64,000 nucleotides of DNA from Zoroaster sp. YZ-2022 (taxonomy: Eukaryota; Echinodermata; Asteroidea; Forcipulatida; Zoroasteridae): positions 15,474,369 to 15,538,368 of the forward strand of contig CM055837.1 in the NCBI GenBank assembly GCA_029582265.1. The letters are read 5' to 3'. Made by a program: the position numbers and the translations under genes. The notes below the pieces were generated by a model. It was not told the DNA's origin and did no database searches. It saw only the letters and a program-made list of their open reading frames with translations. This document shows positions 1-64,000 of the stretch, piece after piece (the stretch's first letter is position 1; the number at the start of each line of letters is the position of its first letter).

Positions 1-1463
1 TTAAACATGACTAGATAAAGAAGAAAGTACAAGAAGCACAGTCACATACTGGTCCTGGGACCAGACAAAAGAGGGATTAAACTTAACTAGATAAAGAAGA
101 AAGTACAAGAAGCACAGTCACATACTGATCCTGGGACCAGACAAAAGAGGGATTAAACATGACTAGATAAAGAAGAAAGTACAAGAAGCAGAGTCACATA
201 CTGGTCCTGGGACCAGACAAAAGAGGGATTAAACTTAACTAGATAAAGAAGAAAGTACAAGAAGCACAGTCACATACTGATCCTGGGACCAGACAAAAGA
301 AGGATTAAACATGACCAGATAAAGAAGAAAGTACAAGAAGCACAGTCACATACTGGTCCTGGGACCAGACAAAAGAAGGATTAAACATGACCAGATAAAG
401 AAGAAAGTACAAGAAGCACAGTCACATACTGATCCTGGGACCAGACAAAAGAAGGATTAAACATGACTAGATAAAGAAGAAAGTACAAGAAGCTGAGTCA
501 CATACTGGTCCTGGGACCAGACAAAAGAAGGATTAAACATGACTAGATAAAGAAGAAAGTACAAGAAGCACAGTCACATACTGATCCTGGGACCAGACAA
601 AAGAGGGATTAAACATGACTAGATAAAGAAGAAAGTACAAGAAGCTGAGTCACATACTGGTCCTGGGACCAGACAAAAGAAGGATTAAACATGACTAGAT
701 AAAGAAGAAAGTACAAGAAGCACAGTCACATACTGGTCCTGGGACCAGACAAAAGAAGGATTAAACATGACTAGATAAAGAAGAAAGTACAAGAAGCACA
801 GTCACATACTGGTCATGGGACCAGACAAAAGAGGGATTAAACATGACTAGATAAAGAAGAAAGTACAAGAAGCACAGTCACATACTGGTCCTGGGACCAG
901 ACAAAAGAAGGATTAAACATGACTAGATAAAGAAGAAAGTACAAGAAGCACAGTCACATACTGGTCCTGGGACCAGACAAAAGAGGGATTAAACATGACT
1001 AGATAAAGAAGAAAGTACAAGAAGCAGAGTCACATACTGGTCCTGGGACCAGACAAAAGAGGGATTAAACTTAACTAGATAAAGAAGAAAGTACAAGAAG
1101 CACAGTCACATACTGGTCCTGGGACCAGACAAAAGAGGGATTAAACATGACTAGATAAAGAAGAAAGTACAAGAAGCACAGTCACATACTGGTCCTGGGA
1201 CCAGACAAAAGAGGGATTAAACATGACCAGATAAAGAAGAAAGTACAAGAAGCAGAGTCACATACTGGTCCTGGGACCAGACAAAAGAAGGATTAAACAT
1301 GACTAGATAAAGAAGAAAGTACAAGAAGCAGAGTCACATACTGGTCCTGGGACCAGACAAAAGAAGGATTAAACATAAATAGATAAAGAAGAAAGTACAA
1401 GAAGCACAGTCACATACTGGTCCTGGGACCAGACAAAAGAGGGATTAAACATGACTAGATAAA
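1..1463. repeat. 76-bp tandem array (about 19 copies)
   Basis: Unit begins TTAAACATGACTAGATAAAG and contains the hairpin core CTGGTCCTGGGACCAG (7-bp arms). Point variants (CTGATCC, AACTTAACT, GCTGAG) recur in several units. The array runs off the left edge. Confidence 0.97.
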
Positions 1464-1533
1464 GAGTGTGAGTTTACGGCTGAAAAAGTAGAAGATTAGT
1501 GAAAAGGAAAGAGTCAGACAAGGAGATTGTATA

Positions 1534-1830
1534 TGACATAAAACACAATAAAGGGGGCCAATTTTCATCCGTCACGTTAGCAGTTTTTCCAATGGCTATT
1601 ATTTATTTTTAAGTACCTGAAACCGTCCATTTGTTGATGGAAATTTTAGGGTAATTAAAAAAATAATAGTAATAATCAACTCAAATTATCTTTATGATAA
1701 GCATGCATGTCTATTCAAATGTTGAAATTCTTTTTTGGTAGTTTCAGATATTAATTTTTTTTTTACAACCATTAGAAAAACTGCTAACGTGACGGTAGGA
1801 AAGTGGCCCCCTTTATTGTGTTTTATGTCA
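1534..1830. mobile_element. MITE, TGACATAAAACAC TIR, copy 1
   Basis: Left end TGACATAAAACACAATAAAG and right end the reverse complement CTTTATTGTGTTTTATGTCA. A second copy is at 18927-19342. Internal AT-rich core with (AAT) runs. Confidence 0.8.
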
Positions 1831-1932
1831 GAGCATACTGATCGAAACGTCGAGTTGTACCCCCAGTTCTTTTCAGAACTAATTACTACTCAATTGAGAT
1901 TCCACATGGTGTCACCGCAATGAGTCTTACTT
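1831..1932 (+). mobile_element. Half copy of the foldback element at 46742
   Basis: GAGCATACTGATCGAAACGT to GTCTTACTT matches the right arm of the palindromic element at 46742-47004 almost base for base. It abuts the right end of the preceding MITE. The left arm is missing. Confidence 0.75.
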
Positions 1933-2118
1933 ATCATATACACTTATCATCTTACAATTACAAAAATAGTAGTTGGGTGGGAAGGATGTGAGAATTTGCA
2001 TTTATTTAGGTATTTATTTATTTATTAAATTTTTTGATAGGGAGGCTGCTCAAAGGAATAGCAATACTTGAAATACCAAGTTTTAAATAATGCATCACCC
2101 ATGTTTTTAGTAATTTTA

Positions 2119-2384
2119 TACTACTCAAAACAATTTAGGGAACACCGGATTTTTAACATCAAATAGGTTTGAAATGTTCCATGAACCGGGATTTTCATTT
2201 GCAACCCCCTCTCTCTTTCAGTAGTCATGTCATGAAATGTGTAATCACTACATGCATCCTTTATCATCTGTTTCATTGTGCAGTTGTTTCTCATCAATTC
2301 TGTGAAACATTGTGTTTATCTGAAATAAATGATCTTGCTTTAACTGAGATTATTCCGGTGTTCCCTAAATTGTTTTGAGTAGTA
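2119..2384. mobile_element. 266-bp Tc1/mariner-like MITE, copy 1
   Basis: TIR TACTACTCAAAACAATTTAG and reverse complement, continuing GGAACACCGGA; flanking TA is consistent with a Tc1/mariner target. The central part is identical to 22367-22632. No transposase. Confidence 0.83.
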
Positions 2385-2616
2385 TATTTACAATGTTTAT
2401 CACAAACAAATAACATTGTATATTTCCTTTTTGGAAGGAAAACTAACACTCTATAAAGATATTTAAAACTCTATAAAGATATTTAAATATTTGTCAGATG
2501 GTTGGTTTAATAGTGCCCTGATGAACTAATGAATACATGTATACCCACCATAAAGTCATATGGACATATTTACTGATGGGAAGGTACAAAATTTGTAATT
2601 ACCAGATTATCAAATT

Positions 2617-2842
2617 AATAATAATAATAATAATATGTGGTCTTATATAGCGCACGTATCCACCAACTGAGTGGTGCTCAAGGCGCTTACATTATTACCC
2701 CTGGTCACTGGGCCAATATCATTCCTATAATCTTTCTCAGCTCCCTGGGGAGTATACAGCCAATGTGCAACCTTTTGGCGCTACAGGGCTAATCAAACAC
2801 AATAACCATCTCTACCCTCACAGGTACCCATTTATACACCAT
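2617..2842 (-). mobile_element. SINE-1, 3' part only
   Basis: (AAT)n tail, TATATAGCGCACGTATCCAC, CTCCCTGGGGAGTATACAGC and CACAGGTACCCATTTA are the shared SINE-1 body; the tRNA-like head is absent. Confidence 0.8.
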
Positions 2843-3497
2843 TAACAAACTATCTTGAAATTTACTTGGTGAACACTTATCATTAATCCTGTGAATTTAT
2901 TCAATCCAAAGTGCTATCAACCCTATCATCCTAGAAAAATACAAAAACTAATATTGCCTTATTTCCATCATTTTGTTAAAAACGTACTATTTCGACGAAA
3001 CTTAAATTATATATAAAAATTAATTATAAAAATTCGTAATACTGTTTGTGTAAGATCAAATGTAATAAATATAACTACTTGCATGATGCCACGGTATTAT
3101 ATTTTCTTTTAAAAAAATGGGTTAAAAAACGAGTTAATGACTTTCAAAGGAACTTCGTTTGTAAAATAATTGACCAGAGCATTGTTAAACCAAGATAGTC
3201 ATATCTTCAGTGAAAGGATTGTACCATGGGAGACAACTGCCCCTCTAGGCATCGTCTGTCCAACCTTTGGTTCCAAAGTATAGCGGTGACGATTTGGGAA
3301 TTGACTCACAAATTCTGTGCCTAGGGGGACAGAAAATTTAAGGGAAAGGCCGGGACACAACTTGTATGATAAAAGATACACAGTACCAGTTAAGGTCAAA
3401 TAACTATATGTATGCCCAGTTCTTTTCTTTTAAACAGAGGCTCTAAGTAAATATCAATAATTAGTGACCTTTCCCCATTTTTAGAAAAGGTTGTCAT
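2843..3497. other. AT-rich spacer, nothing recognised
   Basis: No gene, clear repeat or TIR pair seen. A short G/C-richer stretch near 3230-3350 has an open minus frame without recognisable similarity. Confidence 0.5.
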
Positions 3498-4775
3498 TTA
3501 ACCCTAACTCCCAAGGCCCACTTGCTTACACATAACCTGAATCCTTCCTAACTCCCTAGGCCCACTTGCTTACACATAACCTGAATCCTTCCTAACTCCC
3601 TAGGCCCATTTGCTTACACATAACCTGAATCCTTCCTAACTCCCTAGGCCCATTTGCGTACACATAACCTGAATCCTTCCTAACTCCCTAGGCCCATTTG
3701 CTTACACATAACCTGAATCCTTCCTAACTCCCTAGGCCCATTTGCTTACACATAACCTGAATCCTTCCTAACTCCCTAGGCCCATTTGCTTACACATAAC
3801 CTGAATCCTTCCTAACTCCCTAGGCCCATTTGCTTACACATACATGTAACCTGAATCCTTCCTAACTCCCTAGGCCCATTTGCTTACACATAACCTGAAT
3901 CCTTCCTAACTCCCTAGGCCCATTTGCTTACACATAACCTGAATCCTTCCTAACTCCCTAGGCCCATTTGCTTACACATAACCTGAATCCTTCCTAACTC
4001 CCTAGGCCCATTTGCTTACACATAACCTGAATCCTTCCTAACTCCCTAGGCCCATTTGCTTACACATAACCTGAATCCTTCCTAACTCCCTAGGCCCATT
4101 TGCTTACACATAACCTGAATCCTTCCTAACTCCCTAGGCCCATTTGCTTACACATAACCTGAATCCTTCCTAACTCCCTAGGCCCATTTGCTTACACATA
4201 ACCTGAATCCTTCCTAACTCCCTAGGCCCATTTGCTTACACATAACCTGAATCCTTCCTAACTCCCTAGGCCCATTTGCTTACACATAACCTGAATCCTT
4301 CCTAACTCCCTAGGCCCATTTTTACACATAACCTGAATCCTTCCTAACTCCCTAGGCCCATTTGCTTACACATAACCTGAATCCTTCCTAACTCCCTAGG
4401 CCCATTTGCTTACACATAACCTGAATCCTTCCTAACTCCCTAGGCCCATTTGCTTACACATAACCTGAATCCTTCCTAACTCCCTAGGCCCATTTGCTTA
4501 CATCCTTCCTAACTCCCTAGGCCCATTTGCTTACACATAACCCGAATCCTCCAAAATCCTTCAGTAGTAAAGCAAGCACATGACATGTATGCACACATGT
4601 GTTTCTAATCTGTGATACATGTACATGGCCAGGGACCCTCCGTGCAAGCATGTAGCAATAAACAGTGTCCACTGACCCAAGCACTGACCCAAGCACTGAC
4701 CTTGCAATAACTACAACAAACATGGATGTACATGTACCATGGAAAGGCAAGTATGCCTAATAACCTCAATAATTT
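3498..4775 (+). mobile_element. TTAA element, subfamily B, with expanded 44-bp array
   Basis: Left end TTAACCCTAACTCCCAAGGC, then about 23 units of 44 bp, then the core shared with other copies (CCTCCAAAATCCTTCAGTAG, CCATGGAAAGGCAAGTATGC). The right TIR is lost after ATAACCTCAATAAT. Confidence 0.8.
3511..4545. repeat. 44-bp tandem array (about 23 copies)
   Basis: Unit CCTAGGCCCATTTGCTTACA + CATAACCTGAATCCTTCCTAACTC; period 44 measured between successive TAGGCCC (3601, 3645). One unit carries an ACATGT insertion near 3843. Confidence 0.97.
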
Positions 4776-5367
4776 ATGAAGTAAATGTATATCAAATAAT
4801 GGTATTTTTTGGTAGAATTTCTATGAGTCCTGTTTTTTTAGTTTTTAAAATTTTTTTTTATTGGAGTGTACATCTTTGGTTATTAACTGATTACAAAATT
4901 ACTCAATTACTTAATCTAAAAACTTACTTAATGTGATGTTGGTATTAAATTTCCCCCTTCAATAAATATTGGAAGGCATTTATCAAAGATAATGCTTTAC
5001 GAAAACCATGGAGGAAGGAAACAGATTCCTTCCTCCATGGGAAAACATACCATAGGCAATTTGTGTGGCAATCAAACGATAAATACATCTAAAAAAATTC
5101 AATGAAGAGGTTGTGGTTTCAAATCTTGTCATGGTTCCTACGGTGTACACCAGCGGCAAATTTTGTTTGTCAAAGGGTGGTGGTGGGGAGGGCGGGGGGA
5201 AGTGATCCATTTACAACTCCTGAACTTCACCCAATCCAAAATTCCTCCTTCCTCAAATCAAAACATTTTTGAGTTTAAAATATTGTTATTACCAATCAGA
5301 TTTGTTAGCTTCTTTTCAATACAAATGACTGAATATTGAAATTCTGAAAATGAAATCAAGATGGGCA
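4776..5367. other. AT-rich stretch with a short CCATGGAGGAAGGAA palindrome
   Basis: 5006-5040 is a hairpin with 15-bp arms CCATGGAGGAAGGAA and a 5-base loop. Its arm resembles the TIR of the element at 16558-17311. Otherwise nothing recognised. Confidence 0.6.
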
Positions 5368-5688
5368 TTAACCCTCCTATATACAGTGCAGTTGCCATAG
5401 AATTGTCAGACCTTTCAAAACCTTTCAAGTTTGCTGTACTGAAGGGTTTTGAAAGGTGAGAAAACTGTCTGACAAAAGGGACCTATGAAAGGTTTCGAAA
5501 GGTGAAACAACTCTCTGAACAAACTGGTGTTGAAATGTTTCAATACCTTTCAAAGGGTATTGAAAGGTGTGGTAGTTCAGTAGCAACAAATTCTGGAGGG
5601 TTTTAAAGGGTTCATACATTATTGATAGCCATTTTGCCAGTAAGCAGATTTTGAAAGGTTTTGAAAGGTCAAACCATAGGAGGGTTAA
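5368..5688. mobile_element. TTAA element, subfamily A, GAAAGG word
   Basis: TTAACCCTCCTATATACAGT ... CCATAGGAGGGTTAA. The interior has nine GAAAGG/CCTTTC words, mostly as TTTGAAAGGT, in both orientations at irregular spacing. Confidence 0.83.
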
Positions 5689-5716
5689 TGAATGGGAATA
5701 ATAGTTTGACACTTGG

Positions 5717-6134
5717 TAAGCTTGGGCGACATCGATTTTTTTCATCCACGATATATCGGCAAACATATATCACGATTTTCAATAATGTCGCGATTATTTT
5801 TTCATTCATGCATGATTGCTTTAGAGCCGATAACCACAGGTATATACCCCTCTACAAGCGTCTCAATAAATCGCAAATTCGTTTGCATAGTGTGTACGTA
5901 CTTCTGAAGTAGTTCGCTTTTGTTTCTCACTTCCAAAAGCTGAAAAGATTGTTCTAATTTTGTTTCCATGGAATTTCTGACTTGACTCACAATGTCAATT
6001 TTTTTTTAATCACAATATATTTTTTTAATCGCGATTTTCCGATATCTTGATAACTTGAAAAGGTTCTCGATATCGTAATCGAATAAAAAAAGGTATCGCG
6101 ATATTCGATATTATCGTGTTATCGCCCAAGCTTA
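5717..6134. mobile_element. TIR element TAAGCTTGGGCGA with ATCGCGAT words, 5-bp TSD
   Basis: TIRs TAAGCTTGGGCGA and TCGCCCAAGCTTA, flanked on both sides by CTTGG (5712-5716 and 6135-6139). The interior is dense in ATCGCGAT/CGATATCG-type words. No coding capacity. Confidence 0.78.
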
Positions 6135-6139
6135 CTTGG

Positions 6140-7121
6140 TTGGCCGTAAAATTTTGCTCAGCAAAAAATTGCCGAGTGAAAGTTTCTGGTAAACATCTCT
6201 ATGAAAATGTTCCCCATCTGTCAAGCCTTGTCTTTTGAAGGATGAGGAGGCTAATGGCTGAGCGGGAACAGGGATATAAGGAAGGTGCTACAGGAAGTTA
6301 TAAATCAACGTTGTCCATTCAGTCCTATATCACAGGACCATTAGTAAGGTGACCTTTAGATAATGCAATGACCAACGGACACAAAACTGACCAGTCCGGA
6401 ACCCCAGGAGCTGATATTTCACCTGGATAAAGCTGCACCTGTTCAAAGTGGCTGTCTAAACAAATTTAGGTAAAGTTGTGGATACAGTGTCCACTTGTAT
6501 CATTTTAAGCTGCCTCTTATTATCCTGACATATTTGGTGCAAGCTGTTGACACATATGACTGTGGCCTTCTGTTTAGCTACAACAAGGTTCCACCACCCC
6601 CCCCACAGTAACCAGAAATAGACTACATGTAATATCGACCTTACCTCTGAGTGGAACAGCCATGAGCAAGCATTTACCTCCCTACACATCACTGCAGTAG
6701 TATATGTACAACAGGATTATTTAAAGTTTTTGAAAATTAACGTTTTGCAGTTGAAATGGTTTATTTCACGTATTACAGGTTTGTATAGTTAAGGGAGGGG
6801 GTGGGAGGGCATGTTCCGCAATTCTTTTTTTGTGGGTCCCTTTTTCCATGTGGCCACCTCCCCCCCACCCCCCCCCCCACCCCCTTGAGACCCTAGATCC
6901 GTATTTGGCTCTAATGGAATCTCTCGTCCATTTTACATCTTTACAATGTGGGTAGATTTGTCAGATGTAGGATCAACAAATTTGAGCTGGTTAAAACAGT
7001 AGTTCGGAAAAATCCCAGAGACATGGACAAATAATTTTTAGATCATTTCTCTTCTCTAACTCTTACATGTAAATAGCACCAACATTGTTCACACTGCACA
7101 AATATAGTTAAAGCACAAACA
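6140..7121. other. Low-complexity spacer with G-tract/C-tract pair
   Basis: 6791-6890 has a G-rich run (GGGAGGGGGTGGGAGGG) and, about 60 bp on, a C-rich run. They could pair or form quadruplex structures. No gene seen. Confidence 0.55.
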
Positions 7122-7124
7122 TTA

Positions 7125-7675
7125 GCACAAAAATAGATTTAACCCGTGAAATATAGTTGACACACCAACGTTATGCACAAATATAGTTGACGCACCAACA
7201 TAACGCACAAATATAGTTGACGCACCAACAAAACGCACAAATATAGTTGACGCACCAATAAAACGCACAAATATAGTTGACGCACCAATAAAACGCACAA
7301 ATATAGTTGACGCACCAATAAAACACACAAATATAGTTGACGCACCAACATAACGCACAAATATAGTTGACACACCAACATAACGCACAAATATAGTTGA
7401 CGCACCAACATAACACACAAATATAGTTGACGCACCAACATAACGCACAAATAAAGTTGACGTACCAACATAATGCACAAATATAGTTGACGCACCAACA
7501 TTAGCACAAAAATAGATTAAGCACACAAATATAGTTGACGCACCAACAAAACGCACAAATATAGTTGACGCACCAATAAAACGCACAAATATAGTTGACG
7601 CACCAATAAAACGCACAAATATAGTTGACGCACCAACATAATGCACAAATATAGTTGACGCACCAATACTGCACA
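7125..7675. repeat. 30-bp tandem array (about 18 copies)
   Basis: Unit ATAGTTGACGCACCAACATA + ACGCACAAAT. As 30 is a multiple of three, several minus-strand frames stay open; these are not genes. Interrupted once near 7500-7525 by a variant spacer. Confidence 0.96.
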
Positions 7676-7973
7676 AAAGATGCATTAAAATGAACAATCC
7701 ATAAGTTTTGCTATTTCACCAGTTTGTTGGTTTTCTAAATCACATGTATATTTGCTGTGTAAATGGGAAATAAATTACTTTTAAATGAGATACATGTACA
7801 TGTATTTCATAATTGTCGCAGCACTCTCTTTGGTGTAATTATTGGATCTAAATTGTATTTATCATACTGCAACTTAAATTCATTCACTCATGTAATTACT
7901 GTTTATCCATGTGCTGGTTATTTATATGGACAATTCCATGGTTACGTTTTGGGTCCACTCTTAATGCTATAAT

Positions 7974-8246
7974 ATATATTTCACTCATCAGTTTTTTCAG
8001 AGTAGTTGCGTTATATCCAGACCTTACTCAACACAAAATAATAACTTCAGAAATTTGTTATACATGTATGTATGCTGTATAAGAGAAAATGCAACACTTT
8101 ATGCATGTTCGAAAAATGTAACATGAGTAACCAGCAATTTTCTCTTATATAGCGTACATAACAAATTTCTGAAATTATATTTTTGTGCCTAGTACAGACT
8201 GGATATAATGCAACTTCTGTGAAAAAAAAAAATGAGTGAAATATAT
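7974..8246. mobile_element. AT-flanked MITE, ATATATTTCACTCAT TIR
   Basis: ATATATTTCACTCATCAG and CTGGATATAATGCAACTTCTG... AATGAGTGAAATATAT form about 45-bp imperfect TIRs; the inner arms (AATTTGTTA and TAACAAATT) also pair. Confidence 0.75.
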
Positions 8247-8271
8247 AACGAAATTATGGCATTAACCCTCC

Positions 8272-8737
8272 TACTATAAGTGCAAATTTGTGAACAAACC
8301 ATTGAGGCCACTCTAAGCCATTGTTATGGAAGGCAGTGGCTCCTAATGGCTATACTGCATAGTAACATAATACCTCATATGTCTGTTGGTTTTAGTGGTT
8401 TGTTATTGATGTATTGCAGGGCATACTATTATGTTCCAGTGTCAGTGGCTGGTGGTGGCTTACTCTTGAGAGTCTGTGTTTACAAAATAACTGCTGAAAA
8501 TCCCTAATGATAGTTTTTTTTTACAGTGGTCTCCAGTGGCCACAGAGTTTTACATACAAGATTACTTACAAGGGTTAGTGTGGCTTATATGCACAAATGA
8601 TATGTGTACAACATATTGGACATTTAGTGGTTGGGAGTGGCCTCAATGTGTAACAGGGTTAAGAGTGGTCCCAATACATCCATGCACCGGTTATTTATGC
8701 ATACTTCCTTGGAAGTTGAGAATGATCCAGGAATTAT
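8272..8737. mobile_element. TTAA element, subfamily A, GCCACT word, left part
   Basis: Begins TTAACCCTCCTACTATAAGT; the interior has repeated AGTGGC/GCCACT words. No own right TIR before the next TTAACCCTCC at 8738, so it is truncated or shares the right end at 9054. Confidence 0.65.
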
Positions 8738-9054
8738 TTAACCCTCCTACACATTGAAGCCACTCCCAACCACTAAATTCTGTTCTTTAGCAACTTTCAG
8801 TACATACACGTACAAGACTGCTGTCCTTTCCAAGTAATCTTACAAAATCAACTGTGTGCCACCCAAGGCCACTGTAAATGTTTGAACATATTAGTATGGC
8901 CTGCAATGTATCAACGGGAGACCACTTTACCCTGCAATCTCAGCGGTGTGACAGTGCACAGAAGGGTAACCATAGGAGGCCACTGGCAACAGTTAATGGC
9001 TTGGAGTGGCCTGAATGGGTTGTTTAAAAATTGCACTGATTGTAGGAGGGTTAA
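8738..9054. mobile_element. TTAA element, subfamily A, GCCACT word, complete
   Basis: TTAACCCTCCTACACATTGA ... GATTGTAGGAGGGTTAA. An inverted copy is at 59934-60235 and an interrupted copy at 33241-34390. Confidence 0.82.
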
Positions 9055-9371
9055 AGTAGTCTGATGACAGGGATAATAATGTAAAAAGCGCCTCGAGCGT
9101 TACATCATGATGTAACATAAAAAAGTTATTTTATTAGCAGAAGAAAAATTTAAAGATTATGACATATTACTTTTAAAAAGATTCACATAGAATAAGCATT
9201 AATTTGTACATATAAATATGTAATCAATATGATTACATTGGGTAATTGTTTCATACTGAACTGACACCCAATATAAATATAAATTTAAAAAAGTTTTTAA
9301 AAAAATATTAAAAAGTTGGTCAAACACCAAAAACATGGGAAAAAATTGAGGGGCCTTACCAGACTGACCTT

Positions 9372-9541
9372 TCATCTTACGTCCTCGATGCCATAGTTGA
9401 GCTTGAGTTTGGCCAATCTCTCTTTGACAAAGTAATAGAAGTCGTACTCATAATGCATTATTCTCTTCATGATGGCGTCCGCTTCAGAGGACGGTTTCTC
9501 TTTGTTCTTGGTCACTGTTTTTGCTTCTTGCTTCTGTGGAT
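9372..9541 (-). CDS. UST: UST exon 8 (C-terminal exon, stop TGA)
   Basis: 170 bp from TTTTTTACAG to TGA at 9374-9372. Translates DPQKQEAKTVTKNKEKPSSE and then the conserved IMHYEYDFYYFVKERL. The last codons read GAGGACGTAAGATGA, so the stop overlaps a good donor consensus (GTAAGA). Either the protein ends here, some 50-60 residues shorter than human UST, or it splices onward to an exon I did not find. Confidence 0.85.
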
Positions 9542-12500
9542 CTGTAAAAAACAGAATGAAATTGCATTTTGTAATTATTATTAACCCTCCTACTACTACA
9601 AGGGTCAAAATCAGTGAAAATGTTGATATGCCTGCCTTGGTTATATCTAGTTCACTTAAAAGTCAAACACTGTCAAACCTTACGTGTAGTAAGTACATTT
9701 ACAGGTCAAAATGAGTTGACTGTTTATGACTAGTAAAAGCATTGTCTGGTATTGTTCAGGGTGGTCAAAATGACAGTAAAAACCAGTCAAAAATGCCCCC
9801 TGTGTGCACAATTGGGTCAACAGTCAAAACAGGCAGTTGACTGATTTTGACCTCTATAGCAACTTCCCACTAAAGTGCGGCTATAGCAGGAGAGTTAAGG
9901 GAATACTCTTTTCACCACATGGCCACGACCAATAAAGAACCATGCCTTCGGCTTAGTCCTTTATTGCCTGTGGCCACAACCTAGAGGTCTTGAGGAAATG
10001 ACAATATCAAACTTTTATTCCCCATTCATAAATGCCCATCTCGATTTTCAAAATGTCAATATTCAGTCATTGTATTGAAAAAGATCCAGAAAGAATGGAT
10101 GGAAAGGATGGATGAAATTTCCAATTTGGGCAAAAAAAGTCTCCGGTTTTTGGTCTCCCCGCGAGTCGCCTCAGACCCGCGCATCAACAGTTTTAGTTAC
10201 ATGCTAACCAAATTTATGTTTCTGTTTAGCATGGCACAATGTGACGGTGCATGAGCACCGCTTAACATGAAATTCTGCACTTATGGACAACACTTTTCTT
10301 CTTACAGGAAAGCTGCGGAATTTTAGCAGTTGACAAAGTTACACAAACTTTGCATGCACACAGACAAAAATCTGTGCTTAAACACACATTTACGTTAAGT
10401 GCATAATTGTCTGCATAGTAAGTGCCAATTTGACGCTTACAGCATAACGGAATAAGCAGAACCAAGCCATTGGGCCCAGGGGCCAATTTCATACAGCGCA
10501 AAGCATTCAAATTTGCTAAGCCCCAAAAAATTATGCTTAGCAAAAATAGGTTACCAGGCAAATTGTCACGTAATGTATACTGCTTTTGGCAGGTTCTCAG
10601 CTAAATCTTGTATAGCAGATAAATTTACTAAGCAATAGTTTCTGCCAAGCAACTCTATGAAAATAATCCCAGGTCTTGGACATTATACAAATATAACATG
10701 GTTTGAGGGCGGACAGTCGATATTAGCTTCCTGAGGTATTGGAAGTTGACAAACTAGTTCCCGAGGCGAAGCCGAGGGAACTAGTTTGGGGAGCTAATAC
10801 CGAGGGAAGCTAATATCGACTGTCCACCCGAAATAAACCATGCTATATTTGTTTTACTATACCTCATACATATTCAGTTGCCATTACAATAAGGAGCTCG
10901 GGAAAACGCGAATTGACATTTACGTGTGCCGCCATCTTTTCATGTGTATGTAGCTAGGGCGATGTTCGCGCGTGCGTACTACACCCATGCGACTGTTCCC
11001 CGCCGGGACTGTTCCCGATGCGACAGTCTACTACGCACTACTACTTGGGTAACGTCTATTCGAGGTTAAGTTACAGAATAAGACAGCCAATATGGCTGGA
11101 TTTCCTTTTTAATGGGAATTTTAACACAAACAGGAAAGACTTAATAACTAAAATTGTCACATTGAGTTTAATCAGCCCAGCGATTTACGGACTTCCCGAG
11201 GGACCAGTGAAAATGTCCATGTATTAAAACAGGCATTTACTGTACAATGCCAACAGTTGATGTATTTATCAATGTGTAACCTCTACATGTATATAGTGGG
11301 TATGAATAGATAAGTGTCTATTTTGCACACTAATCTGTATACTAGTATAATTGATATGGGGGGAGGGGAGGGGGGGAGGGGGGTTTTTGACATTGGTGCA
11401 GTGTGCTGCAAATCTCAAGGTTTCACCAATACGCTCATGCATCATCAAACTTTTCCCATAACTCATATGTGACCTGCACTGTGAAAATGAGTCACAAGTC
11501 GCAAATTTGAAAAATTGAGATTTGTATGTGGATGGAAGAGTACATTATTAATTTGGTATATGCTAGAGGTGTGTGACGTATTGCATTATGGAGATGGGTC
11601 ATTTTTAATAATCAATCATTTGCGTAATTAACACAATTGAATTCTTAGGAAAACAAGCATTTGAAAGGAAAACAAATGACAGAAATGAATCAACCTACTC
11701 ACAAAAAATCATTGATTTTAATTTTTTATGGATTGAAATTGACGTCAATTTCAATCAATAAAATATTAAAGCCACATAGAAATCTCAAATTTTCAAATTT
11801 GCGACTTGTGACTCATTTTCACAGATCGGGTCACATATTGTTCCCCATAACTCATATTGTTCCTTGTACTTACAGTAACATAGTCTGGGCTAACATGGGC
11901 GGATCCAGAACATTTTTTAGGGGGGGGCTGAGAATCAAAAACAATTATTTTTCAGTACAGTACTAAGTAGGTCACATCTTTATGTTTATCCCGCACACTG
12001 TGGGAATGGGAGTGTGTTCTCCCCTCCCCTCCCCTCCCCCCTCTCTTTTTCTCTCCCTTTTTTTTATTAAATTTTATTTTATTTTAAATTTATTATTAAA
12101 AAAAAAACGATTTTAGGGGGGGGCTACAGCCCCCTTGGATCCGGCAATGGCTAATAACTGCTCTATCATTTTAAATTTGTTCTCCGGAAAAACCCTTTTT
12201 TTGGAATTACAGTACTGAAATGACCAATTATGGGACACAGTGTCCACCGGCAATCTCACACAGGTGTGTGTGTGTTCCTAAGACGGGGCCAGAAGAATAA
12301 CTCAGTTCAGGTGGAAATGTACATAATAATAATAATAATAATGTGTGGACTTATGTAGCGCGCGTATCCACCAACTGAGTGGTGCTCAAGGCGCATTATA
12401 TTATTACCCCTGCTCATAAGGCTCATAAATCATTCCTGAAACCATCTCAGCTCCCTGGGGAGTATACAGCTCAATTGCTGCCATTACAGCGCATATAGGG

Positions 12501-15500
12501 CTAATCAACCAACTCTGCCCTCACAGGTACCCATTTAACCCCTGGGTGGAAAGAAACAATTATGGTTAAGTGTCTTGCTCAAGGACACAAGTGTCACGGC
12601 CGGGATTCGAACCCACATTCTGCTGCTAACACCAGAACTTGAGTCCGGTAAGCTAGACCGCTCGGCCACAAATCACACAATCACACAAATCACACCAATC
12701 TCCCTGATCACTCCCTCACTCTGAACAGACAACAGACAATAAAACACAAAGGAATACAAGCAGCGACAATGACTGATGCTGGTTCATTCAACTCAAACAA
12801 GTTTGACAGGTTTTGACCCTTGCAGTCAGAGGAAGGATTTATATAGTACAGTGTAAACAAATATAAAGCTGTAAAAAACTGTGTTAAAGATGTCTCGCCT
12901 ATTGCTCTATTAACTCTAACCCTCCCAAATCCTCCAAAATACTCTTTGCTAAAGTGAAGGATTTTGAAGGATTGGGGTTACATGCTACATGCTCTTTGCT
13001 AAAGTGAAGGATTTTGGAGGATTGAGGTTATTAGGCATACTTGCCTTTCCATGGTACATGTACATCCATGTTTGTTGTAGTGATTGCAAGGTCAGTGCTT
13101 GGGTCAGTGGACACTGTTTATTGCTCCATGCATGCAGGGAGGGTCCCTGGCCATGTACATGTATCACAGATTAGAAACATGTGTGCATACATGTCATGTG
13201 CTTGCTTAACTACTGAAGGATTCTGGAGGATTCAGGTTATGTGTAAGCAAATGGGCCTAGGGAGTTGGGAAGGATTCAGGTTATGTGTAAGCAAATGGGC
13301 CTAGGGAGTTAGGGTTAATAGCAGATTTTGCTATTTAAAACCCTCCTGTGACTGCAAGGGTCAAAACCAGTCTAAATGTTGATATACATGTCAAGGTATA
13401 TCTAGTGCGCTTAAAAGTCGAATACTGTCAAACCTTATGTGTAGATAATGTAAGTACATTTACAGGTCAAAATGAGTCGACCGTTTTTGACTGGTAAAAG
13501 CATTATCTTGTATTGTTGAGGGTAGTCAAAATGACAGTCAAAACCAGTCAAAAATGCCCCTGTGTTGCACAATTGGTTCAACAGTCAAAAACGGTCAGTT
13601 GACTGATTTTGACCACTATAAAGATCTGCTACAGCAGTTATTCTTTAGGGACAAGGGCCAAAGTCATGGTACAGCCAAGACTTTGAGAAGCCCGGCCAGG
13701 CCCAGGCTTTTCCCCTGCCTACTGGCCTATATAATGAGCTCTGCTTGCCTGGGCTAGGCCCTCCAGAAGCCCAGGTTATGTTGATTGGCAGGTACTATAT
13801 TGTTACAGGATTATGACTCACAAAAGACAGATTAGGAGGCCAGGTAGCCTAGGCCTGGCCAGGCTTCTCAAAGGCTTAGCTGTACCATGACTTTGGCCCT
13901 TATCCCTTAGGGCCGTTTTTTCCATTTGGTTACTTTGCATTTCTGCCTACCATGTGGTATCATTTCATGTTTTGACCACATTTCTCTAAACAGCGCTAAC
14001 TTCGTCTTACCTTTGAAAAGTTCAATGACACCGGTGAAGTATCTCGGAAGCAATTTCTCAAATACCCTGAACGAGTTCTCCAAGTCCTCGAGGATTCCCA
14101 CGGCTATGAAGTGGTCCTTCACATTCTGTTTGGCTCGATCCAATGCCCACTGGGACGGCTGCCTGTTCTCACATAGGAAGGAATAACGGAAAGGCGTAAG
14201 GTGTGGAAACCGGGAAAGAGAAACAGAGGAATAGATGATGAAGCAGTTTGCCCGTAAGGTTTCCTGCCAAGGCGTGTCTGCAGACTCTGCAGGAAATCCT
14301 AATCCCTTATTAATAATAATATTTCATTCTTATATAGCGCATTTTAAATAATATCCCAATGTGCTTTACATTACTTCCCCTGGTCACTGTGCCAATATCA
14401 TTCTTGTAATCTTTCTCAGCTCCCCGGGGAGTATGCAACCCATTATGTGCAACCTTATTTGGCATTGCAGGGCTAATCAAACACACAGAAACAATTACGG
14501 TAAAGTGTCTTGCTCAAGGACACATGTACAAGTACATGTACCAAGGTTGAAACACTATGAATGGGAAAAATGTCTGAAAAGCTGTTGTAAGGGACAGCAT
14601 GCTGGTACAATGGAGCTTAAGTAACAGACTTTTCTGAAACCACCTAAGCTGGATAATATCTGGGACATTAAAATGTCTGAAATAAAGTCTTGGATTAAGT
14701 TTCAGACATTCTTCCTAGAAAGTGAGTCCAAATGTGACCAGATCCTATAAAATTAGCCTTAGGCCTCCCAACAAAGTCTCCGGTTTCTGCGCTTGTCACC
14801 TCAGACCTGTGCATTGGCATTTTAAGTTTTCTTTTTTTGGCTATAAATCGACGTCCAACTGCAGCCAAAATTGCTGGATCGATTGGAATTCCACCGTGCT
14901 GTGTTTTAAACGACTTTTTCACACAGGGGTATGTATCTTTGCCCGATTTGTGAGGAAAAAAAAAAAAAAAAAAAAAATGCCGACTGAAAATTTATTCTGG
15001 ACCAACCCTTGTTCTGGTACCTTTGATGCTTCATTTGCCGACTGAGGCTCTAAATGCCGACTGAAAAAAATTATCGGGGGTGTCACACCCCCCCACAAAA
15101 CCCCCGCTCGCTACGGGCCTGAATTGCAGCCAAAATTGCTGGATCGATTGGAATTCAGCCGCACTTTTTCACATTAAGGGTATGAAGGTTTGCCTAATTT
15201 GTGCGGCCTCTCTTAGCCACCATACTTTATATATGGAAAATTTGTATCACGTATTTCACTGGTTGGCAAAAAAGATTACCCCCCCCCCCAAAAAAAAGCG
15301 CATCACCACACCGATTTTGAAGCCGACCTATGACCAGAAACTGGAATTTTTTTTGGCCTTAATAAGGACATTTGTTCACTTCAAGATTTGGTGAACTCAG
15401 TATTAAAAACCAGCACGTTGTCATCTAAAGTTATCTACAAAACACAGTCTCCTGACGATGACTAGAGCATGCAAATCAAAACGTAGAGAAGACCTATACA

Positions 15501-18500
15501 GTTCTTATCAGAACCACAATCTTACTTCAAGATCATTGAGATTCAAACCACATGGTATTACCATATTGCAAATATCAATATCTTGTGAATTATTAGTCAA
15601 AACCAGTCAAAAATGCCCCTATGTGCACAGTTGGTTCAACAGTCAAAAACGGTCAGTTGACTGGTTTTGGTGTCATATTTATTTATGTCTGAAAAGTTTG
15701 AATTTTAATCTTGCTCATCAGACTGCTCATCAGGCACATAAATCATTCCTGAAACCATCTCAACTCCCTGGGGAGTATACAGCTCAATTGCTGCCATTAC
15801 AGCGCATATAGGGCTAATCAAACAACAACCAACTCTGCCCTCACAGGTACCCATTTACCCCTGGGTGGAGAGAAGCAATTATGGTAAATTGTCTTGCTCA
15901 AGGACATAAACACCATGGTCCAAAAAGTGTGAAATATAATCCACTGTGGTGTTGGGATTAAGAAAGGTGCTAGCTGCCTTTTGTAAACAAAACTCTTTCA
16001 AAATCTAGATATGTGGAGTGGCATGGTTGAGTGGTTTAGTGCATCGGATTTGTGTTCTGATGGCTGAGTCATCAGAATGTGGGTTCGAATACCAGCCGCG
16101 ACCATGGTGCTTGTGTCCTTGAGGCAAGATACTTTACCATAATTGCTTCTCTCCACCCAGGGGTAAATGGGTACTTATGAGGGCAGAGTTGGTTGTTGTG
16201 TTTGATTAGCCCTATATGCGCTGAAATGGCAGCAATTGAACTGTATACTCCCCAGGGAGCTGAGATGGTTTCAGGAATGATTGATGCGCCTGATGAGCAT
16301 TCTGATGAGCAAGATTAAAATTCAGACTTTTCAGACATATTTTATGTAATTAGCATGTGCATGAAGACACATGATGTAAATTTATCTTAAAAATTATTAT
16401 TCGGCGACTGCAGGCAATAAAGCATGCAAACCAGGGATAATATGCGTAGTCCCTTAACAATGACCCTGTGGTAGCTGCTGTTGGAGTGCATAGCGCCCTC
16501 TGTAGGCCGTGACCACAGTCGATAGGTCAACAGCATGATTGTAATGATGTATGTCACACCATGGAGGAAGAAAACAGAAGGAGTCACAACGAAGGCATAT
16601 CAAAGGTTCAATGTCTTTTGCCGTGGTCGTAAAATTTCTAAGCCAGCGCTAATCGTTTAATCCGATTATCGAGGAGAACTACAGCCAGGCTTTCTTTGCA
16701 CATGCGCATTGCGCATTGCTGACGCTGCTGTCCTATTGCACTACACGGAAGGCTGGCTCCCGATCCAACTCGACCTACTAATCCAACACTGCAATATCTT
16801 CATTGCACAGCATCGCACAAATATGAGGATTGAAATGATAAAAAGCTAAACAACACGTCTTTGAATGTGACAATTTGTTGGCTTCCGGAGATCACCGGAA
16901 ATATCCTTAAAAAAAGTTGCTAAAAAGACACTTTATTGTAACATCTGAATGTTATATTTACCGTAAGTCAGCTTCGATTCGCCAACCGACGATCAAAACA
17001 CCAAAATACTCGTGGAAAAATCGCTATTGAAGACAATGAACTGCGCAATATAAAAGCTCATGAAAAGTAGTGCGTGATAATGCTTTGTGTTTATTCGCTT
17101 GCTACAGATTTCTACCCTCCAATTATGTATGCTGGTCGCGAGCAGGCCGAGCGGCAAAAGACATTGTACACAAGGGGATTATCGCGGTCGTTAAACTTGT
17201 AAGCGCAGTGGGTGGCCGTAACGTATTTCCAATGGGCCACTCCGAAGTGCTAATTGGTTATGAGATAAGAGGCTGGGCGATGTGACTCCTTCTGTTTTCT
17301 TCCTCCATGGTCACACATACTGCTTCTGCATGCAGCTGCCATTACAATGTACACAAAATACGTCGAAATTATAAGGCTTATAACGTTATGATCAATGCTT
17401 ATTGTATGCAATCTTAAGGGAACACGGTCAAAGTCGTGGTACAGGCAAGCCTATTGATACTAAAAGTGTACATTTTATACACACAACAGCGGAATTTCCT
17501 TTGAAGTCTCCACCAAATGTAGTCTGCTTTGGGCTAGGCCGTCCAGAAGCCCGGCGAAGAACATATTTTTTTTTTATCTAACCAGAAATGTATCTTTGAT
17601 ATTCTTTCCCTCAATAATTTATCTGTGACGTATTGACACTGATGTTTCTGTTTTCACAGGACAATTAATTGTTTGGACTTAGAAAAGATTGAAGTTGCAA
17701 CTCATTCATGTGATTTTTTTAACCGTATATTCGTAAGCAATATCTTAACCCTAACCCTCCAGGGTATTTTGGCTAGAATCCCTGCCAGACGCATCAGATT
17801 GCATCGTTTGTCAAAGTGACTTGGCTGCCCAGTGCAGCAAGATCCATCAGGTCACAAATCTCAAGGCCGAACTGCCTCAGAGTCTGTGGTCACCAAACGC
17901 AGCAGGATACAACTCTGGCATTGTTCAATGGGACCAGCTCTCAATAGCCTCAGACTTGGCTGCTTCTGCACTGGTGTTGACAGCTGAATGCATCAAAGTG
18001 CACCAGACTTTTCCACCTGATGCACTGTGCTGCGTCTGGCAGGGTTAGGGTTAAAGTTTTCAATTCGACTCCCTGCCACCAGACAACACCAAAACAAGTA
18101 AAAATAAATGTAACATACAATTCTCAAAATACGGTTTAATTTTTAAAATGTGGATATATGCCAAAATCTTACCTGCATGCTTTCTGCTGACCACAGAAGA
18201 ATGGGATGATGTAAAAACTTCCCTTCTCAGTACATTCCTTATGAGAATGTAAGATGCACTCTGTGACAGACTACAACAAAGAGGGCAGTATTCAGTTGTA
18301 AAGTGGTCAAAAAAACGAAAGGAAAAGAATCCTGAAAAATGGTTTGCGGGCCTGGGTCTCCTTTTGGTCTTGAGGAATAAGCCTCCTGAACCTCCTGGAT
18401 GTTTAACTTTTGACTCTCTACATCCCAAGAAACTAGAAGTTTGGACACAACACAGGCTACTTCTTTTCTTTCAAGAACATTTTGAGGCAAAGGGAGATTT

Positions 18501-21500
18501 GTAAAAAATCCCGAAATCAGGAAAAATCCTGAGAAACCACAAGCCTGTCTATTTATTACATACAAGAACAATGTACTCGGACCATTCGTGGCATTGTTAT
18601 TCCATAGACTGACGCGCAAGTCCTTGCAAAGAAGAAGTGCATCCTGGTTAACACATACTGTACGCATTTAATGCGCACTGTAAACATGCCTTTAAAGAGA
18701 ATGGATTTATGCAACTCTTTTTTTCCTCAATTTTTTGTTTATAGAAAATAATTAAAAAACACAAAACAGAAATGGGAAATTCACATTTTTGGGACACTTA
18801 AAACACTTCAAAGTGTGCTAGATGTTAAGGCACCCCCATGTGATCACGTTTCATCCAATCAGATTGTCTAAACTGTATTTGGCATTTATGAATTCCTTAC
18901 ATAAGAGAAGGATATCAAATGATATATGACATAAAAATAGCAACTTTACGTTAAAGTTTTTCCAATGGTTGTGATTTATTTTAAGGCCTGAAACCCACCA
19001 AAAAGTGTTTCAATATGAATGGACATGCAGGCTTATACTAGAACCAATTTGAGTTGATTTATTTTATTTTTTTATTTATTTTTTCACCCTCAAATTTCCA
19101 TAAAAATTGGACGGAAAAAGTTACCTCACTTTTCCTTCCATTTGTTGATGGAAATTTTAGGGTAATTAAAAAAATAATAGTAATAATCAACTCAAATTAT
19201 CTTTAGGATAAGCATGCATGTCTATTCAAATATTGAAAGTCTTTTTGGGTGGTTTCAGATGTAAAAAAAAAAAATTACAACCATTAGAAAAACTGCTAAC
19301 GTGACGGTAGGAAAGTGGCCCCCTTTATTGTGTTTTATGTCATATGTATTCACACCCATTGGTTCCAGTACTAGCGTGTTTGTTATGGGAAACCAGAGGA
19401 AGCCTTAGCCACCAATAATCAAAAATAATAGCTTTATTTAGTGATGGCAGCCATGTCACCTAAAGCCGGGCTACCAGAGTAAACCCCTACACTGGTACGA
19501 TAAGTGTAATTATGGATTCTTTGACGTGCACTGCGGCCAATTTCACAGAACTGCTAAGCAGAGAATTTTGCTAAGCAAATATTGTTGCTAAGCAACATAA
19601 AACAGACTACCAGCCAAAATGCATACATTTTGTATGAAATTTTGGCTGGTAACCAAATAAATTAGCTAAAATATTTTTTCTGCTTCGCATCTGTATGAGA
19701 TTGGGCCCGGATGTTTCTAGCACACAGGACCTAGCGTTTAATGTCCCATCCAAAGAATGAAGCAATGATATGGTTAAGCGTCTTGCTGAAGGACACAAGC
19801 GGCGTGACCGGTCACGCCAGGATTCGAGCCCACTTTCTGACGCCACCAGAGTCCGATGCACTAGACCGCTCGGCCACGACACTCCACAAGACTGTCAAGA
19901 TGGCGCTTAATCGAAAACCTTACCCTATATTTCTCTTCTTCGTTTCCTTTGAAGTGTTGACTGCTCTTTCCGTCTCCGAATCGTCTGAAGTAGTAAGCTG
20001 ACACCATGCGTGAAAGTGGATCTCGAATGATGTTAATATAAGCTGGTTGCTTTGCATGATACCTACAGGTTTCAAATGAATGAGGGTAATTTATGAGAAA
20101 CAAATTTTTCATGACAATGTTTCATTTTGAAATAAACCTTACACAGACCAATATTTTTTCTGTAGTGTACATATGTATTAATCCTAACAACCCCAAGTCC
20201 ATCAAAATCCACCCCTTGGTTTTGCTTGATTCTGGTGGATTTAGTATTGTACATGTATAGCCCAGTGAATAGAGCATGATGCCATGTGTACCAAATCCAT
20301 CAAACTCCACCGGCTGCTTTTGTTGGATTCAGGACTGTGTATAGCCAAGCCATGGATGCTTCGCATTTGCTACTGTACCAATGTGTACCAAATCCATCAA
20401 ACTCCACCGGCTGCTTTTGTTGGATTCAGGACTGTGTATAGCCAAGCCATGGATACTTTTCATTTGCCACTGCACCAATGTGTACCAAATCCATCAAACT
20501 CCACCGGCTGCTTTTGTTGGATTCAGGACTGTGTATAGCCAAGCCATGGATACTTTTCATTTGCCACTGTACCAATGTGTACCAAATCCATCAAACTCCA
20601 CCGGCTGCTTTTGTTGGATTCAGGACTGTGTATAGCCAAGCCATGGATACTTTTCATTTGCCACTGTACCAATGTGTACCAAATCCATCAAACTCCACCG
20701 GCTGCTTTTGTTGGATTCAGGACTGTATATAATAATAATAGTGGCTTCTTGTATAGCGCACAAATCCATCACGTAGTGACACTCATGGCGCTCAACAAAA
20801 TTAAATAATAGGATTAGAGTGTAAACAGATAGGTTTTGAGTAATTGTTTGAAAGAACTGGTTGAAGAAGCTTGGCGAAGGAAGAGGGGAAGACTGTTCCA
20901 AAGAGTAGGGCCATGGATGCTTTGCATTTGCTACTGTACCAACTCCATCAAAGTCCAACAACTGGGTGACTTTTTAGTGCATGTCAATTGATTTTGGTGG
21001 ATGCAGGAGGGTTTCTAGTGAAAATATCTATGGGGGTTAGGATTAATGTTGTCATGTTGCTGTATTTGAAACCCTCAACATATATTTTTTAACTTTACAA
21101 CAATGGTAGGCTTGGAAGGCTTTTCACTTTTAGAAATCAAAACACATACATCTTTGAATTGAATGTTTAAGATGAAAATATATTTTGGAGAAAACAAAAA
21201 AGATGTTTCAACACTCAATGCATCAAGTCTGCAACAAGATTTCTATTTGATGGTAGTAAGACATTTAAATTGAATATTGCTTTGGCAACATTAAACGTTG
21301 TGGTTTCATTTGTTGCTCATATGGGGTATGTCATGGCCGAGCGGAGTAACGTATCAGACTTGTGTTCTGATGGCTTAGTCATTAGAATGTGGGTTCGAAT
21401 CCTGGCTGTGACCATGGTACTAATGTCCCTGTGTCCCATGGAGTGTCGTGGCCGAGCGGTCTAGCTTACCGGACTCAAGTTCTGATGTTAACAGCAGAAT

Positions 21501-24500
21501 GTGGGTTCGAATCCCGGCCGTGACACTTGTGTCCTTGAGCAAGACACTTAACCATAATTGCTTCTCTCCACCCAGGGGTTAAATGGGTACCTGTGAGGGC
21601 AGAGTTGGTTGATTAGCCCTATATGCGCTGTAATGGCAGCAATTGAGCTGTATACTCCCCAGGGAGCTGAGATGGTTTCAGGAATGATTTATATGATTTA
21701 TGAGCCTTATGAGCAGGGGATAATGATATAATGCGCCTTGAGCACCACTTAGTTGGTGGATACGTGCGCTATATAAGTCCACACATTATTATTATTATAA
21801 TTATGTGTAAGACACTTTACTGTTCATTGCTTCTCTTTACCCAGGATTATAAATGGGTACTTGTGAGGTAGAGGTTGATACTGTGTTTGAAAAATGTGAA
21901 GTGCTGCATCAGCTTGGACCTGTATACTCCCCATGGAGTTGAGCAAGTTTTAGGATCGATTTTGGCCCAATGACCAGGGTCTAATTTCTTAGAGCCACTG
22001 AGCAGCCAATTTCTTGCTTACTGTGCTCTTTGTAAAAAATCCTGAAATCCGGAAACATCCTGAGAAATCACAGGCCTGCTCTTGGTCCACTTTTTTCCCC
22101 CTGGGTCAAATGGTTCAAAGTTCAAAGGTCATGAAATGATTGACTTATTTATCAATGGAAAGCATTGGTGACAATGAGAGGAAAAAGTGTGTTGAATTAA
22201 CACGTATTCACCCTATGGTGTCTTAAACAAGATTGTGTAAATAAAACATAATAAACTCACTCAGAAAAGTTAACAAAATGAAGATGTCTTTGGAAGAGAT
22301 ATGGAGTCTTTACTCTGTCCAGGGACTTCACAATATACTTCTGCAAATGGTAATGGTACAAAAGTATACTAATCAAAACAATTTAGGGAACACCGGATTT
22401 TTAACATCAAATAGGTTTGAAATGTTCCATGAACCGGGATTTTCATTTGCAACCCCCTCTCTCTTTCAGTAGTCATGTCATGAAATGTGTAATCACTACA
22501 TGCATCCTTTATCATCTGTTTCATTGTGCAGTTGTTTCTCATCAATTCTGTGAAACATTGTGTTTATCTGAAATAAATGATCTTGCTTTAACTGAGATTA
22601 TTCCGGTGTTCCCTAAATTGTTTTGAGTAGTATATTATTGAATACAAGTTAGGCATACTAATATGGGGACTTGTGTATTTACAACCATTCATACATGTAT
22701 ATGCCCAAGACAGTTCAGACAATCGATTGGACAAAACTTAATCACCAGTAATTTTCAGTCACTGTGTTCATCTTAAACTAGGACACCGATTCCATGCCCT
22801 GTTGAAAGTCTGCGAGTGACGCTCTAGTCCCTTTAAAAATGACATATTAACGTACGGCGAAAAATCAAAACAGTTGTTTATCACCCAACTCAAGACTTTA
22901 ATAAATTAACCCTAACCCTCTAGGTATTCTGGCTAGGAACCTTCTTGAATCCTCCAGTGCACTTTTGGAAACATGCCCTTATCTTCAAAATGCACTATGC
23001 ATTTTTGGTGATCTTTCATATTCAGCACTTATGGCCTGTACTTCTTGCCAGGTAGTAATTTTGCCCCATTTGAAGAGGTGCAAGTACCAGTTTCCAACAG
23101 TGCTGAATTTTCCCCAAAAAGTGCCCCTTGGAGGATTTTGATGGATATGCGGTTAAAGCAAATTGCGGTACCCACTGCTATAGTGGATTCTAGCCAGCTT
23201 ATTGTCACTGGGCAAGCTCTGTGATCGAGTGGTTAAGACATCGGCACCAGTAAGCAGGAGGTTGTGGGTTCCAATCCCTCCCGAGTCACCTGTGGAGTTC
23301 TTCCATAGACAGTTGGAAAGCACTAAGTATACAGTGCTATTTACAAGTGTACAGGACAAAAATCTATAAATTATTTATCACCCGACACATAATAATAATA
23401 ATAATGTGGACTTATATAGCGCACGTATCCACCAAACTGGTGCTCAAGGCGCATTATATTATTAACCCTGCTCATCAGGCTCATAAATCATTCCTGAAAC
23501 CATCTCAGCTCCCTGGGGAGTATACAGCTCAATTGCTGCCATTACAGCACATATAGGGCTAATCAAACACAACAACCAACTCTGCCCTCACAGGTACCCA
23601 TTTACCCGTGGGTGGGGAGAAGCAATTATGGTAAAGTGTCTTGCTCAAGGACACAAGTACCCCGGTCGCGGTTGGGATTCGAACCCACATTCTGACGACT
23701 CAGCCATCAGGACACAAATCCGATGCACTAAACCGCTCGACCATGGCACTCCTACATGCATTTAATTAGTTATCATGATTAACTCTTTGCCAGATCAACT
23801 CTTTCTAGAAGTTGATCACTTCTACTCACCTGCCATTCTGGACCAATGGAAGTCATATTGTATACAATCGAGCAGACAAAATTAAAGTTGTTCATAGCCG
23901 ATAAATGACGGAGAATTTCAATTACAGATCTGCTACCACACTTTCCTACTCGGTTGAAAATAATAGCCTCGTTCCTCTGTCAGTAAAACAAAAATAAAAT
24001 AAAAATCATGAATATATTATTTAAAAAAAATAAAAACATATGTAACCCACTCTGGCAAAACCCGAAACTTCTCGGCATTTACCATAATGCGTAATAGTCA
24101 TGAAAAGGTCAAAAACTGACCCTAGGGCCAGGGACCAGTTTGAAATTTTCATGTCACCATATAGAGCATTTTCTCTAGATTTTGATGGAAAATAAAAAGT
24201 CCTGAAACGTTAATTTTCACAATAAATTTGGGAGGTCACTCCGAAAAGTTGGGTCCAAGTTTAGGGTTTTGCCAGAGCCAGATACATTATGCTTATAAAC
24301 ATGTAAATATATTTAAATAAATTCATGTGACCTTGCATCACAAAATGTGTGGGAATCCCCAAATTCCTAGCCTTTAGTCAAGATCCACACAGCAGCCCAA
24401 AACACAATGCCCGAAAAAAGACCACACACATGATGGCGAGTGGCTAAGCCACAATCCCCCTTTAATACCAGTCTTTTCCGATGATGTTACCACTGAATTA

Positions 24501-27500
24501 TTCATAAACCTCCAGCAAAATGAATAATTTATGTATGCAAATTTATTTAAACCAATTACTGTAAGCAAAATGCTGGGGGTTGTCTATATTTAAATAAGTG
24601 ATACCACAACAAACTAGTTACCTAATGCATTATGTAAAATTAACATACACTTATCTCTACCAAATCGGTAGAGAAATATTCAGAAAAACATAAGACCACA
24701 GAACGGACTGGTAAAGGCCTTTGGGGCATCCACTACTCGTGTGCGTGGTCTTTTTTCCTGTGTTGTGTTCTGGGCTGCCACGTTGACCTTGCTTACCAGA
24801 AAAATCTGGTTAGCAGATTGATTTGTTACCAGCCAAACGCTCATAAACAAAAGTGTATGCATTTTGGCTGGTAGACCGTTTAATATTGCTTAGCAAAAAA
24901 TATTTGCTTAGCAAAATTCTCTGAAAAGGCAGCTCTAAGAAATTGGCCCCAGGGCCCAATTTCATACAGCAGCTAAGCAGCGGATTTTTTGCTTATTGTA
25001 GGTTTTTCATTTCAAACAAATGTAGCCCTGCTAACCGTTAAGTATAGAGAACGGCACGCTAACTTGCTGGCCATGATTGCTAGCAAGTGAGTGACACAAC
25101 AAATTCAAGGTAAACATGCACGCGCCACTCCGAATTTTCTTGCTAACCTGTGATTTTTTTTTGCTATAGTTAGCATGAAAATTTGCTAACCGGTAAGCAA
25201 CGCTGTGAAATTGTACCTAGGTCTTAAATTTTAACAGCCACTTCCTCCTTTGCCCTGAGTTTGGCCTTGGCGACCACTTAATGTCTGATATTCTAATGGA
25301 AGTGCCATTTACTCAGGAAAAAACAACTTGCCCATACAAGAATGACATTCTGCAGGGTTTCATTTAGGATTTGGAAACAACCAGTCCAAAATGAGCTAGT
25401 TGGTGAGTGCAAAGCACTAATTTTGAGCGCCCAAGCCATTACAGTGTGGGGGATAGGCTCCTATAGGACCCTGGAAAGATTTGGATTAGATTCTCTCTCA
25501 TGCAATCTGACGACTTTCCATAAATACCTTTAGATTCAATTAGACTTTAACAGGCTTACTCAAACAAGGACAGACTAGATAATTGACAGTGGACTGTCCT
25601 GGACAGGTAGGCTTGGCAGGTTGGGTTTAAATAGTCCCAACTTGTCCAAACCGATTTTGACCTGTCTTGGGGACAGGTGCGTGGAGATGGGTGGCTAGAT
25701 GAGACCCTGGTCACATGTATTGGCAATACACTAATCCAGAATTAGCCAAAGTCCTCCCTCCCCTCATAATGTGTACTTATATAGCGCATGCATGGATCAA
25801 CCAAACTGGTGCTCAAGGCACCTTTATTACCCCTGCTCATCAGGCTCATAAATCATTCCTGAAACCATCTCAGCTCCCTGGGGAGTATACAGCTCAATTG
25901 CTGCAGTTTTTGGCACATACAGGGCTAATCAAACAACAACCAACTCTGCCCTCACAGGTACCCATTTACTCCTGGGTGGAGAGAAACAATTATGGTAAAG
26001 TGTCTTGCTCAAGGACAGAAGCACTATGGTCACAGTCAGGATTCGAACCCACATTCTGACGACTCAGCCATCAGAACTCAAATCCGATGCACTAAACCGC
26101 TCGACCATGGCACTCCATAACCACAGGACTGGATATCTACATGTACATGGCATGTACATGTATGAGTTGTATATCATTCGACAAGTGCCCCAGAACAATA
26201 ATATTGAAAATTGAGAGCTCTAGACCACCAACCATAGAGCTGGATAGCGTAATAGTTCTTAGAACAACAGTACTTACAGTTATCTGAAGATTACAGGTTC
26301 GGTACAATGTTTTTTGTTCACACCCCAAAAAGTTGAGATTTCTTTTCCCCTTTTGTGTGAATAGTTTGAAATATTGTTTAAAAAAAAATTGATCATAGAT
26401 TTGAATTACTTAACCTTTGTATGTCTCAGGTGCAAACATGTGATTTAAAAAACAAAAGCGAAAATATACATCACCTTCCACTCTTTATTCTCTTTGTCTT
26501 GAATTGGCAGACTTCTATACGATATTGGATCTCTGTCATTCCAAAGATAAAGATTCCTTTTTAACATTGGTTTCAGCGTTTTAATCTGCATCATAGCATC
26601 TCGTATGGTACCCTGAATCACTTTCCTTGTGTTGTCTACTGACTGGTCTCCTGGTATGGCACCCCGTAGCACCATGCCCGTTTTGTTCGTTTGCGACCGG
26701 TGCTTTTCCGCATTAGTCAGGTCCCATGCAGTGTACTTGTTTGATGGGTCTAGTTCCCGCCTCTCTGTTGGGACAGTCTGGATAGATGAGCTCCCAATGT
26801 TCTCTACATCTACATGTATTTCATCAGAGGAACTTCTTGAGTTGCTCCTTGAGAGTGACTTATCTGTTTTGTATCAGAAAAGAACACGGCAAAATTACAA
26901 TTTCTTCTTAAAGGTACGTACAGCATCGGTAAAGCACCTGATAACAAAATAACTTCAGAAATTATTATCCGAAAGTTAATTTGATGTATAGTTAACTCCC
27001 TAAGCCCACTTGCCTACACACAACCTCAATCCTCCAATATCCTTCAGTAGTAAAGCAAGCACAATGACCACTACCACTGGTACCTGTATGCAGACTACAT
27101 GTGTTTCCAATCTGTGATATATGTACATGGCCCAGGGCCAGGGACCCTCCCTGCATGCATGGAGCAATAAACAGTGTCCACTGACCCAAGCACTGACCTT
27201 GCAATCACTACAATAAATCTGGATGTGCATGTACTAAAAGGCAAGTAGGCCTAATAACCTCAATCCTCCAGAATCATTTTTTGGACAGACCAACATGTAC
27301 AGTGTAACCTCAATCCTCCATTTTAGATAGATAGATAGATAGATATAACTTTATTAAATCCACAAATCTGGAAATTACATGTCATCGTCTCTCATTAACA
27401 AAAAATATTAACATTTAAGTTATTAAGATACATCATAAGTCGTATCAAAATTACACATCAAAACATTACCACATCACACAAGCACAAACAAATCCATACA

Positions 27501-30500
27501 ACTGAATTAAAAATGTATCCCACAATCACCTTAAAAATAGATACCGGTATATGTTCTCTTTATCTTGTAAAATTATCATTATAATGTTTGATGGCCCTGC
27601 CAGTGAAGGAAGAAGGATATCGGTTCGTGTTTGCCATCACTGGTCTCAGTCTACCGCTGCGAGAGATGATGTTACTTGTCAATCGGCTGTGGATAGGATG
27701 ACCAGCATCTTCCCACACCCATTTTCATCTAATGTCAAATATTCGCACCGTGCATGAGCTGTTGAGGGCACATGTTGTTAGACCACTGTGGGCGAAAGGG
27801 CAGCGATAGTGCGTCGCGTTTGGCGTATTTTGCAGTTGATGTGTGTACGCGCGGAATATCTCCAGCGATCATTGGCTGGTAGAAGTACACGCGTGTGTAG
27901 TACCATAACATACGCGCATAAAGTGTACGCACAACGCTCAGACGACGCTTTCATCAAGACACTGGGTGCAAATTCACTGCTAGAGGGCTACGATGTGCAC
28001 TGAGAGAATAGCCGGATCACCTTGATCCTCCATAATCCACCATGCAAATAATCACATTTGTCCTCAATCCTTCAAAATCCTTCACTTTAGCAAAGAGCAT
28101 TTTGGAGGATTTGGGAGGGTTAGGGTTAATAGTGAATTAGCCGTTTCAAACTGCTTACCAACCTAAATGACCTGTAGTATAAATGCAAAATAATGTTTAT
28201 TGTAGCAGGTTCTTCCTCAAAGGCAAAATGAGACACATGCTTGTGTTCACGTATGACTGTGCGTTTCAATTGTCTCATTTTGCCTTTGAGAAAGAACCTG
28301 CTAAGTTCAAAATGTAAAGTTGGTAAATAAATTTAAGTCCTCTCATTTCATTGAACTCACAAACAAATTTTGAGTGCTTTTCCACTCATGACTTAGACTC
28401 TGTATTGAGATGAAACTTTCAGAGGATGGTTGTTTAACGGTAGCAATGCTCCATGCAATAAGATGAGAGTTGTTCTTCTCGATTTCATGGAGACTTGATT
28501 TGTATTTATTTACTTAAAAATATATGCATGGAGGCTTCTCCTTTTGGTGCCAAAAGGAGAGGCCTCCTTGCATATATTTTAAGTAAGTAAATTACCGTCA
28601 AATACAGAAGTCTTTCGCAGAATCCGGAAGAGTTGGCAGCTCTGTAAGATGCAACAAGATGCAACAAAAGTAAGAAGTGGTTGCATCTTGTTGCCCTCAG
28701 CAAGAGAACAGAAGAACCATTGTTTTAGCTGGTGGATCTTGTTGCATTGAGCCAGCCTACACACTTTTCTGTTGTTGCATTTTATTGCATTCAGCAGGGT
28801 AATAATAATAATAATAATGTGTGGATTTATATAGCGCACGTATCCACCAACTAAGTGGTGCTCAAGGCGCATTATATTATTATCCCTGCTCATAAGGCTC
28901 ATAAGGCTCATAAATCATTCCTGAAACCATCTCAGCTCCCTGGGGAGTATACAGCTCAATTGCTGCCATTTCTAGCGCATATAGAGCAAACCAACTCTGC
29001 CTTCACAGGTACCCATTTAACCCCTGGGTGGAGAAAAGCAATTATGATTAAGTGTCTTGCTCAAGGACACAAGTGTCACGGCCGGGATTCGAACCCACAT
29101 TATGTTGCTAACACCAGAACTTGAATCCGGTAAAGCTAGACCGCTCGGCCACGACACCCCATAGTGGCAGTTTTGTCCACACCTCCCCTTTAACCCTAAC
29201 CACCCCAAACCATTCCAACTCCAACAGCAGGGTTTGTTGTATTTTGATGGACTCGATACTGTATAGCCCAGACAGGGATACTTTACATGGGGCCGGGTGT
29301 CCCAATTCCAGCTACATGTAAGTCCAACAGTTGGGTGGTAGTGTTACTGCATGGTGTTGTATTTTGATGGACTCAGTACTGTATAGCCCAGACAGGGATA
29401 CTTTACATGGGACCGAGTGTCCCAATTCCAGCTAAGTCCAACAGTTGGGTGGTAGTGTTACTGCATGGTGTTGTATTTTGATGGACTCAGTACTGTATAG
29501 CCCAGACAGGGATACTTTACATGGGGCCAGGTGTCCCAATTCCAGCTAAGTCCAACATTTGGGTGGTAGTGTTACTGCGTGGTGTTGTATTTTGATGGAC
29601 TCAGTACTGTAGCCCAGACAGGGATACTTTGCATGGGGCCGGGTGTCCCAATTCCAGCTAAGTCCAACAGTTGGGTGGTAGTGTTACTGCATGGTGTTGT
29701 ATTTTGATGGACTCAGTACTGTATAGCCCAGACAGGGATACTTTACATGGGACCGAGTGTCCCAATTCCAGCTAAGTCCAACAGTTGGGTGGTAGTGTTA
29801 CTGCATGGTGTTGTATTTTGATGGACTCAGTACTGTATAGCCCAGACAGGGATACTTTGCATGGGGCCGGGTGTCCCAATTCCAGCTAAGGCCAACAGCT
29901 GGGTGATAGTGTTTGTGTATGGTATTGGATTTTGGTAGATTCAGGAAGGTTCTTAGCCAAAACAGTTAGGGGTTAGGGCTAAAAGACCACTTCACACATG
30001 CAGCAATTAGTGGCCCTCATAATCCCAACAAAAAATCAATAAAAAACTTGAACTGTCCATTACAAATTCTGCTGTATTTGACTACCAACAAGTTGTATGT
30101 GTGGAGTGTCATGGCCGAGCAGTCTAGTGCATCAGACTCAAGTTCTGTTGTTGTTAGAATGTGGGTTCGAATCTAGTCGCGGTGCTTGTGTCATTGAGCA
30201 AGACACTTGACCATAATTGCTTTGTCCTTCAGATGGGATGTTAAGCTGTAGGTCTCGTGTACTAGATTATTAACCCATGTGCCTGCAAGGGTCAAAATCA
30301 GTCAAAATGTTGATACTTGCCAAGATATATCTAGTGCAGTTAAAGTCGAACACTCTAAAACCTTATGTGTAAAAAGTACATTCACAGGTCAAAATGAGTC
30401 GACCGATTTTGACTGGTAAAAGCATTGTCTTATATTGTTCAGGGTGATCAAAATGACAGTAAAAACCAGTCACAAATGCCCCTATGTGCACATTTGGGTC

Positions 30501-30934
30501 AACAGTCAAAACAGGCAGCTGACTGGTTTTGACCACTATAGACTACTATTGACCACTACAGCTACATAGGAGGGTTAAAGTATGGTAATAGGATTTTTTT
30601 TTACTTTTGTCATATCAGACTCCTGTTGTAAAAAACTTCCACTCAACTTACCTCTTCTTTTCCACCCACCATCTTGTAAATCCCCTTCAGACATCCCTAT
30701 CATTTTGTTAGTCAGGTGTTGAAGTGTTCTTTGCTCGTCAACGGAGCTACCAAATCGCTGTTTGATCCCTACATGTTTCTTGCTTGATTGGGTAACCCTA
30801 TGGCCCACCCATCGCCCGGTCAAGTTGATCAAAATTAAAGTTAACATCGCTGCGATGATGACCAGTGAGGCTAGCACAGTTCTCCGTGAAGGCAGTCTCG
30901 TTAGGCAAGTTTTCTCTTCCACATGTACCTCCAT
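9372..30934 (-). CDS. UST: Uronyl 2-O-sulfotransferase (UST), gene span, 8 coding exons
   Basis: Golgi type II membrane enzyme that transfers sulfate from PAPS to the 2-O position of uronic acids in chondroitin/dermatan sulfate (family knowledge). I joined eight exons by GT-AG sites with matching phases: 30934-30652, 26863-26475, 23976-23830, 22340-22261, 20062-19924, 18270-18173, 14162-14011, 9541-9372. They give 485 residues (human UST is about 406). Seen: a signal anchor at about residues 19-38; a long variable stem to about 224; the 5'-PAPS loop NRVGKCGSRS (232-241); HLHF (292-295), whose first His aligns with the catalytic His of the 2-O-sulfotransferases; the 3'-phosphate motif INIIRDPLSR (309-318); and FYIIPFFCGQ near 366. 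The FCGQ and WALDRAK blocks fit UST better than HS2ST. The C-terminus is shorter than in vertebrates. Introns are packed with transposons. Confidence 0.93.
9581..9898. mobile_element. TTAA element, subfamily A, GTCAAAA word
   Basis: TTAACCCTCCTACTACTACA ... AGCAGGAGAGTTAA. Eleven GTCAA/TTGAC words in about 310 bp. Lies 40 bp upstream of the UST exon 8 acceptor. Relatives at 13338 and 30270. Confidence 0.8.
9899..10473. other. UST intron 7, dispersed repeat fragments
   Basis: 9925-10080 shares CATGGTCYTTATTGCCTGTG and CCCATCTCGATTTTCAAAAT with 47570 and 56230-56530. The rest is unrecognised. Confidence 0.5.
10474..10680. mobile_element. GGCCAATTTCATA element with GCTAAGCA words
   Basis: Begins GGGGCCAATTTCATACAGCG; many TGCTTAGC/GCTAAGC words in both orientations, like 19530-19710 and 24773-25222. 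Confidence 0.65.
10688..10852. mobile_element. Short palindromic TIR element (TAGTTCCCGAGG type)
   Basis: ACAAATATAACATGGTTT and AAACCATGCTATATTTGT ends; nested pairs GGACAGTCGATATTAGCTTC with its complement and ACTAGTTCCC/GGGAACTAGT at the centre. Confidence 0.72.
11340..11385 (+). other. G-rich low-complexity tract
   Basis: Runs of 4-7 G separated by single A (11357-11383); sequence compatible with a G-quadruplex on the plus strand. Confidence 0.6.
11465..11838. mobile_element. MITE with about 65-bp TIRs (ATATGTGACC)
   Basis: ATATGTGACC ... GAAAATGAGTCACAAGTCGC at the left pairs with GCGACTTGTGACTCATTTTC ... GGTCACATAT at the right. The interior is AT-rich and non-coding. Confidence 0.82.
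11895..12152. mobile_element. MITE, GGCGGATCCAG type, copy 1
   Basis: GGGCGGATCCAGAAC ... TTGGATCCGGCAATG with GGGGGGGCT runs just inside; GGCTAA occurs on both flanks. An inverted copy is at 36191-36403. Confidence 0.78.
12326..12668 (-). mobile_element. SINE-1, full length
   Basis: (AAT)n tail at the left; tRNA-like head at the right with minus-strand B box GGTTCGAATCC and A box TGGCCGAGCGG. Confidence 0.88.
12910..13318 (-). mobile_element. TTAA element, subfamily B, about 2 internal 44-bp units
   Basis: TTAACTCTAACCCTCCCAAA ... GGGAGTTAGGGTTAA. Same core as 3498, 47773 and 61001 (GCAAAGAGCATGTAGC, GGAAAGGCAAGTATGCC words), TTAA at both ends. Confidence 0.83.
13338..13640. mobile_element. 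TTAA-type element, GTCAAAA word, eroded ends
   Basis: AAAACCCTCCTGTGACTGCA ... GATTTTGACCACTATAAAGA, aligned throughout with 9581-9898 and 30270-30578, but neither terminal TTAA is intact. Confidence 0.7.
13653..13901. mobile_element. TIR element AAGGGCCAAAGTCATGG with GGCCTGGG words
   Basis: About 45-bp inverted ends (AAGGGCCAAAGTCATGGTAC / GTACCATGACTTTGGCCCTT). The interior is built from AAGCCCGGCC, GGCCTGGG and their complements. Relatives at 17416-17560 and 60356-60660. Confidence 0.78.
14011..14162 (-). CDS. UST: UST exon 7
   Basis: 152 bp. Translates QPSQWALDRAKQNVKDHFIA, then VGILEDLENS and FEKLLPRYFTGVIELFK: the C-terminal helices of the sulfotransferase fold (WALxRAKxNV, VGxLExL, LPRxFxG). 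The donor AAAGGTAAGA leaves one base, which exon 8 completes to Asp. Confidence 0.95.
14309..14535 (-). mobile_element. SINE-1, head missing
   Basis: Tail TTAATAATAATA, CTCCCCGGGGAGTATGCA and GTCTTGCTCAAGGACACA; diverged older copy. Confidence 0.75.
14536..15690. other. UST intron 6, internally repeated GCAGCCAAAATTGCTGG segment
   Basis: A segment at 14860-14930 (GCAGCCAAAATTGCTGGATC) recurs at 15125-15180. Poly-A 14955-14977 and poly-C/poly-A near 15280. No exon recognised. Confidence 0.5.
15683..16345. repeat. Inverted pair of SINE-1 copies (15700-15910 minus, 16010-16345 plus)
   Basis: Both outer flanks carry GTCTGAAAAGT...GAATTTTAATCTTGCTCATC or its complement, so the palindrome extends beyond the SINE bodies. 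The right copy has a complete tRNA-like head (TGGTTGAGTGG, GGTTCGAATACC). Confidence 0.82.
16558..17311. mobile_element. 754-bp TIR element, ACCATGGAGGAAGAAAACAG
   Basis: About 29-bp TIRs ACCATGGAGGAAGAAAACAG and its complement, continuing AAGGAGTCAC. The interior is more CpG-rich than its flanks and has no recognised domain. Confidence 0.75.
17745..18054. mobile_element. TTAA element, TTAACCCTAACCCTCC ends, TGCATC/GCAGCA words
   Basis: TTAACCCTAACCCTCCAGGG ... GGCAGGGTTAGGGTTAA; CTGCCAGACGCA / TGCGTCTGGCAG extend the TIR. Shares GTATTTTGGCTAG with 22906 and 59452. Confidence 0.8.
18173..18270 (-). CDS. UST: UST exon 6 (Cys-rich FCGQ segment)
   Basis: 98 bp. Translates SVTECILHSHKECTEKGSFY then IIPFFCGQQKAC. 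The paired Cys and the FYIIPxFCGQ motif are typical of UST. The acceptor is TTGTTGTAG, the donor GCAGGTAAG; the two leftover bases (AG) join exon 7 to give Arg. A hAT-like repeat begins about 30 bp upstream of the acceptor. Confidence 0.94.
18300..18546. mobile_element. hAT-like repeat, copy 1 (one 58-bp unit)
   Basis: AATCCTGAAAAATGG ... GAGGCAAAGGGAGATTTGTA ... CCTGAGAAACCACAAGCCTG. Same repeat as 52162-53436 and 55928-56216 with a single copy of the segment that is expanded there. Left TIR eroded; begins about 30 bp from UST exon 6. Confidence 0.72.
18927..19342. mobile_element. MITE, TGACATAAAACAC TIR, copy 2
   Basis: Same family as 1534-1830. The right half is nearly identical to that copy; the left TIR is diverged (TGACATAAAAATAGC) and the core is longer. 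Confidence 0.78.
19530..19710. mobile_element. GGCCAATTTCA element with GCTAAGCA words
   Basis: GGCCAATTTCACAGAACTGC at the left, GTATGAGATTGGGCCC at the right; GCTAAGCA repeated between, plus paired CCAGCCAAAATGC / TTTTGGCTGG. Confidence 0.68.
19716..19888 (-). mobile_element. SINE head, TGTCCCATCC variant
   Basis: Minus-strand A box TGGCCGAGCGG and B box near 19826; body TTTAATGTCCCATCC as in 53954-54144. Ends about 35 bp from the UST exon 5 donor. Confidence 0.75.
19924..20062 (-). CDS. UST: UST exon 5 (3'-phosphate binding motif)
   Basis: 139 bp. Translates YHAKQPAYINIIRDPLSRMV and then SAYYFRRFGDG, the PAPS 3'-phosphate-binding strand/helix of HS2ST/UST enzymes. The acceptor is CCTGTAG; the donor is AGGGTAAGG, phase 0. 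A SINE head ends 35 bp past the donor. Confidence 0.95.
20178..21046. mobile_element. TTAA element, subfamily C, with 97-bp array
   Basis: TTAATCCTAACAACCCC ... GGGGGTTAGGATTAA. Word CCATCAAA / TTTGATGG throughout. An AT-tailed fragment (20728-20910, GTATAGCGCACAAATCC) is inserted inside a unit. Confidence 0.8.
20284..20730. repeat. 97-bp tandem array (about 4.5 copies)
   Basis: Unit from ATGTGTACCAAATCCATCAA to CATTTGCCACTGTACCA; starts at 20284, 20381, 20478, 20575 and 20672. Copies differ at a few sites. Confidence 0.96.
21326..21985 (+). mobile_element. SINE-1 interrupted by a second SINE-1
   Basis: Outer copy 21326-21436, resumed at 21804-21985 (AAGACACTTTACTGTTC...). Inner full-length copy 21440-21803 with head TGGCCGAGCGG, GGTTCGAATCC and an (ATT)n tail. 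The outer copy is more diverged, hence older. Confidence 0.83.
22261..22340 (-). CDS. UST: UST exon 4 (catalytic His region)
   Basis: 80 bp between TTTGCAG and the donor TGAGTGAGT. Translates KYIVKSLDRVKTPYLFQRHL then HFVNFS. The PYLFxRHxHFxNF block matches UST and contains the likely catalytic His. Too short to appear as a notable open frame; found by searching for the missing domain. It leaves two bases (GA), which exon 5 completes to Glu. A 266-bp MITE begins 26 bp upstream of the acceptor. Confidence 0.93.
22367..22632. mobile_element. 266-bp Tc1/mariner-like MITE, copy 2
   Basis: Same length and essentially the same sequence as 2119-2384. Lies 26 bp upstream (gene sense) of UST exon 4, so it reaches the branch-point zone of that intron. 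Confidence 0.83.
22906..23156. mobile_element. TTAA element, subfamily D (CTAGGTATTCTGGCTAG)
   Basis: TTAACCCTAACCCTCTAGGT ... GATATGCGGTTAA. Inverted relative of 59452-59732, sharing CCAGTGCACTTTTGG and AGTGCCCCTTGGAGGATTTT. Confidence 0.78.
23200..23345 (+). mobile_element. SINE-2 head (second tRNA-derived family)
   Basis: GATCGAGTGGTTAAGACATC (A-box region) and GGTTCCAATCC (B box), followed by CGAGTCACCTGTGGAG and AGCACTAAGTATACAGTGC. Relatives at 48378 (+) and 54225 (-). Confidence 0.72.
23390..23757 (-). mobile_element. SINE-1, full length
   Basis: (AAT)n tail, complete body, tRNA-like head ending CGCTCGACCATGGCACTCC. Lies about 70 bp from UST exon 3. Confidence 0.88.
23830..23976 (-). 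CDS. UST: UST exon 3 (5'-PAPS binding loop)
   Basis: 147 bp, 49 codons, phase 0 at both ends. Translates RNEAIIFNRVGKCGSRSV and onward; GKCGSRS is the 5'-phosphosulfate-binding loop of this sulfotransferase family. The acceptor is CAG with an alternative AG two bases downstream; the donor is CAGGTGAGT. Confidence 0.94.
24000..24772. other. UST intron 2, no feature recognised
   Basis: AT-rich, no TIR pair or splice-bounded frame with similarity seen. CACACATGATGGCGAGTGGC region (24420-24500) is unrecognised. Confidence 0.45.
24773..25222. mobile_element. GGGCCCAATTTCATA repeats with GCTAAGCA words
   Basis: Two adjacent, oppositely oriented ends meet at CCAGGGCCCAATTTCATACA (24948). About 12 TTAGCA/TGCTAA/GCTAAGC words on both strands; ends AACGCTGTGAAATTGTACC. 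Confidence 0.65.
25223..25770. other. UST intron 2, GACAGGT/GACAGTCC-rich spacer
   Basis: 25560-25680 repeats short words around GGACAG, CTGTCC and TTGTCC but lacks clear TIRs. No exon seen. Confidence 0.4.
25771..26117 (-). mobile_element. SINE-1, full length
   Basis: Complete body and tRNA-like head (GGATTCGAACCC, GCTCGACCATGGCACTCC); the AT tail is mostly gone. Confidence 0.85.
26475..26863 (-). CDS. UST: UST exon 2 (luminal stem)
   Basis: 389 bp, open in one frame, between AAACAG and the donor AAGGTGATG. It completes a GAT codon split with exon 1 and ends in phase 0. It encodes a Ser-rich start (SLSRSNSRSSS) and a charged stem ending in NKEWK. The stem is weakly conserved, so the exon is placed mainly by splice sites and by phase agreement with both neighbours. 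Confidence 0.85.
26994..27315 (+). mobile_element. TTAA element, subfamily B, degenerate copy
   Basis: TTAACTCCCTAAGCCCACTT, then the subfamily B core (CCTTCAGTAGTAAAGCAAGC, CAATAAACAGTGTCCACTGA); right TIR absent. Confidence 0.7.
27320..28015. other. (GATA)n and unclassified CpG-rich stretch
   Basis: 27326-27345 is GATA repeats running into ATAACTTTATTAAATCCAC, which resembles a retroelement 3' tail. 27600-28000 is CpG-richer (GCGCGG, ACGCGTG) without a recognised gene. Confidence 0.45.
28016..28129. mobile_element. TTAA element, subfamily B, terminal fragment
   Basis: ACCTTGATCCTCCATAATCC ... TTTGGGAGGGTTAGGGTTAA: the non-array end of subfamily B only. Confidence 0.7.
28204..28302. repeat. 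Hairpin element AGCAGGTTCTTCCTCAAAGG
   Basis: 32-bp arms AGCAGGTTCTTCCTCAAAGG... and their complement around a 35-base loop. One arm alone recurs at 39772-39806. Confidence 0.78.
28507..28592. repeat. 86-bp near-perfect hairpin
   Basis: Arms ATTTACTTAAAAATATATGC ... CTTCTCCTTTTGG pair with CCAAAAGGAGAGGCC ... TAAGTAAGTAAAT with a 2-base loop. Probably a tiny MITE; a hairpin RNA cannot be excluded. Confidence 0.72.
28600..28800. mobile_element. GCAACAAGATGCAAC word repeat
   Basis: AAGATGCAACAAGATGCAAC, GTTGCATCTTGTTGC, GATCTTGTTGCATT and TTATTGCATTCAGCAGG alternate strands. A related piece is at 39270-39362 (GGATCTTGTTGCACTCAGC). Confidence 0.6.
28801..29160 (-). mobile_element. SINE-1, full length
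   Basis: (AAT)n tail, body with CTCATAAGGCTCATAAGG duplication, tRNA-like head CCGCTCGGCCACGAC. Confidence 0.87.
29190..29982. mobile_element. TTAA element, subfamily C-like, with 114-bp array
   Basis: TTAACCCTAACCACCCCAAA ... GTTAGGGGTTAGGGCTAA. Internal TTTTGATGGACTC and CTGTATAGCCCAGACAGGG correspond to the 97-bp unit of 20178-21046. Confidence 0.78.
29239..29925. repeat. 114-bp tandem array (6 copies)
   Basis: ATTTTGATGG recurs at 29241, 29361, 29475, 29589, 29701 and 29815 (steps 120, 114, 114, 112, 114). The first unit has an extra ACATGTA. Confidence 0.95.
30104..30269 (+). mobile_element. SINE head, GATGGGATG variant
   Basis: TGGCCGAGCAGTCTAGTGCA and GGTTCGAATC followed by CTTCAGATGGGATG, the same body as 19716-19888 and 53954-54144. 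Ends at the next TTAA element. Confidence 0.72.
30270..30578. mobile_element. TTAA element, subfamily A, GTCAAAA word
   Basis: TTAACCCATGTGCCTGCAAG ... CTACATAGGAGGGTTAA. Homologous to 9581-9898. Confidence 0.8.
30652..30934 (-). CDS. UST: UST exon 1 (start, cytoplasmic tail, signal anchor)
   Basis: Codes residues 1-94 plus one base. The start is the ATG at 30934-30932 in context AAGATGG. The frame stays open nine more codons to a TTG at 30961, but an in-frame TGA lies just before that, so this ATG is the first possible one. A basic tail (RLPSRR) precedes a hydrophobic stretch TVLASLVIIAAMLTLILINL. The donor is GAGGTAAGT. A TTAA element starts 74 bp beyond the donor. Confidence 0.88.
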
Positions 30935-31182
30935 CTTAACTTCTCCCGATTTGTATTTCAATCAAAATTTAATAAAAAGGTATTTCAGTGGATGGTACAA
31001 GTGCCCTCTGCCGATATGCCTGTATGTTAAAACGAAAAGAAAAATAAATGATACTTTTAATCTGCAGCATTAAACCATTCATTAACAAATTTGATATAAT
31101 ATAATTTTTTTGTATCCTACAAACATGACCCAATTCTCATGGATGCTAAAAGTTGAACACTAACATTAATGAAAAAAATCAA

Positions 31183-31557
31183 TTAACCCTCCTACTTCTG
31201 GTACCTTTTTCATACAAGTTGATCCACCATTTGAAACCATTCGCTTTTGTGGTTTTGAATGGTGAAATAACTGTGTACAGTATTGATTCCCCCAAATGGT
31301 TTTGAATGGTAGGTCAGCTAATACAAAACCTTGTTTGGATCTCTCCAAATGGTAGTACAGTTAATACAAAACCTTGTTTGGATACTTCTAAGTGGTGAAT
31401 CAATGGACCCTCTATGCATTTGAATGGATTTGAATGGTAGTAAAGCTTGCTACCAACACTGTTCAAATGGTATCACCATGTGTGTACAAAACCAATGGGC
31501 ATTTTGGTAAGTGGAAATTTTGAATGGTTTCAAAGGGTCAAACAGTAGGAGGGTTAA
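31183..31557. mobile_element. TTAA element, subfamily A, GAATGG word
   Basis: TTAACCCTCCTACTTCTGGT ... AACAGTAGGAGGGTTAA. TTTGAATGGT recurs five times, with AAATGGT/ACCATTT variants. Sits about 250 bp 5' of the UST start codon. Confidence 0.82.
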
Positions 31558-31663
31558 TGAAAAATAAAATGTTGTCGACGTGATAAGTGGACTAAGTTAA
31601 AAGTAAAAAAAAAAAGTGTTATGGGCAAGACCTTCATACCACTTGTTCCTAACCAGTGGCAAT

Positions 31664-31901
31664 TTAAAGGAACAATATCGTCACGATCAGAGCAGACTTT
31701 CGACAGGGCATGGAATCAGTGTCCTTGGATTAGATGCACTCAGAGACTGAAAAGAATACCTCAGAAGCATGTGCTGGTCTAGATAACAGGGCGCAATAAG
31801 ATCACATGTTGCGGTTGCATAAATAATGAGCCAGTGGCAGCAGCACCAATTCCATGCCCTGTTGAAAGTCTGCTGAGATACTGATAACGTTGTCCCTTTA
31901 A
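31664..31901. mobile_element. MITE, TTAAAGGAACAATATCG TIR
   Basis: About 50-bp imperfect TIRs: GACTTTCGACAGGGCATGGA vs TCCATGCCCTGTTGAAAGTC, ends TTAAAGG/CCTTTAA. TIR fragments also at 22780-22840 and 32020-32060. Confidence 0.76.
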
Positions 31902-32087
31902 GTTGACCAAACTCACCACAATCACAGCATTAAATCGGAACTACATGTATCATGGCCTATTTTTCTAAAAGCTATATTTTTTTTCCTTCTTTTTCAGTCA
32001 CTGAGTAAATCTAAAACTAGCACTGTGATTCCATGCCCTGTTGATATTGTACCTTTAACGTTAATTACAAAGAAGTAGGTTAAACAA

Positions 32088-32161
32088 TAGCTAGGATGAT
32101 CCTATCGTTATGTTTCCACATAAGCTTATGTGGAAACATAACGATAGGATCATCCTAGCTA
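32088..32161. mobile_element. Perfect 74-bp palindrome with 9-bp target duplication
   Basis: 37-bp arms with no loop, starting TAGCTAGGATGATCCTATCG and centred on AAGCTT at 32124/32125. GTTAAACAA flanks it directly on both sides (32079-32087 and 32162-32170). The TSD length fits Mutator-like elements (inference). Confidence 0.85.
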
Positions 32162-32342
32162 GTTAAACAAATGCTGTGAGTATTGCCACAAAATAACATT
32201 CACAGTGTCTGAAAAGTTCACCAACTCAGTTTTTGTTTTATGTTTCCCATAAAAAAGTATGTAACAATATTCTTTAAAATGTGGTAAATAATTATTTAAG
32301 CCCACTTTAAGCACATGTACGGAACATGTTTTTACCATGGTT

Positions 32343-33240
32343 TAACTAGGGTTTTCAGTTGGTACGTGCTTGACTGAAGCCCTCCACACGCACAGCGCAT
32401 CGCCCGCAACAAAAAACATCAAAATTTTAAATCAAAAAATTCTATTACTTTTACCTGTCGAAATCTACAGCTCATTGGAAAGCTTATAGTCTCAGCTATC
32501 CAACAATGTACATAAAATAGCAATCGGAAGTACGTGCGAAAGGCTAGGTTTTTATGAATGAACCACTCTCGTCCCGCCCAGCCTTTTGCGAAGTGTTCCG
32601 AGATCGGGCGCATTCAGCCCGTAAAATTTGCCACGCTCTGCTGAGGGCATCCACTTCGTAGCTGTCTCCGCGCCCGAGTACATTGTAATTGACATGAAAA
32701 CGGGTTTCCATATTAAGTCAAAGGGCTCCTTTACATACCCATGCTTGCTCAATCTCCACAGCTACTCTACAACCGAAGTTATGAAGAGATAAAAAATTAA
32801 ACACCGTTTTTCGAGGTGAAATTTTTAGGTTGAAAGGTAAGAGCGATGTCTGAATGAATTTTACACCTCTTTTCTATCATATGTGAAAGTTTTGAGCTGT
32901 AATTGTGTTTAGTTTTGAGCAGAGTGTATTTTTACACCCTTTCAAAAGCTCTTATGAGGGAAATGAGCACGAACGCTGTGCGTGTGTATCACGGTGTGTG
33001 TAGGCTGATTCAACGGTTTTGTTGCCATTAGGGATGTACACAGTGTATGGACAGTCGGGCTTCATCGAATGCTGTATAGCCTACTTGATTAAATAAAACA
33101 GGATTCCTCAAAAACTACTCGTCCGATTTTCTTGATTTAAAAACCATTGCATTTCTTTCATCAAGACCTTTAAATTTAATTTGATATAAATATTGAGCAT
33201 ATTGGTTTAGGAATAATTTTTTTCACCTGAAAACCCTAGT
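32343..33240. mobile_element. About 0.9-kb TIR element, AACTAGGGTTTTCAG
   Basis: TTTAACTAGGGTTTTCAG and CTGAAAACCCTAGTTTAA. Subterminal CACACGCACAGCGC and GCTGTGCGTGTG also pair. No recognisable transposase in its frames. Confidence 0.68.
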
Positions 33241-34390
33241 TTAACCCTCCTACACATGGAGGCCACTCCGATCCACAAAATTCTGCTCTTTAGCAACCTT
33301 CAGTACATATCCTCAATTTACCCTAAATGACGCACCTAAGGTTATATAATCAACTGGACGGTAACTTACAAATGAAATTAGCAGTTTGGTGTTTCAGTTT
33401 GTTTCAGTGAAGGATTCTCTTGTAAAATGCTGAATTTCAATGCATGATCATACGCGTGGACGTCTTGAGCGCCGTTTTTTGAGACGCACAAAATTGTGGT
33501 CATCAAAAAATTGATGTTGGTATAATGACTCACCCCAAACTGTTAAAGTTGATGGGGGCACAGAAAATGTACCCAAGAAGAAAAACAGTTGAAATCATGT
33601 TCATCTTATTCCAGATGGTTGTAAAATTGTTTTTAAACTTGAAAATAAAAATATTGTTTTTGATTTTTAAAATAAAATGGTATAATTTGGAGAAGCTCTC
33701 AAAACTTTTAATCAATATTCTTGAAAGACCAATAAAATGGAAGGTGGTTAAATTTTTTGCAAAAAGTACTTTAAAACTTTGAAATGTGTAAAATTGCTGT
33801 TAACATTTTGTCAAATAAAAGATTTCTTTTCATAACCATGATATTAATGTTTCATTTTCTCAATAATGTTTCACTATCACGAAATAAACACCAACGAATT
33901 AAGTAGTCTTCGCTCGCTTCTTCTATAAGGAATGTGTCCAATTTGAGGATCAGTATTTCTTTAAAAATCAATGCAAATGCAAAGCATTCATATATTTTGG
34001 TTTCCACAGACAACAGCTTGTTGACGTATAGAACAATAAAATCACAGATGTTCGTGAAAAAAATTGAGGTCATGTAAATCTCTTACTATTTGTATCTAGT
34101 AAAATCAGTGGTTAAACAACTTTTTCCACTTTCACAAGCACTAACTTTCCAGTAAATCATACAATTTCACTATAATTTTTATTTCTGTAACAAGCACGAC
34201 TTAGATAAGTTTATGCAACCAGTAATACGCCATAGTTTTGTAAATTTTCCGAGAAATGCTAAGCCAAAGCTAGGTGCGTCATTTCACGAGTGCGGCGAAT
34301 TACGTACATGGACGATACATGTACAAGCCTGCTGTCCTTTCATCTTACAAAATCAACTGTGTGCCACCCAATTCCATCCAAGGCCACTGA
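33241..34390. mobile_element. TTAA element (GCCACT word) split by a 1-kb insertion
   Basis: 33241-33308 and about 34313-34390 align to consecutive parts of 8738-9054. Between them lies an insert whose inner ends are AAATGACGCACCTA (33325) and TAGGTGCGTCATTT (34284). Confidence 0.75.
33325..34284. mobile_element. Nested AT-rich TIR element AAATGACGCACCTA
   Basis: 14-bp TIRs, 960 bp, very AT-rich interior with only short open frames (33525-33782 plus, no similarity recognised). Inserted in the TTAA element above. Confidence 0.7.
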
Positions 34391-35520
34391 CCTGTGTAAG
34401 ACACTTTAAAGTTAAACAGTTTAACGTAACTAGTAAAAATTCAGCCCTATTTCAAGTAGGCCTATTACTTTTAATGAACCTTACCAAACCAAACTTCATA
34501 ATTATGAGAATTTCACCTTGCCACGTATTGGTCTATATAACCTTCGTTTCACATGTTTACACCATACATCCGGCCCCTTCTTCAATCGTAAGGATCGATC
34601 ATATTTACGATCGGAATGAAGGAACACAAAATCTTGTTGGTTCACCACACCAGTAAGTAACTAAACTACATCGAGGACAAGGAGATCCGGACAAGACCGT
34701 TCGCAAAACGCACAATCGGATCGTCCCGCGGTCCCCACCGCCTGTGGCAATTTATTTCAGAACTACTTGGTCTTTTCAATTCCTTGATAAAATTCTCTTT
34801 AAAAAAAAGTTATTGTATGTTGCTTTCACCAATCACCAATCCACCAAATGTGAAATTAAAAGTCAGTTGAAAACAAGTCTTGTACATACATGTATTTATC
34901 ATCGCTGGTAAAGATTGCGGTACCCTGTCCCATACATCGGAAAAAATAGCTTGTTCATTTTAGGAACCAGTCTGTACTGCACCTGGAGTTGGATGGTTCT
35001 TAACTATTTTCTTGGCGGCTGGAAAATAGACTTGCCCAAACAGTCGTTTGCTCAAATTGCCATTTGAAGACGGACGATGACCCAGATAACTGACCCGTCC
35101 ATTACTGGAGCCCCTCATACACGATTAGTGTAAACTTCCACGGCAAGAACAAAATAAGTGCATATTCTCAGTAGTACAAAAGAAATTGTTGGGCTTAAAA
35201 TGAAAGGTAGATCAGATTTTGGCAAATTTAATATCCATACTTCTGGATGGACAGTTCAAACCAAAAGGGAAGTCTATTATTAACATAACTGCATTCACAT
35301 GAGGGCGCTGTTTTGTTGGAACACAGCAGGATTTTAGTGTCATATAGCAGCATCTAAATTTAAAAGTGCACAAAATCAAAACCCCACGAAAACATTGGTT
35401 ACCTCAAAATGTTTACTGACAACACAATAAATTACGATAACTGACTTTTGCAAAGATAAGGAATTCCGTCAACTTTTATGCATAAATTATTCATGATGTT
35501 GCATCGATCTGCTGTGATAG
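34391..35520. other. Intergenic, nothing recognised
   Basis: No TIR pair, array or gene-like frame. The 147-codon plus frame ending at 34656 starts within transposon sequence and has no recognisable domain. Confidence 0.5.
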
Positions 35521-35665
35521 GCTGAAAAAATATCCGACGTCACGCTTTGAGCTAGAGGCGCATGAATTACGCCAGATCCTGGCCGTGCAGCCGCCATATT
35601 TTCAACTTTGACCTTGGTTGGTAGCTATAGCGCGTGAGCCTCGAAGCGTGACGTCAGATCTTCAG
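35521..35665. mobile_element. Short TIR element with GACGTCACGCTT ends
   Basis: GCTGAAAAAATATCCGACGT+CACGCTT pairs with AAGCGTGACGTCAGATCTTCAGC. Both ends carry a CRE-like TGACGTCA-related motif; the interior holds GCCGCCATATTTTC. Confidence 0.65.
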
Positions 35666-36003
35666 CACAATGTATCCAATGTCAATGACACCCCTTGAAT
35701 GGTATATCCTAGGATAAAGACATGGGACCAGTCTACTGCTGTGACATCACTGATGAAATTATGCAAATTAAAAATTATTTTCTTTTAGGACTTTAAAGAT
35801 AGCAATAGATAAAAAGGTTCAGATTGTCATTAGACGACAGACAATTGTTAGAAATCATAGTAAAGAAACGTAATTATTTGAAATAGCATTTGTGGCATAA
35901 AGTCACCATTTTTAATCTACTGTGGAAAAAGATCGTACACAAATACTAACAAAGTCAAGTCTAGGGCACACATTTATGAATAAGTTTCCCTGTAACTATG
36001 GGG

Positions 36004-36156
36004 GTGTTGTAACTATGGTGGTGTTGTAACTATGGGGCATTGTAACTATGGTGGGCGTTGTAACTATGGGGGCGTTGTAACTATGGTGGCGTTGTAACTA
36101 TGGAGGCGTTGTAACTATGGGGGCGTTGTAACTATGGTGGCATTGTAACTATGGTG
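36004..36156. repeat. 17-bp tandem array (GTTGTAACTATGGNGGC)
   Basis: About nine units alternating TGGGGGC and TGGTGGC variants. Confidence 0.92.
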
Positions 36157-36190
36157 GAGCATATTCCCCCCAAAAGGCCTAGGTTCTCAT

Positions 36191-36403
36191 TGGCGGATCC
36201 AGGGGGGGGGGGCTGTAGCCCCCCCTAAAATCGTTTAAAAAAATTTAAAAAGAGAGAGTGGGAGGGGAGACCACACTCCCATTCCCACAGTGTGCTTTGT
36301 TTTTCTCTCCCTTTGATTATTTCATTGTAATTTTTGTAGTACTGAAAAATAATTGTTTTTGATTCTCAGCCCCCCCTAAAAAATGTTCTGGATCCGCCCA
36401 TGG
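36191..36403. mobile_element. MITE, GGCGGATCCAG type, copy 2
   Basis: TGGCGGATCCAGG ... CTGGATCCGCCCA; the same internal landmarks as copy 1 (CACACTCCCATTCCCACAG, AATAATTGTTTTTGATTCTC) on the opposite strand. Confidence 0.8.
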
Positions 36404-37501
36404 TCCCCCCCCCCCAGAATTTAGATCCCATAGAAAAACATTTGAGTCTTTTGTGCCAATTGAAATCTCCCCAGGTCCGTCCCCCCCCCCATTGGACCAA
36501 CCCTTGTTATGCTACTGCTCATCAAAATGATTAAATAATCCCAGGCAAAAGGAGTACTTCAAATTGGACGATTGTACAGGATATTTATAGGTAAATATTT
36601 CTCTCATTTCTTTTTCAGTATAAAAATAACAATAGTATACCCTAAATTTACAACTACAAGGTAGTAAAATGGTTAATTTACATTCATGGCAATAAAAAAG
36701 GGGCAGGATAAATTGGCCACTCCCACCATCTGCCAATAGACCTATCGATGCCACGCCTTCATTTGGAAAAGCTCGGACAAAGCCAATATGTGCGTTTTTA
36801 GCTTGGTGGTGTGGTTTGTGCATTTTGTATGTGAGGCCTGTACGCAGCCATTCAACAAATCCAATTGGTCAGTTACAGATTTGTCAACTGATTCTGTCCC
36901 AATGCGTCAATAGACCGTTCCATTAAGCCCCGCCCACCATAGTAACTGCCTAGCAATGGCAAACGTGGATTATGCCTCTTGCAATAACCTTCATGTTATT
37001 GATATAGCGCCCTCATTTGGTCACATAAAGCATGGACTCTTGTTATGGACACGATCTGGAAACTAATAAACAGTTTTTGAGATTTAAAGTACATCAATCT
37101 GTACTTGGGGGGAGATGTAGGATTATGCCTCTTGCAATAACCTTCATGTTATTGTTATAGCGCCCTCACTTGTTCACTGTATAAGCACATGACACTGTAA
37201 GTCGCCATCTTGGAATAAGACATCACACGCATAAAAGTACATGATCTCCATGATCTCTGTCAATTATCCCTAATATTACAGGTACAACACCTGAGCTTCG
37301 CCCCTCGATCATTGAGCCACCGAGGTGCCGACCAGCTGCCACGTCCAATACATATATACATACATGTACATACATAAAGGTGGCTTGTTTACTTTTGTCA
37401 TCGACATGATACAGCTATTTTTGTCAGACCTTTGGACTTGTAATCTTAGCTGTGATTAGTCAATATGTAATGGGGTGGAGCTTAATGAATCAATCTATTG
37501 A
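36404..37501. other. Intergenic, 55-bp duplicated segment
   Basis: ATTATGCCTCTTGCAATAAC...ATAGCGCCCTCA occurs at 36971-37024 and 37124-37177. Poly-C tracts at 36404 and 36480. No gene seen. Confidence 0.6.
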
Positions 37502-37980
37502 TTAACCCCTAGGCATTTTTGCTAGAAACCATCCCAAATCCGCCAAAATTCATCAACATGCAGTAAAAAGGTACCCCAATTGTTGGACTTTGATGGAATT
37601 GGTAGAGTGGCAAACACAATAGTAGTATACACTATATAGTAATTAGTAAACACTATATACAATGTCACACATTTATTTACATGTTGACAATATGTTAAGT
37701 GTAAATTACAGTTTGACAGGATTTATACATAGGAACTTGGCAGTATTACCAACATGTAGGGGAAAATGAAGCATAATGCTTTTAAATCTTCCCCTATGAC
37801 AGACAAAGACTTAGACATGACAAGCATCCATGGCTTGGCTATACACAGTCCTGAATGCAGCTGGAGGAGTTTGACGGATTTGGTACATATGGATATACAC
37901 GCACATGTACTATTCTCTATTAGCTGAGCTTCTGTGGGTAACTGAATCCATCAAAATAAGGCAAAACCAGTAGGATTTTT
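37502..37980. mobile_element. TTAA element, subfamily C, degenerate
   Basis: TTAACCCCTAGGCATTTTTG, then CATCCCAAATCCGCCAAAAT, GGCTTGGCTATACACAGTCC and TTTGACGGATTTGG as in 20178-21046 (inverted). No clean right TIR; it ends within 60 bp of the PPIL4 stop and may be transcribed as 3' UTR. Confidence 0.65.
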
Positions 37981-38035
37981 GATGATTTGGGATAGTTTGG
38001 GTCAAGAGCTTAATATAAAACATTCATACCCAATA

Positions 38036-38491
38036 CTACCTTCTGTTACTATGCCTATCTCTGTATCTGTCACTATCTCTGTCTCTTTCCCTACCCCTAT
38101 CCTTCCCCCTGTCTCTTTCATAGTAGTCCCTATCCTTACCTCCCCTGTCTCTATCCTTGCTTCTATCGCTATCTCTATGACTGTATCTGTCATCATCCCT
38201 ACGATCTCTTTCCCTTTGTCTAACTTCCCTGTCTTTACCCCGCTCTCTATCCCTATCTGTTCCCCTACTGTCTCTATCACTCCTTCTGTCACTCCTATTC
38301 TTCTCTTTGTCTCTCCATCTGTCTCTCTCCCTGTGTCTATCTCTACTTCTGTCGTCACCACTAGAGCTGTCGTGTTTCTGCCGTCTCTTCTTTGTTCGAT
38401 TTCTTTTACGGTCTGCATCGCTGTCTCTGTTGCTGTCACTGTCGGAAGATGATCTTTGAGTTCGCTTTGACTTCTCTTTACTCACTTTCAC
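38036..38491 (-). CDS. PPIL4: PPIL4 exon 13 (RD/RE/RS tail and stop)
   Basis: 456 bp: 151 residues and a stop at 38038-38036. Starts [19 protein letters not shown] after TGTTTTCAG. The tail is almost wholly Arg alternating with Asp, Glu or Ser (for example [20 protein letters not shown]), a low-complexity domain typical of splicing-associated proteins. The DNA is a near-repeat of GAY/AGR codons, and the antisense strand is therefore also open. Confidence 0.93.
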   Translation of the reverse strand: MKVSKEKSKRTQRSSSDSDSNRDSDADRKRNRTKKRRQKHDSSSGDDRSRDRHRERDRWRDKEKNRSDRRSDRDSRGTDRDRERGKDREVRQRERDRRDDDRYSHRDSDRSKDRDRGGKDRDYYERDRGKDRGRERDRDSDRYRDRHSNRR

Positions 38492-41400
38492 CTGAAAACA
38501 AATTGGAGAACACATCATGAAACCCGTTCTATTTCATAAAACAAGTGATTTCAGCATTGGGGGACAAGTGATTTCAGCACTGCTGATTGGTTAATACATA
38601 ATAAATAATCAGACTTCGGTTTAAATATCTTATGTCTCTTCTATTTTCGGTAATATGTCCGATTGGATGATTGAATTTACCGGTAAAAAAAAAGCACACA
38701 GAACAGTGAGCAGTGTTCCCAGGGGAACAGATTAGAGTTCCTATTTTAATGGGACTTTTAAAACACTTCTTAACCCTAACCATGCTGAATGCAATGTAAC
38801 AAATTAAGGATATGCGTTTTGGGTTATTTAGGGAACAGGATACCCGAAATTGGAAATCTTCAGATATCCCGGTACTCGTAATATTTTTTGGTAAAAACAC
38901 ATAAATGCACCCGAATACATAAAATAAGCAAACACATGTTTTCTCTTGTTTTATTAGAGTCATAATAAATGTGGACAAACTGTAATAATTTCCTATATTA
39001 ACCCTAACTCCCTAGACAACAAAGGCAGTTGGGGGATTTTGAAGGATTTTTATTGTTCACTAACAATGCTTAGGGAGTTAGGGTTAAAAATGACTCATAG
39101 CATCCCCAGTCACCATGAAAAACAGAGACTTCCTTTTGTGTGGATTAAACGTTCAATCAAAATTTACAAAAGTCATTTATGGGTAATTGGAACCGAAAAA
39201 TGGAACCAGGTAATGGCAGTTTCGGTCGGGTATCTGGATACCAGGATACTCGGCATAGCCTTACAATAAATGTAAAAACCTGTTGGATCTTGTTGAATTG
39301 AGCAGACAACAAAAGATCTTTTGTTCTTGCTGATGGATCTTGTTGCACTCAGCAGACTTCATACAACTGATCACAGCAATCAATCACCTTGGATTTTCTT
39401 GAGGTTTCACCACCACTGCCACTAAATTCTTCACTGGAGTCCTGGCGTCTCTTACGAGTGGCTGAAGCATGATGGGGAGGATTTATAACATCTTCATCGA
39501 GAACTAGATCATATTGTTTGCTGTAATGATATCAAAATTAAATCTCACAATAAGGTTGTGAAAGGAAAAGTACAGTAATTGGTACAGTATTAGTAATTAC
39601 CATATTATCAAATGAACAAATTTTTACCTAAAAGCGTACTTGGTTTAAAACAAATTAATTATATCAAATTTACAAAAATGCCATCTAGCAACCTTTTGTA
39701 AAACATAAAAACATAAAAATATGTAACAGTATTTTATTGTAAAATAGTAATTGGCCATATGTTTCAAACCTAGCAGGTTCTTTCTCAAAGGCAAAATGGG
39801 ACAGAATATAAACAGCATACATACATGAACACAAGAGTAGGCGGAAGTTACAGTAGTCAGGTGTGAAATGAACACAAAAGAAAACTAGTGGTTAAGCTTT
39901 TGATGAAAACGCTGACATGTATTCTGATGTATTGATAATATTGGGCACTGAGGTCGCTAATTCTTTGTTTAGTGTTTAGTGATATATTGAAAAGGCACAT
40001 TAAACTGAAAATGCGCATTAATTGTAGTCATTGTATACAAAAGTTGCATTGTGTGTTCCTTAGGCGTCCAAGTACTAACTCGTCCAAACGTAATTTTAGG
40101 CAAGACCCGATCGACAGGACGGGTGGGTAGATGAGACTGTGAGTGGGAGTTTTTTTGGACAGTAGGTGGCAGGAGACTGATGAGGTGTTTGTTATTGTTC
40201 GAAATTGACATTATTGTTTGCAGTATTATCTGTACAGATATTACAACAATAGTACAAAATTGCAACGAAGTGTTCGATGAAAACGAACACAGGAGTGCCA
40301 TGGTCGAGCGGTTTAGTGCATCGGATTTGTGTTCTGATGGCCGAGTCGTCAGAATGTGGGTTCGAATCCCAACCGCGACCACGGTGCTTGTGTCCTTGAG
40401 CAAGATACTTTACCATAATTGCTTCTCTCCACCCAGGGGTAAATGGGTACCTGTGAGGGCAGAGTTGGTTGTTGTGTTTGATTAGCCCTATATGCGCTGT
40501 AATGGCAGCAATTGAGCTGTATACTCCCCAGGGAGCTGAGATGGTTTCAGGAATGATTTATGCGCCTGATGAGCAGGGGTAATAATGTAATGCGCCTTGA
40601 GCACCAGTTTGGTGGATACGTGCGCTATATAAGTCCACATTATTATTATTATTATTACAGGGGTTTCGGCTACATGTATATTGATAATTATTGGGACACA
40701 GTTCTTTGTTTAGTATTTACGATATATTGAAATAAACTTAAAACGCATGAACTGTAATCATTGTACACACAAATTTCATTGTTTGTCCCCTAGACGTTTG
40801 AGACAATTTGTATGTGGATAAATGCAAATGATGTAACAAATCAAGTTAATGCCCTTCCATTAAATGTGTGCCATGATTCTCAAACGACTCAAACATACGA
40901 AAACAAATAACATTGTATTGTAGAATCAACCCATGTGTACAAATCCTGTAGCTTGCGCTATGTACAAACACTACGTCGTCACGTAATCATACCAACATGT
41001 ACCCATGTGTACAAACCCTGTAGCTTGTGCTATGTACACGTAATCATACCAACGTGTACAGTCCCTATGTAAATTTCCCTTTCTGCACAATTTTTATTGT
41101 TATCATGATAAAGGGTGAGAAAGGATGGTACCACATTCTACCCATAGTTGGTAATTTCGAGCAATAACATTTCGAAGTTTATATTGACTACATCATAATC
41201 TTCGCAGATTAGACTAAAATGTTAATGAAATAATATTTACTGACGTAATGATGATGTATTTGGTTTTAGAAACTAAGTCACATTATGGGCTTTCATATGG
41301 TGCATGTTTTTTTTTTTTGCGAAAATGCCAAGTGCTTATATGACAGCTCGTAGGTCGAGTTTTGTTTAGGTCGAGTTTTGTTTAGGTCGAGTTTTCACAG

Positions 41401-44400
41401 GGTCGAGATGTCTTAACCCCCGCAGGGTCACACTATTTGTTTAGGTCGACTTGTCCATTCTTGATTTAATTTTGCCCTACACCGACGTGTGTATAGCACT
41501 GTATACTCAGTGCTTTCCGAGTGTCTGTGAAAAAAACTACACAGGCGACACAGTGCTATACACACGTCGGTGTAGGGCAAAATTAAATCAATTGTTTATC
41601 TCCCGACGCAAGAATTTCACCAACCTATATTGTCCATTCTTGCCAATCTATACATCCCGCAGATTAGACTAAAATATTAATAAAATAATATTTACTGACG
41701 TAATGATGAGGTAATTGGTTCTCTAAACTGAGTCACATTACGAGCTTTCATGCTGCATGTTTTGTATTTATGTCAAAATGCCAAGTATAACTCGTAGGTC
41801 GAGTTGTCACAAGGCTTGAACGCTGTCATGGATCCTAGTTGTTCGTGCCGAGTCGTCACAAGGCTCGAGACGTCTTACCCCCCGCAGCGTTACACTAAAA
41901 TGTGAATAACATGATATTTACTGACGTTATGATGACGTACTTTGCTTTAGATATTAATTCACATCATGGACTTTCATAAGGTGCATGTTTTGTATTGATG
42001 TGACGGTTAGTACACGAGTGGCACACTTCATGTTGGTAATAGACTTCTGGTACTGTGCCGTGGACTAGGTTAGTACACGAGTGGCACACTTCATGTAGGT
42101 GACAGACTTCTGGTACTGTGCCGTGGACTAGGTTAGTACACGAGTGGCACACTTCATGTAGGTAATAGACTTCTGGTACTGTGCCGTGGACTAGGTTAGT
42201 ACACGAGTGGCACACTTCATGTAGGTAATAGACTTCTGGTACTGTGCCGTGGACTAGGTTAGTACACGAGTGGCACACTTCATGTAGGTGACAGACTTCT
42301 GGTACTGTGCCGTGGACTAGGTTAGTACACGAGTGGCACACTTCATGTAGGTGACAGACTTCTGGTACTGTGCCGTGGACTAGGTTAGTACACGAGTGGC
42401 ACACTTCATGTAGGTGACAGACTTCTGGTACTGTGCCGTGGACTAGGTTAGTACACGCGTGGCACACTTCATGTTGGTAATAGACTTCTGGTACTGTGCC
42501 GTGGACTAGGTTAGTACACGAGTGGCACACTTCATGTAGGTGACAGACTTCTGGTGCTGTGCCGTGGACTAGGTTAGTACACGAGTGGCACACTTCATGT
42601 AGGTAACAGACTTCTGGTGCTGTGCCGTGGACTAGGTTAGTACACGAGTGGCACACTTCATGTAGGTGACAGACTTCTGGTGCTGTGCCGTGGACTAGGT
42701 TAGTACACGAGTGGCACACTTCATGTAAGTAATAGACTTCTGGTACTATGCCGTGGACTATGTCAGTACATGAGTGGCACACTTTATGCCAGTGATAGAC
42801 TTCTGGTACTGTGCCGTGGACTATGTCAGTACATGAGTGGCACACTTTATGCCAGTGATAGACTTCTGGTACTGTGCCGTGGACTATGTCAGTACATGAG
42901 TGGCACACTTCATGTAAGTAATAGACTTCTGGTACTGTGCCGTGGACTATGTCAGTACATGAGTGGCACACTTTATGCCAGTGATAGACTTCTGGTACTG
43001 TGCCGTGGACTATGTCAGTACATGAGTGGCACACTTCATGTAAGTAATAGACTTCTGGTACTATGCCGTGGACTATGTCAGTACATGAGTGGCACACTTT
43101 ATGCCAGTGATAGACTTCTGGTACTGTGCCGTGGACTATGTCAGTACATGAGTGGCACACTTCATGTAAGTAATAGACTTCTGGTACTGTGCCGTGGACT
43201 ATGTCAGTACATGAGTGGCACACTTCATGTAGGTAATAGACTTCTGGTACTGTGCCGTGGACTATGTCAGTACATGAGTGGCACACTTCATGTAAGTAAT
43301 AGACTTCTGGTACTGTGCCGTGGACTATGTCAGTACATGAGTGGCACACTTCATGTAGGTAATAGACTTCTGGTGCTGTGCCGTGGACTATGTCAGTACA
43401 TGAGTGGCACACTTCATGTAAGTAATAGACTTCTGGTACTGTGCCGTGGACTATGTCAGTACATGAGTGGCACACTTCATGTAGGTAATAGACTTCTGGT
43501 GCTGTGCCGTGGACTATGTCAGTACATGAGTGGCACACTTCATGTAAGTAATAGACTTCTGGTGCTGTGCCGTGGACTATGTCAGTACATGAGTGGCACA
43601 CTTCATGTAGGTAATAGACTTCTGGTACTGTGCCGTGGACTATGTCAGTACACGAGTGGCACACTTCATGTAAGTAATAGACTTCTGGTACTATGCCGTG
43701 GACTATGTCAGTACATGAGTGGCACACTTCATGTAGGTAATAGACTTCTGGTACTGTGCCGTGGACTATGTCAGTACATGAGTGGCACACTTCATGTAGG
43801 TAATAGACTTCTGGTACTGTGCCGTGGACTATGTCAGTACATGAGTAGCACACTTCATGTAAGTAATAGACTTCTGGTGCTGTGCCGTGGACTATGTCAG
43901 TACATGAGTGGCACACTTCATGTAGGTAATAGACTTCTGGTGCTGTGCCGTGGACTATGTCAGTACACGAGTGGCACACTTCATGTAAGTAATAGACTTC
44001 TGGTACTGTGCCGTGGACTATGTCAGTACACGAGTGGCACACTTCATGTAAGTAATAGACTTCTGGTACTGTGCCGTGGACTATGTCAGTACACGAGTGG
44101 CACACTTCATGTAGGTAATAGACTTCTGGTACTGTGCCGTGGACTATGTCAGTACACGAGTGGCACACTTCATGTAAGTAATAGACTTCTGGTACTGTGC
44201 CGTGGACTATGTCAGTACACGAGTGGCACACTTCATGTAAGTAATAGACTTCTGGTACTGTGCCGTGGACTATGTCAGTACATGAGTGGCACACTTCATG
44301 TAAGCACAGACTTCTGGTACTGTGCCGTGGACTATGTCAGTACACGAGTGGCACACTTCATGTAGGTAATAGACTTCTGGTACTGTGCCGTGGACTATGT

Positions 44401-47400
44401 CAGTACACGAGTGGCACACTTCATGTAAGTAATAGACTTCTGGTACTGTGCCGTGGACTATGTCAGTACATGAGTGGCACACTTCATGTAAGTAATAGAC
44501 TTCTGGTACTGTGCCGTGGACTATGTCAGTACATGAGTGGCACACTTCATGTAAGTAATAGACTTCTGGTACTGTGCCGTGGACTATGTCAGTACATGAG
44601 TGGCACACTTCATGTAAGTAATAGACTTCTGGTACTGTGCCGTGGACTATGTCAGTACACGAGTGGCACACTTCATGTAAGTAATAGACTTCTGGTACTG
44701 TGCCGTGGACTATGTCAGTACATGAGTGGCACACTTCATGTAGGTAATAGACTTCTGGTACTGTGCCGTGGACTATGTCAGTACACGAGTGGCACACTTC
44801 ATGTAGGTAATAGACTTCTGGTACTGTGCCGTGGACTATGTCAGTACACGAGTGGCACACTTCATGTAGGTAATAGACTTCTGGTACTATGCCGTGGACT
44901 ATGTCAGTACATGAGTGGCACACTTCATGTAGGTAATAGACTTCTGGTACTATGCCGTGGACTATGTCAGTACATGAGTGGCACACTTCATGTAGGTAAT
45001 AGACTTCTGGTACTGTGCCGTGGACTATGTCAGTACATGAGTGGCACACTTCATGTAGGTAATAGACTTCTGGTACTGTGCCGTGGACTATGTCAGTACA
45101 TGAGTGGCACACTTCATGTAGGTAATAGACTTCTGGTACTGTGCCGTGGACTATGTCAGTACATGAGTGGCACACTTCATGTAGGTAATAGACTTCTGGT
45201 ACTGTGCCGTGGACTATGTCAGTACATGAGTGGCACACTTCATGTAAGTAATAGACTTCTGGTACTGTGCCGTGGACTATGTCAGTACATGAGTGGCACA
45301 CTTCATGTAGGTAATAGACTTCTGGTGCTGTGCCGTGGACTATGTCAGTACATGAGTGGCACACTTCATGTAGGTAATAGACTTCTGGTACTGTGCCGTG
45401 GACTATGTCAGTACATGAGTGGCACACTTCATGTAGGTAATAGACTTCTGGTGCTGTGCCGTGGACTATGTCAGTACATGAGTGGCACACTTCATGTAAG
45501 TAATAGACTTCTGGTACTGTGCCGTGGACTATGTCAGTACATGAGTGGCACACTTCATGTAGGTAATAGACTTCTGGTACTGTGCCGTGGACTATGTCAG
45601 TACATGAGTGGCACACTTCATGTAGGTAATAGACTTCTGGTACTGTGCCGTGGACTATGTCAGTACATGAGTGGCACACTTCATGTAGGTAATAGACTTC
45701 TGGTACTGTGCCGTGGACTATGTCAGTACATGAGTGGCACACTTCATGTAAGTAATAGACTTCTGGTACTGTGCCGTGGACTATGTCAGTACATGAGTGG
45801 CACACTTCATGTAGGTAATAGACTTCTGGTACTGTGCCGTGGACTATGTCAGTACATGAGTGGCACACTTCATGTAGGTAATAGACTTCTGGTGCTGTGC
45901 CGTGGACTATGTCAGTACATGAGTGGCACACTTCATGTAGGTAATAGACTTCTGGTGCTGTGCCGTGGACTATGTCAGTACATGAGTGGCACACTTCATG
46001 TAGGTAATAGACTTCTGGTACTGTGCCGTGGACTATGTCAGTACACGAGTGGCACACTTCATGTAGGTAATAGACTTCTGGTGCTGTGCCGTGGACTAGG
46101 CTAGTACACGAGTGGCACACTTCATGTAAGTAATAGACTTCTGGTACTGTGCCGTGGACTATGTCAGTACATGAGTGGCACACTTCATGTAGGTAATAGA
46201 CTTCTGGTACTGTGCCGTGGACTATGTCAGTACATGAGTGGCACACTTCATGTAGGTAATAGACTTCTGGTACTGTGCCGTGGACTATGTCAGTACATGA
46301 GTGGCACACTTCATGTAAGTAATAGACTTCTGGTACTGTGCCGTGGACTATGTCAGTACATGAGTGGCACACTTCATGTAGGTAATAGACTTCTGGTACT
46401 GTGCCGTGGACTATGTCAGTACATGAGTGGCACACTTCATGTAGGTAATAGACTTCTGGTACTGTGCCGTGGACTATGTCAGTACATGAGTGGCACACTT
46501 CATGTAGGTAATAGACTTCTGGTACTGTGCCGTGGACTATGTCAGTACATGAGTGGCACACTTCATGTAGGTAATAGACTTCTGGTGCTGTGCCGTGGAC
46601 TAGGTTAGTACACGAGTGGCACACTTCATGTAGGTAATAGACTTCTGGTGCTGTGCCGTGGACTATGTCAGTACATGAGTGGCACACTTCTGGTATTGGG
46701 TTATGAATGGTAATACATGTAGGTCAATAAGAATAAAATTGTAAGTAAGACTAATTGCGGTGACACCATGTGGAATCTCAATTGAGTAGTAATTAGTTCT
46801 GAAAAGAACTGGTGGTACAACTCGACGTATCGATCAGTATGCTCTGATCGTCCTGATCGTCCTGCTCTGATCGTATGCTCTGATCGTCCTGAGGACGATC
46901 AGAGCATACTGATCGAAACGTCGAGTTGTACCACCAGTTCTTTTCAGAACTAATTACTACTCAATTGAGATTCCACATGGTGTCACCGCAATTAGTCTTA
47001 CTTATCATCCTCACCATGCAAAGCTACAAGTTTTACCTAATAAAATTGTAACTGACATGGCCAATCAACATTACCTATAATGCTTGTATTTGTCCTTCAG
47101 TTCAAATTTAGGTTTACCCTCAGAACCAGACGGAGGCATTTGCATAGGTCCTGAAAATAAGAATGAGACAAATCAGAATACGAGAACTTGGTATTTCAAA
47201 GAAAGTGAAGGATACAAACTGTTTGTACACAGTCAAATGTTTCACTGACACAATGCTTTTTACACACAGTGCTCCCAAATTGAATGCTGCCTGTTTTCAG
47301 TGAGAACAGCCTTCATTCCAGGGGCATGTTTTGGTGAACACGAACAGAAGCTTGTTTCTGACGTCCTATTCTTGACCAGAAACAAGACGGCATAGCTACG

Positions 47401-50400
47401 CGAAAACAAGAACGTAACCAGAAACTTATTTTCAGTTTGTGATGTGTTTCAGTCCTCAACGTTTCTCAAAATATAATCACGTGGGGGTGTATTAACGGAT
47501 AGTATAGACCTTTATGACAGTGCTGCCATATTGTTTTTCTTCAATACAAGTCCATGTTATAAACCTTCGGCATGGTCCTTATTGCCTGTGACCACACCCA
47601 AAACCGGTCGTTAACTTGCAGTAAAGTCTGCGCGACAAACTGTTATTCCCTTCATAATTCTACACTGATGTGTCAATGAAGCATTATAATATACGCAATG
47701 CTTTCGGAGTGTTTCTGGAAAAAAACTCAACAGGTGACTCGGGAGGGACTCTAAGCAAAAAACTCTAACCAATTAACCCTAACTCCCGAGGCCCATTTGC
47801 TTATAACCTGAATCCTTCCTAACTCCCAAGGCCCATTTGCTTACACATAACCTGAATCCTTCTTAACTCCCTAGGCCCATTTGCTTACACATAACCTGAA
47901 TCCTTCCTAACTCCCTAGGCCCATTTGCTTACACATAACCTGAATCCTTCCTAACTCCCTAGGCCCATTTGCTTACACATAACCCGAATCCTTCCTAACT
48001 CCCTAGGCCCATTTGCTTACACATAACCTGAATCCTCCAAAATCCTTCAGTAGTAAAGCAAGCACATGACATGTATGCACACATGTGTTTCTAATCTGTG
48101 ATACATGTACATGGCCAGGGACCGTCCCTGCATGCATGGAACAATAAACAGTGTCCACTGACCCAAGCATTGAACTTGCAATCACTACAACAAACATGGA
48201 TGTACATGTACCATGGAAAGGCAAGTATGCCTAATAACCTCAATCCTCCAAAATCCTTCACTTTAGCAAAGAGCATGTAGCATGTCACCTCAATCCTTCA
48301 AAATCCTTCACTTTAGCAAAGAGGATTTTTGGAGGATTTGGCAAGGTTAGGGTTAATGTAAATTGCTATATAGGATTCTAGCTCGGTGGTCGTGAGGTAA
48401 AGACATCTACACTAGTAAGCAGGTCGTGGGTTTGAATCCTGCCCAAGTTGAATTGTTTCCACAGTCACTCGGAAAGTGCTTCATACCCTTCATTATCCTG
48501 ACACAATAATCTCATCAATAATGAATATTATACAACAATTGTTTTTTTCCAAACACATTTGACCCATGTCTGACCTTTGCCCTTAAAGTTGACCTTTGCC
48601 ACTGACTGGCTGAAGTCTACATGAATTCGTCTATCATCAATGAGTACATTGTCCATCTTGAAATAGGCATTTTCACAATCGTCCTCCTTAAGTGCAAATA
48701 AAAATAAACAAAACGAAAAGATATAAGAAAATAAATAAATGTGATCATAGAGTCACATGAAAAACTACAGAACTGTATAACCCATTGACTAAGACTATTA
48801 ATATTTTAATTAAAATAACCATTTGATTTTTCAAAACCAATTTTTTTTTTCAAAGCAAGTTTGAAGACATTGATTTTTGTTGTTGTATTACCCATATTCA
48901 GCCTGGGAAAAATAAACTAAAAATAAAAGCCCGGGTTTAAGCTCAGGGAAGGTCATGACCTTTGTACTGAAGGTCACAACCTAATCATCCTTCTAACTCA
49001 CCCTTTCAAATTCAACAAATGCATACTGGAGAGAGTCTCCTGTTTTCTGGTCTCGGATCACCTCACAGCTGTCAAAAAATAAATAAATAAATAAAACAAA
49101 AATCAGAATTTGTCAAGGAAAATCAACACTTGCCTCACAATTTGTTTTTAAATTGCAGCATTTTTCTAGACCATGTTACATCACAGTGGTGGATCCGTGG
49201 TGGGGGAGGGGGTAGGCTTTGGGGGATGAACTCCCTTGCTTTAATAATAATAATAATAATATTTTAAAGCGCTCTTAAACAAGGTATCAGAACGCTGTAC
49301 ATTATTATCCCTGCTCATCAGGCGCATAAATCATTCCAGAAACCATCTCAGCTCCCTGGGGAGTATACAGCTCAATTGCTGCCATTTCGGCGCATATGGG
49401 CTAATCAAACACAACAACCAACTCTGCCCTCACAGGTACCCATTTATTCCTGGGTGGAGAGAAGCAATTATGGTAAAGTGTCTTGCTCAAGGACACAAGT
49501 ACCATGGTCACGGACAGGATTCGAATCCACATTCTGACGACTCAGCCACCAGAACACAAATCCGATGCACTACACCGCTCGACCATGGCACTCCATTAGC
49601 CCCTCTCCCATTTACAAAAATCCCATTAAAATTCTCCTTCCTCCCCCTTGAGAGTTGTATTTGAAATATTCAAATTTAGACCTAAAAACACTGGTCAAAA
49701 ACACCCTATACGTTCTAATGACCATTCAATACGTTCAATACGTTCTAATGACCATTCCAATACCTCTCTCCCACCCCACGACTAACATCCATAACAAACA
49801 ACTGGAAACAGACACTACAGGTCATACAGGTTAAGTGAATAGGAGATTTATGGACACACCTTTCAATCTTCCCAAATCTTGAGAAGATAATCTCCAGGTC
49901 TTCTGAGGTAGTGACTGGATTCAACTTGCAGACGAAGAGAACGTTCTCTGGTGGCTTCACATCTGCATCAGGCAGATCGCCGACCTAAACGAAAGAAATT
50001 CGGTAATACAAATAAATTGAATATTACTTCTAAATACTGTTTTATTTTTAATTTTATAAATATTTTATTTCATACGTGGAGTGCCATGGTCGAGCGGTTT
50101 AGTGCATCGGATTTGTGTTCTGATGGCTGAGTCGTCAGAATATGGGTTCGAATCCCAACCGTGACCATGGTGCTTGTGTCCTTGAGCAAGACACTTTACC
50201 ATAATTGCTTCTCTCCACCCAGGGGTAAATGGGTACCTGTGAGGGCAGAGTTGGTTGTTGTGTTTGATTAGCCCTATGTGTGCTGTAATGGCAGCAATTG
50301 AGCTGTATACTCCCCAGGGAGCTGAGATGGTTTCAGGAATGATTTATTACTATTACTATTACTATTACTATTACTATTACTATTACTATTACTATTAGTA

Positions 50401-50474
50401 TTAGTATTATTAGTATTATTAGTATTATTAGTATTATTAGTATTATTAGTATTATTAGTATTATTAGTATTATT

Positions 50475-50505
<31 letters not shown>

Positions 50506-53500
50506 CATTATGAACCGGGATTAAAACCCACATTCTGTGGGAAGACCAGAACTTGAGTTTGGTGCACTAAACCACTCAGCCATACACTCTGTATAGAAGG
50601 GCAAGTCGATTGTTACTAGATATTGTGCCAGGGGTGGACAGGATGGGTGTGAGTCCACCCCACATTCCCTGCAAAATTGTACTACATTGTACTTGCATGT
50701 CCCTCTAACTACTGCCCCACTTTGGTGAGACTGCCCACATTGTGCAGGCTTTGTCCAGGTGTTGGCAGTAGTAGGTTTGAGTGTATAACATTCATCACGG
50801 CCATCAGAGGCTGCCCACATCGAGCAGGTGCCTGCTTCATCCAGGTGCCCTTAGTAGCAGGTTAGACTGTATTCACTCTTATCAGAGGCTGCCCACATCG
50901 AGCAGGTGCCTGCTTCGTCCAGGTGCCCTTAGTCGCAGGTTTGACTGTATTAAATGTTATCCGAGGCTGCCTACATTGAGCAGGTGCCCGCTTTGTCCAG
51001 GTGCCCACAGTAGCAGGTTTGACTGCATGCAATCTGATGGATCCATCCGGGGCTGCCCACATTGAGCAGGTGCCCACTTTGTCCAGGTGCCCACAGTAGC
51101 AGGTTTGACTGTATGCAATCTGATGGATCCATCCGGGGCTGCCCACTTTGTCCAGGCGCCCACTTTGTCCAGGCGCCCACTTTGTCCAGGTGCCCACAGT
51201 AGCAGGTTTGACTGTATGCAATTCTTTAGGACCATCAGGGGCTGCCCACAGTGAGTAGGTAATAGCATTGTTCAGCACAGTAGCAGGTTGGACTGCATTG
51301 TACCTTAGGTCTTGGGATGAAATCACTCACCATTTCTAGGATTTGTGCTCTAGCCTTTGCCTCCTGTTCTTTTGACATTTCTTCTACTTCTTCTGCTGTT
51401 TTGCCTTCTGTATCATCAATCTTCTCATCAGCTCCGATTCGTCCACTCTGCGGATATAAAAGAACAAATGTGATGGAATTGGGCAGAGCTTGGAAAGGAG
51501 AAATAGCCAAAATATTAACATCTATAAAACCCTTAATAAAGCAATATTATGCTTCTGTAATGCCTGTTGCTAGGGAAAATGAAGTACCTTTAAATTATAA
51601 ATTACTTAAATTATACTACTTGAAACTCGTAACTTTAAAGGGCAATAACTCCGTTTCGAGTTTTTGTAAAGACAATCTTAAAAATTTCGTAACTCCGCTT
51701 TTGCATGTCCGATTAAAATAAGAAAGCTATCATTGCAAAGCTCTACTTTTATTATCAATAACTAAATGAATTTTTATTTCTTGCTCAAATGTGTCTGATT
51801 TCGGTAGAACACATCACAAATATGATTCAATTTTTCTATTTATTCTTTGCCCTTCACCAAAGTAGCTTTACAATGTATACTTTTGATTGTCTGCCGTAAA
51901 CAAACTTGGCTGAGACTCAACCCCCACACCCTTCTGATTTTTAATACTAAGTGTAGATGTGTTAACCTCTCCACCTTCAATCTTGCCTAATGACGACGGG
52001 CCATCATTGCAGCCTTTTACGTCTGATCTATTACGTCTAATCATAGCTTCTTGGAAATTAGTACCATGAGCTCAAATTATCAACCTTTTGCAAAATCAAT
52101 AAATGATCAATAATGATCAATAATGATCAATAATGATCAATAATGATCAATAACAATAATGCAGGGGTGTGATTTGACAAAAGAAAATAATCCTGAAAAA
52201 TGGGTACTGGGCCTGGGTCTCCCTTTAGTCTAGAGGACAAAGCCCCCTGAACCTCCTGTGGGTAGCAAGCCTGGGTCTCCCTTTAGTCTAGAGGACAAAG
52301 CCCCCTGAACCTCCTGTGGGTAGCAGGCCTGGGTCTCCCTTTAGTCTAGAGGACAAAGCCCCCTGAACCTCCTGTGGGTAGCAGGCCTGGGTCTCCCTTT
52401 GGTCTAGAGGACAGAGCCCCCTGAACCTCCTGTGGGTAGCAGGTCTGGGTCTCCCTTTAGTCTAGAGGACAAAGCCCCCTGAACCTCCTGTGGGTAGCAG
52501 GCCTGGGTCTCCCTTTAGTCCAGAGGACAAAGACCCCTGAACCTCCTGTGGGTAGCAGGACTGGGTCTCCCTTTGGTCTAGAGGACAAAGCCCCCTGAAC
52601 CTCCTGTGGGTAGCAGGCCTGGGTCTCCCTTTAGTCTAGAGGACAAAGCCCCCTGAACCTCCTGTGGGTAGCAGGCCTGGGTCTCCCTTTAGTCTAGAGG
52701 ACAAAGCCCCCTGAACCTCCTGTGGGTAGCAGGCCTGGGTCTCCCTTTGGTCTAGAGGACAGAGCCCCCTGAACCTCCTGTGGGTAGCAGGTCTGGGTCT
52801 CCCTTTAGTCTAGAGGACAAAGCCCCCTGAACCTCCTGTGGGTAGCAGGCCTGGGTCTCCCTTTGGTCTAGAGGACAAATCCACCTGAACCTCCTGTGGG
52901 TAGCAGGCCTGGGTCTCTCTTTGGTCTCAAGGACAAAGCCCCCTGAACCTCCTGTGGGTAGCAGGCCTGGGTCTCCCTTTGGTCTAGAGGACAAATCCAC
53001 CTGAACCTCCTGTGGGTAGCAGGCCTGGGTCTCTCTTTGGTCTCAAGGACAAAGCCCCCTGAACCTCCTGTGGGTAGCAGGCCCGGGTCTCCCTTTGGTC
53101 TAGAGGACAAAGCCCCCTGAACCTCCTGTGGGTAGCAGGCCTGGGTCTCTCTTTGGTCTCGAGGACAAAGCCCCCTGAACCTCCTGTGGGGAGCAGGCCT
53201 GAGTCTCCCTTTGGTCTAGAGGACAAAGCCCCCTGAACCGCCTGGATGTTTAATTTAGGAGGATTTACAGACTCTCCACATCCCCACGAACAAGAAACTA
53301 GAGGTTTGGACACAATACAGGTTACTTCTTTCTTTCCTTGGCGACTACTTCTCATCTTTCAAGATAATTTTGAGGCAAAGGAAGATTTGTAAAAAATTCC
53401 TAAAATCAGGAAAAATCCTGAGAAATCACAGGCCTGGTATTGATTTGATTATTTAAGTACTGATTTGATTATTTAAGTATTGATTTGATTATTTAAGTAT

Positions 53501-56500
53501 TGATTTGATTATTTAAGTATTGATTTGATTATTTAAGTATTGATTTGATTATTTAAGTATTGATTTGATTATTTAAGTATTGATTTGATTATTTAATAAT
53601 AATAATAATAATGTATAGATTTATATAGCGCACGTATCCACCAACTAAGTGGCGCTCAAGGCGCATTATATTATTATCCCTGCTCATAAGGCTCATAAGG
53701 CTCATAAATCATTCCTGAAACCATCTCAGCTCCCTGGGGAGTATACAGCTCAATTGCTGCCATTTCTAGCGCATAGAGAGCAAACCATCTCTGCCTTCAC
53801 AGGTACCCATTTAACCCCTGGGTGGAGAGAAGCAATTATGGTTAAGTGTCTTGCTCAAGGACACAGGTGTCACGGCTGGGGCTCGAACCCACACTCTGCT
53901 GCTGGCAACACCAGAACTTGAGTTCAGTGCGCTAGACCGCTCGGCCACGACAATCCACTTTACGTGCATTATACAACACACGGGACCTACGGCTTTACGT
54001 CCCATCCGAAGGACGAAGCAATTATGGTTAAGTACCTTGCTCAAGGATACAAGTGTCACGACCGGGGCTCGAACCCACACCCTGCTGCTGGCAACACCAG
54101 AACTTGAGTTCGGTGCGCTAGACCGCTCGGCCACGACACTCCACTTAAGTATTGATTTGATTATTTAAGTATTGATTTGATTATTTAAGTATTGATTTGA
54201 TTATTTAAGTATTGATTTGATCTATAAAGCACTGCATACAAAGTGCTTTTGAGTGTCTGCGGAACAAATCTGCATGTGACTCGAGCGGGACACAAACCCA
54301 TAACCTCCTGCTATCTAGTGCAGACGTCTTAACCTCTCGACCATTGAGCTTGCCCGATGACTACAAGGTAGCTTGATCTCTATACCGAATACCAATCCAC
54401 AAGTGACTCGGGCGGGACTTGAACCCATCAAGTAATAAATTAATATCCAGTTTGTACAAGAATACCTCCAGCTGCTCTTTGGTTGGCTCTGGTGACCTAT
54501 CAGGGATTTCAAGTCCAGGGGGATCATCGAAGGGGTCGTCGAGAATCACTGTATGGTTTATTCTGTAAAAAGGACAGATAAATAATTTTGAAATCTGAAA
54601 TCAGAACAGAAACAAACATTTATGCTCCTGTTGTTCAGGAATTCAGTCACCGTTTTCAAACAGATGTAATCTCCTTTTAATTTAGGGTTTGTCTATGGTG
54701 TAATCCGAGGACTTACATGGCTTGTATGCGCATCAGGGATGATATTGTGAGAGAATGGAAAGGTAGGAAAAATGTTTGCCATTATCATAACCCATTGACT
54801 GAGAGTATTAATATTTTATTTTGTTTTTTCAAAACCAATTTTTGCCATTATCATTAGGCATACATGTATACTAGCCTATAGCGGTTTACCTCTATAGCCA
54901 TGTATAGCAAGGAAACTGTTTTTTTTATCTTGGTATATATAACAAAAATGATACACAAGGAATGTTTCCATGGTCTGAAGTTAGTTGGAACCTGGTTTCA
55001 TGGTAGGATTTTCAAAATCAAAAGGTCGGATTTCCTCCAAAACATATTTCATGCAAGTGCATTTCACACACAATCGTACCACCGTACCTGTATCTGAAAG
55101 ACCAAAATACGAGATACAGGTGCATGTTTTTTGAAGGTTGTGTGATTTAAAATCTGCATTGAGTTGAAACTTTCACAGAATGATTGTTAAATGGCGATTT
55201 TACGAAAGTAAGCATACCCATAGAACTAGTTTTGCAAGCGTTACCAATGTAATGTATTGAAAAATTCAATGTGAATTTGTCCTCACTAAAAAAAAGTTGT
55301 CCATGGTGTGCCATGGTTGAGCGGTTCAGTGCATCGGATTTGTGTTCTGATGGCTGAGTCGTCAGAATGTGGGTTCGAATCCCAACCGCGACCATGGTGC
55401 TTGTGTCCTTGAGCAAGACACTTTACCATAATTGCTTCTCTCCACCCAGGAGTAAATGGGTACCTGTAAGGGCAGAGTTGGTTGTTGTGTTTGATTAGCC
55501 CTATGTGCGCTGTAATGGCAGCAATTGAGCTGTATACTCCACAGGGAGCTGAGATGGTTTCAGGAATGATTTATGAGCCTGATGAGCAGGGGTAATAATA
55601 TAATGCGCCTTGAGCACCAGTTTGGTGGATGCGTGCGCTATATAAGTCCACATTATTATTATTATTATCAAATTATTGCAGATATAATGGCACATGACTT
55701 GCCAGCAACTAACCTGATATCTTGATATGGTCTTTGTTCATTATCACATATAGCTTCGTTGATTTTCGTCAGGACGTCAAATCCCTCGCTCACTTCTCCA
55801 AATACTGTGTGCTTGCCGTCAAGGTAGTCTACATCTTCAGCTAATGTGAAGAAAAACTGGAGAGGGCAGGGGATGACATGAGGGCAAAGGTCAGGGTAAT
55901 GGCAGAATGTTTATTGAATAAGAGAATCAAGGGTGTGATTTGACAAAAGTAAAAAATTCTGAAAAATGGGTAGTGGGCCTGGGTCTCCCTTTAGTCTAGA
56001 GGACAAAGCCCCCTGAACCTCCTGGATGTTTGAATTTGGAGGATTTACAGACTCTCCACATCCCCACAAACAAGAAACTATAGGTTTGGACACAATACAG
56101 GCTACTTCTTTCTTTCCTTGGTGGCTACTTCTCTTCTTTCAAGAAAATTTTGAGGCAAAGGGAGATTTGTAACAAAAACCTGAAATGAGGAAAAATTCTG
56201 AGAAATCACAGGTCTGGGGAATACAAGTTTGTCGCATGGTCTTTACTGCATGATAAAGACTGATGAATGCACAGTTCATGGCCCCATGGGTGATAATGGA
56301 TTTGGCCAAAGGTGAGGTCCATTGTCACCCATAGGTCTTTATCCTGTGGCAGACTTGTATGACTCGTGTCTCATTTTTAATGACTTGGACTCGAGTCACC
56401 ATGTACAATGGATGCAAAATGTCCTGTTAAAAGTGGTCACGCCCAAAACCAGTCATTAACCAGCAGTAAAGACCAAGCATCAGACTGTCATTCCAATTCA

Positions 56501-59500
56501 TTAATGCCCGTATCGATTTCATTTTCAAAATGTAAAAAAATGAATTTTGTTGAAAATGTAAAAATAAAAATATTTCTTGGATAAAGCTAAATATAAATGG
56601 GCAAATTCACGTTTTGGGGACACACGAAATACTTCCAAAGTACAAAAAGCATGCGCGTGATGCCAATCTTTGTCACTCTGACTGGTTCAAAATCTGTGTC
56701 ACACATCACACAAAACAGCTGGTGAACAGCTGGCACATACCGCATTGCTCTGATTTTTATAAGCCTTGTCTTTACCATCTGTTAATACACCCCCATGTGA
56801 TTACGTTTCATCCAATCAGATTGTCTAAACTGTCTTGGGCATTTTTAAATAACCATTCTTAAATCCAATGAAAATTACTCAATATGAAGAAATTGAAAAA
56901 AAAAATTTAATCATAAAATTGTAGTGGGGCAGAATCTCCAGTGAAAGTTGGTCGCATCGACTTTTTCGCAAATACCACAGTTCACACGTGCAAGCCGATT
57001 TGTGTAATGCATGCTGGTCTAGCGAACAACCAAAAAATTGCAAAACTGACCTTAACTCCTCAATACTGAGCAACAGTAACCAATACTTTTCTTTGATTGT
57101 TTGTGTTCAGTTGAATAATGCAACTATTAGCCCTCCTATAGGTTTAACAATCAAAGACACTCAAAATGTGTATGTCACTCCCAACCCATTGACTTTGTGC
57201 AGTGCACTCAAATAAATGCAAGGACATGTGGCTATGGTAGGAGGTCAAACCAAAACCACTAAAGTGTATATGCAGTGTATATGCAGTGTATATGCAGTAC
57301 ATACACAGCTCTGTGTGACTCTGCATATAACTTAAGTAGGACATACACAAGTGTGTTTGACTTTGCCACTAACTCCAGCACAAAAATACACATGTGTGAA
57401 CAATTGGCAATGCAACCAAAAATACTCAAGTGACTGTCTGTGGGTGCAGTGCTTACTGGGCCAAATTTCAGCCTGGGCATAGGAGGGTTAATTGCATTAT
57501 TTACTTAAAGTAAGTTCAATTACAAATGACACGGTAATGTAAGGGGAAACGTGAATGGTTCGGGTTCTTTTCCTTTAAAGGTACTCGTGACTTGTTAGGG
57601 GAATAGGCAATTGTAGTGGCTTTACTGGTACAGGTAAGTAGAGTGACGCAGACCTACCTGTGATCCATGCATGTTAGTCCCATTGTTCACCATGGAAACA
57701 GCTCCAAACTTCTTATGTTTGATGCGAGGGTTTGACTCCATCTCAAAAAACCGAGCTTGGTCACCATAAAGTTTGCTGTGAAATCGAAACACAAACCATT
57801 TACTTTTAGATAACATGTTAAGGAGAGACAGCCAAACTTTCAAGCTTTCCAGGGTTATGTGGTCTTATAGTATTCACTTTTGTGGGTGAACAAAATCATA
57901 TTTTACCAGTTTAGCATGAAACCCTTCCTCCATGGTAAGTACTCTCGCAGTACTTATTTATCCAACACCATGTAAACCCATTAAGATGGGAGAAAACCAA
58001 TTTGTTCTTTTATCACCACTAGTTTGATCAGGCCTGTGAGTGGGGTTTGATAAAAAAAGAGGAAAAAAGAGAACCTAAAAAAGAGAACCTAAAAAAGACC
58101 CGGTGTCAATGGAGAACATCGTGAGTACTAAGTAGTAATCATGCACGTGTCACGTAGTGCACACATGGACGTAGAATACAAAATGGTGGTTGTTGTGGTG
58201 TGACGCGCGTGTCGTTAGGCCGTATAATTCCTTGGCTACGGCCGGAAATAACACGCAAGTCTATGGGAATTGACCGCAGCCGCGAGCTATTGGCTTCCGT
58301 AGGCACACTTTCCAGCCATAGCCAACGAAGTAGGACACAGCCAAAATACGGTGTGACGATCAGCCATACCGCTGGTTCGCGCGCTCTATATCCAACAGGC
58401 GGTATCTGGTGTGGGAACCAACGCACGGATCGAGATCGAGATCCGCGTGAAACAATAATTACACGCAATGCGCAATTTACAACAAAATAAAAAATGGAAT
58501 TTTTTTTTCGGGCGGATTTAAAAAAAAGCGGAAATTAAAATCGGGAGAGGAAATGAAAAAAGCGGAAATCCGCTAAAACGCGGAGATTTCACAGACCTGT
58601 TTGATAATGATAAGCACAAAGTTGAACTTGACTACAGATGTAGAATCAGTTCTTGAAAAGCCAGAGCCCACTGACATTCATTTCTTTTCATTTCGTGGAA
58701 TTGAGGTACCTATTCTAACTTTGAAATCAGTTCATATCGACAGGGGTTGAAATTCCCCTAGCCCACTAACCCAAGGCTAGTGGATTAACAGAAGGACTAC
58801 TATGTATCTGCTAGGTTTGACAGCAGGCTAGTGTACAAAAATAAGAAACACATCATTGAAATTCAAACAAAAACTTACAATGATTATTGCAAACAGTGCA
58901 AGGCAGTTCATTGGCATTGTAGAGAAAAACTAGATGTATAAACCTGTTTCAATGAGTTTGTAAATTGTGGATCTTATTTTAACCCTCCTATGCCCAGGCT
59001 GAAATTTGGCCCAGTAAGCACCGCACCCACAGACAGTCACTTGAGTATTAACCCTCCTATGCCCAGGCTGAAATTTGGCCCAGTAAGCACCGCACCCACA
59101 GACAGTCACTTGAGTATTTTTGGTTGCATTGCCAATTGTTCACACATGTGTATTTTTCTCTAAGAGTGCTGGAGTTAGTGGCAAAGTCAAACACACTTGT
59201 GTATGTCCTACATAAGTTATATGCAGAGTCACACAGAGCTGTGTATGTACTGCATAAGTTAGCAGCAGACTCATATACACTTGAGTGGTTTTGGTTTGAC
59301 CTCCTACCAAAGCCACATGTCCTTGCATTTATTTGAGTGCACTGCACAAAGTCAATGGGTTGGGAGTGACACACAAATTTTGAGTGTCTTTGATTGTTAA
59401 ACCTATAGGAGGGTTAAAGCTCTGTTTTGAGACATTAATATAACTATGAACTTAACCCTAACCACCCCAAATCCTGCAAAATCCTCCAAGGGGCACTTTT

Positions 59501-62500
59501 GGGGGAAAATTCGGCACTGTTGGAAACTGGTACTTTCACCTCTTCAAACGGGGCAAAATTACTACCTGGCAAGAAGTACAGGCCGTAAGTGCTGAATATG
59601 AAAGACTAACGAAAATGCATGGTGCATTTTGAAGATGTGGGCGTGTTTCCAAAAGTGCAGTGATGGATTTTGGAGGATTCAGGAAGGTTCCTAGCCAGAA
59701 TACCTAGGGGGGGGGGGGGGGGGTAGGGTTAAAGAACTAAAAAATGCTAAGATTTAATTTATTCATACACTAAGCCTAGAAACAATACCTGAACAATGAA
59801 TCTCCTCCTTTACTAGTCCCTGTGGGGTCTCCAGTTTGTGCCATGAAATTTTTCTACAGGATCAAAAGAACAAAGTCAACTGTTGAATAATATTGTCTGT
59901 TTATTTTGCATTAATTAACAGGAAATACATCTTTAAAACCCTCCTACAATCAGTGCAATTTTTTAAACAACCCATTCAGGCCACTCCAAGCCATTAGCTG
60001 CTGCCAGTTGCCTCCTATGGTTACCCTTCTGTGCACTGTCACACCACTGAGATTGCAGGGTAAGGTGGTCTCCCATTGATACATTGCAGGCCATACTAAT
60101 ATGTTCAAACATTTACAGTGGCCTTGGGTGGCACACAGTTGATTTTGTAAGATTACTTGGAAAGGACAGCAGGCTTGTACATGTATGTACTGAAGGTTGC
60201 TCAAGAGCAGAATTTTGTGGATTGTTAAGGGGAAGCTACAACATTGGTTGGTGTAAAGTTGGTACAAGTTTCAATGATCCAGAGAAACAATTCCTTCTGA
60301 ATTGTTTTCATCTTTGACAAAACAGGAATTGTTTTGTTGATTTTATGGAGGAGGGCCAAAGTCATGGTACAGCCAAGCCTTTGAGAAGCCTGGCGAGACC
60401 CAGGCTTTACCCAAGCCTATATAATCCCCTAGCTGAGCACAAAAGACACTTTACTAATGAACAGATCTCAAATAGCTCTTATTGCTAACACAGACTTGAC
60501 TGACACCTCAGCTGTCTTTTTTCACAACTGCCGCCATTATAATGAGCTCTACTTGGCTGGGTTAGGCACTCCAGAAGCCCAGGTTTTTTTTATCACCAGG
60601 TACGTTATTGTTACAGGATTAAGACTCACAACTGGCAGGATTGGCTGTACCACAACTTTATAAACTCTATAAAAAACATCATTTGTTGTTTTTTCATCAA
60701 AAACGTGATCACCTATTGCTATGAAACTTTTAGATAATACTTTGTTAACCCTAACTCCCTACACAACAAAGCCAGTTGGAGGATTTTGAAGGATTTTTAT
60801 TGTTTTAATACAATGCCTAGGGGAGTTAGGGTTAATGTGATAATGTGGTCATTATCAAATGAAATAAAATGAACTGAAACTTTTACAGGTATGGATGCAT
60901 TTATAGGCATTTTACCAATACCCTTTAACTGTCAGGTTTTTGAGGCTGTCACACTTTTTATACAATTATGCATTTTTCAGCTCTGTACCTCATATTTCTA
61001 TTAACCCTAACCTTCCCAAATCCTCCAAAATCCTCTTTGCTAAAGGGAAGGATTTTGAATGATTGAGGTTACATGCTACATGCTCTTTGCTAAAGTGAAG
61101 GATTTTGAAGGATTGAGGTTACATGCTACATGCTCTTTGCTAAAGTGAAGGATTTTGGAGGATTGAGGTTATTAGGCATACTTGCCTTTCCATGGTATAT
61201 GTACATCCATGTTTGTTGTAGTGATTGTAAGGTCAGTGCTTGGGTCAGTGGACGCTGTTTATTGCTCCATGCATGCAGGGAGGGTCCCTGGCCATGTACA
61301 TGTATCACATAATTAGAAACACATGTGTGCATACATGTCATGTGCTTGCTTTACTACTGAAGGATTTTGGAGGATTCAGGTTATGTGTAAGCAAATGGGC
61401 CTAGGGAGTTAGGAAGGATTCAGGTTATGTGTAAGCAAATGGGCCTAGGGAGTTAGGAAGGATTCAGGTTATGTGTAAGCAAATGGGCCTAGGGAGTTAG
61501 GGAGGATTCAGGTTACGTGTAAGCAAATGGGCCTAGGGAGTTACATGTAGGAAGGATTCAGGTTATGTGTAAGCAAATGGGCCTAGGGAGTTAGGAAGGA
61601 TTCAGGTTATGTGTAAGCAAATGGGCCTAGGGAGTTAGGGAAGATTCAGGTTATGTGTAAGCAAATGGGCCTAGGGAGTTAGGGAGGATTCAGGTTACGT
61701 GTAAGCAAATGGGCCTAGGGAGTTACATGTAGGAAGGATTCAGGTTATGTGTAAGCAAATGGGCCTAGGGAGTTAGGAAGGATTCAGGTTATGTGTAAGC
61801 AAATGGGCCTAGGGAGTTAGGGAAGATTCAGGTTATGTGTAAGCAAATGGGCCTAGGGAGTTAGGGAGGATTCAGGTTACGTGTAAGCAAATGGGCCTAG
61901 GGAGTTACATGTAGGAAGGATTCAGGTTATGTGTAAGCAAATGGGCCTAGGGAGTTAGGAAGGATTCAGGTTATGTGTAAGCAAATGGGCCTAGGGAGTT
62001 AGGGAAGATTCAGGTTATGTGTAAGCAAATGGGCCTCAGGAGTTAGGGTTAATAACCCAATATACATTGTAAGTGTACATTTTTGGAAAGCTCTGTTTTT
62101 TCTTCTTTCACATTTGATACCAAATACATCTGAATATGGTCAAGTTGAAAGTAGGTCATGACTTACATACATGTAACATGAAATCTAAGAACATTTTTAA
62201 GTTCAAATCCATTGCCATGGTAACACAATTCAACAGCCTGCAAAAATACTATCAACAAAAAACATACCTGGAATCATTCTATGGCCTAATGAGAATTTAT
62301 GCCAGAAACAATCAATTACATACATCAAACATCATACATACATTCATGGTTTACTATAAAACTTTATTAAAAAATCTCAAATTTTTACCCTAATTAAACT
62401 TAGAGGGTGCACCCCACTAAATAGTGAGGAATTCATGCGCCAAGCTGTTTATCATAAAGTGTATGTCCTCAAATCTTTCTGAAAAACAAAGATTTGAGGC

Positions 62501-63186
62501 CCATACATTTGATGGATTGTGTAAAAATGGCCCAATATCATAACCTGGGATCCTTGACTTCCAACTGTGAGTATTTTGGATACACTAGGCCCTGAAAAAG
62601 TGGTCCTAATTTGATTTCAAGCGTAAGGCTTTTTTCCAAAATGGCTGCTTTTCAGAGTGGGCATTTTCACTACTGTAGAGGGTGGTTTTCATTGGGATGA
62701 GGATAACTCCCTGGAAACCTGGACTTTAGACAGTAAATAGAGAAGAAAATAAAAGGTTATATATCGATCAATATTTTTTCTTTTGGATTTAAAAATTGTG
62801 GGACTTCTAAGTATTTTTTTACGATTTTTGAATATTTTGTGTTTAACACTGTTTACTATGGAAGTTTATTTAGTGGGGTGCACCCTAGAACTTAAAGCAG
62901 TCTGTTCTAGATGATCAGGGCGCCCTCCATTGGTATGATTTTGTCAACCAGTGGCTCATTATCTATGCAGGTAATGAATGCATTCATTGTACAAGTTCGC
63001 ATGATTGAAGGTTGAAGGGTTAAACAAGACACACGGTCAGACACAGAGACAGTAATGACAACAAACGTGATTTGTGTAATGATCAAAATGAAGATACAAT
63101 GGCACATCAAAGATTTACCTGCACAGAATGAAAGAGACAGAAGTTGTAGTATTTGATCTTGCAAAGCTTCAAGAAGTTGAGACAAC
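38036..63186 (-). CDS. PPIL4: PPIL4, cyclophilin-RRM nuclear protein, exons 2-13 (5' partial)
   Basis: Nuclear multidomain cyclophilin linked to pre-mRNA processing (family knowledge). Twelve exons with agreeing phases give 524 residues; the first coding exon, expected to hold about 23 residues, is beyond the right edge. Numbering visible residues v1-v524: cyclophilin-like domain v1 to about v140 with [15 protein letters not shown] and [13 protein letters not shown]; linker with [16 protein letters not shown] about v215-296 with RNP2 LFVCKL (v218-223) and RNP1 [12 protein letters not shown] (v254-264 region); a Lys-rich stretch; and a 151-residue RD/RE/RS tail. Human PPIL4 is 492 residues, so this form is longer, mostly in the tail. 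The residue aligned with the cyclophilin A active-site Arg is Ser, so isomerase activity is doubtful. Intron 11 carries a 4.7-kb minisatellite. Confidence 0.95.
38492..38997. other. PPIL4 intron 12, part
   Basis: A lone TTAACCCTAACCATGC at 38770 may be a decayed element end. Otherwise unrecognised. Confidence 0.4.
38998..39087. mobile_element. Minimal 90-bp TTAA element, copy 1
   Basis: TTAACCCTAACTCCCTAGAC ... GCTTAGGGAGTTAGGGTTAA, with GGATTTTGAAGGATTTTTAT between. TTAA at both ends, 18-bp TIRs. Confidence 0.82.
39388..39520 (-). CDS. PPIL4: PPIL4 exon 12
   Basis: 133 bp. Translates [44 protein letters not shown]. KxYDLxLDE is the conserved PPIL4 motif after the RRM; TRKRRQ could be a nuclear localisation signal. 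The acceptor is CATTACAG, the donor AAGGTGATT. It is separated from exon 11 by a 7.5-kb intron that is mostly minisatellite. Confidence 0.92.
39521..40291. other. PPIL4 intron 11, left part
   Basis: Carries the solo hairpin arm AGCAGGTTCTTTCTCAAAGG at 39772. TTGTTTAGTRTTTAGTGATATATTGAAA at 39964 recurs diverged at 40706. No exon. Confidence 0.5.
40292..40657 (+). mobile_element. SINE-1, full length, cleanest copy
   Basis: A box TGGTCGAGCGG (40301-40311), B box GGTTCGAATCC (40359-40369), body CTCCCCAGGGAGCTGAGATG, 3' GCGCTATATAAGTCCACATT and (ATT)5 tail. Confidence 0.92.
40925..41060. repeat. Two-copy direct repeat ACCCATGTGTACAAA
   Basis: ACCCATGTGTACAAATCCTG...AATCATACCAAC repeats once with a shorter middle. 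Confidence 0.75.
41205..42000. repeat. Three degenerate about 110-bp repeats next to the 63-bp array
   Basis: TTAGACTAAAATGTTAATGA...ACTGACGTAATGATGA...GCTTTCAT near 41210, 41655 and 41890, each followed by a GTCGAG stretch. The last runs straight into the 63-bp array. Confidence 0.75.
41461..41591. repeat. 131-bp hairpin element, 41-bp arms
   Basis: TTGATTTAATTTTGCCCTAC...CACTG and exact complement; the loop (GTGCTTTCCGAGTGTCTGTG) resembles the SINE-2 body. Confidence 0.8.
42003..46690. repeat. 63-bp minisatellite, about 74 copies, in PPIL4 intron 11
   Basis: Unit from GTGGCACACTTCATGTAGGT to GTGCCGTGGACTATGTCAGT+ACATGA. The first 12 units and a few near 46.1 and 46.6 kb carry GACTAGGTTAGTACACGAG; the middle carries GACTATGTCAGTACATGAG. 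Three other variable sites are shuffled. The 63-bp period keeps frames open on both strands. Confidence 0.98.
46742..47004. mobile_element. 263-bp foldback element, about 110-bp arms
   Basis: TAAGTAAGACTAATTGCGGT ... ACCGCAATTAGTCTTACTTA, arms nearly perfect; the centre has repeated GATCGTCCT and a second palindrome around CCTGAGG. One arm is present alone at 1831-1932. Ends 71 bp from PPIL4 exon 11. Confidence 0.85.
47075..47150 (-). CDS. PPIL4: PPIL4 exon 11
   Basis: 76 bp. Translates [20 protein letters not shown] then YKHY with split Gly and Arg codons at the ends. Less conserved than the RRM exons but in phase on both sides; LKDKYK aligns with the Lys-rich VLKDKVKPK region of PPIL4. The acceptor is TTTTCAG, the donor ATAGGTAATG. 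A foldback element ends 71 bp beyond the donor. Confidence 0.88.
47773..48356 (+). mobile_element. TTAA element, subfamily B, about 5 internal 44-bp units, complete
   Basis: TTAACCCTAACTCCCGAGGC ... GGCAAGGTTAGGGTTAA. Defines the full subfamily B layout: array, CCTTCAGTAG core, CAAGTATGCC, then GCAAAGAGCATGTAG end. Confidence 0.87.
48378..48500 (+). mobile_element. SINE-2 head
   Basis: GGTCGTGAGGTAAAGACATC and GGTTTGAATCC, then CAGTCACTCGGAAAGTGCTT; diverged copy of the family at 23200. Confidence 0.65.
48575..48686 (-). CDS. PPIL4: PPIL4 exon 10 (RRM end)
   Basis: 112 bp. Translates [20 protein letters not shown] then [17 protein letters not shown]: the second helix and last strand of the RRM, followed by the conserved DFSQSVAK block. 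The acceptor is TTGCACTTAAG, the donor AAAGGTCAGA. Confidence 0.95.
49002..49068 (-). CDS. PPIL4: PPIL4 exon 9 (RRM, RNP1)
   Basis: 67 bp. Translates [20 protein letters not shown] then ER; YAFVEFE is RNP1. The acceptor is TTTTGACAG, the donor AGGGTGAGT. Confidence 0.95.
49238..49595 (-). mobile_element. SINE-1, full length
   Basis: (AAT)n tail, variant 3' end AAAGCGCTCTTAAACAAGG, standard body and tRNA-like head. Confidence 0.86.
49860..49984 (-). CDS. PPIL4: PPIL4 exon 8 (RRM, RNP2)
   Basis: 125 bp. Translates [20 protein letters not shown] then [26 protein letters not shown] is RNP2, and [11 protein letters not shown] is RRM helix 1. The acceptor is CGTTTAG, the donor AAAGGTGTGT. Confidence 0.96.
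50076..50505 (+). mobile_element. SINE-1 with expanded (ATT/ACT) tail
   Basis: Head and body to AGGAATGATTT (50344), then 50345-50505 is a trinucleotide/hexanucleotide microsatellite (ATTACT)n then (AGTATTATT)n. The usual GCGCCTTGAGCACC 3' part is missing. Confidence 0.85.
50740..51295. repeat. 77-100 bp tandem repeat (about 6-7 copies)
   Basis: GGCTGCCCACATTGAGCAGG and TTGTCCAGGTGCCCACAGTA recur at 50807, 50886, 50964, 51051, 51138 and 51240; local triplication of CACTTTGTCCAGGCGCC near 51150. Confidence 0.9.
51331..51447 (-). CDS. PPIL4: PPIL4 exon 7 (acidic linker)
   Basis: 117 bp, 39 codons, phase 0 at both ends. Translates [20 protein letters not shown] then [19 protein letters not shown], the helical linker between cyclophilin and RRM. 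The acceptor is ATCCGCAG, the donor ATGGTGAGT. A 77-100 bp tandem repeat lies directly downstream in the intron. Confidence 0.94.
51450..52161. other. PPIL4 intron 6, nothing recognised except (AATGATCAAT)n
   Basis: 52100-52150 has five AATGATCAAT units directly before the hAT-like element. Confidence 0.55.
52162..53436. mobile_element. hAT-like element carrying an 18-copy 58-bp array
   Basis: CAGGGGTGTGATTTGACAAA ... GAGAAATCACAGGCCTG. Ends as in 55928-56216; the length difference is entirely the array. Confidence 0.8.
52200..53225. repeat. 58-bp tandem array (about 18 copies)
   Basis: Unit AGCAGGCCTGGGTCTCCCTT + TAGTCTAGAGGACAAAGCCC + CCTGAACCTCCTGTGGGT. From about 52.86 kb two variants alternate (CTAGAGGACAAATCCACC, CTCAAGGACAAAGCC), giving a 116-bp higher-order period. 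Confidence 0.97.
53596..53953 (-). mobile_element. SINE-1 inserted in the 20-bp array
   Basis: (AAT)n tail at the left adjoining the array; body; tRNA-like head ends CCGCTCGGCCACGACAATCC. Confidence 0.87.
53954..54144 (-). mobile_element. SINE head, GACGTAAAGCCGTAGG variant
   Basis: ACGGGACCTACGGCTTTACG then CCCATCCGAAGGACGAAGC and a second tRNA-like head, adjoining the previous SINE head to tail. Confidence 0.8.
54225..54430 (-). mobile_element. SINE-2 copy and fragment
   Basis: Minus strand GGTCGAGAGGTTAAGACGTC and GGTTATGGGTTTGTGTCCC; a second partial head-like CGGGCGGGACTTGAACCC at 54408 is 36 bp from PPIL4 exon 6. Confidence 0.68.
54466..54562 (-). CDS. PPIL4: PPIL4 exon 6
   Basis: 97 bp. 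Translates [20 protein letters not shown] then [12 protein letters not shown]: the end of the cyclophilin fold and the conserved acidic linker of PPIL4. The acceptor is TTTTTACAG, the donor GAGGTATTC. Confidence 0.95.
54563..55304. other. PPIL4 intron 5, nothing recognised
   Basis: AT-rich; GAGATACAGGTGCATG / GTACCTGTATCTG near 55085-55125 form a small inverted repeat. Confidence 0.45.
55305..55669 (+). mobile_element. SINE-1, full length
   Basis: Head TGGTTGAGCGG and GGTTCGAATCC, complete body, (ATT)n tail; ends 45 bp from PPIL4 exon 5. Confidence 0.9.
55714..55856 (-). CDS. PPIL4: PPIL4 exon 5
   Basis: 143 bp. Translates [47 protein letters not shown]. LDGxHTVFGEVxEG is the core cyclophilin C-terminal motif. 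The acceptor is CTCTCCAG, the donor CAGGTTAGT. Confidence 0.96.
55928..56216. mobile_element. hAT-like repeat, copy 3 (one 58-bp unit)
   Basis: CAAGGGTGTGATTTGACAAA ... GAGAAATCACAGGTCTG. It is the unexpanded counterpart of 52162-53436. Confidence 0.78.
56217..57126. other. PPIL4 intron 4, dispersed repeat fragments
   Basis: 56590-56850 shares CCCCCATGTGATYACGTTTC and CCAATCAGATTGTCTAAACT with 18770-18900. 56230-56530 shares words with 9925-10080. Confidence 0.55.
57127..57491 (-). mobile_element. TTAA element, ACACTTGTG word, inverted copy
   Basis: TTAGCCCTCCTATAGGTTTA ... GGGCATAGGAGGGTTAA. Reverse complement of 59048-59417 over nearly its full length, 1.5 kb away. Confidence 0.82.
57658..57775 (-). 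CDS. PPIL4: PPIL4 exon 4
   Basis: 118 bp. Translates [20 protein letters not shown] then [19 protein letters not shown]. The FExE..PRIKHKK..GxVSMVNNG block is the cyclophilin substrate-channel region. The acceptor is TTTCACAG, the donor CAGGTAGGT. Confidence 0.96.
57776..58028. other. PPIL4 intron 3, short AT-rich piece
   Basis: Contains CCCTTCCTCCATGG at 57926, resembling one TIR of 16558-17311; otherwise nothing. Confidence 0.4.
58029..58599. mobile_element. CAGGCCTGTGA TIR element with CpG-rich interior
   Basis: CAGGCCTGTGA and TCACAGACCTG ends flanked by the direct repeat TTTGAT (58023-58028, 58600-58605). 58140-58450 is strongly CpG-rich (ACGCGCGTG, GCCGCGAGC), unlike its surroundings. 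Purine-rich AAAGCGGAAAT words near the right end. Confidence 0.75.
58606..58978. other. PPIL4 intron 3, CTAGCC/GGCTAG words
   Basis: 58755-58835 has CCCTAGCCCACTA, GGCTAGTGGATTA and GGCTAGTGTAC but no clear termini. Confidence 0.4.
58979..59417 (+). mobile_element. TTAA element, ACACTTGTG word, left end duplicated
   Basis: TTAACCCTCCTATGCCCAGG appears at 58979 and again at 59048, a 69-bp tandem duplication of the left terminus. Right end ACCTATAGGAGGGTTAA. Words CACACTTGTGTATGT and CACAGAGCTGTGTATGT. Confidence 0.83.
59452..59732. mobile_element. TTAA element, subfamily D, with poly-G near right end
   Basis: TTAACCCTAACCACCCCAAA ... CCAGAATACCTAG, G17, TAGGGTTAA. Relative of 22906-23156 on the other strand. 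Confidence 0.8.
59789..59853 (-). CDS. PPIL4: PPIL4 exon 3
   Basis: 65 bp. Translates [20 protein letters not shown] then F. The [12 protein letters not shown] signature is diagnostic of PPIL4-type cyclophilins. The acceptor is CCTGTAG, the donor TTCAGGTATTG. The AG left over completes Ser with exon 4. Confidence 0.95.
59934..60235 (-). mobile_element. TTAA element, GCCACT word, inverted copy with eroded end
   Basis: AAAACCCTCCTACAATCAGT; reverse complement of 8738-9054 throughout, losing similarity after TTCTGTTC/AATTTTGTGG. Confidence 0.75.
60356..60664. mobile_element. GGGCCAAAGTCATGG element, diverged
   Basis: AGGGCCAAAGTCATGGTACA at the left, GGCTGTACCACAACTTT at the right; relative of 13653-13901. 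Confidence 0.68.
60745..60835. mobile_element. Minimal 91-bp TTAA element, copy 2
   Basis: TTAACCCTAACTCCCTACAC ... CTAGGGGAGTTAGGGTTAA; about 85% like 38998-39087 and at an unrelated site. Confidence 0.82.
61001..62052 (-). mobile_element. TTAA element, subfamily B, about 15 internal units, complete
   Basis: TTAACCCTAACCTTCCCAAA ... CAGGAGTTAGGGTTAA, TTAA at both ends. Same core as 47773-48356 on the opposite strand. Confidence 0.87.
61385..62045. repeat. 44-bp array with 182-bp higher-order period
   Basis: Units end in GTTAGGAAGG, GTTAGGGAAG, GTTAGGGAGG(+ACGTG) or GTTACATGTAGGAAGG in fixed order; ACATGT recurs at 61543, 61725 and 61907. Confidence 0.93.
62053..62403. other. PPIL4 intron 2, nothing recognised
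   Basis: AT-rich; an 85-codon plus frame at 62136 has no recognisable similarity. Confidence 0.45.
62404..62886. mobile_element. 483-bp TIR element AGGGTGCACCCCACTAAATA
   Basis: 20-bp TIRs, perfect except one base; the inner GTGCACC is itself palindromic. Non-coding interior. Confidence 0.78.
63119..63186 (-). CDS. PPIL4: PPIL4 exon 2
   Basis: 68 bp between TTTCAG and the donor CAGGTAAAT. Translates [20 protein letters not shown] then VQ, the second strand/helix region of the cyclophilin domain. It begins with two bases completing a codon from exon 1, which is not in the window. Confidence 0.93.
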
Positions 63187-64000
63187 CTGAAACAAATTAG
63201 GAGATAATTTTGTGAAGAAATGTGAAAATTATTATTGTTTGCATAATGGAATCAATTATTGGTTGACCCAGGCTTACAAGTTGTGAATGGTCCTTCTTGC
63301 TGAATACTGCGCATGAGCGATGACCTTGGGGTCAGAACATCGGAAAGAATGTCGTATCTGGCCACCACTTTTTAAGGTTTTTGGGGGAATTTTTTTGCAA
63401 CCACTAACCAGTTAAAAAATGATTCTATCGATTTTTGTGGGTACTTTAAAATCCACTTTTATGATGGTTTTCGGACTTTATTTCCCTTCTAAAAACCCTC
63501 CCCTTCAGAAAATAGAAGGATCCTATTATACACATGTAGTTGCCACTGCGCATGTACATGTACAATGACCATGTTGGTCACTGACGGGGGAGTTGACAAG
63601 ATCAGACTGACATGACTGAGGAAGTCATTGTATACCAAAAATGCTTGATTTTTCATGAAATAAATATCCTGGAATAATTTGAAGTATATGTCCATCATCA
63701 TCCAAATGTTCTCCACCTTACTACAATACTAGGTAGGTAAGATTACTTTATTGGTTATATTGAATGAGAAAAAGTGGCAGCTGGATACGACATTCTACCC
63801 AGAACACTGTAAGTAAAGTCCTGTCGCCCTTGCGAAATTGAGGTTCTGCCGCGTAATCAATGTTCTGACACCAAGGTGACAAGGGTTACAAGGTCATCGC
63901 TCGATGAACGGCATGAAAAGTTTGTACACAGATTAGGCCAAAAGAATAAAAGTCATAGATTTACGTCCGGGAAATTTCGAAAACACATGAGGCTTTTTTT
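63187..64000. other. PPIL4 intron 1 region, weak inverted repeat
   Basis: GAGCGATGACCTT (63315) and AAGGTCATCGCTC (63891), with TGTTCTGAC/GTCAGAACA inside, form imperfect ends about 590 bp apart. No PPIL4 exon 1 found here. Confidence 0.5.

Follow-up and report, generated by a model that had tools for sequence, protein, structure and literature searches.

T. ni piggyBac itself has a CCCT tip, and repeated short subterminal words that serve as transposase sites are familiar from Ac/Ds, En/Spm (CACTA), and Tol2. These three are placed in superfamilies other than the one proposed for the elements described here and probably differ from them in target duplications and tips, with CACTA elements carrying CACTA tips and a 3-bp target duplication and the hAT type (Ac/Ds) an 8-bp target duplication; we know of no fixed 24-bp end offset in any of them. 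A CC[C/T]T tip is given as a hallmark of the piggyBac superfamily in the description of the coral CMITEs (PMC2872659). Published descriptions give T. ni piggyBac a subterminal repeat of 19 bp, located 3 and 31 bp in from its TIRs (PMC10140906), and a palindromic subterminal site bound by two CRDs, while piggyBat is described as restricted by one of its own inner sites (PMC11707139). The coral CMITEs resemble the elements described here in being piggyBac-type MITEs with TTAA, CC[C/T]T tips, and tandem arrays, but are described as having a conserved interior and varying TIRs, whereas in the present elements it is the tips that stay constant and the words that differ (PMC2872659). The Xenopus Kolobok T2-MITEs, as described, share the TTAA target and the many subfamilies with common tips (PMC6004289), but have RR tips (T2: AGGRR) in place of CCCT. 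Subterminal transposase sites are well known; the new part here is a series of families with a fixed geometry and private words, a report of which we did not recognise in the open-licence literature.

In a 64,000-bp stretch of the Zoroaster sp. YZ-2022 genome (the window), the ends TTAACCCTCCTA that the original prediction had assigned to a set of TTAA elements were borne out at 5368/5688, 8738/9054, 31183/31557, 58979, and 59048/59417, and also at 9581, where the right end (9887–9898) has two mismatches. Allowing up to two mismatches, the window holds 23 matches to this tip against 6.2 expected. Throughout the 1.002-Gb genome (616 contigs) the exact tip has 22,979 forward and 22,921 reverse occurrences (~45,900 in all, a number inflated by tandem arrays), as opposed to only 35 and 32 occurrences of the same pattern read backwards. 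A second tip type, TTAACCCTAA, bounds elements with a similar layout and at least three further words. TTAA flanks both ends of the window elements and of the family representatives, and CCCT is present at both ends of all eight representatives, which were collected by that tip (CCCTCCTA in five, CCCTAA in three). The elements are short (consensuses of 316–478 bp), present in many copies, and bounded by TIRs, and the window ORF list contains no ORF of 120 aa inside them. For 7 of 64 entries, the flanks joined across the element match a related uninterrupted sequence at 74–87% identity. The TTAA target and the CCCT tips suggest piggyBac, and the elements are best read as non-autonomous MITEs of that superfamily. 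Membership in CACTA was rejected on the same tips and target; the comparison with CACTA elements made in the original prediction stands as one of mechanism only. Kolobok membership was likewise rejected, with termini of CCCT here and Kolobok termini described as 5'-RR..YY-3' (PMC9587614).

The 64 entries, each with paired tips, came from the window and 50 loci, mostly from C1 and many within the dense interval C1:4.15–4.78 Mb, and ~15 of them are fragments nested within the two tandem arrays at L027 and L040. The entries <560 bp were clustered by coverage into seven families, the other 13 entries being longer, nested, or interrupted. These families are F1 (word GTCAAA, 21 entries), F2 (ACCATTYRAA, 10), F3 (GCCACTCC, 7), F4 (ACTCAA, 7), and three with two entries each, F3b (GCCACT), F5 (ACCTTTCAAA), and F2b. 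Consensuses for F1, F2, F3, F4, F3b, F5, and F2b were built from 12, 10, 7, 6, 2, 2, and 2 entries (F1 restricted to entries of 240–330 bp, F4 without one entry), with mean pairwise identities of 0.92, 0.97, 0.94, 0.89, 0.83, 0.98, and 0.97, respectively. The families with CCCTAA tips have the words AATCCTCCAA (G1), CGCATC (G2), and AATCCATCAA (G3). F2/F2b/F5, F3/F3b, and G1/G3 are related and hence not independent families. A majority of 138 ends (at most one mismatch) fall in the same families, and the remainder comprises seven singletons, with divergent members of the families among them, together with two tandem satellites.

For comparison, the two ends of an element were aligned locally without gaps, excluding the tip, over a range of offsets of −60 to 60. 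The best offset between the ends of the family consensuses is 24 in F1, F2, F2b, F3, F3b, and F4, 23 in F5, and 25 in G2; within single elements it is 24, 24, 24, 24, and 23 for the representatives of F1 to F5 and 23, 24, and 25 for those of G1, G3, and G2. The site thus lies 23–25 bp deeper on one end, here called the long end, in all eight representatives, whereas shuffled ends have an offset in this range in 57 of 1200 cases; such unequal subterminal sites are a trait of T. ni piggyBac. Entry by entry, the offset is 24 in 39 and 23 in 4 of the 63 entries of at least 180 bp (~15 of the entries being nested array pieces). Five of the seven F4 entries have offset 24, the end-to-end match of the F4 consensus being weak in score (equalled in 21% of shuffles), and five of ten intact elements with CCCTAA tips have offsets of 23–25, three of the five being G2 copies. 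Within the site zone, which was picked after looking at the data, the best self-lag is 10 bp in 8/8 short ends and 7/8 long ends, compared to 245 of 3336 control TTAA sites not followed by CCC (same short-end zone). Two direct 10-bp half-sites start at approximately bp 16 and 26 on the short end and at approximately bp 40 and 50 on the long end; the self-lag test found no clear 10-bp pair in the long end of the F4 consensus. The spacing of the words, previously called irregular, is therefore often a pairing at 10 bp, with 16 of 42 neighbouring same-strand distances being exactly 10 (terminal pairs included, and with sites defined by family at a tolerance of 1–3 mismatches).

This layout can be followed along the window. 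The F5 element (5368–5688, 321 bp, exact ends), 97.8% identical to a copy at L038:6334–6654, has its double half-sites at 5410–5429 (+; long end, bp 39–58 from the tip, offset 23) and 5650–5669 (−; short end, bp 16–35). The F3b element (8262–8662), with a right tip mutated to CCCTGTTA and a family offset of 24, carries them at 8305–8324 (+, long end) and 8624–8643 (−, short end). For the F3 element (8738–9054, 317 bp) the short-end site is at 8757–8776 (+) and the long-end site at 8992–9011 (−), in this copy 1 bp off the family register; an F3 short end for which no partner end was identified lies at 33241–33279 (+) and an F3 long end with the tip AAAACCCTCCTA at 59935–59997 (+). The F1 element (9581–9898, 318 bp) has short- and long-end sites at 9600–9619 (+) and 9836–9855 (−), and a second copy (30270–30578) has a degraded left tip and is ~2 bp out of register. 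The 375-bp F2 element (31183–31557) has its long-end site at 31226–31245 (+) and its short-end site at 31519–31538 (−). There are two F4 elements, one at 57127–57491 with the left tip TTAGCCCT and one at 58979–59417 in which the 69-bp long end is tandemly duplicated (58979 and 59048). In the latter, the short-end double half-site AACAATCAAA GACACTCAAA is at 59379–59398 (−) and the long-end site zone at 59091–59110 (+), F4 being the sole exception among the 16 ends tested in that its consensus has no 10-bp self-repeat there. The G2 element (17745–18054, tips TTAACCCTAACCCT, offset 25) has its sites at 17789–17808 (+, long end) and 18016–18035 (−, short end). Two G1 elements depart from the pattern: that at 47773–48356 (word AATCCT) failed the offset test, with a best offset of 20 and a long-end module in tandem (47773–48060, unit ~44 bp), and that at 59452–59732, with a C-run in its right tip, has an apparent offset of 35. 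The G1 long end is also found in tandem (~44-bp unit) at 13318 (−) and 62052 (−). The window further contains two elements of 90–91 bp (38998–39087 and 60745–60835) bounded on either side by the tip TTAACCCTAACTCCC and with one double word in the centre, a 63-bp tandem array of 74–75 copies with frames open on both strands (41852–46700), and, by eye, a ~30-bp tandem repeat (CACAAATATAGTTGACGCACCAA...) at 7139–7660.

The 32 terminal half-sites of the eight families share a skeleton of approximately AnCnnTCAAA, with C7 conserved in 29, A1 in 26, A8 in 24, C3 in 22, and T6 in 21, the frame having been set post hoc with 1-bp shifts (F5 long end at 39, G2 long end at 41, G1 short end at 17). At positions 2, 4, and 5, agreement is 0.65–0.85 within families versus 0.19–0.27 between them, and half-sites of one family have a mean identity of 0.70, those of different families one of 0.45. 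Given this common skeleton and the agreement within families, the words are not unrelated but are private versions of one frame. None of 5000 permutations reaches the observed agreement between short- and long-end half-sites, and 2 of 40,320 permutations, counting the true pairing of short with long ends, score as high as that pairing or higher; swapping G1 with G3 gives a slightly higher score than the true pairing. By eye, the F3 half-site is the most divergent. For eight further ends, scored up to 10 with three positions free, the best skeleton match is in the expected register in three, one of them a tie. Total replacement of the word between families was considered and rejected, as the identity of 0.30 between G1 and G2 came from a 1-bp misregister and their words, by eye, are related once in register.

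Set beside T. ni piggyBac, as far as it is described, these ends share the TTAA target, the CCCT tip, and a subterminal double site at unequal distances from the two ends, but have a direct 10-bp repeat at an offset of 23–25 in place of an inverted palindromic site at an offset of 28, and have in addition internal copies and family-specific letters. We consider it probable that the elements are piggyBac-superfamily MITEs in which subterminal double sites dock the transposase, with the geometry fixed and the address variable. Binding sites had been among the two explanations originally proposed, and that proposal gains indirect support from the fixed distance to the tip, the 10-bp pairing, the 23–25-bp offset, and the agreement between ends, while the matching transposase that it called for was not found at the loci sampled.

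The enrichment of single words from which the prediction had started is present against dinucleotide shuffles at 5368, 9581, and 31183, weak at 8738, and absent at 59048. In the element at 5368, CCTTTC/GAAAGG has nine copies, and the best 6-mer count is matched by 1/300 shuffles and the best 7- and 8-mer counts by 0/300. None of 300 shuffles matches the 11 copies of GTCAA/TTGAC at 9581 (5-mers) or the nine copies of AATGGT at 31183 (6-mers). A chance expectation of under one copy of GTCAA is right for a word named in advance but not for the best shuffled 5-mer, which averages 5.3, and the 5-mer excess of this element is approximately twofold over shuffles, yet genuine. At 8738, the four copies of AGTGGC/GCCACT are equalled in 61/300 shuffles, and for ACACTTG, tested as the 59048 copy, there is no k-mer excess, with the best 6-mer count equalled in 158/300. 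Enrichment also holds at 30262 and weakly at 8262, and the enriched words of the element at 57127 differ from the one named, with seven copies of ATACAC (2/300) and four of TATATGCA (3/300). Allowing one mismatch, the word excess in the consensuses of F1, F2, F2b, and F5 is matched by 0/100 shuffles each and is marginal in F3 (1/100) and F4 (6/100), and no excess was seen in F3b (14/100). Word count by itself is no proof of function, since counts of at least 8 are also reached by 28 of 213 stretches of 300 bp from the genome that contain neither CCCTCC nor GGAGGG, several of the 28 lying in tandem arrays.

The interiors of these elements, predicted to be unrelated, are not so throughout: the GAAAGG element (F5, 5368) and the GAATGG element (F2, 31183) align at 85% along a 41-bp stretch of the short end that takes in the tip, and also in some shorter segments. 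ACCATT has 10, 10, and 0 copies in F2, F2b, and F5, and ACCTTT has 1, 0, and 10; the two elements are kin whose word differs in concert. The long-end spacer is alike among G1, G2, and G3 (identity 0.61–0.68, 0/200 shuffles in each of the three pairs), and therefore tip and spacer are retained while the words vary; among F1 to F5, 1 of 10 pairs (F1–F3) has a spacer match at p ≤0.01. Within families, the words are not clearly better conserved than the spacers (0.905 versus 0.894 in F1, 0.972 versus 0.956 in F2, 0.944 versus 0.942 in F3, and 0.975 versus 0.912 in F4; circular-shift fractions of 0.23, 0.10, 0.48, and 0.32, respectively), a result that counts against the original prediction, which had proposed this comparison as a check. 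We hold the comparison to be invalid for inserted copies, because dead copies should drift uniformly, and read its outcome chiefly as a sign that the inserted copies are dead. In our view, words are informatively compared from family to family and from one end of an element to the other.

Ordinary duplication of modules that bear a word can account for a large part of the word number. Direct internal duplications occur in five of the seven consensuses, at lags of 43 (F2), 42 (F4), 46 (F5), 49/98 (F2b), and 98 bp (F3b), and whole ends are copied in tandem as F1 short ends at L027:1385–1968 and L040:3996–5300 (units of 113–116 bp, one of 128) and as the F4 long end at 58979–59047 of the window (69 bp), with junctions that read ...ATTAACCCTCC in both F1 and F4. 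Since such duplications exist, the unrecognised copying process that had been offered as the other explanation of the words is superfluous. They also favour a purely neutral account, in which end segments and word modules are copied inside elements and the words have no binding role, as does the polarity of internal sites, which is that of the short end in 37 of 47 (37 versus 10; two overlapping F5 hits both counted and the families partly kin). However, no direct duplication was detected in the F1 and F3 consensuses at the threshold applied, and neutral copying leaves unexplained the same word at fixed distances on both inverted ends across families, the 10-bp lag, and the common C7, so that we regard it as unlikely to be the explanation. 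In the 43-bp duplication of the F2 consensus, by eye, the word has decayed and the spacer has held, an observation that speaks against the docking reading. Other repeats touch these families, including a SINE-like repeat that contains GTGTCGTGGCCGAGCGGTCTAG, looks tRNA-like by eye, and interrupts F1/F3 elements at L017:1501–2124 and L033:5472–6150, a tandem repeat at L041:341–2227 (unit ~70 bp where inspected) whose start, TTGACCCTCCTATTCTC, is a near match to the F tip, and an AT-rich minisatellite around TTAACCCTCCTACTATT at L001:1455–1741 and L003:1444–1788 that is possibly derived from the F1 long end.

Words phased at 10 bp could instead bend DNA, position nucleosomes, or bind a host factor, and the short ends of F1, F4, and F5 do contain phased A-runs, formed by TCAAA at a 10-bp spacing. 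F3 and G2, though, retain the lag and the offset without phased A-runs, on which ground bending by such runs was rejected; moreover, bending does not predict family-private letters that agree between ends, and the register is measured from the tip. An explanation by DNA shape or a host protein is accordingly very improbable. Just as little probability attaches to plain common ancestry as the whole explanation, with one ancestral element and words that are its drifted remains: the tips, register, and skeleton are common to all families and the G1–G3 spacers are alike, but the two ends of a family resemble each other where families are different (0/5000 permutations), a state that drift by itself would not maintain. 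Common ancestry is probably true but insufficient, and gene conversion between ends could mimic selection. A fold-back or hairpin element was also considered, as single-strand folding is better than in shuffles at 5368 (z −5.8), 9581 (z −2.5), and 8738 (z −2.3), and was rejected; the better folding is explicable by words in two orientations together with inverted tips, and the register would be left unexplained.

Transposase genes with PF13843 are abundant in the genome, with 116 scored of 4548 first-look candidates and open frames in most of the 116; none of four sampled loci showed F or G tips. One of the four, L051:240–3838, is a complete element with the ends TTAACCCTTTC and an intact 502-aa ORF with PF13843 and PF13842. 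It carries TCAGTACCA three times (one with a mismatch) at 33–34 bp on one end and a 43-bp module on the other, overall in the style of piggyBat (Myotis), which is described as having, on one end, two copies of GCGGGA plus palindrome at a distance of 44 bp (PMC11707139); the F and G families do not resemble that type. The ~44-bp unit of the G1 tandems is close in length to the 43-bp module. As its tips differ, L051 does not suggest itself as a partner for either the F or the G families. A protein 98% identical to that of L051 over 95% of the query is present in ENA data (P0001), and the closest relatives among named transposases come from Lytechinus (41–43% identity). At the other three PF13843 loci, no F or G tip was found in the 1.4-kb 3' flank; one of these flanks carries TTAACCCTTAG, and at the two other loci the end could lie beyond the flank. 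A tblastn search with the L051 protein only found no similar coding piece in a set of the collected loci, and a pattern search for F1 ends around a non-MITE interior, with a sensitivity of ~6%, gave two matches, both by eye 1-bp-shifted MITEs.

If the subterminal double sites dock a transposase, each would be the dock of a dimer, through a C-terminal Cys-rich or other DNA-binding domain, while the catalytic core would read the tip, and the 24-bp offset would fit an asymmetric transpososome. Families may split when the specificity of the transposase shifts at half-site positions 2–6 and the sites of both ends follow. The extra internal sites, mainly of short-end polarity and at least partly from segmental duplication, may raise or limit avidity. 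More tentatively, the ends may constitute an evolvable address code, in which a fixed tip and ruler (the 10-bp pair at 16/26 versus 40/50) are combined with letters at positions 2–6 that set mutually insulated families, a possibility that we take seriously without favouring it. The constant letters (C7 and the flanking A/T) would then hold the contact, and specificity shifts of a few bases, matched at both ends, would create new MITE families with catalysis unaltered.

Words in a MITE interior that look irregular can conceal a ruler that k-mer counts miss, as in F4, which has no enriched word yet has its best end match, weak in score, at offset 24. Should the words be docking sites, a single genome would offer a natural series of ends that keep one geometry but differ in specificity, a possible source of orthogonal piggyBac-type ends for laboratory vectors. 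The shift of transposase DNA recognition and the insulation of MITE families would thereby become directly testable.
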